Source: an uncultured Acidimicrobiales bacterium
GTDB lineage: Bacteria > Actinomycetota > Acidimicrobiia > Acidimicrobiales > SHLQ01
DNA: 43,623 nt
Reading direction: 5' to 3'
Assembly: GCA_938002955.1 (NCBI GenBank)
Contig: CALLAA010000186.1
Span: forward strand, 1-43,623
In this document: positions 1 to 43,623 of the stretch, one piece after another
Layout of the letters: each line of letters begins with the position of its first letter
Numbering within the stretch: the first letter of the stretch is position 1
Made by a program: the position numbers and the translations under genes
Notes under the pieces: generated by a model
Database searches by the model: none
What the model was told of the DNA's origin: nothing
What the model saw: the letters and a program-made list of their open reading frames with translations, nothing else

Positions 1-648
1 CCGGCCTCGATCCAGATCTTTCAGTGGGCCCAGGTTCAGGCCGAACAGCGCCGAGCAAACCCGACCGATGACGTCATCTCCCAGCTCCTCGAACCGGACA
101 AGGAAGGGGTGCCCCTCACCGACCTCGAGTTCAACAACTTCGTCACGGTCCTGGTGGCTGCCGGCAACGACACCACCCGATACACCATGACCCACGGTCT
201 GTGGAACATGATCAACCACCCCCAGCTCTGGGACGCGTGGAAGACCAATCGAGAGCTAACTCCAACCGCCGTCGAGGAAATCCTCCGGACGAGCGCGGTG
301 ACCATGCACTTCCGCCGAACCGCTACACGCGACGTCGAGATGCGTGGCAAGCAGATCAAGGCCGGCGACAAAGTAGCGATCTGGTACAACTCGGCCAATC
401 ACGACGCCGACCAATTCGAAAACCCCTTCCGATTCGACCTCGAGCGAGAAAGCAACGACCACATGTCGTTCGGGCGCAGCGGCCCACACCTGTGCCTCGG
501 CGCATGGCTTGCCCGCATGGAGGTCCGGGTTGTTTTTGAAGAACTCCTCAACCGAGTCGACCGCTTCGACCTAAACGGCGACATCAAGCACCTACGATCG
601 AACTTCATCGCGGGCATCAAACATCTCCCAGTAAAGGTGGTCTCCTAA
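1..648 (+). CDS. Cytochrome P450, C-terminal part (5' end outside window)
   Basis: The frame is open from base 1, so the gene begins before the window; about 215 C-terminal residues are visible. All hallmark P450 motifs of this half are present: the I-helix oxygen-binding motif AAGNDTTR (bases 157-180), the K-helix ExxR motif (277-288) and the haem-binding loop FGRSGPHLCLG, whose cysteine ligand is encoded at 493-495. The family hydroxylates or otherwise oxidises small hydrophobic substrates using electrons from a ferredoxin; no redox partner is encoded here. The stop codon TAA overlaps the ATG of the next gene by one base (TAATG), so the P450 and the extradiol dioxygenase are probably co-translated and act on the same pathway. 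The substrate cannot be read from this fragment. Confidence 0.95.
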   Translation, partial: PASIQIFQWAQVQAEQRRANPTDDVISQLLEPDKEGVPLTDLEFNNFVTVLVAAGNDTTRYTMTHGLWNMINHPQLWDAWKTNRELTPTAVEEILRTSAVTMHFRRTATRDVEMRGKQIKAGDKVAIWYNSANHDADQFENPFRFDLERESNDHMSFGRSGPHLCLGAWLARMEVRVVFEELLNRVDRFDLNGDIKHLRSNFIAGIKHLPVKVVS

Positions 649-1514
649 TGGGATCAATCGTTGGAGCGGCGATCGTGTCGCACGTTCCCCCACTCGTGCT
701 TCCCGAAGAGACTCGCCGCGAGCTCAACAACGGCGAAGACACCACGTTGTTCGCCGGTCTCCATCAGCTGCGTGCCGAAAAGCTCGCTCCCCTCGACGCC
801 GACACCGTGGTGGTTATCGATACCCATTGGTTTACGACGATCGAACATATCGTGGCGAGCCACGAGCGGCGGTCGGGCCTGTACACCTCTGAAGAGCTGC
901 CTCGAGGCATGTCTCAAATGCCCTACGACATGCCCGGCGATCCTGAGCTTGCCCATGCGTGGGCGCGTGAAGCCAATGGACGCGACGACACGTGGATCAC
1001 GCCGATCGACGATCCGCATCTTCCCGTGCACTACCCGACGATCAACCTTCTCCCGTTCTTACAGGGAGATGAGCGTTGGATGTCGGCGGGTGTCTGTCAG
1101 TCGGGCACTCCCGCGGACTTCCTGTTGTTTGGCCAGATGCTGGCCGACGCGATCGCAAAGACTGATCGACGGGTAGTGATCTTGGCCAGCGGCGGGCTCA
1201 GTCATCGGTTCTGGCCGCTCCAAGAACTCCGAGCTCATGAAGCCGCCGACCCCGACCTCCACATACGAACACCCGAAGCATGCGCGGCTGATCGCAAGGT
1301 CATTGCGATGTTGAAAGCGGGCGATCACGCTGGCGTTCTCGACTTCGTTCCCGAGTTTTCCCAGCATGCTCCGGAGGGATACTTCGGCCACTACCTGACG
1401 ATGGTCGGTGCCCTAGGCGGCCGAAACTGCACGCTCACCGCTGAACAGTTCGGCGAATACGAAGCCGTCGCCGGAACCGGCCAAGCCCACCTCTGGTTCG
1501 ACACCACCAACTAG
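648..1514 (+). CDS. Class III extradiol ring-cleavage dioxygenase (LigB superfamily)
   Basis: A 288-residue LigB/DODA-type protein, the usual length for a class III extradiol dioxygenase subunit such as 3,4-dihydroxyphenylacetate 2,3-dioxygenase. These enzymes use non-haem Fe(II) to open a catechol ring next to the hydroxyls. By motif position His12 (SHVP), His60 (DTHW) and Glu243 (HAPEGYFGHY) are the likely metal ligands and His186 (GGLSHRFWP) the catalytic histidine; the conserved C-terminal GTGQ is present. The start overlaps the P450 stop and has an AAGGTGG Shine-Dalgarno about 10 nt upstream. Pairing with a P450 suggests that hydroxylation makes a catechol which this enzyme cleaves. The exact catechol is unknown, and non-aromatic DODA functions cannot be excluded. 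Confidence 0.88.
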   Translation: MGSIVGAAIVSHVPPLVLPEETRRELNNGEDTTLFAGLHQLRAEKLAPLDADTVVVIDTHWFTTIEHIVASHERRSGLYTSEELPRGMSQMPYDMPGDPELAHAWAREANGRDDTWITPIDDPHLPVHYPTINLLPFLQGDERWMSAGVCQSGTPADFLLFGQMLADAIAKTDRRVVILASGGLSHRFWPLQELRAHEAADPDLHIRTPEACAADRKVIAMLKAGDHAGVLDFVPEFSQHAPEGYFGHYLTMVGALGGRNCTLTAEQFGEYEAVAGTGQAHLWFDTTN

Positions 1515-1565
1515 AGATTTGTACAGAAAAAGGAACCTGTGGGGGTCCAAATTCTGTACAAATCT
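1515..1565. terminator. Perfect 14-bp hairpin between convergent genes
   Basis: AGATTTGTACAGAA (1515-1528) and TTCTGTACAAATCT (1552-1565) are perfect inverted arms around a 23-nt loop. The arms begin immediately after the dioxygenase stop and end 5 nt before the stop of the converging crotonase gene. The stem is notably A+T-rich for this genome, and short T-rich or A-rich stretches flank it. The position fits a bidirectional transcription terminator. A small dispersed repeat is an alternative that cannot be tested within the window. Confidence 0.6.
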
Positions 1566-1570
1566 TTGGG

Positions 1571-2404
1571 TTAGGGCGCGCTGGGGAATGTGGGAGGTCG
1601 CTTTTCTCGATGTGATGCGACCCCTTCGACCACGTCGGCTCCGGTAAAGCCGAGGAACTCGAGCGCAAGGGAACTATCGAAGATTGGACCAGCGTTTCGG
1701 TACCAGTGATTCAACGAGTGCTTCGTCAGCTGAACAGCCGACTGCGACATCGACGCGAGCTTCGCTGCTACTTCGAGCGCCTTGTCTTGGAGCTCGTCAT
1801 CGTCGACACACAGCGACACAAGCCCGATTCGTTCGGCTTCTTCTCCGGTGAGGACATCACACGTGAGCAAGTAGTACTTGGCTTTGGCCATACCGCACAG
1901 CATCGGCCAACAAATCGCTGCGTGATCCCCGGCGGCAACGCCCAGCCTCGTGTGCCCGTCGATGATCTTGGCCGTACGGGCAACGATCGAGACGTCGGCC
2001 AGCATGCCTGCGACGAGACCTGCCCCGACCGCTGGACCATGCATTGCGCTGATGATTGGCTTGGAACAGTCGATGACGTTCCACACGATCTCGCGCGCCT
2101 CCTTCATCACGCGGAGCCGTGCCTCTGGATCTTCGATGATCTTGTCGATCATCTCGAAGCTCCCTCCCGACGAAAACCCCTTGCCCGCCCCACATAGAAT
2201 CGCCGCCCTCGTGCCCGCGTCACGGTCGATGGTTCGCCACACATCGGCGAGTTCGAGGTGCCCGCGTTCCGATACCGAATTCAGCCCCGGACCGTCGAGC
2301 GTTACGCGCAGGACCCCATCGAGCGGACGATCGAAGGTGAGGGTCGGATAGAGCGTCTCGTACTCCTGAATCGATGTTGCCGACGTTGGTGAATTCGCTG
2401 TCAC
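1571..2404 (-). CDS. Enoyl-CoA hydratase/isomerase (crotonase) family protein
   Basis: A 277-residue crotonase-fold enzyme. The CoA/oxyanion-hole region AGKGFSSGG and the second glycine-rich oxyanion motif [12 protein letters not shown] are both present. The segment around [14 protein letters not shown] lacks the two glutamates arranged as in classical enoyl-CoA hydratase, so the reaction may be isomerisation, hydrolysis or C-C cleavage rather than simple hydration. The start is taken as GTG at 2404 because GGAGGA lies 7 nt upstream; a longer in-frame reading to 2461 has no such site. It is the last gene of the five-gene operon that begins with the Rieske oxygenase and directly follows a BadH-like dehydrogenase, suggesting a beta-oxidation-like step on an alicyclic or side-chain acyl-CoA. 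Confidence 0.88.
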
Positions 2405-2470
2405 GGAAGATCCTCCTGGTTTGTGCTGAATGTCGAACTTCGCTCGCCGATCGACGAGCACCTCGGGGTG

Positions 2471-3229
2471 TCACGCCATCGTGAGGCCACCACTCACCGA
2501 CAGCGTCTGGCCGGTGATAAAGCGCGCTTCCTCCGATGCCAAGAACGCAATCGCAGGCGCAATGTCATCGGGTGTCGCCAAGCGGCGCAGTGGAATTGCC
2601 CGGGTAAGTGCTTCCATAAACCGCTCGCCCGACCCCAGGTCGTCGGCCATGCTCCGGATCAGCGGGGTGTCGGTTGGCCCGGGGCACACCACGTTCACGG
2701 TGACCCCGTTCTTTGCGACCTCTCGAGCAACACTCTTCGAGAACGAGATCACCGCACCCTTGGCGCCCGCATAGATCGACTCGAGCGACGAGCCCACTCG
2801 CGCTGCGTCCGAAGCAACGGACACGATCCGGCCGTAGCCAGCTTCGATCATCCCGGGCAGTACCGCATGCACGGTGTTGAGCGTTCCTCGGTAGTTGATG
2901 TCGATCACCTGGTCCCAAAATTCAGGGGTCGTGTCAACGAAGGGCACAAAGCGATCCCAACCGGCCACGTTGATCAGCGTATGCACCTGTCCATGCTCGG
3001 CGACCAGTGCATCGAGCCGCTCCTTGACCACCGGGGTGTCGGCAACATCGAGTTGCATCCCGAGATGTCCGGCACCGACGAGACGTGCTGCGGCCGCCTC
3101 TGCTCGGGCACCATCGAGGTCAGCAACAACAACTCGCATGCCTGCGCTCGCAAGGCGCTCACACGTGGCGGCGCCGATGCCGCCGGCTCCCCCGGTGACG
3201 ACAGCTAGACCGTCCGTTTCGTGTGCCAT
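2471..3229 (-). CDS. SDR-family dehydrogenase, BadH-like
   Basis: A 252-residue classical short-chain dehydrogenase. It shows the TGGAGGIG nucleotide-binding motif (about residues 12-19), the catalytic tyrosine and lysine in YAGAKG, and the PGPTDTPL substrate-loop region. The segment SDAARVGSS and the C-terminal ITGQTLSVSGGLTM closely match what I recall of 2-hydroxycyclohexanecarboxyl-CoA dehydrogenase (BadH) of Rhodopseudomonas. It probably oxidises a beta-hydroxyacyl-CoA or hydroxy group with NAD(P)+. A GGGGGAAC Shine-Dalgarno sits just upstream of the ATG. It lies between the TetR gene and the crotonase in one operon. The true substrate is unknown. Confidence 0.88.
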   Translation of the reverse strand: MAHETDGLAVVTGGAGGIGAATCERLASAGMRVVVADLDGARAEAAAARLVGAGHLGMQLDVADTPVVKERLDALVAEHGQVHTLINVAGWDRFVPFVDTTPEFWDQVIDINYRGTLNTVHAVLPGMIEAGYGRIVSVASDAARVGSSLESIYAGAKGAVISFSKSVAREVAKNGVTVNVVCPGPTDTPLIRSMADDLGSGERFMEALTRAIPLRRLATPDDIAPAIAFLASEEARFITGQTLSVSGGLTMA

Positions 3230-3302
3230 GTTCCCCCGAACTCGATGTTGAGTCGAAGCGTACGCGCTCGTCGCGCCCCGGCTCTAACCGCAGATTCGAT
3301 GC

Positions 3303-3998
3303 TCAGTCGCCGAATGCCCGGGCCACGCACCGGTCGATCGCACGAGCGACGGCCGCGTCATCGGTTATCAAGATGGCCGTCAGCCACACGCCGTTCTGCT
3401 CGATCAAGATGTCGGCGGCCCGCGCGTCAACGTCAGCTCGGTCGAGCTCGGGGCGCGCCGCCTCGATGAGGTCGGCGAGACCACGCACATACCGTTGCTG
3501 AGCGGTCCGATTGATCTTCGCAAACTGTTCGTCGACCCCGGCGAGCGACCACAGCTGCAGCCGAAGACTCAGGTAGTCACGTGTGAGAAACTCGGGATCG
3601 AGCGCACGCCTGAGCGCCATGTGCAGGTGCGAGATGGGGTCCGCACCGTCGGCGGCTGGTGCGACGAGCAGGGCATCTTGATCGCCGATCCGAACAAGCG
3701 CTGCGCCAATAAGTGCGGTCTTGTTCTCGAAGTAGTAGTTGGCCAGACCAACCGACACATCGGCCTCACGCGCTACCGCCCGCATGCTGACGCCGGCCAC
3801 CCCCTCCCGGGCGAGCACCACCATCGTGGCGTCGAGAATCCGTTGGTCCGCTGGCCCCGCATCGGCTGACGCACTATCGGGGTGAGTATCGGGAGAGTCG
3901 CTCGAGTTCGTGATGTCTTCGACGTTAGCGTCGCCGCACGGCTCCGCTACAGCCGCATCTGCTGAACTTGGGCCGACAAGCCGCCATCGAGAACCCAT
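3303..3998 (-). CDS. TetR/AcrR-family transcriptional regulator
   Basis: A 231-residue regulator whose DNA-binding domain begins near residue 50, with the helix-turn-helix segment MRAVAREADVSVGLANYYF followed by NKTALIGAAL; the C-terminal half is the ligand-binding helical domain. The start is taken as ATG at 3998, giving an unusually long acidic/serine-rich leader of about 45 residues and a 52-base overlap with the upstream SDR gene. No in-frame ATG, GTG or TTG lies between that ATG and the DNA-binding domain. A start further upstream would overlap the SDR gene much more and is rejected. The gene is third in the operon it probably controls; the palindrome at 5941-5968 is the obvious operator candidate, implying autoregulation and induction by a pathway ligand. 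Confidence 0.9.
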   Translation of the reverse strand: MGSRWRLVGPSSADAAVAEPCGDANVEDITNSSDSPDTHPDSASADAGPADQRILDATMVVLAREGVAGVSMRAVAREADVSVGLANYYFENKTALIGAALVRIGDQDALLVAPAADGADPISHLHMALRRALDPEFLTRDYLSLRLQLWSLAGVDEQFAKINRTAQQRYVRGLADLIEAARPELDRADVDARAADILIEQNGVWLTAILITDDAAVARAIDRCVARAFGD

Positions 3999-4789
3999 AG
4001 CTGGCCGCTCGCATACCGCGCTTCGTCGGAAGCGAGCCAGTTGACAAGGTTTGCCATGTCGGTCGGCGTTCCAATCGTGCGAAGCGGGTGCACCGCCCGC
4101 GCCTCGGAACGCACCTCCTCTGGATCGGTCCCCTCGGGGAAGAACTGTTGCAGCATCGGTGTGTCGATGTAGCCGGGGCAGATCGCGTTCACGCGAATTC
4201 CCTCTGGCCCATGGTCGCACGCCATTGCTTTCGTGAGCGCATGGACTGCCCCTTTGGTGGCGCAGTACGCGGCGAGCCCGGGATCGGCAATGAATCCGTC
4301 GTAGCTTCCAAAGTTGATGATCGACGCATTCGACGACCGACGCAGCAGGGGCAAGGCGTACTTCGACGTCAAGAACGTCCCGGTCACGTTGATGGCCATG
4401 ATCGTTTTGAACTGCTCGAGCGAGGTCTGCTCGACCGTCGCTTCGACCTCGATGCCCGCCGCGTTCACGAGGACATCGAGACGACCGTGCGCCGCATCGA
4501 CCGTTGCCATGGCGGCGATCACCTCGGCCTCGCTCGTGACATCGAGCCGCTGAAACGTACCGGCACCGGTGTCGTCACCGAGCGAGCCGGCCTCGGTGAG
4601 GTCGGCGGCGAAGACGTGCGCACCTTCGGCCACAAAACGCTCACAGACCGCTCGCCCCGCTCCCCCTCGACCTCCGGTTACCAGGGCAACACGGCCCTCC
4701 AACATTCCACGTCCGGTCGCAGTCGTTCCGGCGGTTGTCGTGGAGGTGGTTGTCGTGGAGGTGGTTGTGGTGGCGGTGGCCTCGGTCAT
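3947..4789 (-). CDS. SDR-family oxidoreductase with threonine-rich N-terminal tail
   Basis: A 280-residue short-chain dehydrogenase: TGGRGGAG cofactor motif (residues 39-46), NAAG, catalytic YCATK and the GYIDTPM loop. About 28 residues of Thr/Ser-rich low-complexity sequence precede the normal SDR start (MLEGRVALVTGG), encoded by the 15-bp tandem repeat at 4733-4777. The ATG at 4789 is preferred because its ATGA overlaps the stop of the upstream Rieske gene, a coupling arrangement seen repeatedly in this window. An internal start at the methionine encoded at 4705 would give a normal-length SDR and remains possible. It probably oxidises or reduces the product of the Rieske enzyme. Confidence 0.87.
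   Translation of the reverse strand: MTEATATTTTSTTTTSTTTAGTTATGRGMLEGRVALVTGGRGGAGRAVCERFVAEGAHVFAADLTEAGSLGDDTGAGTFQRLDVTSEAEVIAAMATVDAAHGRLDVLVNAAGIEVEATVEQTSLEQFKTIMAINVTGTFLTSKYALPLLRRSSNASIINFGSYDGFIADPGLAAYCATKGAVHALTKAMACDHGPEGIRVNAICPGYIDTPMLQQFFPEGTDPEEVRSEARAVHPLRTIGTPTDMANLVNWLASDEARYASGQLWVLDGGLSAQVQQMRL
4733..4777. repeat. 15-bp tandem repeat, three units, in the SDR N-terminus
   Basis: GGTTGTCGTGGAGGT occurs at 4733-4747 and again, identical, at 4748-4762. A third copy with two mismatches follows at 4763-4777. In the coding (minus) frame each unit encodes five Thr/Ser residues, so unit gain or loss would keep the frame and change the length of the N-terminal tail. Confidence 0.9.
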
Positions 4790-5925
4790 CGTGTGCCTTT
4801 CGTTTCGAACGATGTGTACGCATCGAGCACAAGACCATGGAAATGATGCAGTGCATGCTCGCTTAGTCCAGAGCCCGATGGATCGTTCACGATCCGTCCC
4901 TGTTCAAAAGCCGGCGTACGCATGCCGCGCTGGACGCTTTCGACGAGGTTGATGTCCTCGACCTGGAGGACCTCGTCGAGGTACCGAATCGACTCGAGTT
5001 CGACCTCGTTGGGATCGGCCGATTCAAGAAAGAAGTCGTACGTCTCGTAGGTCAGGTCGGGGCCTGCCGGGATGATCTTCAAGATGATCATGTTGCCGCG
5101 ACCGGGATATCTCATGATGCATGTGTTGGGCCACAGCCACCACACGGCGTGGTCGGTCACCGTTGCATCGCTCACGTCATAGGCGGTGTTATCGCTCTTG
5201 CCCGCTTCTGCCATATGGCTGGAATAGATCCCATGTGTCGTCACCGAGTAGGTATCCATATCAACGAGCGATACGAAGTCCTTGTGTGCGACGTGGCAGT
5301 GGTAGCACTCGAGGAAGTTGTCGACGACGTTCTTCCAGTTGCTGTGAATTGTGTACGACAGTCGGTGTGCGAAGGTGAGGTCGGCGACGTCGGGCGCCCA
5401 CTTCGCAATCTCCGAGCCGAGGTCTCCGGAGACCTCACGTAGCGGTGCTGTCTGCGGATCGAGGCAGACGTACACAAAGCCGCCAAACTCTTCGACCTGG
5501 ACCGCATCGAGACAGATCGACTCGGTAGCGAAGTTCTCGAGATGACTCGTATGCCGAGCCGAGCGCAGGTTTCCTCCGAGGTCGTAACTCCAGGCGTGGT
5601 ACGGGCAGACGATGTTGTTCGTCGTTCCTTCGCCGTCGAGAAGGTGGTGGGCGCGATGCTTACAGACGTTGTAGAACGCCCGCAGGACCCCGGCGCTATC
5701 GCGGACGGCGACGATCGGCATACCGGCGATCTCTTCGGCGACATAGCTACCGGGGTTTCGCAGCTTTTCACCGTGGCACAGCCACTGCCACGTGCGCCGA
5801 ATGATGGCGGTCTGATCGGCGTGGAACCAGCGTTGCTCGGTGTACGCATCGGCGTGCAGCGACATCGATGCGCCTGGCGATCGATGCCATCCCGTCGAGA
5901 TGTCGTACTCCCCCTGGTCTTCCAT
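4786..5925 (-). CDS. Rieske non-haem iron oxygenase, alpha subunit
   Basis: About 379 residues with the full Rieske oxygenase layout. The N-terminal [2Fe-2S] domain has Cys88-Lys-His90 and CPYH (Cys107, His110). The catalytic domain has DNFLECYHCHVAH, giving His209 and His214 as iron ligands and Glu206 where most ring-hydroxylating enzymes carry the bridging aspartate. The ECYHC form with glutamate is known from carnitine oxygenase CntA and related oxygenases that act on quaternary amines, so a trimethylammonium-type or other non-aromatic substrate is plausible. ATG at 5925 is preferred (AGGGTGA upstream); GTG at 5934 is the alternative. No reductase is encoded nearby. It is the first gene of the operon, directly behind the TetR-type operator. 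Confidence 0.92.
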   Translation of the reverse strand: MEDQGEYDISTGWHRSPGASMSLHADAYTEQRWFHADQTAIIRRTWQWLCHGEKLRNPGSYVAEEIAGMPIVAVRDSAGVLRAFYNVCKHRAHHLLDGEGTTNNIVCPYHAWSYDLGGNLRSARHTSHLENFATESICLDAVQVEEFGGFVYVCLDPQTAPLREVSGDLGSEIAKWAPDVADLTFAHRLSYTIHSNWKNVVDNFLECYHCHVAHKDFVSLVDMDTYSVTTHGIYSSHMAEAGKSDNTAYDVSDATVTDHAVWWLWPNTCIMRYPGRGNMIILKIIPAGPDLTYETYDFFLESADPNEVELESIRYLDEVLQVEDINLVESVQRGMRTPAFEQGRIVNDPSGSGLSEHALHHFHGLVLDAYTSFETKGTR

Positions 5926-5940
5926 ACCCGTCACCCTATT

Positions 5941-5968
5941 ACATGTTTGAACGTTCGTTCAAACATGT
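5941..5968. promoter_or_regulatory. Near-perfect 28-bp palindrome, probable TetR operator
   Basis: The left arm ACATGTTTGAACG (5941-5953) and right arm CGTTCAAACATGT (5956-5968) are exact inverted complements separated by two bases. The GAACG-NN-CGTTC core is typical of TetR-family operators. It ends 16 nt before the preferred Rieske ATG (7 nt before the alternative GTG), so a bound dimer would block the promoter or early transcription of the operon, which includes a TetR gene (3303-3998). The regulator-operator pairing is inferred from position. Confidence 0.75.
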
Positions 5969-6146
5969 GCTGTGGTCGCGCCGCGTAGTCATCGAAAGAA
6001 ATCTCGCCGCGGCCCGCAAACTATTGGGCATCTATGCGCTCTGAGCACTATCTTGGAACTAGGCGAAGGCGGGCTTCGTTACAAGACTGTCGAATCAACT
6101 CCGAGAGCATTCGACACGAACATTTGCACCATCGGGAGGCGCAAAT

Positions 6147-7448
6147 ATGGACGAAGCATCTGCATCGCGGCATCACCCACGGTGGGTTCCCGCGCTGCTC
6201 GTCGCATCGATGATCGGCTCCGTCCTCTCGTTCGGGGTGAGTGCCGCATCGTCGGACGCAGGTACCACCGCCCAAACCGGCTGCTGGGACGAATACCGCA
6301 GCGAGGGACTCGGCACGTCCAACACAGCCCAAACCCCCACGCGCGACGACTTCGTCCACGTCGTGGTTCCGCAGGGCCTCGACGTCGACGACTGCACTCC
6401 CGGTGTTGGCTGCTACTACGGTGCGCCGACATCGGAGCCAGCATCGCAACGAATCTTCGTACCCCATGGTGTGTCGCCGGACGTGGCGTGCGACGACTGG
6501 GGTCCGGGCAAGGTCCTTCGAAGCCCACTCGTCGATGAGCCGGTCGTGCCGACTACCGAAGCTGGCCTTCTGCCGGTTGTCACCATCGCAACCACTTCTA
6601 TCGCAACAACGTCAACCCACGACGCACCGACGACCGCGGCGACCGCAACAACGACGAACCCTCCGCAAGCCACGACCGCTCTCGCGGCAATACCTACGTG
6701 GGAGCCCGGTAGCGGGTTCGAGGAGAGCTTCGATAACGACGGTGGCGTTGAGCGATTCCGAACCGGGGTTTACCACCGCGATCGAGCAATCGTGAACAAC
6801 ACGACCTGGTTGGGTGACCACGACCTCGATTGCGGCCCGGCCACCACGACGAGAACAATCCACCGCGATCAACCCGACGACATCTTCTATGTGTGTGACG
6901 AGCATTTGCTCACCGCTGTTGGAGACACCGCTGGGTACTCTGCCGCGTTCTTCAGCCCGTACCAAACATTCACCGATGAGCGATCGGTGTCCTGGGCCGC
7001 GAACATCACCGACCTTGGCTCTCGGCAATGGTGGGAAGTCGCCATACTCCCACTCGATGCTGACGATCTCGTCGTCGTGGACTGGCTTTCCCCCGCCCCA
7101 TCGAGTCTTGAGCAATACCCAGAATCGGCGGTGGTGGTTGGCATTGGCCCATTCGGCGGCGACTTCCGGGTCACCGGCAACGGCCAAACCACCGAGCCAC
7201 TACGCGACACGCTGTGCGCGACCGACCCCGAAGGGTGCGCGTCTACGACCCTTCGTCGCCCCTTCACCGTGACCGACAACGGCGACAACACCATCACGAT
7301 CCTTGCGCTTGGCGAAACCATCACGGTTGCTGGATCGTTCCCCGACGGCGGATTCAAGGTGGTCTTCACCGACCACAACTACACACCGGAAAAGGGCATT
7401 GACCCAAGAGGCCACACCTGGCATTGGGACGACATTGCCATTCTCTAA
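6147..7448 (+). CDS. Secreted protein of unknown function with Thr-rich linker and lectin/laminin-G-like C-terminus
   Basis: A 433-residue protein with a clear signal peptide: charged start, hydrophobic stretch WVPALLVASMIGSVLSFGV and a likely cleavage after VSA near residue 33. The mature N-terminal part (about 40-140) contains five cysteines in a compact Cys-containing domain that I do not recognise. A Thr/Ala/Pro-rich linker (about 145-185) joins it to a C-terminal domain (about 190-433) whose opening GSGFEESFDNDGG and alternating beta-strand character resemble concanavalin/laminin-G-like folds that bind polysaccharide. That fold call is tentative. GGGAGG lies 7 nt upstream of the ATG. It stands between the catabolic operon and the polysaccharide genes, so a role at the cell surface is plausible. 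Confidence 0.75.
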   Translation: MDEASASRHHPRWVPALLVASMIGSVLSFGVSAASSDAGTTAQTGCWDEYRSEGLGTSNTAQTPTRDDFVHVVVPQGLDVDDCTPGVGCYYGAPTSEPASQRIFVPHGVSPDVACDDWGPGKVLRSPLVDEPVVPTTEAGLLPVVTIATTSIATTSTHDAPTTAATATTTNPPQATTALAAIPTWEPGSGFEESFDNDGGVERFRTGVYHRDRAIVNNTTWLGDHDLDCGPATTTRTIHRDQPDDIFYVCDEHLLTAVGDTAGYSAAFFSPYQTFTDERSVSWAANITDLGSRQWWEVAILPLDADDLVVVDWLSPAPSSLEQYPESAVVVGIGPFGGDFRVTGNGQTTEPLRDTLCATDPEGCASTTLRRPFTVTDNGDNTITILALGETITVAGSFPDGGFKVVFTDHNYTPEKGIDPRGHTWHWDDIAIL

Positions 7449-7478
7449 TCTGCACCGTATTGAGGTTGAACACACCAT

Positions 7479-8900
7479 ATGACTTTCCTATCTCGAGTGA
7501 TCACTGAGGGCCGCGACCGGCTTGGTCCGGTCGTCGCCCAGCGCCAAGCAAAACGCGTCGATTTCCCGCTGTCCCAGTTCGGACTACGCGAACGCAATGG
7601 CCACGTCACCGACGCCCATGGTGTCGTGTTGCGCGAGCTCGTCGACGAGTTCGGCTCTCCACTTCATGTGGTACAAGCCGATGCGCTTCGACGTAACGCC
7701 GCCGCGGCGATGGCGCCGTCGTTGGCTCGACGTGGCGCCGACGTCTTCTTTTCGTACAAGACGAACCCGGTGCCTGCTGTACTCGAACGGCTGCATCGCA
7801 GCGGCATGGGCGCCGAGGTCATCTCCGCGTATGAGTATTGGCTCGCTCGTCGTCTCGGCGTACCCGGGCACCGCATCATCTACAACGGGCCCGCGAAATC
7901 GGCCGAGTCCGTGGCTGCCGCGATCGAGGACGAGGCCTACTTGATCAACGCCAATTCGGTCGGCGATCTGGCATCGATCACCGCACAAGCAGCAGCCGTC
8001 GGGAAACGAGCCAACGTTGGAATTCGGGTTGCGCTACCGGGGATGTGGGCAGGACAGTTCGGTATGGACTCGGGCTCGATCGACGTGCTGTCGATGGTAC
8101 GTGAGGCTCGCTTGAGCGCTGACCTCAACCTACGGGCCCTGCACTTTCACCGAGGTATCACCATGCGTCGAATCGACGAGGTGGAGGAGTATCTCGACGA
8201 CATCTTGAGATTCGTCGACTATCTCGGCGCCGAGACCGGCTGGTTTCCCGAAGTCCTCGATGTCGGGGGGAGTTTGAGCTGTCCAACAACCTCTGGTATT
8301 TCGACAAAAGAGTTTCGGCTCAACCGTGCGCTCGGAACAGACATCACGCCTCCGGATCCACGCGACTGTGTCACCGTCGGCCAAATGGCCGAAGTCAGCC
8401 AAGCCAGAATCCATGCCCACTTCACCGCTCGTGATATCCCGGTACCGCAAGTGGTCCTCGAGCCTGGTCGAGCATTGGTCGCCGATACCCACTTCCTGTT
8501 GACCTCGGTCCTCGACGTGAAAGCCGATGGCGACATCACCCACTTGGTCGCCGACGCTGGAACGAACATCGCCGAGTCCGTAACGAACGAGTTTCATCAG
8601 CTGTTCAACCTCTCGAACATGCACGGCCCCGCCGAGGATGCGTACCGGATCGCAGGACCGATCTGCACGCCAGCCGACGTTACGTACAACAACTGGCGAA
8701 TGGCGAAACCTGCGGTCGGCGATGTTCTCGCAATCATGGATACCGGTGCCTACTGCATTCCCTTTTCGACATCGTTCTCCTTTCCTCGACCGCCGATCGT
8801 TCTGCTCGATGCTGGGCGCACAGTGATCGTCCGCAGAGGAGAAACGTTCGACGATCTCGTCAGCCGAGACATCGACCTGCGGGTGGACGAACCGAAGTGA
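7479..8900 (+). CDS. PLP-dependent amino acid decarboxylase, LysA/ornithine decarboxylase fold type III
   Basis: A 473-residue fold-type III decarboxylase. The PLP-binding lysine is Lys94 in FFSYKTNP. The alanine-racemase-like barrel follows (GAEVISAYEYWLARR, IIYNGPAKS, then LHFHRGI and DVGGSL), and the C-terminal domain has AGPICTPADV and GAYCIPFSTSFSFPRPP, matching the cysteine and tyrosine segments that complete the active site across the dimer. The family includes diaminopimelate, ornithine and carboxynorspermidine decarboxylases and pathway-specific members such as BtrK. The stop overlaps the GTG of the ATP-grasp gene (GTGA), so the two are translationally coupled. A specialised role with the ligase, such as making an amine-bearing building block, is more likely than housekeeping lysine synthesis, but this is inference. 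Confidence 0.88.
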   Translation: MTFLSRVITEGRDRLGPVVAQRQAKRVDFPLSQFGLRERNGHVTDAHGVVLRELVDEFGSPLHVVQADALRRNAAAAMAPSLARRGADVFFSYKTNPVPAVLERLHRSGMGAEVISAYEYWLARRLGVPGHRIIYNGPAKSAESVAAAIEDEAYLINANSVGDLASITAQAAAVGKRANVGIRVALPGMWAGQFGMDSGSIDVLSMVREARLSADLNLRALHFHRGITMRRIDEVEEYLDDILRFVDYLGAETGWFPEVLDVGGSLSCPTTSGISTKEFRLNRALGTDITPPDPRDCVTVGQMAEVSQARIHAHFTARDIPVPQVVLEPGRALVADTHFLLTSVLDVKADGDITHLVADAGTNIAESVTNEFHQLFNLSNMHGPAEDAYRIAGPICTPADVTYNNWRMAKPAVGDVLAIMDTGAYCIPFSTSFSFPRPPIVLLDAGRTVIVRRGETFDDLVSRDIDLRVDEPK

Positions 8901-10126
8901 CCGCCCATCCCCCCGTTGCGGTCTTCGATGCCGACTTGCCACCGGGGCTCGCATGTATCCGGTCGCTCGGACGCGCCGGCGTTCCAGTCACCGCATTTCA
9001 CTCATCTCGATCCGCCATGGGCAGACACTCCAAGTTCAGCAGCGAGTTTCGCGAGTCCCCGAGCATGCTTGAGACCGATGTGTTCATCAACTGGCTGACT
9101 GGCGAGCTCGAGAGTGGACGCATTGGACTCATTGCACCAACGTCGGATTCGATCATGTTCCATGCGGCGTGCGCGGCCGAAAATGTGGGTGGCCCAGAAC
9201 TCGTTGGCCACGCATCCCCTGACGCGATCTTTGACAGCCTTCTCAAGCATCGTTTTGCCGATGCGCTCACGAGAGCCGGGTTCCCAACGCCGGCGACCGC
9301 AGCACCGACCTCACTCGGCGACGCGGAACAATTTGTCGCAGAGGTCGGATACCCGGTCGTCGCAAAGCCCCGAACCCACATCGGAGTCGGGGTCGAACGA
9401 GGTGAAATCATTGAGAATCATGCGGACCTCGTTGCGCACTTCACGCCCTACGAACTTGGAGATGGCCACCGTCAGGCAGTCGAACGCGACCCACACCTCG
9501 CCTGGCCGTTGCTCCAGGAATTCATCAACGTCCCAGATCTCGAGATCGTCAGCGTGAGCGGCTGCCTCGGCCCCAATGGTGACGTGCTCGCGCTCGGGCA
9601 CTCCTCCAAGGTGCGTCAGTGGCCCCCCGGACTCGGAATCGGAACCCTCTTCGTGAGCGAGGACCACCAGCCCTTTACCGACGCTGCGGTCGACGCTGTC
9701 CGGGCCGTTCTCGGCATGGGCATCTTTGAGTTCGAGGTGCTGTACGACCCGGTATCGCAGAACTATTGGGGAATTGATCTGAACCCTCGTGCCTTTGGAC
9801 AAGTCGCCCTCGACATCGCACGCGGCCACGATCTCCCGTTGCACTGGTACCGCTCGGTCACCGGCCTCAATCTCCCCGACGCAAGCGTCCCAGACTCGCT
9901 ACCGACGCAGTGGCGTCTCGGACTCCCGTTAACCGTCGATCTCGTAGTGGAGTTGGCGCGGGGTGATCACCGTCGAGAAACGCTGAAGGAGCTCGGCGGT
10001 CTCCTCACGCGTTCGGGAGTTGGCGCCACCGGTGACTGGGGCGATCCGCTCCCGGCGCTGCACTTTCAACGCTCGATGCTTCGCCACCCCGGCGGTCTGG
10101 TGCGACCGTTTCTATCGAGCGATTAG
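8897..10126 (+). CDS. ATP-grasp superfamily ligase
   Basis: A 409-residue protein that reads as an ATP-grasp carboxylate-amine ligase. It has an N-terminal pre-ATP-grasp domain (VAVFDADLPPGLACIRSLGRAG), the nucleotide-binding core around GYPVVAKPRTHIGVG (about residues 151-165) and LLQEFINVPDLEIVSVSG, and the metal-binding FEFEVLYDP...WGIDLNPRAFGQ (about 275-303), whose acidic residues and Asn fit the Mg-ATP site. Similar proteins include CarB-like and carnosine-synthase-like ligases. GTG at 8897 overlaps the decarboxylase stop. The 3' end overlaps the converging glycosyltransferase gene by 4 nt (TTAG shared by both stops). Together with the decarboxylase it may form an amide on a sugar or lipid intermediate of the neighbouring polysaccharide; substrate unknown. 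Confidence 0.82.
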   Translation: MTAHPPVAVFDADLPPGLACIRSLGRAGVPVTAFHSSRSAMGRHSKFSSEFRESPSMLETDVFINWLTGELESGRIGLIAPTSDSIMFHAACAAENVGGPELVGHASPDAIFDSLLKHRFADALTRAGFPTPATAAPTSLGDAEQFVAEVGYPVVAKPRTHIGVGVERGEIIENHADLVAHFTPYELGDGHRQAVERDPHLAWPLLQEFINVPDLEIVSVSGCLGPNGDVLALGHSSKVRQWPPGLGIGTLFVSEDHQPFTDAAVDAVRAVLGMGIFEFEVLYDPVSQNYWGIDLNPRAFGQVALDIARGHDLPLHWYRSVTGLNLPDASVPDSLPTQWRLGLPLTVDLVVELARGDHRRETLKELGGLLTRSGVGATGDWGDPLPALHFQRSMLRHPGGLVRPFLSSD

Positions 10127-12264
10127 CTGACGCGAGCAGCCTTGCGCATGACGTCGATCAGCGCTGCCGCATTGTCCGCGGCGTTGTGCTCGCGTTCGAT
10201 GAGGGTTCGAGCAGCAGCCCCGAGGGCGAGCCGCTTGTCATCGTCTACGAGTAGTTCTCGTAACGCATCGACCAGGCCATCGATATCGCCAGGCTCCACG
10301 AGCAAGCCGGTCTGACCATCCTGGACGATCCCGGAGATCGCAGCGACATTGGTCGACACCAGCGGCAGTCCCGCAGCCCCAGCCTCGGCGAGGACCATCG
10401 GCAGACAGTCGCCGTGGGTCGGCAAACAGAAAATGTCGGCGAGATGATATTGCGCAATAAGTTCCGGTGCGTTCGAGGTGAGCCCCGAGTGCACGAACAC
10501 ACCCTTTTCGGGAGGCACCGCAGCTCCGGTCACGAGATGCAACTCGAAGTCCGGAACCGACGGATCGGTGCGCAAAATTCGCTGAGCGGCAAGCAGTTCC
10601 TCGCCACCTTTCCGGGCGAGATCTCCCCCGACAAAGAGAATACGAAGCACCCCTGCTGGACGAGGAATATGGTCTGGCCGCGCCCACTTGTCGACATCGA
10701 CGCCCGGGGCGATCACCGTCACCTTGTCCGGGTCGATGCCGTACTCCTCGACCAGCCCATCCTTGGCCCAACTCGACCACGTCACCAACGCTCGTGCCCG
10801 GTCATAGCACCGCTGGTTCATCCAGTCCTTCAGCTGCTCGCTTCGACCGGTCGAGGTTTGGTGATCATAGAACTCGCCAAGAGCGTCGTATTGCTTCGGT
10901 GTTGCATCGAGCGAAACAACGGTCGGAATGCGCCTCATCCACGCACCGAGGAGAATGGCTGGCACCTGGGAGTGAACAAGAATCGCCGACGGCCCTGGTA
11001 CACCTCGGTCACGCGCCATTCGGGCCAAGTTCCTGTTGGCTCGCACGCCGGCGCGAATGGTCCAGTTCGACCAGCCCGGCACTCGCGCAGCGATGCCGGA
11101 AAAGTCGAAATCGACGGGCACGAAGACCGGTTCGACATCGGGCAACTTCGGAACCAAACTCCGGAGGTTCTTGCCATGGGTGATATGTCCGAGCGTCTGC
11201 TCGAGCACCAACCATGGGACGAACGGCTCGCCGTCATGGTCGCCTGGGTGATCGTGGTCTGTGCCATCGATCAGAGATATGAACGCCTCAGATGAACCGA
11301 GCGCGTCTGCCACGCCTTGGTAGTAGTGCAAGCCATACAGTCCGCTAAGGAGCTGACGATTCAGGTCCTTGGCCCCAACCCTATTCCCGACCATCGCCGC
11401 CTTTTGTAGGAACTGGAGACCAGCAGCGCGCAACGAGGGGCGCGGGACAAGGGCTCGCACGAGCGCCCGCTGCAACGGGTTCCGCTCGCTGAAGAACCGC
11501 GGGATGTGCTGGAGATCGTGTTGGTCGTGATTGTTCGCAAACAACACGTCGTTCTTGCCGTAGTCGTAGGCGACCTTCGCCCAAGACTCAAAGCTTCGCT
11601 CGGCGTAGTGGTACGCCGTTGCGTTTGGAGCAAACGTAAAGGACTGCCCCACGAGCTCGAGACGGCCGGCAAGTTCGATGTCCTCGGATCGCAACAGGGT
11701 CGTGTCGAAGAGACCAGCATCGAGCAACGCTTGTCGCCGTACCGAGGCGTTACCGGTATAGAACTGTCGAGGATGAAGGATCTCACCGCTCCCAAACCTG
11801 GCGTACTGCTTTTCGAGTTGGAACTGCTCCCAGCGAATCCACGGCTGCAGCTCGACATCGGTCGGTGTCAACATTGGACCCACAACGACCGTTGACGGTT
11901 CAGCGAGATGACGCGTCATGTGGGCCTCGAGACAATGCGGTTCGGGCATCACGTCGTCGTCGAGGAACATCACAACCTCGCCCTCCGCTGCCAAAATTCC
12001 GGCGTTTCGAGCCGCCGCAGGGCCAGCGTTCTCCTGCACCAAAAGGCGAAGTGGATACTTGCCGGTGAAGCCTTCGACGAGTGCGTGGGTTCCATCGGTA
12101 CTTCCGTCGGAGACCACGACGACCTCGAACGTAAAGCCCGGTCGGCTCGGTCCGCTCGACGTAATTTGTCGATCCAGACATGTGAGGAGTCGACCCAAAC
12201 GGGCTTCTCGGTTGTACGTCGGCACAACGACCGTCAGGTCGATTCCGGTATCGAACATCACCAT
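10123..12264 (-). CDS. Two-domain glycosyltransferase (GT2 + GT4 fusion)
   Basis: A 713-residue fusion. Residues 9 to about 290 are a GT-A fold GT2 enzyme: VVVPTYNREARL, VSDGSTDGT, the metal-binding MFLDDDVMPEPH and RSEDIELAGRLE. Residues about 330-713 are a GT-B fold GT4 enzyme: LVHSQVP, VDVDKWARPD, LFVGGDLARKGG and the donor-binding segment PTHGDCLPMVLAEAGAAGLPL. Both halves keep their signature residues, so it probably adds two successive sugars to a lipid-linked repeat unit at the inner membrane face. Start is ATG 12264, with a second ATG two codons later; no convincing Shine-Dalgarno is visible. It diverges from the acetyltransferase gene with only 35 nt between the starts. Confidence 0.92.
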   Translation of the reverse strand: MVMFDTGIDLTVVVPTYNREARLGRLLTCLDRQITSSGPSRPGFTFEVVVVSDGSTDGTHALVEGFTGKYPLRLLVQENAGPAAARNAGILAAEGEVVMFLDDDVMPEPHCLEAHMTRHLAEPSTVVVGPMLTPTDVELQPWIRWEQFQLEKQYARFGSGEILHPRQFYTGNASVRRQALLDAGLFDTTLLRSEDIELAGRLELVGQSFTFAPNATAYHYAERSFESWAKVAYDYGKNDVLFANNHDQHDLQHIPRFFSERNPLQRALVRALVPRPSLRAAGLQFLQKAAMVGNRVGAKDLNRQLLSGLYGLHYYQGVADALGSSEAFISLIDGTDHDHPGDHDGEPFVPWLVLEQTLGHITHGKNLRSLVPKLPDVEPVFVPVDFDFSGIAARVPGWSNWTIRAGVRANRNLARMARDRGVPGPSAILVHSQVPAILLGAWMRRIPTVVSLDATPKQYDALGEFYDHQTSTGRSEQLKDWMNQRCYDRARALVTWSSWAKDGLVEEYGIDPDKVTVIAPGVDVDKWARPDHIPRPAGVLRILFVGGDLARKGGEELLAAQRILRTDPSVPDFELHLVTGAAVPPEKGVFVHSGLTSNAPELIAQYHLADIFCLPTHGDCLPMVLAEAGAAGLPLVSTNVAAISGIVQDGQTGLLVEPGDIDGLVDALRELLVDDDKRLALGAAARTLIEREHNAADNAAALIDVMRKAARVS

Positions 12265-12299
12265 CGAGTGGCCAAACGTGCTGTGGTACCTTGGCTCGC

Positions 12300-12869
12300 A
12301 TGAGCGAAGTGTGGGACAGGTTCAAGGCGGACGCGGCGCGGTGGATCTACCCGGAAAAAATCGGCGACCCCAACGAGCTCGGACCGAAGGAAATTGCGGT
12401 CCTGTTGCGCCGCCATCGCGAGTTGCGTGCCATTGCGTGGTTCCGGCTCGGAGGCTGGGGACGAGACCGAGGCATCCGCGGATCGAGTTGGTATGTCGAT
12501 CAACGTCTGCAGCGAGTTTTTGGGCTCGATGTTCCGGTGAACACCGACATCGGCGGCGGTTTCTACATTGCACATACGGTTGGGGTCACGATCAACGCAG
12601 AGAAGATCGGCCGCAACGTGACGATGGTCGGAGCCCTCACGATCGGTCTGAATGGCGAAGGCAACGCCCCGGTAATCGGCGACGAGGTCTACATCGGCGC
12701 TGGGGCTCGAGTCCTCGGCGACATCCACATCGGAGATCGAGTCAAAGTTGGCGCAAACTCGGTTGTCCTTCACGATGTGCCCGCCGACCTTACGGTCGTG
12801 GGGGCTCCAGCGAAGCCCACAGCGAGGTCCATCGAAGCGGCTGCGCCGAGCAATGAGCTGAGCGCATAA
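12300..12869 (+). CDS. Hexapeptide-repeat O-acetyltransferase (CysE/serine acetyltransferase-like)
   Basis: About 189 residues. A short helical N-terminus is followed by a left-handed beta-helix domain with hexapeptide repeats (GGGFYIAHTVGVTINAEKIG, then IGDEVYIGAGARVLGDIHIGD and VKVGANSVVLHDVP) and the terminal VGAPAKP acetyl-CoA-binding motif. His in YIAHTVGV is the expected catalytic base. In an exopolysaccharide locus such CysE-like proteins usually acetylate a sugar, not serine. ATG 12300 is preferred; an in-frame TTG at 12291 would add three residues. TACCTT at 12287-12292 lies 7 nt before the ATG, consistent with a leaderless actinobacterial promoter, though the evidence is weak. Confidence 0.85.
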   Translation: MSEVWDRFKADAARWIYPEKIGDPNELGPKEIAVLLRRHRELRAIAWFRLGGWGRDRGIRGSSWYVDQRLQRVFGLDVPVNTDIGGGFYIAHTVGVTINAEKIGRNVTMVGALTIGLNGEGNAPVIGDEVYIGAGARVLGDIHIGDRVKVGANSVVLHDVPADLTVVGAPAKPTARSIEAAAPSNELSA

Positions 12870-12878
12870 GCCAGTAGT

Positions 12879-12899
12879 GGGCTCGACAGCAACGAGCCC
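12879..12899. terminator. Perfect 7-bp hairpin between convergent genes
   Basis: GGGCTCG (12879-12885) and CGAGCCC (12893-12899) pair perfectly around a 7-nt loop, 9 nt after the acetyltransferase stop and 14 nt before the end of the converging polymerase gene. No U-tract follows, as is usual for actinobacterial terminators. It could serve both strands. Confidence 0.6.
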
Positions 12900-12913
12900 G
12901 AAATCGGTTCGTG

Positions 12914-14395
12914 TCACGTTGTTGGCTCCAGCTCTTCGTGTAGTCGACCAATCATCGCAAGACACACCGCGAGCAAGATGAGACTCTGCGTTCCCCACGA
13001 GATATCGACATAGCTGTAGATCGTGTAGATCGGAATGAAGATCGCCGCCGACGCAGCGATCACCCGGTCCTTGGGGTCGACGACCGACACTGCGGTTTTC
13101 ATGCCGAGGAACAGGGCACGGCCAATGAAGTTGAACATGGCAATAAAGCCGAAGTATCCGGCCTTCAGCCAGATCCACATGATGCCGTTGTGCGTGATGT
13201 ACTCCCACCAAATGAAGCCAAAGCTGATGTCGGGCAGAGGAATTGGCTTGTCGTACTTCTGGCCGAATCCGATTCCCATAACAGGACTTCGTTGGATCGT
13301 GGCCAAGATGTCCAGGTGCTCGATGACCCGATAGGCATCGGACGATTGATCTTCAAGCGACGCTGACTCCGGGGAAATCTGCGCCTTGACGACACCGGCC
13401 GGAAAGCCAAGAATCCCCGACGCGTTCCAGAACACGAGAACGTAGGCGATGAGAAAGAACACGGCCATCGGACCGAACTGCCAGAACCGGCGAACGTCGA
13501 TTGCGGCGACATAGATGAAGACAAACGCCATACAGAGCATCAAGGCGGCAATTGCGGAGCGCCGTTCGCTCACGAGGTAGATAAAGACGACAGGGATGCA
13601 CAACAACGGGATCAGCAGCCGCCGTTCAACGCCACTGTCGCGAACGAGCCACGCCAGAATGATCGTCACGAATAACAGATTCATGTGAGACGCAGCGGAG
13701 TGTTCGATCGGACTGTTGAACAGATCAGCTCCGGGTGTCGTCAGATACCAGTACATGCTCCGAGCGGCTTCGACGCACAGGGCACCGACCACCACCCAAC
13801 TCACGATGTACACCTGCTTTCGGGTCCGAATCAACGTGGTCGCCAGGATGTACACGATGAACAACGTCGCAAAGGGCCGCGCCTCCCACAGTGCGATCGT
13901 GAGGTCGCCACCGCGGCCCACGCCCCAAACAAAGCCGACGACGATGAAGAACATGAACGCCGACAACGGCCATATCAGCGGCGGACGAACAAACGTGAGG
14001 CGCCGGAGCGTGATGTGCAACAGCACGCTCACGATCGTGGCGAGAAGGTAGGTCTCCATGGGGCTGACGACGACCGCATCGTTGATGTAAAGAACCGACT
14101 CGGCACTCGAGCCGTTCTTGAGGAATGGCCACCACGGAGTGTTCACATCATCGGCAAGCAGTCCAAAGAACGTGATGATGTACACCCCAAGCACGGGTCG
14201 GAGCAGGATCGCAACGAACCCGAACGCGTACAACCCCAGAGCGGCCGGAAACCCAGCGTGCGCAGAGAAGAACGTGACCCGCACCAAGAAGAGCGCGCCG
14301 AGAACCCCAGCTGCGTACGAAAGCCGCCAACGCCATGTGGCGCGCTCGACAAGCGTCTGTGCATCGACTTCGGCCCGCGCCGTTATGGATTGCAT
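12914..14395 (-). CDS. Wzy-type polysaccharide polymerase / O-antigen ligase family membrane protein
   Basis: A 493-residue integral membrane protein with roughly 11-12 hydrophobic helices. A large extracytoplasmic loop around residues 325-390 contains the Arg, Tyr and His residues typical of the Wzy/WaaL ligase family (IEHLDILATIQRSPVMGIGFG, then EYITHNGIMWIWLKAGYFG). In a Wzx/Wzy system this enzyme joins flipped repeat units outside the membrane. ATG 14395 is preferred over a TTG at 14404. The ATG lies one base after the stop of the 45-residue microprotein gene, so the two are coupled. It is the last gene of the operon that begins with galE, and ends in the hairpin shared with the acetyltransferase gene. 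Confidence 0.88.
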   Translation of the reverse strand: MQSITARAEVDAQTLVERATWRWRLSYAAGVLGALFLVRVTFFSAHAGFPAALGLYAFGFVAILLRPVLGVYIITFFGLLADDVNTPWWPFLKNGSSAESVLYINDAVVVSPMETYLLATIVSVLLHITLRRLTFVRPPLIWPLSAFMFFIVVGFVWGVGRGGDLTIALWEARPFATLFIVYILATTLIRTRKQVYIVSWVVVGALCVEAARSMYWYLTTPGADLFNSPIEHSAASHMNLLFVTIILAWLVRDSGVERRLLIPLLCIPVVFIYLVSERRSAIAALMLCMAFVFIYVAAIDVRRFWQFGPMAVFFLIAYVLVFWNASGILGFPAGVVKAQISPESASLEDQSSDAYRVIEHLDILATIQRSPVMGIGFGQKYDKPIPLPDISFGFIWWEYITHNGIMWIWLKAGYFGFIAMFNFIGRALFLGMKTAVSVVDPKDRVIAASAAIFIPIYTIYSYVDISWGTQSLILLAVCLAMIGRLHEELEPTT

Positions 14396-14396
14396 C

Positions 14397-14534
14397 TCAG
14401 GCAAAGCGGAAGGAGTAAAGCGCCGAAGCGCACAGGACGCTCAGCGCCAAGATGACAAGGTTGACGTTTCGGCCTTCTTGCATCTTCGTCCCGAGGATCG
14501 ACACGGCGAGCAAGAAGAAGAGTACGACGAACAT
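14397..14534 (-). CDS. 45-residue two-helix membrane microprotein
   Basis: A short open frame, ATG at 14534 to TGA at 14397-14399, exactly fills the gap between the CpsD-like gene and the polymerase gene. The product begins MFVVLFFLLAVSILG and ends NLVILALSVLCASALYSFRFA: two hydrophobic helices separated by the polar turn TKMQEGRN. Its start is 5 nt after the upstream stop with GGAAG about 9 nt ahead, and its stop is followed after a single base by the polymerase ATG, so it looks translated and coupled on both sides. I recognise no family. A helper subunit of the polymerase or of the Wzz-CpsD complex is a reasonable guess. Confidence 0.65.
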   Translation of the reverse strand: MFVVLFFLLAVSILGTKMQEGRNVNLVILALSVLCASALYSFRFA

Positions 14535-14539
14535 GATGC

Positions 14540-15349
14540 TCAGCTTCCGGTGATTCCCATGAGCCACTTCGGCGTATCGAAGTCGACCTGATTGAGTACG
14601 ACCCCGGCGAGATAGTCCTTTCCGAGATCTTCGATGGCAGCCCGAACTTGGGCGACCGGAGCCGCCCCTTGGCGCGCCACGAGAAGATATCGATCGGCGT
14701 ATTCGGCCAGCGCAAGCACACCGGTATGGCTCGCAACCGCTGGCAGGTCGAGAATGACGACGTCAAAGGACTCACGGAAGGCTTCGATGTCGTCATTGAG
14801 CGAGTCCGATGTTGCAAACAGTGATCGTTGCAACGGAGCCACTTCACCCGATGTCACTACGGTGAGCCGCTTCCCGGTGTCCTCTCGGCCGCTCGAGGTG
14901 ATACCGATGATGTCGACATCGTTGGCCCGCTCTTCCGCGCCTTCCTCATCCCAGTTGAACTCGAGCAAACACACCCGGAGTCCTGAATCATGAGCGAGGA
15001 CCGTGGCCAGCGATCGAGCAACATAGCTATTGCCCTCTCCAGTGACCGTGGAGGTCACAGCAAGGCATTGCAAGTCGCGCTCGATCTTGGACCGGGCCAT
15101 GAGCAGCCGCATTTGCTCGGCAGCTTCGTAGCTCACGACATGTTCGTCGTCTCCGGGGATGGCGATCGATAGCGCATTTGCCGGAAGGTCGCGGCGACGC
15201 CGCAGGAACCTGGTGCGACCCGACGTACCGTCGTTCGTCGTCGCCGATTCCTCGCTCGACTCCTTCATTGCCGACCTCGAACGTTTCGAACCGTCGAGCA
15301 GCGTTAGCCCTCCGTCGACCTGGTCATCGGGAACGAGTGCTGAAGTCAT
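14540..15349 (-). CDS. CpsD/CapB-like polysaccharide ATPase with degenerate Walker A (probable pseudokinase)
   Basis: A 269-residue protein with the fold of bacterial tyrosine kinases (BY-kinases) that partner Wzz proteins. A basic, disordered N-terminus (1-60) precedes SYEAAEQMRLLMARS and the P-loop region. The normal GEGKS reads GEGNS here (Asn107, codon AAT), so the ATP-binding lysine is missing. The Walker A' segment, normally with two aspartates, reads CLLEFNWDEE. Walker B is intact (FDVVILDLPAV, Asp201). No tyrosine cluster is present at the C-terminus. Catalysis is therefore doubtful; a structural or regulatory role in chain-length control is likely. The start overlaps the Wzz-like stop (ATGA). 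Confidence 0.85.
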   Translation of the reverse strand: MTSALVPDDQVDGGLTLLDGSKRSRSAMKESSEESATTNDGTSGRTRFLRRRRDLPANALSIAIPGDDEHVVSYEAAEQMRLLMARSKIERDLQCLAVTSTVTGEGNSYVARSLATVLAHDSGLRVCLLEFNWDEEGAEERANDVDIIGITSSGREDTGKRLTVVTSGEVAPLQRSLFATSDSLNDDIEAFRESFDVVILDLPAVASHTGVLALAEYADRYLLVARQGAAPVAQVRAAIEDLGKDYLAGVVLNQVDFDTPKWLMGITGS

Positions 15350-16338
15350 GATGGGCTCACTTTCGGTACGACGGCCAGAAGGTCTACGCCGAGTAGTTCT
15401 TCAACTTCGGATGGGAAACGAAGCGTCGTGTCCGACGCACTCGTGAAGGCGAGCACGGCAGCGCTCATCGCAGCACCGAGCACACCGAAGAACACACCGC
15501 TGATCAGGAGATCCATGAGTCCGTTCTCCGGAACCTCGGGCAAGGCTGGCGCGTCAACGATCGCAAAGCCTTGGCGGGTGCTGCTCTCGGCTTGAGCGGT
15601 TGCGAGCCTGGCTTCTTCGCCCTTGGACACCGCAAGGCTGTAGCGAGCCTCCGCGTTCGTGATCTCCTCTTCGAGCGAACGCAACGCAATCTGCTCATCG
15701 ATTGGGCGGTCCGTCACGATGTTCGGTCCAGGGTTTGCCCGAACCCAATCGCCCAGGTTCTGGCGAGCCACGTCGGCGTCGGCTCGATATCCAACAATGA
15801 GTTCTTCGACAAATTGTTCGGCAGATCGGCTCTGCGCGAGGTCGGCGTCGATCTGCCATTGGATGAAGGTCTCAATCGTCGCCGCCGAGAGGTTGCGAGC
15901 AACGTCGGGTTGATCGGAGTACGCCGCGATCGTTACGAAGTTCTCACCACCGGGAACGGCTTCGATGGACGAACGAACCACCTCGTAGATCTCGGCGTCA
16001 GGCTGACCGGGGTAGCTCATCTTCGCCTTGGCCCCCGAGAGGTCCAGAACACTCTTTACAAAGCTCTCGGTCTCGAGCAGTCCGTAGAGCTCGGTGGTCG
16101 CCAAGTCCGATGGATAGCTGTAGCTGAACCCATCGACTCGGACTTCGGTGAGCGACGATAGGAACGAGCCGTTCTGCACGAAGACGACACCGCGCGAGCT
16201 GTACTGCTCAACGCCACTGGCCATGTAGATACCGAGGGCTCCAAAGAGCAACACGGGGAGGATGTAGAGAACCTTGTGGCGGAACAAGTTGTCCACCGCT
16301 CGGAGAACGAATCCCCGGAAGTTCATATTGCTAGTCAA
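15346..16338 (-). CDS. Wzz-family polysaccharide chain-length determinant
   Basis: A 330-residue polysaccharide co-polymerase. TM1 spans about residues 22-40 (VLYILPVLLFGALGIYMAS), followed by a periplasmic/extracellular domain with coiled-coil-prone helices (about 175-255) and TM2 at about 278-299 (LLISGVFFGVLGAAMSAAVLAF); a short cytoplasmic tail follows. This is the usual partner of the CpsD-like protein encoded just downstream. The start is unusual: TTG at 16338, supported by AGGAG 6 nt upstream and an 8-nt overlap with the preceding gene. An ATG four codons later lies too far from that Shine-Dalgarno. Confidence 0.87.
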   Translation of the reverse strand: MTSNMNFRGFVLRAVDNLFRHKVLYILPVLLFGALGIYMASGVEQYSSRGVVFVQNGSFLSSLTEVRVDGFSYSYPSDLATTELYGLLETESFVKSVLDLSGAKAKMSYPGQPDAEIYEVVRSSIEAVPGGENFVTIAAYSDQPDVARNLSAATIETFIQWQIDADLAQSRSAEQFVEELIVGYRADADVARQNLGDWVRANPGPNIVTDRPIDEQIALRSLEEEITNAEARYSLAVSKGEEARLATAQAESSTRQGFAIVDAPALPEVPENGLMDLLISGVFFGVLGAAMSAAVLAFTSASDTTLRFPSEVEELLGVDLLAVVPKVSPS

Positions 16339-17422
16339 GGCCTGCTCCTATGAGTGAGTAATCACGCTTTTCTGTGGTCGACTGGTCGATCTTTGGTACG
16401 AACTGGAACATACGATCGAGACGCTCACGCTTGAGCGCTCGGGCCTGCCGATAGGACGGCAGCTCCATCGTCGGGGTCATCCCCGCACTTCGAATCTGGC
16501 TAAACGCAAGGCTGAGCTCCTCGACCGTCTGTCTCCCGACACGTCCATCACTCAACGAGATTGCGTCGGACTCGACCGAGGACCGCTCGACCCGCGCCTC
16601 GGTGCGACGGAACTGATCGGCGAATGCCATCCAGGTCATCTGGCGAAGGATCGACGGAATGAAGACAGCGAAGTCATCGAAGTAGCGCTTCGACAGCCGT
16701 TGTGGCTCCTGAAGGAGGCGATACAGCCATTCGAAACCGATCGCGCCAATCCACTTCGGTGCTCGCTTGCGCTGCTCGGAGATGAAGTCGAGGGTGCCGC
16801 CGATGCCGATAGCGACGGGAACGCCAAGGCTTGCTGCGTGCGTTCGAATCCAACGCTCTTGCTTTGGGTGTCCGAGCGCGACGCACAAAATGTCGGGGTT
16901 GAATTCGCGGATCTGTTCGAGGTAGAGCGCGTCGGTCTCGCCGCGGGATCCAACCATGCACTCGATGCTCGAGATTTCGAGTCCAGGGTTTTCTTGCTGC
17001 AAGATACGAGCGGTGGCTTCGCCACTTCCGGCGAGTCCTCCGAACAACATGATGCGATGTCCGTGCTCGACGGCAACAGCGGCCAGCGATGGAACAAGAT
17101 CGGCGCCAGCGACCCGTTCGGGCAGCTTGACTCCAAGAACTGTCGATGCCCAAACGATCGGCATGCCGTCGGCCAACGCAAGGTCCGCTTCACGCAAAAT
17201 GGCGTGCACATCTTCGTGATGATGAGCGGTGACCAAGAAGTCGGCGTTGACGGTGACGACCTGGTGGGAACGTCCAGTTCGGCGACCGGTATCGATAAAC
17301 CCGTGGATTCTCTCGATCGCTGCGGTCATGTCGCATTGATGGATGGGGATGCCCATCTGCGAGCAGGCCACGCCCTCTCGATGATCGGGGTGTACTGGTT
17401 GGTGGGCAAATGCTGTGGTCAT
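16331..17422 (-). CDS. WecG/TagA/CpsF-family glycosyltransferase (GT26)
   Basis: A 363-residue protein. Residues about 22-255 are a GT26 domain with its usual signatures: VVTVNADFLVTAHH, LADGMPIVWAS, MLFGGLAGSGEATA and the conserved GHPKQERWI, followed by GIGGTLDFISEQRKRAPKW and EWLYRLLQEP. Such enzymes transfer N-acetylmannosamine(-uronate) or glucose-type residues to a lipid-linked acceptor at the membrane. The C-terminal extension (about 255-363), longer than in typical members, ends in a basic, polar tail I do not recognise. The ATG overlaps the stop of the upstream GT2 gene (ATGA). Confidence 0.92.
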   Translation of the reverse strand: MTTAFAHQPVHPDHREGVACSQMGIPIHQCDMTAAIERIHGFIDTGRRTGRSHQVVTVNADFLVTAHHHEDVHAILREADLALADGMPIVWASTVLGVKLPERVAGADLVPSLAAVAVEHGHRIMLFGGLAGSGEATARILQQENPGLEISSIECMVGSRGETDALYLEQIREFNPDILCVALGHPKQERWIRTHAASLGVPVAIGIGGTLDFISEQRKRAPKWIGAIGFEWLYRLLQEPQRLSKRYFDDFAVFIPSILRQMTWMAFADQFRRTEARVERSSVESDAISLSDGRVGRQTVEELSLAFSQIRSAGMTPTMELPSYRQARALKRERLDRMFQFVPKIDQSTTEKRDYSLIGAGLD

Positions 17423-18735
17423 GACACGAATCTCCGCGCGTTGTCGTGATGGTGTTGATCGTGAGTGGTCTGGTCGTTGAGGGTTTTGAGCTGGGCCGTT
17501 GCGTGGTTGCCGTCATGGTCGTCGTTGCGGCTGGTTCGAACCCAGTCGGTTGGGCCGTGTCGAAGCGTCCGGCCGAGAACGCCGATCTTCCACACGATGT
17601 TCAGCGGTGCCCGCAGCAGGCTGCGGTAGACGCTGAACGGCGCTCCGGCGAGCCGAAGCGACGCGAGGATGTGCAACGTCTGAAGCCCAATCGATCCGAG
17701 CCCGATTGCGGCGCCGATCGAACGGGTACGTCCAGTACCGGCGAGCGCAAACCCGGCCGCACCTGCGCCGGTGACCGCAGCGAGCGTGCCAAAGGGTGGC
17801 ATTGCAATGTCCAACGAGGCGTCGATATAGGCCCACCGTTTGCCGTGCCGCTTGCCATTGGCCGCGGCGAGCAGCCGAGGCAGGTAGGTCTTGGTGACCG
17901 ATCGTCGACCTGATTCCCACCGCTCATGTTGCGACGTTGCGGCATCGAGGGTGTTCGGCATCTCGCCGCGAACGACCGCTCTCGGGGCAAAGTCGACCGT
18001 CTCTCCAGCAAGGAGAAGGCGCAGACCCATGTCGAGGTCTTCGGTGAGGTGAGACGACCACGGGAAGGCTCGAGCAATTCGCTCGGAGAATGCCATGCCA
18101 TTGCCGTAGAGCGATGAGGAACCGCCAAGGCGGACGCGTCCAGCGGGACGCACGAGGTGACGAACCGCAAACGCCGCACTACGAAGGTCGACTTCGCCTC
18201 CGGCTCCTTCGCCGCGAACTGCGTAGTGTCCTTGCACGACCTCGGCGCCGTCGGCAAAGCATGCGTCGAAGGCACGAAGCATGTCGGGTTCGACCACGGT
18301 GTCGGCGTCCAAGATGATGAACGCATCGTGCGGTTCACCGGTGGGGAGCGCAGCCAGAAGCCACGTCAGTGCGGGCCCTTTGCCTGGGTTATCGGGCGCC
18401 CGCCGCCGGTGTACGTGCGCCCCTGCCTCGTCGGCAATCTCAGCGGTGCGATCAGTGCAGTTGTCGGCAACGACATGGATTTCATAGAGATGTGCCGGGT
18501 AGCGAAGTTCACGTGCCGCAGCGACGGTGTCTTTGATCAGCAGTTCTTCGTTGTGTGCAGGTATCAGGATCCTGAAGCGTGTCGATGGAGACCTGTCGCT
18601 CCATCCCTTCGCACGCTGATCGCGAAGCTCCCCGTGCGCGGCGATACCAATAACGGTCAGGTACGTGGAGTAGCACGCACCGACCGTTGTTGCAGCGCTC
18701 GAGAGCGCTATCGCCGTTCGAGGAACCAGACTCAC
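17419..18735 (-). CDS. Membrane-associated GT2 glycosyltransferase
   Basis: About 438 residues with an N-terminal hydrophobic helix, a GT-A catalytic domain and two or more C-terminal membrane helices (about 305-375), the layout of processive-type GT2 enzymes. Motifs seen: ILIPAHNEELLI, VVADNCTDRT, the metal-binding DADT (ILDADTVVEPD), the catalytic TEDLD, and QHERW, matching the QxxRW signature of cellulose/hyaluronan-synthase-like enzymes. The start is placed at GTG 18735 because its GTGA overlaps the upstream stop; GTG 18771 would add 12 residues and overlap the previous gene by 40 nt. The His/Asp-rich C-terminal tail (NDDHDGNH, HDQHHHD) is unusual and might bind metal. Confidence 0.9.
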   Translation of the reverse strand: MSLVPRTAIALSSAATTVGACYSTYLTVIGIAAHGELRDQRAKGWSDRSPSTRFRILIPAHNEELLIKDTVAAARELRYPAHLYEIHVVADNCTDRTAEIADEAGAHVHRRRAPDNPGKGPALTWLLAALPTGEPHDAFIILDADTVVEPDMLRAFDACFADGAEVVQGHYAVRGEGAGGEVDLRSAAFAVRHLVRPAGRVRLGGSSSLYGNGMAFSERIARAFPWSSHLTEDLDMGLRLLLAGETVDFAPRAVVRGEMPNTLDAATSQHERWESGRRSVTKTYLPRLLAAANGKRHGKRWAYIDASLDIAMPPFGTLAAVTGAGAAGFALAGTGRTRSIGAAIGLGSIGLQTLHILASLRLAGAPFSVYRSLLRAPLNIVWKIGVLGRTLRHGPTDWVRTSRNDDHDGNHATAQLKTLNDQTTHDQHHHDNARRFVS

Positions 18736-19868
18736 GACGGGACGACCGCCTGACGCATCTGTGCTGCCCACTCCCCTTCGGCCGCCTGATACTCGAGTCG
18801 ATCCGCAATGGTCCGAGCGTAGAAGGAGACCTCAGCGCGTTCTTCGACGAGACGACGTCCGGCCTTGCCCATCTCGTGGCGGCGAGACGCATCTGCGAGC
18901 AGCTCGGTGATTGCTTCGCGCATGGCTCGCACGTTGCCAGGTCCAACGTATTTGCCGGTCTCGCCGGCAACGACAACATCGATCTGGCCCATCGTTGCTG
19001 TGCAGATCACCGGTAGCTCCATTGCCATTGCCTCCAAGATGGTCGTGATCCCGGCTTGGAAGTCGACCGGCTGCAGTGGAACGACGCAGAGGTCGGCTCG
19101 GTCGTACAAGTCTCGGAGCTCGTACTGGGAGAGCTTTGTGATGGTGACATTGTCGGGGATGTCGGTATCGCGGGCGTTGTCCTCACGCTTCGACCACGGA
19201 CTTGCGCTGGCGACGACAACGTCGACGTCGAGTCCAACAACGGCATCGATGAGGGTCGGGTAGTCGCGAAACTCACGTCCGGCTGTTACCAACAGCGGAC
19301 GGTGCTGCGTTGCTGGCCGATCGCGGTTCTGCTTCTCGAAGAAGTTCGTGTCGACCATAAAGTCGATCTGGGTGACTTTTTGTCCCGGCCGATGGAAGAG
19401 GTCGTGGGCGGCCCGCAACTGACTGGTCGAGTAGACCAAGAGTTCGTTTACCCCACGCGTCAACCCGAGTAACCGGATGACCGCACGCTTCTTTCGAGCG
19501 GAAATACGGTGCGCGATCATCACGTGACGGACGTGATGTCGAGACGCGAACTGCAAGAAGAACGCGAACGGAAGTCCGACCTGTTCGCCGTCGGTCAACA
19601 CAACGTCGTAGCTCTTGTGGTTGCGAAACAGATACCACGCCATTGCGACATCGGGCCCGAACACGGCGGCCAACAGCTTGCCAACAGCGTCTGTCGCGGC
19701 GCTGACTACGCGACGGTCAAGTAGTTCGGCATTGGCCGCATCAGCAATTGCGACGTAGTCGGCGCGAGGCCGCTGCCCGCTTTCGTACTCCTCGTCGTAG
19801 CTCTGCGGGACGTTGCCCGAGACCGTAACGACCCTCCGGCGCCTTGCACCCTGGTCCAAGTTGTTCAT
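18732..19868 (-). CDS. GT4-family glycosyltransferase
   Basis: A 378-residue GT-B fold enzyme. The C-terminal donor domain shows LLVTAGREFRDYPTLIDAV, YDRADLCVVPL and the retaining-GT4 segment QAGITTILEAMAMELPVICT, with the Glu near residue 285 matching the GT4 EX7E region. The start is ATG 19868: a GGGAG box lies about 8 nt upstream and ATGA overlaps the galE stop. A longer reading to 19952 would run through galE and is rejected. It probably adds one sugar to the undecaprenyl-linked repeat unit. Confidence 0.9.
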   Translation of the reverse strand: MNNLDQGARRRRVVTVSGNVPQSYDEEYESGQRPRADYVAIADAANAELLDRRVVSAATDAVGKLLAAVFGPDVAMAWYLFRNHKSYDVVLTDGEQVGLPFAFFLQFASRHHVRHVMIAHRISARKKRAVIRLLGLTRGVNELLVYSTSQLRAAHDLFHRPGQKVTQIDFMVDTNFFEKQNRDRPATQHRPLLVTAGREFRDYPTLIDAVVGLDVDVVVASASPWSKREDNARDTDIPDNVTITKLSQYELRDLYDRADLCVVPLQPVDFQAGITTILEAMAMELPVICTATMGQIDVVVAGETGKYVGPGNVRAMREAITELLADASRRHEMGKAGRRLVEERAEVSFYARTIADRLEYQAAEGEWAAQMRQAVVPS

Positions 19869-20881
19869 GACATGCTCCCGCGTCGTGAACTGGCGACGGT
19901 GAATCGCCAGTGATCTGCACACATCTCTTCGAGTGTGCGCTCTGCCTTCCAACCGATTTCTTCTGCTGCTCGTTGTGGGTCTGCGTAGACCTCAACCGCA
20001 TCGCCATCCCGCCGTGGATGGACCTGATACGGAATGTCGTGCGATGTCGCTGCTCGACACGCTCCAATGATCTCGAGAACCGATCGGCCAACCCCCGTGC
20101 CGAGGTTCAGCGCCGAGAATCCAGAGCGCGTTTCGAGCGCTTCAAGCGCACGTACATGGCCGCGAGCAATGTCGACCACGTGAACGTAATCCCGGATGCA
20201 TGTTCCATCTGGGGTGTCATAGTCATCACCAAATACGGTGAATTCAGGCAGTTCCCCTGTCGCAACTTTCATGAGGAACGGCATCAAATTGTTCGGAATT
20301 CCGCCAACTTCCTCACCTAAAAGACCGCTCTCATGAGCACCAATAGGGTTGAAGTAGCGCAACGACATGATCGACAGCTCTGGTTGACTCACGCACAAAT
20401 CAGCCAGCAGCTGCTCAATAGCCCGCTTCGTGAAGCCGTATGGAGTTGTCGGTACGAGCGGAGAGTGCTCAGTAATCGGCAGGTGTGTTGGGTTTCCATA
20501 CACCGTGCACGACGAAGAAAAGACGATTTGCTGCACGCCAAAGGTCTGCGCTGCCTGCAGGATCGGCACCGTAGTTCCGATGTTGCGGTCGAAGTAGAGC
20601 AGCGGTTCGCGCACCGACTCGCCAACGAACTTGCGTCCGGCGAGATGGACAATGGCATCGAAATGGCCGGTCGCGAGGAGAACGTTTACCGCCGATGCGT
20701 CGCGCAGGTCGAGGTCATGAATTTCGATCGGCTGGCCGGTGATGCGCGCAATGTCCGCGTCAATACCGCGCCGGCCTTCGGAGAAGTCGTCCACTCCGGT
20801 CACATGATGACCAGCGTGCAGTAACTCAACCGCTGTATGGCTGCCGATGTATCCCGCCGCCCCAGTGACGAGGACCCTCAT
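19865..20881 (-). CDS. galE: UDP-glucose 4-epimerase
   Basis: A 338-residue extended SDR, the canonical GalE length. It shows the N-terminal MRVLVTGAAGYIGSH NAD-binding motif, HLAGRKFVGESV, SSSCTVYG with the catalytic serine region, YGFTKRAIE with the Tyr/Lys pair, and RYFNPIGAHESG. It interconverts UDP-glucose and UDP-galactose (possibly the N-acetyl forms). ATG 20881 is set by the strong GGGAGGAGCG Shine-Dalgarno; longer upstream reading has no support. It is the first gene of the eight-gene polysaccharide operon (galE to polymerase), whose joints are nearly all 4-8 nt overlaps. Confidence 0.96.
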   Translation of the reverse strand: MRVLVTGAAGYIGSHTAVELLHAGHHVTGVDDFSEGRRGIDADIARITGQPIEIHDLDLRDASAVNVLLATGHFDAIVHLAGRKFVGESVREPLLYFDRNIGTTVPILQAAQTFGVQQIVFSSSCTVYGNPTHLPITEHSPLVPTTPYGFTKRAIEQLLADLCVSQPELSIMSLRYFNPIGAHESGLLGEEVGGIPNNLMPFLMKVATGELPEFTVFGDDYDTPDGTCIRDYVHVVDIARGHVRALEALETRSGFSALNLGTGVGRSVLEIIGACRAATSHDIPYQVHPRRDGDAVEVYADPQRAAEEIGWKAERTLEEMCADHWRFTVASSRRGSMS

Positions 20882-21193
20882 CGCTCCTCCCAAGGGAGGT
20901 CGATCAAGCCCCTTGAAAAAAGGACACGACGATTCGTCGATTCTGTTGTTCCCACTCTTTTTCCCGCTCCCGCTCCTGTGCAACGAAGGTGCACGGATCG
21001 AGGAGGGTACGAACTGACCCCACCACTTACCGCCACGCCTTCGCCGTCAGTAATTGGGAACATAGCACGATGCGTCGATCTTGCGCAATCGGGAACCCCG
21101 CTGGGTGTCATTATTTGTCCAGGTTGATATCAGCGCCTCATGTTGACTGCGCTGTGTGGGCAAACCGATCTCGTCTATCCCTACAATGGGCCC
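20882..21193. other. 312-bp divergent intergenic region between galE and the GH9 gene
   Basis: No gene is visible here on either strand. It must hold promoters for both the galE operon and the GH9-flippase pair. Symmetric elements seen are CGACGA-T-TCGTCG (20927-20939), GTGCA-N7-TGCAC (20978-20994), TTGCGCAA (21081-21088) and the galE leader hairpin. Any could be an operator, but none matches a family I can name. GGGCAAACC at 21158-21166 recalls the c-di-GMP-I riboswitch but lacks the rest of that consensus. Confidence 0.5.
20886..20899 (-). promoter_or_regulatory. Short hairpin over the galE ribosome binding site
   Basis: On the minus strand CCTCCC is followed after TT by GGGAGG, the Shine-Dalgarno of galE. 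The arms are exact complements, so the leader could fold back and mask the ribosome site (5 bp with a 4-nt loop once steric limits are applied). Such a switch is suggested by sequence alone. Confidence 0.4.
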
Positions 21194-23176
21194 ATGAACC
21201 TGGCGGGCGGGAAACCACGAGGGACACTGCGGTGGCCGCGATCGTTGATTTGTCTATGCGCAATGGCGCTCCTCGCCTCGTCGTGTGGCGGATCGACTCG
21301 AACATCGACCGAGCCACTCGACGAAATTTCGGTGACGACATCGACCACGGTGGACGCCGATCCAACCGAAGATGACGCCCAAGACACGCCCACAACTGTG
21401 GCGACAAACACACCTCCAGAACCTGGCTCCATCGCCTCAGATGTCATCTTCATCGACCAATTTGGTTATCGACCCAGCGACCCGAAGGTCGCCATACTCG
21501 TCGATCCCCAGGTCGGATTTAACGCAGACGTTACGTTTGTCCCCGGCGAAATCATCGAAGTACGGCGAGCAGAGGATGATTCGGTCGTCTATAGCGGTGC
21601 TGCAGAAGTGTGGGCCGATGGGACGGTTCACGAGCAGTCCGGCGACCGCGGGTGGCTTTTCGACTTCTCCGACGTCGATGAAGAAGGCACCTACTACGTG
21701 GTCGATACGTCCTCGGGCGAAGCAACCGGGTATTTCGATATTGGCGATGATGTCTACGACGACGTGCTCCGGGCCGCGTTGCGGGTGTTCTGGTTTAATC
21801 GAGGGAATGTCGAGCATCCAGAAGAACTCGGCGGACCATGGAACGATCTCGCTGCCTACGCCGGCACCCGTCAGGACTCAGAGGCCAGGTCGGTAAACGA
21901 CAAAGACAACGCCGACACGGCGCTCGACCTGAGCGGAGGTTGGTTCGATGCCGGCGACACCAACAAATACGTGTCGTTCGCCAGCGAAGCCGTGCACCTG
22001 CTGCTCGCCGCATACCAATCACAACCACAGCTATTTACCGACGACTTCTCGATCCCCGAGTCCGGAAACGGGATCCCCGACATCATCGACGAAGTCCGTT
22101 GGGAGATCGACTGGTTGGAGAAGATGCAGCTCGACGACGGAGGCGTGATCACCAAGGTCGGGGTCATCGACTGGAGCGCTCGAACAGTCCCGAGCGACAA
22201 CAGCGGATTTCGTTACTACGTGCCGCCATGTTCTTCGGCGGCAATTTCAGCCTCGGCGATGTTTGCTCACGCAGCGCTCGTGTTCGCTGAAATCCCAGAA
22301 CTCGAACAGGACGCTCGACGGATTCGAGAACGGGCCGAGGCTGCGTGGGACTGGTATCACGAAAGCCCGAAGCGAGATAACTGCGACTCGGGCGAGGTAA
22401 AGGCCGGCGATGCGGACATGAGCGTCGAGGCCCAAGCCGCCGCGGAGGTCGTGGCCGCCATCTATCTCGGTGCCCTGACCGGCGAAGAAGAGTACGACGA
22501 GGTGATTCGCGAACGATTCGACTCAACCTCACCGTTCCTGCACGACAGCTTCAACAGCTACTCACCGCACCACGGAGATGCCCTGCTGTTCTACGCCTCA
22601 CTACCGACAGCGGATCGAGCCACCGTTCGGGCAATCGAAAGCCGGATCGTCGACCTCAGGAACAACTCGGCACTGTACGGCGTCGATGTCGATGCCGATC
22701 TTTACCGGGCGTACATGCCCGACGGCTCGTACCACTGGGGCAGCAACAAGGTGAAAGCAACGATCGGATACTCGAACCTCGCCGTGAACAACGTCCCCGA
22801 CGGACGAGAGCGAGCACTTGGACATCTGCACTACTTCCACGGCGTCAACCCATTCGGCACCGTCTACCTGTCCAACATGGAAGACCTCGGGGCGGAACGC
22901 TCCGTCGAACGTCTGATGCACTTCTGGTTCGGACAGGGCTCGGTCTACGACGTGGACCATGGTTCGACCATCGGGGTCGCACCCGGCTACGTGGTCGGGG
23001 GCCCGAACCGCGACTACAGCGGCGCGGCAGCACCGCCCGCTGGGCAACCTCCGCAGAAGAGCTACCGCGACTGGCATGATTCGCTCGAGCCGGTCTGGGA
23101 GATCACCGAGCCAGCCATCTACTACCAGGCCTCCTATGTCCGGCTACTCACCGAAGTCATGGGTGCCGACGGATGA
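21194..23176 (+). CDS. Glycoside hydrolase family 9 lipoprotein (endoglucanase-type)
   Basis: A 660-residue protein. The start is ATG 21194, giving a lipoprotein signal (RWPRSLICLCAMALLASSC, with the probable lipidated Cys near residue 31) and a Ser/Thr/Pro-rich linker to about residue 75. An N-terminal Ig-like CelD_N domain (about 78-175) precedes the GH9 catalytic domain. GH9 signatures are clear: GGWFDAGDTNKYV (Asp252 and Asp255, base region), HYFHGVNPFGTVYLSN, PGYVVGGPN and the catalytic-acid region WEITEPAIYYQ (Glu639). GH9 enzymes invert beta-1,4-glucans. Its overlap with the flippase gene (ATGA) and its place in the cluster suggest it trims or releases the locus's own polysaccharide, which may contain beta-1,4-glucosyl links. 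Confidence 0.92.
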   Translation: MNLAGGKPRGTLRWPRSLICLCAMALLASSCGGSTRTSTEPLDEISVTTSTTVDADPTEDDAQDTPTTVATNTPPEPGSIASDVIFIDQFGYRPSDPKVAILVDPQVGFNADVTFVPGEIIEVRRAEDDSVVYSGAAEVWADGTVHEQSGDRGWLFDFSDVDEEGTYYVVDTSSGEATGYFDIGDDVYDDVLRAALRVFWFNRGNVEHPEELGGPWNDLAAYAGTRQDSEARSVNDKDNADTALDLSGGWFDAGDTNKYVSFASEAVHLLLAAYQSQPQLFTDDFSIPESGNGIPDIIDEVRWEIDWLEKMQLDDGGVITKVGVIDWSARTVPSDNSGFRYYVPPCSSAAISASAMFAHAALVFAEIPELEQDARRIRERAEAAWDWYHESPKRDNCDSGEVKAGDADMSVEAQAAAEVVAAIYLGALTGEEEYDEVIRERFDSTSPFLHDSFNSYSPHHGDALLFYASLPTADRATVRAIESRIVDLRNNSALYGVDVDADLYRAYMPDGSYHWGSNKVKATIGYSNLAVNNVPDGRERALGHLHYFHGVNPFGTVYLSNMEDLGAERSVERLMHFWFGQGSVYDVDHGSTIGVAPGYVVGGPNRDYSGAAAPPAGQPPQKSYRDWHDSLEPVWEITEPAIYYQASYVRLLTEVMGADG

Positions 23177-24696
23177 CCGCCAGTCCGACCAATGACGTCG
23201 TAGAGGGCCAACGCAACACGCTCGCTCGAAACTTCAGCGTGATGATGGGCAGCCAAGTCACGACCTTCATCATCTCGATGGCCGCGACCGTCGTAATCCC
23301 GCGATACCTCGGTGCCGAGGTGATCGGCCGTTTCCAGCTCGCCCTGGCCATCTGGGCCATCGGGCAAGCGGTCATTGGGTTCGGTATGGACCTCGCGATT
23401 ACAAAGGCCGTTGCCCGCGACCACGGTCTCGTCGGCCACCTCTGGGCTACCGGCATCGTCGCACGGTGCCTGATTGCGGTGCCGGTGACCATCGTGTTGT
23501 TCGCCTACGCGCTGGCGATCGACTACAACGATGAAGTCCTCTTCCTGCTGGTGATACTCACCGCCAACGCCATCGTCGTCGCCGCAGCGGAAGTTTCACA
23601 TGACATCCTCATGGGACTTGAGCGGATGGGCCCCGCATCTGCGGCGGCCGTTGCGTCACGGATCATCGCCGTTGGCGGCGCGGTTTGCCTTCTTCTTCTC
23701 GGGTTTGACGTATACGCGGTTGCGATGATGATGGTCGTTGGATCGGTCGCAAGCTTGGCAGTCCTCGGCGTTGCGCTTCGTCGAGCCTGGGCCACGATCG
23801 ACAGCGACATCGGCCTTTCCGTCACGCGAGCAGGCATCGTCTCGTTGCTCAAAGACAGCCATCCGTACTTCTGGGTGTTCTTCTTCATGATCGTGTATCA
23901 GCAGGTCGACATTGTCGTCATTTCCCTGGTGGTCGAGGACGACGCCGTTCTCGGTTGGTACAGCGTCTACGACCGGCTTGCGAACATGTTGATGTTCTTG
24001 CCGTCGGTCTTTATGTCGGTCGTCTTCCCGACCCTCTCCCGCTTGTACGGCGATATCAACGACGAGGACCGGGCAGCACACGGGTTGCTGACACAGCGAA
24101 CCTTCAAGCTGATGCTGTTGTTGAGCGTCCCGGCAGGATTTGGGCTTTCGGTTATCTCGCGGCCGCTCATCGAGCTCGTATTCGGCATGGAGTTCTCGAA
24201 CGCATCACCGATCGTGGCGATCGGCGGGGTCGTCATCTCGCTCACCTATCTGAACACCATCTTCGGCATGTTCTTGATCTCGATGGACAAGGAGCGATCG
24301 CTGTCGATCTTCATCGGTATCGGCGCGGTGTTGACGATCCCCCTCGACATCCTCCTCGTGCCGTTCTTCCAGGCACAACTCGACAACGGCGCCATCGGAG
24401 GCGTGGTTGCCTACGCGATCACCGAGTCGGTCATCCTCATGGGTGTGTTGTACCTGATGCCGCGCGGAGCGCTCGGCCCAGGGGCGTTGTCGTACGCCCT
24501 CCGAGTCGTCGCCGCCGGAGCGATCATGGCCGCAGCCATCTATCCGCTTCGCGAGCTGTTCTTGGTGGTTCCAATCGTTGCTGGAGCCATCGTGTTTGTC
24601 CTCGCTGTCGCTGCGCTTCGAGTCACGACGAGCGAGGATCGCGATATTGTCCGGTCCGCTGTTCCGGAACGATTCTTACCATCGTCGATGCGATAG
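23173..24696 (+). CDS. Wzx-type polysaccharide flippase (MOP superfamily)
   Basis: A 507-residue polytopic membrane protein with about 14 hydrophobic helices and the N-terminal RNFSVMMGSQVTTFIISMAATVVIPRYLG, typical of polysaccharide-specific MOP/MATE exporters. It would flip the undecaprenyl-linked repeat unit to the outer face for the polymerase. The ATG overlaps the GH9 stop (ATGA), so trimming and export are translationally linked. The stop codon lies within the first copy of the 17-bp repeat at 24692. Confidence 0.92.
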   Translation: MTASPTNDVVEGQRNTLARNFSVMMGSQVTTFIISMAATVVIPRYLGAEVIGRFQLALAIWAIGQAVIGFGMDLAITKAVARDHGLVGHLWATGIVARCLIAVPVTIVLFAYALAIDYNDEVLFLLVILTANAIVVAAAEVSHDILMGLERMGPASAAAVASRIIAVGGAVCLLLLGFDVYAVAMMMVVGSVASLAVLGVALRRAWATIDSDIGLSVTRAGIVSLLKDSHPYFWVFFFMIVYQQVDIVVISLVVEDDAVLGWYSVYDRLANMLMFLPSVFMSVVFPTLSRLYGDINDEDRAAHGLLTQRTFKLMLLLSVPAGFGLSVISRPLIELVFGMEFSNASPIVAIGGVVISLTYLNTIFGMFLISMDKERSLSIFIGIGAVLTIPLDILLVPFFQAQLDNGAIGGVVAYAITESVILMGVLYLMPRGALGPGALSYALRVVAAGAIMAAAIYPLRELFLVVPIVAGAIVFVLAVAALRVTTSEDRDIVRSAVPERFLPSSMR

Positions 24697-24730
24697 CTCG
24701 CTGGGCTAGATGTGATAGCTCGCTGGGCTA
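24692..24730. repeat. 17-bp direct repeat at a convergent gene boundary
   Basis: GATAGCTCGCTGGGCTA occurs at 24692-24708 and identically at 24714-24730, 5 nt apart. The flippase stop TAG lies in the first copy, and the stop of the converging acyl-CoA dehydrogenase gene lies in the second. Each copy also carries short TAGC/GCTA inverted arms. It looks like a small tandem duplication of the boundary. Confidence 0.9.
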
Positions 24731-26056
24731 CGGGCCGGAGAAGACGCCGCCCGAGTCGCCACCGAGGTTTGCGTAGTAGTCTCGCTTCGGGTCGTAGTCG
24801 ATGCCAGCGGCCTCTGTCGCACGAAGCTCGGAGCGGCCAACGACGTGCCAGTGCACTTCGTCTGGACCATCGGCGAGCCGAAGTGTTCGCTGACCGGCAT
24901 ACATGTCGGTAAGTGGCGTCCACTTCGATACGCCCGTGGCGCCGTGTACCTGAATTGCTTCGTCGATGATCTCGCAGACGCGAATCGGCACCATGGCCTT
25001 CACGGCGCTGATCCATACCCGCGCCTCGGCGTTTCCGAGCTCGTCCATTGCCTTTGCCGCGGTGAGGACCATGCGACGCATTGCTTCGATATCGATACGG
25101 GCCTTGGCGACCGTCTCCACGTTCTTTCCGAGGTTGGCGATTGGCTTCCCGAACGCCTGTCGAGTGAGGCCGCGCTTGACCATAAGGTCGAGCGCCTTTT
25201 CAGCCGCTCCGACCGAACGCATGCAGTGATGGATACGCCCGGGACCGAGACGCAACTGGGAGATTTCGAATCCGCGCCCTTCACCGAGCAGCATGTTCTC
25301 AGCGGGCACACGAACATCGTTGAAGCGAATGTGCATGTGACCGTGGGGCGCATCGTCGTTTCCAAAGACGTGCATTGGGCCAATGACTTCGTACCCCGGT
25401 GCGTTGGTCGGGACAAGAATCTGACTCTGCCGTTGGTGGGCGGGTCCATCAGGGCTGGTCTCCAACATGCAGATCATGATCTTGCATCGAGGATCACCGG
25501 CTCCGGAGATGTAGTACTTCTCCCCCGTGATCACCCACTCGTCGCCGTCTTTGACGGCCCGGCAGGAGATCTGCTTTGCGTCAGAGGACGCCACGTCAGG
25601 TTCGGTCATCGCATACGCGGACCGGATCTCGCCATTGAGCAACGGCGTGAGCCATTGTTCCTTTTGCTCGGGTGTACCGACTCGCTCGAGCACTTCCATG
25701 TTGCCGGTGTCGGGAGCGTTACAGTTCATCGTCTCCGACGCGATTGGGTTCTTCCCGAGCTCGACGGCAATGTAGGCATAGTCGAGGTTGCTCAGGCCCT
25801 CCCCCGTGTCCGCATCGGGCAAGAAGAAGTTCCACAGGCCCTTCTCTCGAGCTTTGGCCTTCAGACTGTCGAGCAGCTCGAGTTGCCCCTCGCCATACCC
25901 CCAACGTTCTGCACGGTCTTCGCCCAGTCGAAAGAACTCGTTGGTGTGTGGGTCCACCTCGTCGGCGATAAAGGCCTTCACAGCCTCAAAGAGCGGGCGG
26001 GCGGCTTCGGACATCCGAAGGTCGTACATCTCCGGAGTGCTCGGCAGAGCGGTCAT
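24728..26056 (-). CDS. Acyl-CoA dehydrogenase
   Basis: A 442-residue FAD-dependent acyl-CoA dehydrogenase. It shows YAMTEPDVASSDA (FAD/substrate region), GDEWVITGEKYYISGA, RFNDVRVPAENMLLGEGRGFEI, the LGPGRIHHCMRSVG helix and the C-terminal QVHGATGVSKWTPLTDMYAGQRTLRLADGPDEVH, all standard for the ACAD10/11-like branch. It introduces a 2,3 double bond into an acyl-CoA, passing electrons to an electron-transfer flavoprotein. ATG 26056 is chosen because of a GAGAGGACC Shine-Dalgarno; an upstream extension to 26203 lacks support and crosses the divergent gene's start. It may be a stand-alone unit rather than part of the solute cluster. Confidence 0.93.
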   Translation of the reverse strand: MTALPSTPEMYDLRMSEAARPLFEAVKAFIADEVDPHTNEFFRLGEDRAERWGYGEGQLELLDSLKAKAREKGLWNFFLPDADTGEGLSNLDYAYIAVELGKNPIASETMNCNAPDTGNMEVLERVGTPEQKEQWLTPLLNGEIRSAYAMTEPDVASSDAKQISCRAVKDGDEWVITGEKYYISGAGDPRCKIMICMLETSPDGPAHQRQSQILVPTNAPGYEVIGPMHVFGNDDAPHGHMHIRFNDVRVPAENMLLGEGRGFEISQLRLGPGRIHHCMRSVGAAEKALDLMVKRGLTRQAFGKPIANLGKNVETVAKARIDIEAMRRMVLTAAKAMDELGNAEARVWISAVKAMVPIRVCEIIDEAIQVHGATGVSKWTPLTDMYAGQRTLRLADGPDEVHWHVVGRSELRATEAAGIDYDPKRDYYANLGGDSGGVFSGP

Positions 26057-26186
26057 TGAGGTCCTCTCGATTCGTATCGTTCTTCGAATCCTATGCGGTC
26101 CGGGCGGACATCTCCGTGCCGGAACGAGCGAGCCGGGAACTCTGCTTGAATGACAGGGCGCACCCAACACCCCAGGAGGCCGCAGC

Positions 26187-27305
26187 ATGGTCGATGTGAG
26201 CAACGTTGAGTTTCAGGTAAAGCAACGAGATCTTCCCGTGCACCGTACGGTCGAGGTCGAGGTGCAGCCGTTGGCGCCAGGCGAGATTCGAGTGGCCATC
26301 GATCGCTTTGCCTTTACGGCCAACAATCTCACCTATGGCGCCGCCGGAGACCTGCTGGGTTACTGGCGATTCTTCCCAGCCGCCGAGAACTCGTCCGGCG
26401 AGTGGGGCATTCTTCCCGTCTGGGGGTATGGCGATGTGGTCGAGTCCACCGTCGACAACGTGCCGGTCGGCGACCGTCTGTACGGATACTTCCCCCCGGC
26501 ATCGAGCGTCGTAATGACACCGACCGACGTCCGTCGATCGAGCCTGACCGACGGCGCCACCCACCGGCAGAAACTCCCGCCGCTCTACAACGGTTATCGC
26601 CGGGTCCTCGCCGATGCCGAGTACGACCGTGCCGAGGACGACGCAACGATCCTGCTCGGTCCACTGCACCTGACGTCGTTCGTTCTGGCACACAAGCTGT
26701 CGACCAACGCGTTCTACGATGCCGATCAAGTCGTGATCGTGAGTGCGTCGTCGAAGACCAGTTTGGGTCTCGCCTACGCGCTCGGGTCAGACGATGGTGC
26801 GCCCACCGTCATCGGTGCAACCTCGGACCGCAACGCCGACTTCGTCTCGAGTGTTGGACTGTACGAGCACACGGTCACCTACGACACCATCGACGCATTG
26901 CCGGATCTCACCACGGTTGTTGTCGACATGGCGGGCAACCCAATGGTCGCGTCTTCGATCGCCGAGCGGCTTGGAGCTGGGGTGAAGCGCTACATCAACG
27001 TCGGGCTCACCCATTGGGAAGAACAAGGCGCAACCGATACGTTTTCGGGTCGCCCCCAACCCGCCAGTGTCGAGAGCTTTTTCGCCCCTGGCTACATCTA
27101 TGAACACATGCGCAACTGGGGCGGCGAGGGATTCGACAGCGAATCGTCCACCTTTCTTCGACGTGCCGCCGAGGCCACCTTCGGCTGGATGACCGTTGCG
27201 CACTATCGAGGCGTCGAGGGGCTGTCGTCGGTGTACGGCGAGGTCTGCAGCGGGTCTCTCGCTCCGTCGGTCGGAGTGGTCGTCGAGATGCCGATCTCGC
27301 GATGA
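26187..27305 (+). CDS. DUF2855 family protein
   Basis: A 372-residue protein whose N-terminal half (VEVEVQPLAPGEIRVAIDRFAFTANNLTYG, then WGYGDVVESTVDNVPVGDRLYGYFPPAS) recalls the GroES-like domain of medium-chain reductases, and whose middle (VVIVSASSKTSLGLAYAL) recalls their Rossmann domain. This combination is what I know as DUF2855, whose function is not established to my knowledge. AGGAGG lies 7 nt upstream of the ATG. Its stop falls in ATGATG at the head of the next frame, so it is probably co-expressed with the HpbD-like epimerase; a reductase acting on the same compound is a reasonable guess. Confidence 0.85.
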   Translation: MVDVSNVEFQVKQRDLPVHRTVEVEVQPLAPGEIRVAIDRFAFTANNLTYGAAGDLLGYWRFFPAAENSSGEWGILPVWGYGDVVESTVDNVPVGDRLYGYFPPASSVVMTPTDVRRSSLTDGATHRQKLPPLYNGYRRVLADAEYDRAEDDATILLGPLHLTSFVLAHKLSTNAFYDADQVVIVSASSKTSLGLAYALGSDDGAPTVIGATSDRNADFVSSVGLYEHTVTYDTIDALPDLTTVVVDMAGNPMVASSIAERLGAGVKRYINVGLTHWEEQGATDTFSGRPQPASVESFFAPGYIYEHMRNWGGEGFDSESSTFLRRAAEATFGWMTVAHYRGVEGLSSVYGEVCSGSLAPSVGVVVEMPISR

Positions 27306-27334
27306 TGCGTGTCGAGAACGCCAGGACCTCCCAC

Positions 27335-28441
27335 ATGCATATTCGCGAAATCTACGTCTACGCGACCCCTCTCGGGGCCAAGACCACCTACAACATGTCG
27401 AACTCGACGGTAGAAACCCCCGTCTCGACGATCGTTGCGGTCGTCGACTCGGACGGCTTGGTCGGGTTCGGCGAGGCATGTCTCGCAAGCCCGCAATTCC
27501 AACCGGCACACAACAGTGGCGTGCGGGCATCGCTCGAGATTCTCGCGCCAGCGATACTCGGCCATGACCCAAAGCATGTGACCACGATCAACGCGGCGAT
27601 GAACCGGGCCCTCACCGGACACACCGAAGGTAAAGCAGCACTCGACATCGCATGTTGGGATCTCGCCGGCAAGCAACTCGGCGTCAGCGTCGTAGACCTC
27701 CTCGGCGGCGCCCAGATGGATGACGTCGTCACCTACCATGTCGTTGGAATCAGCTCGGCGGACGACGCTGCCGCAACGGCGCGTCGACTCCAAGACGAGG
27801 GCGTGACCCGTCTTCAGCTCAAGGCCGGAGGCCGCCCGATCCACGAAGACATCGCAAGTATTCACGCGGTCGCCGACGTCCTACTTCCCGGCACCGACCT
27901 GGCCGTCGACACCAACCGCGGATGGTCGACGACCGAAGCCGTGCAGGTGTCTCAGGCGTGTTCGAGTATCACGATGTCGTTGGAGCAGTCCTGTGCCACC
28001 GAAGCAGAGCTCGCACATGTGAAATCCCAGATCCAACACCCGATCATCGTCGACGAGAACGCTACCGACCTTGGGTCGGTCGCTCGGATGATCTCCTCCG
28101 GTCTCGCCAACGGCTTCGGACTGAAACTCACCAGGCTCGGTGGACTCACGGCGATGCGCGCCGTGCGCGACCTCTGCATGGCCACTCGCACGCCCATGAG
28201 TAGTGACGATGCGTGGGGCGGAGACATCGTCGCCGCCGCAGGCGTTTCGCTCGGGGCAACCCTCGATCCGCAGTTCAGTCGGGGTGCATGGCTCGCCCAT
28301 CCGTATCACGACACGCACTACGACGAGACCAACGGCCCGCGCATCATCGACGGTTTCGCCACCCTTCCGGCGGGCGGGCCAGGTCTTGGTCTCGTGCTCG
28401 AAACCGCACAGTTCGGCGATCCTGTCGCCGTGTACCGATAG
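27335..28441 (+). CDS. Enolase-superfamily epimerase, 4-hydroxyproline betaine 2-epimerase (HpbD)-like
   Basis: A 368-residue mandelate racemase/muconate lactonising-type enzyme. Catalytic lysines are Lys163 (LQLKAGGRP) and Lys264 (FGLKLTRLGG). Mg ligands are Asp192 (AVDTNR), Glu217 (SLEQS) and Asp240 (IVDENA). The KxGGRP and DDAWGGD motifs and the overall length closely match what I recall of HpbD, which epimerises 4-hydroxyproline betaine and proline betaine before demethylation by Rieske and FAD enzymes. ATG 27335 has AGGA 8 nt upstream and gives the family's usual N-terminus (MHIREIYVYATPLG); ATG 27302, overlapping the previous stop, would add 11 residues. Betaine specificity is inferred from similarity. 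Confidence 0.82.
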   Translation: MHIREIYVYATPLGAKTTYNMSNSTVETPVSTIVAVVDSDGLVGFGEACLASPQFQPAHNSGVRASLEILAPAILGHDPKHVTTINAAMNRALTGHTEGKAALDIACWDLAGKQLGVSVVDLLGGAQMDDVVTYHVVGISSADDAAATARRLQDEGVTRLQLKAGGRPIHEDIASIHAVADVLLPGTDLAVDTNRGWSTTEAVQVSQACSSITMSLEQSCATEAELAHVKSQIQHPIIVDENATDLGSVARMISSGLANGFGLKLTRLGGLTAMRAVRDLCMATRTPMSSDDAWGGDIVAAAGVSLGATLDPQFSRGAWLAHPYHDTHYDETNGPRIIDGFATLPAGGPGLGLVLETAQFGDPVAVYR

Positions 28442-28447
28442 CAATCT

Positions 28448-29641
28448 GTGCAGTCGCATCCCACCCCGACGAGATCGAACTTTCGACCCGAGGTGCGGCG
28501 AGTTCTCCCAGCGGTCGTCGCAGTTCGATTCGCACTCAACGTCGCCACGCGCATGACGTATACGTTTCTGCCCGCCATCGCCCGCGGCTCGGGGCTCTCC
28601 GTCGTGTCCCTTGGGCAGGTGCTCAGCATTCGAGAACTAACGTCGCTGAGCGCACCATTCACTGGCCGCGCGACCGATTCCATTGGCCCGATGCGGGTGA
28701 TGGCCTACAGCGGCCTCCTCGCCGCATTCGGACTCCTGCTTGCGCTCGGCGGAACGGTGGGCGTCGTCATTGGGATGATCGTCTTCGGCTTCGGCCGCAC
28801 TGCGTATCAGGTAGCGATGCGTTCGTGGGTCGCCGATGCAGTGAGCTACGAGCGACGCGGTCGGGCGACCGGCCTCATCGAATTGACCTGGGGTGGCGCG
28901 TCGCTCATCGGCCTGCCCATCGTCGGCTTCTTGATAGCGAGCATTCGTTGGTGGGCCCCATTTCTTGTCCTCGGTATCGCCGCCTTCCTCGTATCGATAC
29001 GTATCGCGACCTATGACCCGGCAACTGGTCGAGCATCGTTAGCCACGAGCCGCAAGCCGCATATGTCGAGGTTCGCAATCGCCGCGATAGCGACGAACGG
29101 AGCGATCACGGCCGCGGCACAGTTTCTCTTCCTCGGACACGGGCTGTGGCTCGAAGACACCTACGGGCTCGACACCGCCGAGATCGGCCTGGCGATCGTC
29201 GCTGTTGGTTTCGTCGAGGTGGTCGCAACGCTCGGGTCTTCGCGGCTAACCGATCGCCTCGGCAAGCGATGGTCGATGCTGGCAGGCACGATGGTCATGA
29301 CCGCCGCGATGATCGTGCTCGCCATAGTTAGCGCGCCGCCCCTGATCGTCGGACTCGCACTTCTTGCGATTGCGTTCCTTGGATTCGAGTTCGGCATCGT
29401 GTCGGCGATCCCGCTGCTGTCGGAGCTCGACCCAGGAGCGCGCGCACAGATGATCGGTCGCGATGTGAGTGTGTCGACGGTTATTCGGGCGGCCATCACG
29501 TTCGTCGCGAGTGCCATCTATCTCCGCACCGGGTTCTCGACGCTGATGGCCATCGCCGCCGTCGCCGGTGTGGTTGCCTGCTTGCTCGCCATCTTCGCCA
29601 TGACCGAACCCGAGATTGCGAATTCGGAGGCCGCGTCGTAG
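28448..29641 (+). CDS. Major facilitator superfamily transporter
   Basis: A 397-residue membrane protein with about 12 hydrophobic helices in two halves separated by a polar segment around residues 180-205. The loop GRATDSIGPMRVM between helices 2 and 3 and its second-half counterpart SRLTDRLGKRWSM fit the MFS G-x3-D-x-x-G motif. It is probably a drug/proton-antiporter-type or solute exporter/importer; the substrate is not evident. Start GTG 28448 lies 6 nt after the epimerase stop, so it belongs to the same transcript and may carry the epimerase's substrate. Confidence 0.88.
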   Translation: MQSHPTPTRSNFRPEVRRVLPAVVAVRFALNVATRMTYTFLPAIARGSGLSVVSLGQVLSIRELTSLSAPFTGRATDSIGPMRVMAYSGLLAAFGLLLALGGTVGVVIGMIVFGFGRTAYQVAMRSWVADAVSYERRGRATGLIELTWGGASLIGLPIVGFLIASIRWWAPFLVLGIAAFLVSIRIATYDPATGRASLATSRKPHMSRFAIAAIATNGAITAAAQFLFLGHGLWLEDTYGLDTAEIGLAIVAVGFVEVVATLGSSRLTDRLGKRWSMLAGTMVMTAAMIVLAIVSAPPLIVGLALLAIAFLGFEFGIVSAIPLLSELDPGARAQMIGRDVSVSTVIRAAITFVASAIYLRTGFSTLMAIAAVAGVVACLLAIFAMTEPEIANSEAAS

Positions 29642-29682
29642 CTCGACTTCGCTCGGCCGTTGCTGATGCTGCAGGCTGTGGC

Positions 29683-30621
29683 ATGGACGACGAACTGCGA
29701 ATTGGCAACTTGTTCGGCGGCGACGCCGCAGGAGGATTCTTCGACATACCCCGCCGACCGGTTGGTGATGTCGACGATGTGGACATCGTTGTGTTCGGGG
29801 CTGCAACGGCCACGCCATATGCGTCCGTTGGGGCCTACTGTGCCGGTGGCCCGGCCGCGATTCGATCAGCGGTTGGCTGGCCGGACATGGGCGCCCATTA
29901 CGACTTCGACCTCGGAGGAACCTTCCTCGAATCAGCGACGGCCGTCGATTGGGGCGACCTCGACCTGTCCGAGTCGGACTTCGAGCACAACCGAGCGCTC
30001 ATTCGTCGTACCGTTCGACAGGCCGTAGAGGCTGGCGCGGTTCCGGTCGCCCTCGGCGGAGACGACTCCGTGCCAATCCCGTGTCTGCAAGGTTTTGAAG
30101 ACCGAGGTCCGCTCACGATCCTCCAACTCGATGCGCACATCGATTGGCGTGACGAGGTTCAGGGCGAACGGATGGGCTTGTCGAGCAACATGCGACGGGC
30201 ATCGGAGATGCCGTGGGTGAGCAACATCGTGCAGGTTGGGGCTCGGGGTTCGGGTAGCGCACGCCCACAAGACGTGGCCGATGCTACCGAGTGGGGCGTC
30301 ACGTTCTATCCGATGCGGACGGTTCGGCGTGATGGCTTTGCTCCGGTCGTGGACTCGATCTCTCCGGGGGCGTCGGTGTACATCGCGCTCGACATCGATG
30401 TCATGGATCCCTCGGTCGTCCCAGGGGTCATCGGACCGGCTCCGGGCGGCTTTCACTACGGCGAGGTTGTCGACCTGATCGAGGCTGTCGCCGAACGGGC
30501 GACGATCGTTGGCGCGAATCTTGCCGAGTTTGCGCCGTCGGCTGATATCGGAAATCGCGGTGCGCTCGCCAGCGCACGCATCGCTGCCACCATCATGGGG
30601 CTTGTGGCTCGTCAGCGTTAG
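29683..30621 (+). CDS. Ureohydrolase (arginase/agmatinase family) with altered metal motif
   Basis: A 312-residue protein of the arginase fold. Two of the three metal motifs are standard: DAHID (Asp150, His152, Asp154) and DIDVMDP (Asp237, Asp239). The first, normally GGDHS, reads GGDDS (Asp127-Asp128), replacing a conserved His ligand of the dinuclear Mn centre by Asp. The family hydrolyses guanidino compounds (arginine, agmatine, guanidinobutyrate, guanidine, creatine-type) to urea and an amine, or formiminoglutamate. Substrate is unclear; its position beside betaine and methylamine genes suggests a guanidino-type solute. Its stop is 11 nt from that of the converging kinase-like gene. Confidence 0.85.
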   Translation: MDDELRIGNLFGGDAAGGFFDIPRRPVGDVDDVDIVVFGAATATPYASVGAYCAGGPAAIRSAVGWPDMGAHYDFDLGGTFLESATAVDWGDLDLSESDFEHNRALIRRTVRQAVEAGAVPVALGGDDSVPIPCLQGFEDRGPLTILQLDAHIDWRDEVQGERMGLSSNMRRASEMPWVSNIVQVGARGSGSARPQDVADATEWGVTFYPMRTVRRDGFAPVVDSISPGASVYIALDIDVMDPSVVPGVIGPAPGGFHYGEVVDLIEAVAERATIVGANLAEFAPSADIGNRGALASARIAATIMGLVARQR

Positions 30622-30632
30622 CCGCTATCGAT

Positions 30633-32198
30633 TCAGCGCGGGAACGACGCGGTCACGACGGCTCCACGAGGCTGGTTCGACGAGATCGAGAGCGTGCCGC
30701 CGTGTGCGGCTACCAGCGAATTGGTAATAGCGAGGCCAAGCCCGGGCGACTCCGGCCTCAGCGAAACATATGGTTCGACGACCCTCGCGAGCTGATCATC
30801 GGGGATACCAACGCCATCGTCGCTGATCTGGAGTACTACGACGTCGCCGCTGGCCCGTAACCGGATATCCACCGTCACGCCCGGCAGATTGTGCCCAAAG
30901 GAATTCGCGAGCAGGTTCTGCACGATTCGAGCAATGGCGCGCTCATCGACCGGCGCCGATACATCATCGAGAACGCTGCGTACCGACCGCTCGTCCGTGC
31001 GACCGGCGAAGTGATTGATGGCCGCGTCGACGAGCGGCCCGAGCGGCTGCATCTTTCGCGCAAGTTCCGGACCGCTTCCGTCGGGATCGTTCACGAGGCG
31101 GAGGTCGCCGACGAGCGCCTCGGCGTGCCGTGCGTACTCGACGAGGTTGTCGACCTGCGTCACGAGCTGCGAAGTCGGCAGCTGGTGTTTGACCGATTCG
31201 GTGGTGATCCGGATCGCGGCGAGAGGGGTCCCCAGATCTTGGGCGATCGTCCGCACAGCTTGCGATCGACGCCGGGCGGTTTCTTTGAGCTCCCGGTTCG
31301 CTGTTTCGAGCTGCTTTTCGTAGGTCACGAGACCACTGATATCTCGGAAAGTCGCTCGATATTCGACCGCGACCCCTTCGGCATAAATCGCCAATACATC
31401 GACGCTCACGGGAAACTCGGAGCCATCTTTGCGATAGCCGACGGTCCGAGTGCTGAACGCTGGATACGCGGCGCTCAGCGACGTTGCGTTGTCGATCACG
31501 TTGGTGATGTCGAAGAACCGATGTGTGCTCGGTAGCTCTGCCAGCTCTTGGTCGGTGTACCCAACGAACGCTGGCAGGTTCGGAGAATGGAAGGTGCGTT
31601 GCAGGTCTGCGTCGAGCACCACGACAACGTCGGCGGTGTGGTCAGCGAGGTAGCGATAGTGACGTTCGCTCAGCTCGACTTTGCTCTGCATCTCGGTTTC
31701 GCTGGCGACCACGAGGCGCAGCCGTAGGAGTTGTTCAACAACTTCGGCGAGTCTGATGAGGTCCGACCGTTGTGTCTCGGTCAGGGTGTTTGGCGCCGTG
31801 TCGAGCACGCAGAGCGTGCCGACCGCAACGTCGCCAAGCGGGCGCAACGGCACACCAGCGTAGAACCGCAGATGAAGGTCTCCGGTGACGAGGTCATTGT
31901 CGTGAAACCGAGGATCTTCACTGGCATCACGGACTTCGAAGATTCGCGCATCGGCCGGTAGGGCGATCGCATGATTACAGAACGCCAGCTCTCGAGCTGT
32001 GCCCGCTAATGCAGTGCCTACTCTGGCGGCGAAGATCTGCTCGTCGTGATCGAGAAGGGTCAGGAGGCTCATCGGCGTCTCACACGATGAGGCTGCGATG
32101 CCGGTGAGTGCGTCTAGGGAAGCGTCGTCGATGACCTCTGTTCCCAAGAGGTCGTGTACGAGTCGCAGCCGTTCCGCTTCGCCGGTCGCCGATGCCAT
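30633..32198 (-). CDS. GAF-PAS sensor histidine kinase-like protein lacking the phospho-acceptor histidine
   Basis: A 521-residue, apparently cytosolic protein (no membrane helix seen). Domains in order are GAF (about 18-160), PAS (about 176-292), a short coiled coil, a dimerisation helix region (about 300-365) and HATPase_c (about 385-521). The ATPase boxes look intact: N box RIVQNLLANSFGH (Asn428, Asn432), G1 DDGVGIPDD and G2 SPGLGLAIT. The H box, expected as SHELRTPL, reads AQDLGTPL: Gln320 (codon CAA) stands where the phosphorylated His should be. It may therefore not autophosphorylate in the usual way. No response regulator gene is adjacent; LysR lies just upstream on the same strand. 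Confidence 0.9.
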   Translation of the reverse strand: MASATGEAERLRLVHDLLGTEVIDDASLDALTGIAASSCETPMSLLTLLDHDEQIFAARVGTALAGTARELAFCNHAIALPADARIFEVRDASEDPRFHDNDLVTGDLHLRFYAGVPLRPLGDVAVGTLCVLDTAPNTLTETQRSDLIRLAEVVEQLLRLRLVVASETEMQSKVELSERHYRYLADHTADVVVVLDADLQRTFHSPNLPAFVGYTDQELAELPSTHRFFDITNVIDNATSLSAAYPAFSTRTVGYRKDGSEFPVSVDVLAIYAEGVAVEYRATFRDISGLVTYEKQLETANRELKETARRRSQAVRTIAQDLGTPLAAIRITTESVKHQLPTSQLVTQVDNLVEYARHAEALVGDLRLVNDPDGSGPELARKMQPLGPLVDAAINHFAGRTDERSVRSVLDDVSAPVDERAIARIVQNLLANSFGHNLPGVTVDIRLRASGDVVVLQISDDGVGIPDDQLARVVEPYVSLRPESPGLGLAITNSLVAAHGGTLSISSNQPRGAVVTASFPR

Positions 32199-32281
32199 CT
32201 TGGCAACCTACCCGATACCGGGAGACGCCTGCCCGAAAATCACTCTTCGTCCCATGCGTCGGACAACCGGGGTTGAACTAC

Positions 32282-33205
32282 TTACGTTGCCGCGAACGAG
32301 GCCACCGATCCCGCGATTTCGGACTGGATGCGGTGAAGAACCGCGCGATGAGCCACGCCGCCTTGCCCGGTCCGCCAGCAGAGGTGATGTCCGCTTTCGA
32401 CTCGCTCGACGATCTTGCCGACGGGAACCAACAGCCCTCGTTCGACGAGGTCGCTCAGCAGGTGTCTCCACCCGAGCGCAACCCCGTTTCCGGCGATCGC
32501 TTCTTGGATGACGGTTGGATACGCGTTGTATACGAGGCGCGGAGGCGGAGGTTGACGGCTCGCACCGGCATCAGCGAACCATTGCGGCCAGGTCATCGAC
32601 GGCCTCTCGATATCGTCGATGTGGAGCAGATTTGCCGTGAGTAACTCGTCGGGGCCGCTGTCCTGGTCGAGCTGCATTGCCTCGGCGAGGGTCGGTGCAG
32701 CCAATGGCCGGACCGCTTCATGAAATAACAACGTGGCATTCCAGCCTGGCCACTGACCTGAGCCGGGAACGATGGCGAGATCCCAGCCGTTCGAGTCGAG
32801 CTCGGAGCGACGATCGAAGATCTGCAGCCGGATCTCGGTGTTCGCCGCGTCTTCGAGCTGTTCGAGCAACGGCACGATCCACGTGGTCGCCATCGCCGGT
32901 TGAACCGCGAGCACAAACGCGTCTCGTTGTTCGACGAGTTCACCCACCGTACGTTCCATGGCCGAGAGCGATGTACCAACGACATCGGCAAGGGCCCTAC
33001 CACTCGATGTGAGCTCAAACGACCGGCCGGTACGTTCGAAGAGTTCGAAACCAAGCTCCCTCGATAACGCTGACATGTGCCGTGATACGGCAGGTTGGCT
33101 AATACCAAGATCGTTCGCCGCAGCAGTAAAGCCCCCGGACCGAACAACCGCGTCAAAGACAGCGAGACGATGAAGTTGTGGAACGCGTTTGAGCAGTGGA
33201 CGCAT
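32282..33205 (-). CDS. LysR-family transcriptional regulator
   Basis: About 307 residues. The N-terminal winged helix-turn-helix is clear (LAVFDAVVRSGGFTAAANDLGISQPAVSRHMSALSRELG, here residues about 14-52, followed by FELFERTGRSFELTSSGRAL). The C-terminal effector domain (about 80-300) resembles GcvA-type members. ATG 33205 is preferred; a TTG at 33247 would run into the putative operator. It is divergent from the FAD-GcvT dehydrogenase gene, with the T-N11-A box at 33251-33265 between them, the classical LysR layout, so it most likely controls that gene and the coupled PhyH dioxygenase in response to the substrate. Confidence 0.92.
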   Translation of the reverse strand: MRPLLKRVPQLHRLAVFDAVVRSGGFTAAANDLGISQPAVSRHMSALSRELGFELFERTGRSFELTSSGRALADVVGTSLSAMERTVGELVEQRDAFVLAVQPAMATTWIVPLLEQLEDAANTEIRLQIFDRRSELDSNGWDLAIVPGSGQWPGWNATLLFHEAVRPLAAPTLAEAMQLDQDSGPDELLTANLLHIDDIERPSMTWPQWFADAGASRQPPPPRLVYNAYPTVIQEAIAGNGVALGWRHLLSDLVERGLLVPVGKIVERVESGHHLCWRTGQGGVAHRAVLHRIQSEIAGSVASFAAT

Positions 33206-33250
33206 CTCGTGATCGTAGCCGTCACCGTGGATCGAAGGTCGATCCAATCA

Positions 33251-33265
33251 ATAACGTGGCGTTAT
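33251..33265. promoter_or_regulatory. LysR-type T-N11-A operator
   Basis: ATAACG-TGG-CGTTAT is a perfect inverted repeat with 6-bp arms and fits the T-N11-A LysR consensus. It lies 45 nt upstream of the LysR start and 57 nt upstream of the FAD-GcvT gene start. Confidence 0.65.
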
Positions 33266-33307
33266 GGAATCAGTGCACAATTAGTCATTGTCCGGAGCCG
33301 CCGGGCC

Positions 33308-33313
33308 TATAAA
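33308..33313 (+). promoter_or_regulatory. Putative -10 element of the FAD-GcvT operon
   Basis: TATAAA stands out in G+C-rich surroundings and lies 9 nt before the ATG at 33323, which would give a leaderless or nearly leaderless mRNA. No good -35 box is visible, consistent with activator (LysR) dependence. Confidence 0.4.
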
Positions 33314-33322
33314 AGTGGATGA

Positions 33323-35767
33323 ATGAACATCCCGGCATACGAGAACTTTCCCACTAGAGCGCGAACGGTCGTTATCGGCGGCGGAGTCGGTGGCGCGAGC
33401 ACGTTCTACCACCTGACGACCCATGGCTGGAAGGACGTCGTCCTCATCGAGCGCGATGAATGGGCGTCGGGCACTACCTGGCATTCCGCTGGCCAGGTCA
33501 CTCAGTTCGGCACCGTGCAGACAATGGTCGGCCTCAAGAAGTACTCCTGCGAGCTGTACGCCCGCCTGGCGGCGGACCCTGACCGACCCATCACCTACCG
33601 CAGCCACGATGGCGGTATTCGACTTGGCTATGACCAGCAGGACCGCGACGGATATGAGCACTTCGTTGGGATGGCCAAAGGCATGGGGGTCGACTTCGAG
33701 GTCATTGGGCCGCGCGAAATGGCTGAGCGGCATCCGCTGCTCGACGTTACCGGGCTGACCTGCGGGCTTTGGGACCCGGTGGACGGCGACATCGACCCGA
33801 CCGGCCTCGTTGTAGGGCTCGTCCACGCCGGCCGCAAAAACGGCGGCGAAGCGTTCCGGTTCACCGATTGCATCGGCCTCACCGAAACCGCTGATGGATG
33901 GATCGTGCACACAAACCGAGGCGATATCGAGTGCGACAGCATTGTGAACGCTGGCGGATACCGCGTCCATCAGGTCGGGAACTTCTACGGACTCGAACAC
34001 GCCGTGTCGTCGATGGAGCACCAGTTCTTCCTCACCGAGGAACTTCCCGAACTCGAATCGCTCGGACACCGAGTGCCATTGCTTCGAGACCCCGGCGACG
34101 ACTTCTACAGCCGCCAGGAGCACCACGGACTGCTCGTTGGCATCTATGAGCAAGGGTGCAAGACCTGGGGACGAGACAACATCCCGGTCGACTTCGCCAA
34201 CAAGCTCGAGCCGCCAGACCTCGACCGTCTCGAAGACAACATGATGCGGGTCTTCGATCGCCTACCGGTGCTACAAACCGCTGGCATCTCTTCGGTCGTC
34301 AATGGCCCCATCACCTATTCGGGAGACGGCGTGCCCTTGGTCGGTCGTATTCCTGGCCGGCGCAATGCCTATTGCATGCTCGGCCTGCGCGCCGGCGTTG
34401 GTGAAGGTGGCGGTCTCGGCAAGGTTCTCGCCGAGATCATCGTCGATGGCCAGTCCGAGTGGGATACGTGGGTTCTCGACCCCCGCCGCTTCACGCAGTA
34501 CGCGGGCGAAGCATTCGCATCGGCGAAAGCGGTCGAGGAGTATCAGCGCGAGTTCGTCTTCGACCACCCCGACGAGCATCGCCCCGCTGGCCGAAACGCC
34601 AAGACAACACCGCTTACCGAGGTACTTCGCGCACGAGGTGCCGAGTTCGGTGTCATCAACGGCTGGGAGCGAAGCCTGTACTTCCACCCTGCCGACAATG
34701 ACTTCGAACATGTCCCGTCGTTTCGCTACTCGACCTACCACGACCAGGTAGGACGCGAAGCCGTCGCTGTTCGCCAGAACGTCGGTGTCGTCGAGATCAG
34801 CGGCTTCACCCGATTCCTCGTCGAGGGCCCTGGGTGCATTGAGTGGTTCGATCGCCTCTCCGCTGGCCGGATGCCGGCGATTGGGCGTAGTGCTTTGGCC
34901 TATGTCAGCGACGAGAAGGGCCGGTTCTTGTCGGAGTTCACGATCTCACGTCTCACCGAAGACAGTTTCTGGCTCACCAGCGCCGCAGCCGCCGAGTGGC
35001 ACGATCTCGACGTTCTGACCGACGCAAATCCTCCCGAGTCGGTCACGATCTCCAATCTGACGCACGACCACAACGCGGTGATGATCGCTGGGCCGAACGC
35101 TCGGGGCGTTCTCGGTGCGATCACCGACGCACCCCTCGACAACGCGTCGTTCCCGTGGCTGAGCGTTCGCGAGATCGAGATCGCCGGACATCAGGTCGTC
35201 GCCCTCCGCGTGAGCTTTACCGGCGAACTCGGATGGGAGCTGCATATGCCCATGGAGGCCTCGGTTCCCGTATGGGAGGCCGTCCACGCAGCTGGCGCTG
35301 AGCACGGCATTGTCGACTTTGGATTGCTCGCCACCGAGTCGATGCGTATCGAGAAGAGCTATCCGGCGTGGAAGAGCGACCTGCACACCGAGTTCACGGT
35401 GCTCGAAGCCGGCCTCGACCGCTTTGTAAACCTCGAGAAGGACTTTCAGGGCCGCGATGCCATCGTTGCCCAGCGCGATGCCGGTCATCGGCGAGTCTTT
35501 GCGTCGTTAACCGTCGACAACGACATCGCAGCTGCACATATCGGCGACCCGATCATGCACGGCGATGACATCGTGGGTGTGGTGACGAGCGCAGCGTACG
35601 GGCATTCCACTCAGCAGAACATCGCTCTTGGATATCTCGACCCAGCGTTCAGCGCGCCGGGCACGTCGGTCGAGGTTGTCATTATCGGCGACCGCTCGCC
35701 TGCGGTCGTCGAGTCCCATGCGCACTATGACGATGCGCATCTTCGCCCACGGCAGGACGCATCATGA
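33323..35767 (+). CDS. FAD-dependent dehydrogenase with GcvT domain (dimethylglycine/sarcosine dehydrogenase family)
   Basis: An 814-residue protein with the DMGDH architecture. The N-terminal DAO-type FAD domain (about 15-375) has VVIGGGVGGAS, and TTWHSAGQ carries His54 at the position used for covalent FAD attachment in dimethylglycine dehydrogenase. A linker leads to a C-terminal GcvT-like folate-binding domain (about 430-814: EISGFTRFLVEGPG, then FTGELGWELHMP). Such enzymes oxidatively demethylate N-methylated glycines or betaine-derived amines, passing the methyl group to tetrahydrofolate. It is coupled by ATGA to the PhyH gene and divergent from LysR. Dimethylglycine, sarcosine and dimethylproline (from proline betaine) are the main candidate substrates. 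Confidence 0.93.
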   Translation: MNIPAYENFPTRARTVVIGGGVGGASTFYHLTTHGWKDVVLIERDEWASGTTWHSAGQVTQFGTVQTMVGLKKYSCELYARLAADPDRPITYRSHDGGIRLGYDQQDRDGYEHFVGMAKGMGVDFEVIGPREMAERHPLLDVTGLTCGLWDPVDGDIDPTGLVVGLVHAGRKNGGEAFRFTDCIGLTETADGWIVHTNRGDIECDSIVNAGGYRVHQVGNFYGLEHAVSSMEHQFFLTEELPELESLGHRVPLLRDPGDDFYSRQEHHGLLVGIYEQGCKTWGRDNIPVDFANKLEPPDLDRLEDNMMRVFDRLPVLQTAGISSVVNGPITYSGDGVPLVGRIPGRRNAYCMLGLRAGVGEGGGLGKVLAEIIVDGQSEWDTWVLDPRRFTQYAGEAFASAKAVEEYQREFVFDHPDEHRPAGRNAKTTPLTEVLRARGAEFGVINGWERSLYFHPADNDFEHVPSFRYSTYHDQVGREAVAVRQNVGVVEISGFTRFLVEGPGCIEWFDRLSAGRMPAIGRSALAYVSDEKGRFLSEFTISRLTEDSFWLTSAAAAEWHDLDVLTDANPPESVTISNLTHDHNAVMIAGPNARGVLGAITDAPLDNASFPWLSVREIEIAGHQVVALRVSFTGELGWELHMPMEASVPVWEAVHAAGAEHGIVDFGLLATESMRIEKSYPAWKSDLHTEFTVLEAGLDRFVNLEKDFQGRDAIVAQRDAGHRRVFASLTVDNDIAAAHIGDPIMHGDDIVGVVTSAAYGHSTQQNIALGYLDPAFSAPGTSVEVVIIGDRSPAVVESHAHYDDAHLRPRQDAS

Positions 35768-36615
35768 ACGCACCAACCGGTGTCACCGAAGACGACATCG
35801 AGACCTTCTCCAGAGATGGCGTGGTGTGCCTTCGGGGAGTCATCGGACTCGACTGGATCGAGCGGCTCCGAGAAGGCGTGGAGCATACGCTCGCAAATCC
35901 CACCGAGCGGGGGCGCCTCTGGCATCGCGATGACCACGGTCGCGAGTCTCGGTACGACAGTCAGGTGTGGCGTACCCGCCCCGAGTACGGCGACTTCGTG
36001 ATGCACTCGCCGCTCGCCCAGATCGCTGGGCAGCTTATGGAAGCGACGCGGGTCAACTTCTTCTTCGATGCCATGTTTGCCCGCACCCCGGGCACCCAGT
36101 TCCGCACACCGTTTCATCAGGACGAACCGTTCTGGTCGGTCGAGGGATTCCAGACATGCTCGTCGTGGATGCCGCTCGTTCCCGTCGAAGCAGCGAGCGC
36201 GCTCGAAGTGGTTCGGGGTTCGCATCGCTGGGACCAGAAGTACCAACAAACGAACTTCGGCGCGCTGACCGGCGACGCTCGAGATCAGGTGGACTTCGCA
36301 AGCGACGACCTGGTGCCGTTTCCCGACATCGAGGGCGAGCGCGACCGCTACGACATCGCAAGCTGGGATATGGAGCCGGGCGACGTCATGTGCTTCAACG
36401 GTCGAGCGATTCACGGTGGCTCGGGAAACCTCCCCGACGATCGCGAGCTCAAGGTCTTCAATACCAAATGGTGCGGTGACGATGTGCGGGTTCGATTCCG
36501 AGAGACCGGCATGGACCCGGACCACACCGACGCGATGACCATGGTCGGTCTTGCCGACGGCGACCGGCTCGGCACCGACCTCTACCCCACCGTCTGGACT
36601 CGTAACGAACGCTAG
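35764..36615 (+). CDS. PhyH-family 2-oxoglutarate/Fe(II) dioxygenase (copy 1)
   Basis: A 283-residue phytanoyl-CoA dioxygenase-like enzyme with the facial triad His118-x-Asp120 (FHQDEPF) and distal His217 (RAIHGGSG), followed by a basic segment (DDRELKVF) that would bind 2-oxoglutarate. These enzymes hydroxylate an unactivated carbon, or demethylate, with release of CO2 and succinate. It lacks the EctD signature segment, so ectoine hydroxylation is not indicated. The start overlaps the FAD-GcvT stop, pointing to a step on the same substrate. Its stop shares CTAG with the converging second PhyH gene. Confidence 0.9.
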   Translation: MNAPTGVTEDDIETFSRDGVVCLRGVIGLDWIERLREGVEHTLANPTERGRLWHRDDHGRESRYDSQVWRTRPEYGDFVMHSPLAQIAGQLMEATRVNFFFDAMFARTPGTQFRTPFHQDEPFWSVEGFQTCSSWMPLVPVEAASALEVVRGSHRWDQKYQQTNFGALTGDARDQVDFASDDLVPFPDIEGERDRYDIASWDMEPGDVMCFNGRAIHGGSGNLPDDRELKVFNTKWCGDDVRVRFRETGMDPDHTDAMTMVGLADGDRLGTDLYPTVWTRNER

Positions 36616-37475
36616 ATCTCTTTGACGTGGCGGAGCCACAGGCCCGCGCCGGGGCGATCGCCCGGAACGTACGAGCGGTGGCCGAGGAGCTGTTGGACCC
36701 GCGTAGACCGGCCGACCAATGATCCGAGCGGATAGTCGAGCGGGCTCGCCTCTTCTGGGGTTAACCAACCAGCCACCACGCTCAAGTGCATGGCTTTACG
36801 CCACCGGTCGGTGGTTCGATTCGCTCCCCCGCCGTGGAACACATAGCCCGAGTAGACGAGAGCGTCACCTGGTCCAAGCTCGGCCGGCACGGACTCGGCT
36901 TCGGTGAATTGGCTGCCGAGGTCGTCCTGGATATGGCTTCCCGGAACAACTCGTGTAGCCCCAAGTTCTTCGGTTACGTGATCGAGACCGATCATCATGC
37001 TGAGTGTGATCTCGGGCGTGTCAGGGAAGGTACGGCTCAGGTATTCCCACCAGTTGTCGGCGTCACGATGGAGCGCCTGGGCTGGTTCGCCGGGCCCGAT
37101 GTACATCACCTGAGCGGTGTTGAGCCAGTACGTTCCACACGCCGCCAAGAGCTCGGCGTCGGCCAGCGCAGCGAACAGCGGATTGTCGAGCATGTCAAAG
37201 AATGCTGGCGACATACGCCCGAGGCTCGAGAAGCGAATCGTGTTCGCGCCGACGAACGCAGCTCCTGCTGCTCCCATGCCTTGCGTTGCCGATCCGGCTT
37301 CGAAGTCGTTCGCCCACACGTCGGCTGCGCCACTCATCTCGGTGATGGTCGATGCATCGAACATCCCCTCGACGATCACACCGCCATCTCGGTGGAGGGC
37401 TTCGAGCAACATACCGACGTCGGTCGACGCCGAGAACCGTTCGAGATGGCGAGGCGAAGGGTCGCTCGTGCTCAT
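36612..37475 (-). CDS. PhyH-family 2-oxoglutarate/Fe(II) dioxygenase (copy 2)
   Basis: About 287 residues. The iron triad is His136-x-Asp138 (LHRDADNWW) and His214 (YVFHGGGANRT), with Arg in DRWRKAM nearby for 2-oxoglutarate. The enzyme is clearly a different subgroup from copy 1 and contains the Trp-rich DADNWW segment. ATG 37475 is preferred over GTG 37484, which lies 2 nt from the upstream stop. It is the last gene of the minus-strand run choline-sulfatase to PhyH and directly follows the DddP-like gene, so a role in the same catabolism is likely. Substrate unknown. Confidence 0.88.
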   Translation of the reverse strand: MSTSDPSPRHLERFSASTDVGMLLEALHRDGGVIVEGMFDASTITEMSGAADVWANDFEAGSATQGMGAAGAAFVGANTIRFSSLGRMSPAFFDMLDNPLFAALADAELLAACGTYWLNTAQVMYIGPGEPAQALHRDADNWWEYLSRTFPDTPEITLSMMIGLDHVTEELGATRVVPGSHIQDDLGSQFTEAESVPAELGPGDALVYSGYVFHGGGANRTTDRWRKAMHLSVVAGWLTPEEASPLDYPLGSLVGRSTRVQQLLGHRSYVPGDRPGAGLWLRHVKEI

Positions 37476-37486
37476 GGGTTCCACGA

Positions 37487-38809
37487 TTACAGATCGAGCG
37501 ACAGATCCGTGAGGAGCTCCGGACCGTCCTTGGTGACCAAGACCTGGTTCTCGAGCTTGACGCCCTCACCACCAGCTCGTGGACCGACGTAACTCTCGAC
37601 GGTCAGGACCATTCCCGGCTCGAGTACGCCGTCGTAGCCCCAGTCTTCCCAATGCTCGGGCCAGTAGACCTCGGGGTACTCATCGCACTGACCAACACCG
37701 TGGAATTGGCAGCAGTAACGGCGGTACTCGTCCCACGGTGGAGACCACGCGTCGAAGGTGAGTTCGCGAAGCGTGGTACCCGGCCGGAGCATCTCGGTGT
37801 TTCGTTGGATCTGTTCGAGCGCAATGGCGTGGGTTGATGCCTGGGCTGGGCTTGGGGTGCCGCCGCCCACGAGCCATGTCCGCGAGATGTCGACCATCAT
37901 TCCGTACGCGCCGACGAGGTCGGTGTCGTACCCGAGGAGGTCTCCAGCTTCGATCACTCGACTGCTGGCTTCTTGCATCCATGGATTCGTCCTGGGTCCC
38001 GACGCCAGGATCTGTGTCTCGATCCACTCGCCCGCACGCCTGATGTTTCCTGCGTGCAGGATCGACCACACCTCGCGTTCGGTCATTCCCGGTTCCATCG
38101 CCTCCTGCATCTCGCGCATGGTTGTTTGGCACGCATGCGCAGCGCATTTCATGGCGTTGATCTCGTCTTCGCTCTTGATGACTCGAGCGAGTTCCATCAT
38201 CTCCACGCCGTTCCCGACCTCGATCCCGGCCTCAGCGAACCGCTGGTATCCGATCGGGTGGCATTGATCGATCGCGATCCGAGCGTTCTGTCCGACGTGT
38301 TCGGTAATCACGTCGATGATCTCGTCGGCGAACTTGTGTGCTTGCTCAGCCCAACGTGGTCCGGCGAGAAAATAGGTCGAGCCGCGGGCGGGCCTGGTCT
38401 CGGTGACCGCAGGGTTGTGGGCGTTGAGGAACTCACACTCATTGAATTCCCAGACGATGCAGGAACCGTCCATCCCCACCCAGCAGTAGCGGGCGGCATT
38501 GTGCATGACCCAAATCTGCATGTTCGTCGAGTCGGTCGCATAACGGATGTTCATGGGATCCATGAGCAAGGCGCCGTCGTATCCCATCGTTGCCATTTGC
38601 GCTCGTACACGGTCGATCCGGTATTGCCGCATCGCGGGCAGATCCGGGAGTGTGAGTCCCGCCGCCATCCACTCGGCTTCGAGTGCCTCACCAGGACCGA
38701 TATTGAGATGATGCAGGTCGGTGGCTGCCCGATAGACCTCGTTGGAGGCGTCGGCGAGGCTGATGGCGATTTTGGGCTGTTTCGGTGGAGCCGTCTCGTG
38801 CATGACCAT
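37487..38809 (-). CDS. dddP: DddP-like DMSP lyase (M24 metallopeptidase fold)
   Basis: A 440-residue M24/pita-bread-fold protein that resembles Roseobacter DddP over most of its length: AGLTLPDL, NIRYATDSTNMQIW, GEWIETQILASG and VDISRTW. All six DddP-type metal ligands are present: Asp295, Asp297 (YDTD), Asp307 (VDIS), His370 (FHGVG), Glu405 (TVESYVG) and Glu420 (KLENQ). Tyr365 and Asp376 (GQCDE), matching active-site residues reported for Roseobacter DddP as I recall them, are also there. DddP cleaves dimethylsulfoniopropionate to acrylate and dimethyl sulfide. ATG 38809 is preferred; GTG 38815 is possible. Its neighbours are solute-catabolic genes. A related M24 hydrolase function cannot be excluded without assay. 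Confidence 0.82.
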   Translation of the reverse strand: MVMHETAPPKQPKIAISLADASNEVYRAATDLHHLNIGPGEALEAEWMAAGLTLPDLPAMRQYRIDRVRAQMATMGYDGALLMDPMNIRYATDSTNMQIWVMHNAARYCWVGMDGSCIVWEFNECEFLNAHNPAVTETRPARGSTYFLAGPRWAEQAHKFADEIIDVITEHVGQNARIAIDQCHPIGYQRFAEAGIEVGNGVEMMELARVIKSEDEINAMKCAAHACQTTMREMQEAMEPGMTEREVWSILHAGNIRRAGEWIETQILASGPRTNPWMQEASSRVIEAGDLLGYDTDLVGAYGMMVDISRTWLVGGGTPSPAQASTHAIALEQIQRNTEMLRPGTTLRELTFDAWSPPWDEYRRYCCQFHGVGQCDEYPEVYWPEHWEDWGYDGVLEPGMVLTVESYVGPRAGGEGVKLENQVLVTKDGPELLTDLSLDL

Positions 38810-38913
38810 CGTCACATTGTGTCATACCGGCTTGTTCACAACGCCGCCGACCAGAGGAACCAGTCGATCTATTTGCAATCGATATGGGCCCATATCTCGA
38901 GCCGTCTTGTGCG

Positions 38914-40086
38914 CTACTCGATGACCCGGACACCGCGCGGAAAGCTCGTTAGACACTCGACGCCGCTCTCGGTGATCACGGTGGTCTCGCTCATCTCCAT
39001 CCCCCAGTCGTCCATCCACATGCCGAGCATCACGTGGATCGTCATGTTCTGTTCGAGCACGGTCTCTTCGTTTGGTCGAAGGCTGACCGTGTGTTCCCCC
39101 CAGTCCGGGCCGTAGCCAACACCAATTCCGTATCCGATGCGACTGTCCTTGGTGAGTCCGTACTGATCGAGGACGTCTTGCCAGGCGCGATGGACATCGT
39201 GGGCAATCGCACCGGGCCTCATCACGTCGAGTACGGCTTCGAGTCCTTCCTCGACGGCAGCCGCTGTCTCGAACAGCGACGTTGAGCCGCCTCCGAGCTG
39301 CACGGTTCGAGCCAGACCAGCGTTGTATCGCTTGTGGGCACCACCGATCTCAAAGGCGACCGTCTGGCCGGCTTGAAACGGTTCCTCGGTCCACATCGGA
39401 TGCGCGGTTGTGGCAGCTTCGCCAGCCAGAATGAGCGGCGAAAGCGCTGTCAGGTCTCCGGCGAACTCCTCATTGCCCCCGACCTGGGCAGCGACGACAG
39501 CAGCCATAAGGTCACATTGGCGAACCCCGGGAGCGATGTTTTCGTATGCGGCGTTCATTGCGCCTTCGGCGAGCCGGGCCGCTCGGCGCATCACGTCGAC
39601 CTCTGCGTCGCTCTTTACCGTCCGACACCAGTTGACCAGAAGGTCAGCGTCGACCCATCGAGCATTCGGTAGCGCGGATTGCAGCGTGGACAGGGCCTTT
39701 GGTGTGAAGAAGTAGGTGTCGCTTTCGTAGCCGACGACCTTGCCATCGAGCCCCATCTCATGGAGGTACTCGCCGAGCACCTCCATTGGGTGCGTGCCGG
39801 CTCGTTGTACACAATCCTCGGGATAGGGACGAACCTGTTCGTCGGTCAGGTACGTGGTGAACTTCGCCGCCCCCGCATCCATCTTGCGCCCCATCCAGAT
39901 CGGGCCAACATCATGCTGCACCACAACGATCTGTGGCGTATAGAACGACCACGCGTCGTAACCGGTCAGCCAGTTGTGGTTGTTTGGGTCGCCAATGACG
40001 AGTACGTCGAGGCCGCGTCGCGCCATCTCGTTACGCACACTGTCGAGACGTGCATCGAACTCTTCGCGTGCAAAGGGCGGGGCCAT
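38914..40086 (-). CDS. doeA: DoeA-like ectoine hydrolase (M24/creatinase family)
   Basis: A 390-residue creatinase-fold protein closely resembling what I recall of DoeA/EutD of halophilic bacteria: FAREEFDARL start, NWLTGYDAWSFY, PMEVLGEYL, LVNWCRTVKSDAEVDVMRRAAR and GPDWGEHTVSLRPNE. The usual M24 metal aspartates are absent (FEIGGAHKRYNAGLART), as in creatinase and DoeA, so it should be metal-independent. DoeA opens the ectoine ring to N-acetyl-diaminobutyrate. The next genes of that pathway (doeB, doeC, doeD) are not in the window. ATG 40086 lies 5 nt after the upstream PhyH stop. The reading frame happens to stay open far upstream, but that stretch is the PhyH gene in another frame. Confidence 0.83.
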   Translation of the reverse strand: MAPPFAREEFDARLDSVRNEMARRGLDVLVIGDPNNHNWLTGYDAWSFYTPQIVVVQHDVGPIWMGRKMDAGAAKFTTYLTDEQVRPYPEDCVQRAGTHPMEVLGEYLHEMGLDGKVVGYESDTYFFTPKALSTLQSALPNARWVDADLLVNWCRTVKSDAEVDVMRRAARLAEGAMNAAYENIAPGVRQCDLMAAVVAAQVGGNEEFAGDLTALSPLILAGEAATTAHPMWTEEPFQAGQTVAFEIGGAHKRYNAGLARTVQLGGGSTSLFETAAAVEEGLEAVLDVMRPGAIAHDVHRAWQDVLDQYGLTKDSRIGYGIGVGYGPDWGEHTVSLRPNEETVLEQNMTIHVMLGMWMDDWGMEMSETTVITESGVECLTSFPRGVRVIE

Positions 40087-40091
40087 GGGTT

Positions 40092-40976
40092 CTACTTTCG
40101 GTCGTGTTGATGGTCGAAGAGCGACGTGTACCCAGCGCTCCAGTCCGGTGGCAAGGTGAGCGTCATCTCTTCGTGGTGGGCCACACCGGGTTCGACCCCA
40201 CGAACGAGCTGCCCGTGATGTGAGCTTCGATATGGCGCTGCGGTATACGGGAGCGCGTCGGCGGCGGCGAAGGTGATGATCAGCATTGGCCGGCTTCGGT
40301 CGCTGTTGTTGGTTGCGGACCCATGGACGGTGAGTCCGTGGTGGACGCTGACCGTTCCGGCCTTCCCAGTCACGTGTACCGCTCCGTCGAGGTCGAGATG
40401 CGCGAGCCGAGCAGGCTCGATGGCACCGAGCCATTCGCCGGCGTCGTCGTAGTGGGAGTACAGCGTGTCGCGATGACTCCCCGCGACCATGAGCGGAGGG
40501 CCCTGTTCGTCGGTGACATCCTCGAGCGCCACCAAGAACTGGATCGTGCCGGTATTGGTATGTGGGTAGAAGGCCAGATCTTGATGCCACTTGACCGATG
40601 CCCCGCCCCCTGCCCACTTCATGTTGGCGTAGGCCTCGCGAAATCGAACGTTTGCTCCGAGTAGGTCCGCTGCGATGTCGACCAATATCGACGAACTGCA
40701 TAGCTCCCAGAACGCAGCGTGGGTGTCGTCGATGTCGGCGGCTCGTCGCAACCGGGGGTTGTGCGCCGTATGTCCGTGCTCGAGATCGAGGAGATGCGTC
40801 GAGGCCGTTAGCGACCGACTCTGTTCGACAAGCTCGGCGAGACCGTCGCGCAACGGCTGCAACTGTTTCGTATCGAGGAGCTCTGGCAACACGAGGAATC
40901 CGTGCTCGCGAAAAGACGTCCGGCCGTCGTTGCCAACGACGAGTGCTGGCTCTGCGCAGACGTCCTCCCAACGCAC
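40092..40976 (-). CDS. PhyH-family 2-oxoglutarate/Fe(II) dioxygenase (copy 3)
   Basis: A 294-residue phytanoyl-CoA dioxygenase-like enzyme. The triad is His131-x-Asp133 (VKWHQDLAFYPHT) and His218 (HGLTVHGSATN), with SDRSRPM providing the likely 2-oxoglutarate arginine. It differs from the other two copies in the residues around the triad and again lacks the EctD motif. GTG 40976 is the start, 6 nt after the stop of the cystathionine gamma-synthase-like gene. It lies directly before the DoeA-like gene, so a hydroxylation or demethylation before ring opening is conceivable, but the substrate is unknown. Confidence 0.88.
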   Translation of the reverse strand: MRWEDVCAEPALVVGNDGRTSFREHGFLVLPELLDTKQLQPLRDGLAELVEQSRSLTASTHLLDLEHGHTAHNPRLRRAADIDDTHAAFWELCSSSILVDIAADLLGANVRFREAYANMKWAGGGASVKWHQDLAFYPHTNTGTIQFLVALEDVTDEQGPPLMVAGSHRDTLYSHYDDAGEWLGAIEPARLAHLDLDGAVHVTGKAGTVSVHHGLTVHGSATNNSDRSRPMLIITFAAADALPYTAAPYRSSHHGQLVRGVEPGVAHHEEMTLTLPPDWSAGYTSLFDHQHDRK

Positions 40977-40982
40977 CTTCGT

Positions 40983-42164
40983 CTACCGATCGAGCGCCTG
41001 GGCGAGATCTGCCAGGAGGTCGCCGGTGTCTTCGATACCGGCCGAGTACCGGACAAGCCCTTCGGGGATTCCGAGCGCTGCTCGTTCTTCGGGGGTGCAT
41101 TCGACGTGACTGGTCGTTGCTGGTGGTCCGACCGTGGTCTCGACGGCACCGAGGTTCGCAGCACGATGTGCCATCTGGAGATGGGGCAGGAATTCCTTGA
41201 CCGCCTCTAGTCCGCCGTCGATCGCAAAGCTCAACATGCCACCGAAGCCGGTCATCTGCGACGCCGCTATGTCGTGTTGTGCGTGCGAGACCAGACCCGG
41301 ATAGTTCACCTTCGCGATTCGATCATGGGCGTCGAGGAACGTGGCCACTGCCATAGCGTTTTCGGCTTGTCGTTTCACCCGCAGGTCGAGCGTCTTCATA
41401 CCGCGCAACAGCAAGTAGGCGGCCATTGGATCGAGGGTTGCGCCGTTGATCTCTCGATACTGGTACACCTTCTTGACCAGCTCGGCGTCGCCGACCACAA
41501 CCCCACCGAGGGCATCGGCGTGACCGCCAAGAAACTTGGTCGCGGAGTGCACGACGAGATCGGCACCGAGCGAGAGCGGCAGTTGGTTGATCGGCGTAGC
41601 GAACGTGTTGTCCACCACGACGGTGGCGTCTACGGCATGGCCCGCCGCGATCAGGCGCCGGAGGTCGAGCACCTTGAGCGTCGGGTTGGTCGGAGTCTCG
41701 AGATAGAGCATGTTGCAGCCCTTGGCAACTTCGGCCTCGATCGCCTCGGTGTCGGTCGTGTCGACGAGCGTGCACTCGATTCCAAAGGCGGGAAGGAACT
41801 CGGTGAACAACAGGCTGGTTCCGCCGTAGGTGTCCTTTACCGAGACGACCCGACTGCCCGGCCGAAGCAGGGCGTGCAACATGTTGGAGATGGCGGCCAT
41901 GCCGGTCGACGCGGATGTGGCCGCCGCACCGCCTTCGAGGAGCCGCACCTTCTCCTCGAACACCGCGACTGTTGGGTTCGTGTTGCGCCCGTAGATATGC
42001 CCCTCAGCCTTGCCGGTCGCGACGTCGTACCACTCGTCGAAGTCCGGGTAACCAAAGGCGACGCTATGCACCACGGGCACCTGGGTAGCCCGGTCGAGCA
42101 GATACCGATCCTCGCCTCCCCAAACGGCTTGTGATGCTTGCGAACGCGGCTGGGAATCAGGCAC
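40983..42164 (-). CDS. Cys/Met metabolism PLP-dependent enzyme (cystathionine gamma-synthase/lyase family)
   Basis: A 393-residue fold-type I PLP enzyme. It shows YGRNTNPT (Tyr and Arg that hold the phosphate of the neighbouring subunit), [44 protein letters not shown] and the PLP lysine in SATKFLGGH, ending with the usual VRYSAGIED. The YGGT segment has Gly where methionine gamma-lyase has its characteristic Cys, so cystathionine synthase/lyase or another thiol-transfer activity is more likely than methionine gamma-lyase. GTG 42164 follows AAGGGGGAG. In this cluster it may handle sulfur from an organosulfur solute. Confidence 0.9.
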
Positions 42165-42261
42165 CGCTCCCCCTTGGAGTCGTGGCTACGGAAAAAGTTT
42201 CCTCACGTTACACCCGGCACCGATCTTCCTACGAGTGGGAAGGCTCTCGCCCCAACGGTGC

Positions 42262-43623
42262 TTATCCCCGGACGTGAAGCCGACTCGAGAGGGACGCGTC
42301 GACGACGTCTTGGTGGTTTCGTACGTAGCTGTTGGCGACGTCGTTCGCCGGCAGGTGATCCCATGAACGAAGTCCAGCGGTGGCCTCGGTCGCTCGGTGG
42401 ATGGCGTGACGATTACGTTGGCTCGCCAGAACGCGCTCGGTGATTGAATCGCTGTCCCAACGCTGTGCCACCTCGGCGGCGAAGCTCGCTGCAGCGTCGG
42501 CGTAGGCGGGGTCGGTTGCGAGATTGGTGCGTTCGAGCGGATCTGCGATGACGTCGTAGAGCAGGGGCTCGTCGGTGTCGCAATGAATGTACTTCAGGTT
42601 CTCTCGACGGATCATGTAGATCGGACGCGACGTCATCTCTGCCATGTATTCACCAATGGCCTCATCGACATCGTCCGTGCCACCGCTGGCGAGCGGCCAC
42701 AGGCTCCGGCCATCGAGGTCGGGGGCCGAATCCGCCCAGTCGCCGCCATCGGTCGCGATGTCGAGCAAGGTCGGCAGCAGGTCCAAGTGCGATGCTGCGT
42801 GGGAGACGGTCGTGTTCGCAATGCCGGGGCCAGCCATCACCAGCGGCACGCGCGCGGACCGCTCGTGGAACGTCATCTTGTACCAAAGGCCGCGATCGCC
42901 GAGCATGTCACCGTGGTCGCTCGTGAACATCACGATGGTGTTGTCCGCGAGTCCAGTCTCCTCCAAGGTCGCCACCAGCTGTCCGAGCCAGTGGTCGACG
43001 TAACTGGTGTTTGCGTAGTAGCCGTGGCGAGCGTTTCGCGTTTGTTCCTCGGTGAACCCGACCGTGTCGGCCTCGATGCCGGTGCGGATCCGCTGGCTAT
43101 GTGCGTCGAGGGTTTCGAGGTCGATCGCGTCCGGAAGATCGATGTCGTCGTGGTCGTAGGTGTTCCACCATTCAGGGCGAGCAACATACGGGTCATGGGG
43201 ATGAATAAAGGAGGCGACGAGGAAGAATGGGCGGTCGTCTTGATGGTCGCGAGCGAGGTCGAGCAGGCGCCGTCGCGAGGTATAGCCAACCTCTTCGTCG
43301 TAATCGATCTGGTGGGTGGTGACGGCCTGCCCAGCCTCCGTGAGTGGGTCCATATTGTGGTACCACTTGTCGATCCGGTCACCCGATGCTGCCCAATCTG
43401 GCGTCCAGGCAAAATCTGCTGGGTAGATATCGGTCGTCAGTCGTTCCTCGAATCCGTGCAGCTGATCGGGTCCAACGAAGTGCATCTTGCCGGACAACAC
43501 GGTGCGGTATCCGGTTGCCTGAAGATGGTGGGCAAGGGTCGGAATCGACGCCGGGAATTCGGCCGCATTGTCCCACGCTCCGATCGCGCTGATCGTTCGT
43601 CCTGCCATCATCGAGAACCGGGC
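42262..43623 (-). CDS. betC: Choline-sulfatase, 5' end outside window
   Basis: The frame is open to the window edge; 453 residues are visible and only the N-terminus, with the modified catalytic cysteine of the CxPxR motif, is missing (the first visible residues, ARFSMMAGRT, follow it). The BetC-specific stretch SGKMHFVGPDQLHGFEERL, then DIYPADFAWTPDW, is present, as are HPHDPYVARPEWW, the metal-binding SDHGDMLGDRGLWYK and the C-terminal SWDHLPANDVANSYVRNH typical of choline-sulfatase. It releases choline and sulfate from choline-O-sulfate, a marine and plant osmolyte. No betA/betB follows within the window. It starts or lies early in the minus-strand solute run. Confidence 0.93.
   Translation of the reverse strand, partial: ARFSMMAGRTISAIGAWDNAAEFPASIPTLAHHLQATGYRTVLSGKMHFVGPDQLHGFEERLTTDIYPADFAWTPDWAASGDRIDKWYHNMDPLTEAGQAVTTHQIDYDEEVGYTSRRRLLDLARDHQDDRPFFLVASFIHPHDPYVARPEWWNTYDHDDIDLPDAIDLETLDAHSQRIRTGIEADTVGFTEEQTRNARHGYYANTSYVDHWLGQLVATLEETGLADNTIVMFTSDHGDMLGDRGLWYKMTFHERSARVPLVMAGPGIANTTVSHAASHLDLLPTLLDIATDGGDWADSAPDLDGRSLWPLASGGTDDVDEAIGEYMAEMTSRPIYMIRRENLKYIHCDTDEPLLYDVIADPLERTNLATDPAYADAAASFAAEVAQRWDSDSITERVLASQRNRHAIHRATEATAGLRSWDHLPANDVANSYVRNHQDVVDASLSSRLHVRG

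Follow-up and report, generated by a model that had tools for sequence, protein, structure and literature searches.

Clusters described for the catabolism of ectoine and hydroxyectoine hold doeA/eutD, doeB/eutE, atf/doeD, ssd/doeC and eutABC, and a 2026 survey (PMC13188858) describes eutD-eutC-atf clusters of Bacillaceae and calls them tentative. The DMSP lyase DddP, the HpbD epimerase, dimethylglycine dehydrogenase and the choline-sulfatase BetC are the other described systems closest to the locus studied here, which lies in an Acidimicrobiales metagenome-assembled genome (MAG) of 270 contigs (89.5% complete). The window is the entire contig C186 of this MAG (43,623 nucleotides), and 14 genes fill 17.4 kb of it (26187-43623). 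A sequence-only reading had described a dense packing of osmolyte-related families in 17 kb, together with an MFS carrier and a LysR regulator. Domain searches confirmed this and found every family at its place; a DUF2855 protein and a sensor histidine kinase had been missed. The sequence divides the region into five units: a PLP-PhyH3-DoeA' block, a LysR-DMGDH pair with PhyH1, a DddP-like gene, a DUF2855-MLE-MFS-ureohydrolase operon and a cut choline-sulfatase. The reading that we favour, and hold to be the probable one, is that the region is a mosaic of osmolyte-catabolism modules that are neighbours in one species pair and include a new variant of ectoine-type catabolism, and not one pathway.

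The likeness to the ectoine clusters lies in the minus-strand block made up of a DoeA-like ectoine-hydrolase homologue (DoeA', 38914..40101), the dioxygenase PhyH3 (40092..40976; PF05721, 99.3 bits), which overlaps DoeA' by 10 bases, and a Cys/Met PLP enzyme (40983..42164) that has the SATK motif and scores above the cut-off of the NF006097/PRK08249 cystathionine gamma-synthase family (663.8 vs 600 bits). Shared with the described clusters are the DoeA-family M24 hydrolase and, in relatives, an adjoining DoeB, whereas DoeA' belongs to a separate clade and PhyH dioxygenases stand inside the island block. Also in contrast to those clusters, tblastn (E 1e-10) with reference EutA, EutB, EutC, DoeB, M20, homoserine DH, ALDH, MocR-type and EhuB sequences gave no match in the window. 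PhyH3 was considered as an EctD and rejected, as the EctD matches were distant (3emr 5.9e-8, 4mhr 5.9e-7) and the best match was the leucine hydroxylase 5nch (4.6e-10). Our literature searches found nothing joining ectoine hydrolase with phytanoyl-CoA dioxygenase and, among titles, nothing on cystathionine gamma-synthase in ectoine catabolism.

The best solved relative of DoeA' is DoeA (6twk, 350.6 bits). Against the DoeA equivalog model TIGR02993 (cut-off 613) DoeA' scored 431.6 bits and its orthologue in locus L074 427.1, compared with 602.3, 602.5 and 616 for canonical-type DoeA copies, the first of them from the same MAG (contig C192), and in the tree DoeA' formed its own clade apart from DoeA. 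Since the score is far under the cut-off and the clade is separate, the substrate may not be ectoine. E251 of DoeA' aligns with E255 of DoeA, which we assume to have a role in ectoine hydrolase and used as reference site, and E251, H234 and W237 are invariant in 44 aligned sequences. The two clades are set apart by 17 diagnostic differences, four of them at most 11 residues from E251 (F249A, A253G, H260N and P262G) and all four to smaller residues. The DoeA' clade is spread over Acidimicrobiales, SAR116 and other Alphaproteobacteria, and Gammaproteobacteria. On C192 the canonical-type DoeA adjoins a DoeB (472.9 bits, cut-off 402.7), and in locus L076 a canonical-type DoeA with DoeB lies next to DoeA'. 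A PALP gene in L076 was rejected as EutB; its best family is the D-cysteate sulfo-lyase CuyA (332 bits, cut-off 450).

Gene order in relatives shows PLP-PhyH3-DoeA' to be a minus-strand unit conserved in Acidimicrobiales and partly in Gammaproteobacteria. Of 59 related genomes, own and sister counted, six carry DoeA' (at least 75% identity) and the identical six carry PLP (at least 89%), always on one contig and about 2.5 kb apart at most. DoeB stands next to the pair in three of the six (G006, G007 and G010), where a search at E 1e-40 found no second DoeA. Among nine Actinomycetota DoeA' loci, again including the sister, PLP and PhyH3 were each present in eight and a DoeB-like gene in five; the four DoeB-like genes scanned (431.6, 436.9, 448.3 and 444.3 bits) all exceeded the DoeB cut-off of 402.7. 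PhyH3 relatives (58-64%) adjoin DoeA' in seven non-sister Actinomycetota loci. Outside the Actinobacteria PLP accompanies DoeA' in 3 of 25 loci (3/8 gamma-, 0/16 alpha- and 0/1 betaproteobacterial). In alphaproteobacterial relatives the partners of DoeA' are an agmatinase and an M20 protein resembling acetylornithine deacetylase; in a relative from Shinella they are DUF1989 and M20.

The same PLP subfamily is found in plasmid-borne ectoine clusters. At E 1e-100 or better there were 33 plasmid records (58-69%), namely 27 from Klebsiella, 5 from Priestia and 1 from Pluralibacter. The one Klebsiella record examined carries ehuBCDA, a PLP-dependent aminotransferase-family gene, doeA, doeB and PLP, and the one Priestia record has the order PucR-eutB-pdxS-M24-cyclodeaminase-PLP-M20-homoserine DH-ALDH. 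The M24-cyclodeaminase-PLP part would equal the Bacillaceae eutD-eutC-atf order given in the survey (PMC13188858) if PLP is the atf named there.

The other modules are only loosely conserved in relatives. The LysR regulator (32282..33247, minus strand; PF00126/PF03466) is divergent from the DMGDH-like gene, and its best model is the choline sulfate utilization regulator TIGR03418 (185.6 bits, cut-off 324.8). The DMGDH-like gene (33323..35767, plus strand) encodes a predicted FAD/GcvT demethylase with all four domains of dimethylglycine dehydrogenase (PF01266, PF16350, PF01571 and PF08669; 484.8 bits against the human enzyme, 5l46), but differs in being one of five such matches in its MAG, the other four being 31-39% identical. 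The idea of a viral copy was rejected after a single scan with DMGDH, in which no viral contig showed a relative. LysR adjoins DMGDH in four of the five non-sister loci fetched (G006, G007, G013 and G016). PhyH1 (35764..36615, plus strand; PF05721, 81.8 bits), which overlaps DMGDH by 4 bases, is next to it in none of the five; PhyH1 relatives (76-77%) lie near the DoeA' block in G006 and G010. A relative (66%) of PhyH2 (36612..37484, minus strand; PF05721, 89.5 bits) is found on contig C5 of G006.

The DddP-like M24 protein (37487..38815, minus strand; PF00557/PF01321) is a DMSP lyase candidate that shares the M24 fold with DddP. Aligned with 4rzy it keeps eight of eight residues, the six metal ligands (D295, D297, D307, H371, E406 and E421) as well as Y366 and D377, which have a proposed part in catalysis; these roles are those given for the Roseobacter enzyme (PMC4108388). 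It differs in scoring below the NCBIfam DddP model cut-off (NF043017; 457.7 vs 600 bits) and in that the AcuI/YhdH-type gene, not seen among the scanned window frames, lies on contig C68. Outside the sister, DddP was without any further island gene of at least 45% identity in 18 of 18 places; against the mosaic reading, however, genes of classes like those of the island recur near it in relatives, namely an FAD oxidoreductase (five genomes), a DMGDH-type gene (28-34%; seven) and a sulfatase-family gene (four).

The plus-strand operon starts with the DUF2855 gene (26187..27305; PF11017, 314 bits), whose relatives (59% and 56%) lie in the DoeA' block neighbourhood of G006 and G010. It is followed by an MLE/mandelate-racemase family gene (27302..28441; PF13378/PF02746), an MFS transporter (28448..29641; PF07690, 101.5 bits) and an arginase-family ureohydrolase (29683..30621; PF00491, 178.5 bits). 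The solved structures nearest to the MLE protein, 4e8g (321.5 bits), 4h2h (286.1) and 2pmq (285.7), are ones that we take to be HpbD, 4R-hydroxyproline-betaine 2-epimerase. The two lysine motifs and DDAWGG are kept, which makes it a candidate betaine epimerase; its score against the NCBIfam cis-3-hydroxyproline dehydratase model was below cut-off (262.1 vs 500 bits). It differs from HpbD in its operon partners, here DUF2855, MFS and ureohydrolase. The ureohydrolase meets the Pfam arginase family and stays below the agmatinase cut-off (114.9 vs 174.3 bits). DAHID and DxDxxDP are present, and GGDDS replaces GGDH[ST], presumably the metal motif of agmatinase/ureohydrolase, in six of six copies of its clade; both alphaproteobacterial copies examined (L086 and L094) have GGDHT. 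Within 7 kb, with the sister left out, no neighbour family of the ureohydrolase was common to two genomes, and those of MLE were common to two genomes at most. Between the operon and LysR lies the sensor histidine kinase (30633..32198, minus strand; PF02518, PF00512), with a 97% counterpart in the sister (G008).

The choline-sulfatase (42262..43623, minus strand) has lost its 5' end at the contig end, the match beginning at position 55 of 500 of TIGR03417. Like BetC it scores above the equivalog cut-off (571.6 vs 433.45 bits), but the gene is cut, and a second copy above cut-off lies on C223 of the MAG. The sequence-only reading had used missing follow-on genes as an argument for considering one unusual substrate. 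For the ectoine route this absence holds on C186, but for the genome the argument fails, because a doeA-doeB pair (C192), betA (C42) and an AcuI/YhdH-type gene (C68) sit on other contigs.

The full set was seen in the sister only, spread over three contigs there, and since the relatives are mostly fragmented MAGs, linkage is partly hidden by contig breaks. The sister's full set together with MLE-PhyH3-DoeA' in L074, ureohydrolase-PhyH-PLP-PhyH3-DoeA' in G007 and seven island relatives across ~32 kb in G006, where DUF2855, PhyH1, MLE and PhyH2 share the contig with the block, is more than a pure mosaic would show. This would fit a pathway in which MLE, the ureohydrolase, DoeA', PhyH1-3, PLP and DMGDH act in series, e.g. 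on a cyclic amino acid that is N-methylated or bears a guanidino group, and so would the arginase-family gene that adjoins DoeA' in 13 of 16 alphaproteobacterial loci, although that gene is only 25-27% alike. For the island as a whole one pathway for one undescribed compound, as the sequence-only reading had considered, is nevertheless unlikely, and we give the serial scheme little credence, because in relatives most modules are found apart and the MAG has genes outside the island that continue the individual routes. Judged by spacing, the genes form several transcription units on both strands. The ureohydrolase and DoeA' are on different (short) contigs in G010 and G016, G017 has the ureohydrolase without DoeA', and orthologues of DMGDH and DddP lie off the DoeA' contig in all three non-sister genomes with all three genes (G006, G007 and G016). 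The neighbourhood comparison upheld the DoeA-like/PhyH3/PLP block, but most other pairs, with DddP, DMGDH-PhyH1, MLE and the ureohydrolase, came apart, an outcome that the sequence-only reading had itself named as its refutation. The other proposal of that reading, scavenging of mixed solutes, is supported.

The region could also be chance packing in a family-rich genome without functional grouping. The MAG has 16 PhyH genes besides its five DMGDH-type matches, and since C223 and C258 also hold three PhyH genes each, PhyH clustering is general in this genome. Yet 0.07 PhyH genes would be expected in 17.4 kb and three were observed, and chance is already disfavoured by the conserved block, with DoeA'-PLP in the same six genomes, and by LysR-DMGDH in four non-sister relatives; this explanation is very improbable. 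A possible but less than probable alternative is that the block serves plain ectoine/hydroxyectoine catabolism, with DoeA' merely a divergent ectoine hydrolase. The shared family, the three invariant residues and the three genomes with DoeB and no second DoeA found are in line with this, while the diagnostic substitutions around E251, and the canonical-type DoeA with DoeB in the same MAG and in L076, speak against it.

Under the favoured mosaic reading, DoeA' would use E251 to open a ring, either that of ectoine or hydroxyectoine or that of a closely similar cyclic amidine, and DoeB, from C192 here and adjoining in relatives, would take off the acyl group. The PLP enzyme may receive the diaminobutyrate-type product, perhaps for an alpha,gamma-elimination instead of the DoeD/DoeC route, and PhyH3 may hydroxylate the substrate or an intermediate. 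In the other modules DddP would give acrylate to the AcuI/YhdH-type reductase, the choline-sulfatase would supply choline to BetA, MLE may epimerise a betaine and DMGDH may demethylate an N-methylated amino acid. More tentatively, DoeA', PhyH3 and PLP, joined in some genomes by MLE and the GGDDS ureohydrolase, might degrade an undescribed ectoine-like cyclic amidine/guanidine osmolyte bulkier than ectoine, in view of the smaller residues around E251 and the pairing of DoeA' with agmatinase or DUF1989 and M20. If the favoured reading is right, there would be a second, widely spread clade for ectoine-type ring opening, one that scores under the DoeA model and would end up annotated as M24 peptidase, and the route of some lineages would include a PLP enzyme of the Cys/Met type as well as a dioxygenase. 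This would mean more ectoine-consuming microbes, or an osmolyte not yet listed. The island itself is of lesser weight: it is a case in which osmolyte modules have gathered in one lineage, with nothing that clearly marks them as one pathway.

A 728-aa open frame (38914-41100) was considered as a fusion and rejected as an over-long reading of the DoeA-like gene; beyond that gene it follows the frame underlying PhyH3, which itself occupies another frame over the 5' part.

Pfam and NCBIfam scans recovered every family that the sequence-only reading had named in the island at 26187-43623, and added a DUF2855 gene and a histidine kinase. Judged from gene spacing, the predicted transcription units are DUF2855, the HpbD-like epimerase candidate (MLE), the MFS carrier and the ureohydrolase (29683-30621) on the plus strand (overlap of 4 nt, gaps of 6 and 41); LysR and the histidine kinase on the minus strand (gap of 83); the demethylase-like FAD-GcvT gene (DMGDH) and the dioxygenase PhyH1 on the plus strand (overlap of 4); and the choline-sulfatase, the Cys/Met PLP enzyme (40983-42164), PhyH3, the DoeA-like M24 protein (DoeA', 38914-40101), the DMSP lyase candidate DddP and PhyH2 on the minus strand (gaps of 97 and 6, overlap of 10, gaps of 98 and 2). 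The choline-sulfatase gene is truncated at the contig end. Several follow-on genes of the kind that had been taken as missing lie on other contigs of the same MAG. C192 ends with a canonical-type doeA, whose 602.3 bits fall just short of the 613 cut-off, and doeB (472.9 against 402.7); betA is on C42 (848.9, cut-off 732.1), and C68 has an AcuI/YhdH-type gene at its end (404.3 against a cut-off of 297.25). They are absent from the window because it is one contig, the entire C186, of a draft genome (3.93 Mb, 270 contigs, 89.5% complete). A second choline-sulfatase (611.4) was found on C223 (L145, L146), where it and three PhyH genes form a possible parallel island.

In the sister species G008 all genes tested, from GalE (19865) through the sulfatase, are present on contigs C261, C155 and C346, which we infer to be contiguous, the breaks being located within LysR and PhyH2. 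Outside this species the set breaks up. In G006 and G010 the surroundings of the DoeA' block include relatives of PhyH1 (76-77%) and DUF2855 (56-59%), and the G006 contig also carries MLE (76%) and PhyH2 (66%); MLE, PhyH3 and DoeA' are consecutive in L074, and G007 has the order ureohydrolase-PhyH-PLP-PhyH3-DoeA'. The linkage is thus loose and regional, and there is no fixed unit. The earlier proposal was a dense osmolyte island, serving either mixed-solute scavenging or one undescribed compound. Beyond the sister species the whole set did not hold together, and what persisted was the DoeA'-PhyH3-PLP block and the loose linkage. A mosaic for scavenging mixed solutes is the most likely reading; a single pathway across the whole island is unlikely.

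Around MLE four neighbour families recur, in two genomes each, and around the ureohydrolase of relatives no recurring neighbour family was found. The usual metal motif of the ureohydrolase family is GGDH[ST]; GGDDS is kept in all six copies of this clade (the window, G007, G008, G010, G016 and G017), so its metal or substrate may differ. LysR adjoins DMGDH orthologues (81-88%) in four of the five non-sister loci fetched, a count that leaves out a partial orthologue in G005; in the fifth, G034, the contig stops 0.9 kb upstream. PhyH1 stands beside the orthologue in none of the five. Such loci include L116 7327-11587 (G013 C42), G006 C68, G016 C91 and G034 C59; the genes adjoining the orthologues include a PLP decarboxylase in two genomes and, from a family that recurs in four, a histidinol-dehydrogenase-like/DegT reading frame, and neither of these neighbours was seen in the window. 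DddP relatives (45-67%) were inspected in 18 places beyond the sister, over at most 20 kb per side and some on short contigs, and no second island gene at 45% or more was found near any of them. A DMGDH-type gene (28-34%) occurs in 7 of the 18 and an MLE-type gene (25%) in one, and FAD oxidoreductase (5 genomes) and sulfatase (4 genomes) families recur. All six metal ligands and both proposed catalytic residues of DddP, with roles as described in the accessible part of PMC4108388, are aligned in the window protein, which makes DMSP lyase activity plausible despite a score under the curated cut-off.

Among 59 genomes, DoeA' (at least 75%) was found in our MAG (G000), G006, G007, G008, G010 and G016, and PLP (at least 89%) in the same six, always sharing a contig; these are close kin and thus not six independent events. 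A scan of named genomes gave 34 DoeA' loci. PLP and PhyH3 (at least 58%) each accompany DoeA' in 8 of 9 actinomycetotal loci, and PLP and PhyH3 (at least 44%) each in 3 of 8 gammaproteobacterial ones; PLP is found in 0 of 16 alphaproteobacterial loci, 13 of which hold an arginase-family gene, and in 0 of 1 betaproteobacterial. A DoeB-like gene adjoins DoeA' in five of the nine actinomycetotal loci and in L084 and L101, a count that covered one alphaproteobacterial locus; the four actinomycetotal neighbours scanned pass the DoeB cut-off, and the fifth (G007) has an internal stop. In L076 a single cluster combines DoeA' and PLP with DoeB and a canonical DoeA that scores 616 bits against the cut-off of 613. 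The block looks like a variant of ectoine-type catabolism, perhaps with a substrate other than ectoine, and no published description of it was found in the accessible text of the ectoine-catabolism literature searched.

The closest solved relative of DoeA' is DoeA 6twk (350.6 bits). In a midpoint-rooted tree of 44 sequences, with a long-branch warning and a long Priestia row, DoeA' and its Shinella and Roseateles relatives separate from canonical DoeA with support of 100/99. The alignment has 52 invariant columns, including E251, H234 and W237, and 17 columns distinguish 35 DoeA' from six canonical sequences, among them F249A, A253G, H260N and P262G, each retained in 33 or 34 of the 35. We read this as a putatively altered pocket. 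Contexts also vary: DUF1989-M24-M20 in Shinella, an aminotransferase-family gene-eutA-M24-M20 in Roseateles, and in most alphaproteobacterial loci (families determined on L085, L086 and L094) a zinc ADH, esterase, agmatinase (212.3, cut-off 174.3), DoeA', acetylornithine-deacetylase-like M20 (369.5, cut-off 297.7) and EamA transporter. Eight loci, from both Alphaproteobacteria and Acidimicrobiales, have an amidase-family gene in the vicinity of DoeA' (e.g. L086 3832-5175, L105 15581-17041).

The window PLP enzyme exceeds the NF006097/PRK08249 cut-off, as do relatives in Priestia (764.2) and gammaproteobacterial L081 (660.7). Plasmid records contain 33 relatives with an E value of 1e-100 or lower, 27 from Klebsiella, five from Priestia and one from Pluralibacter, and the one Klebsiella and one Priestia record examined are both ectoine clusters. 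The Priestia order fits the Bacillaceae order eutD-eutC-atf, as given in the accessible part of a survey (PMC13188858) that terms such clusters tentative, provided that PLP is atf, which we infer it to be. Our guess from family chemistry is that the enzyme would carry out alpha,gamma-elimination on diaminobutyrate.

Divergent from DUF2855, with overlapping starts, lies an acyl-CoA dehydrogenase family gene (24728-26203; 97% in G008), whose best models, acryloyl-CoA reductase, glutaryl-CoA dehydrogenase and 3-sulfinopropanoyl-CoA desulfinase, all score under cut-off. An exopolysaccharide-type cluster (7479-24696: glycosyltransferases, O-antigen ligase, flippase, WecG, GalE, PLP decarboxylase, GH9 glycosidase) adjoins the catabolic region, and an aromatic-degradation-like set (LigB-type ring-cleavage dioxygenase, Rieske oxygenase, SDR proteins, TetR, enoyl-CoA hydratase) occupies 648-5934.
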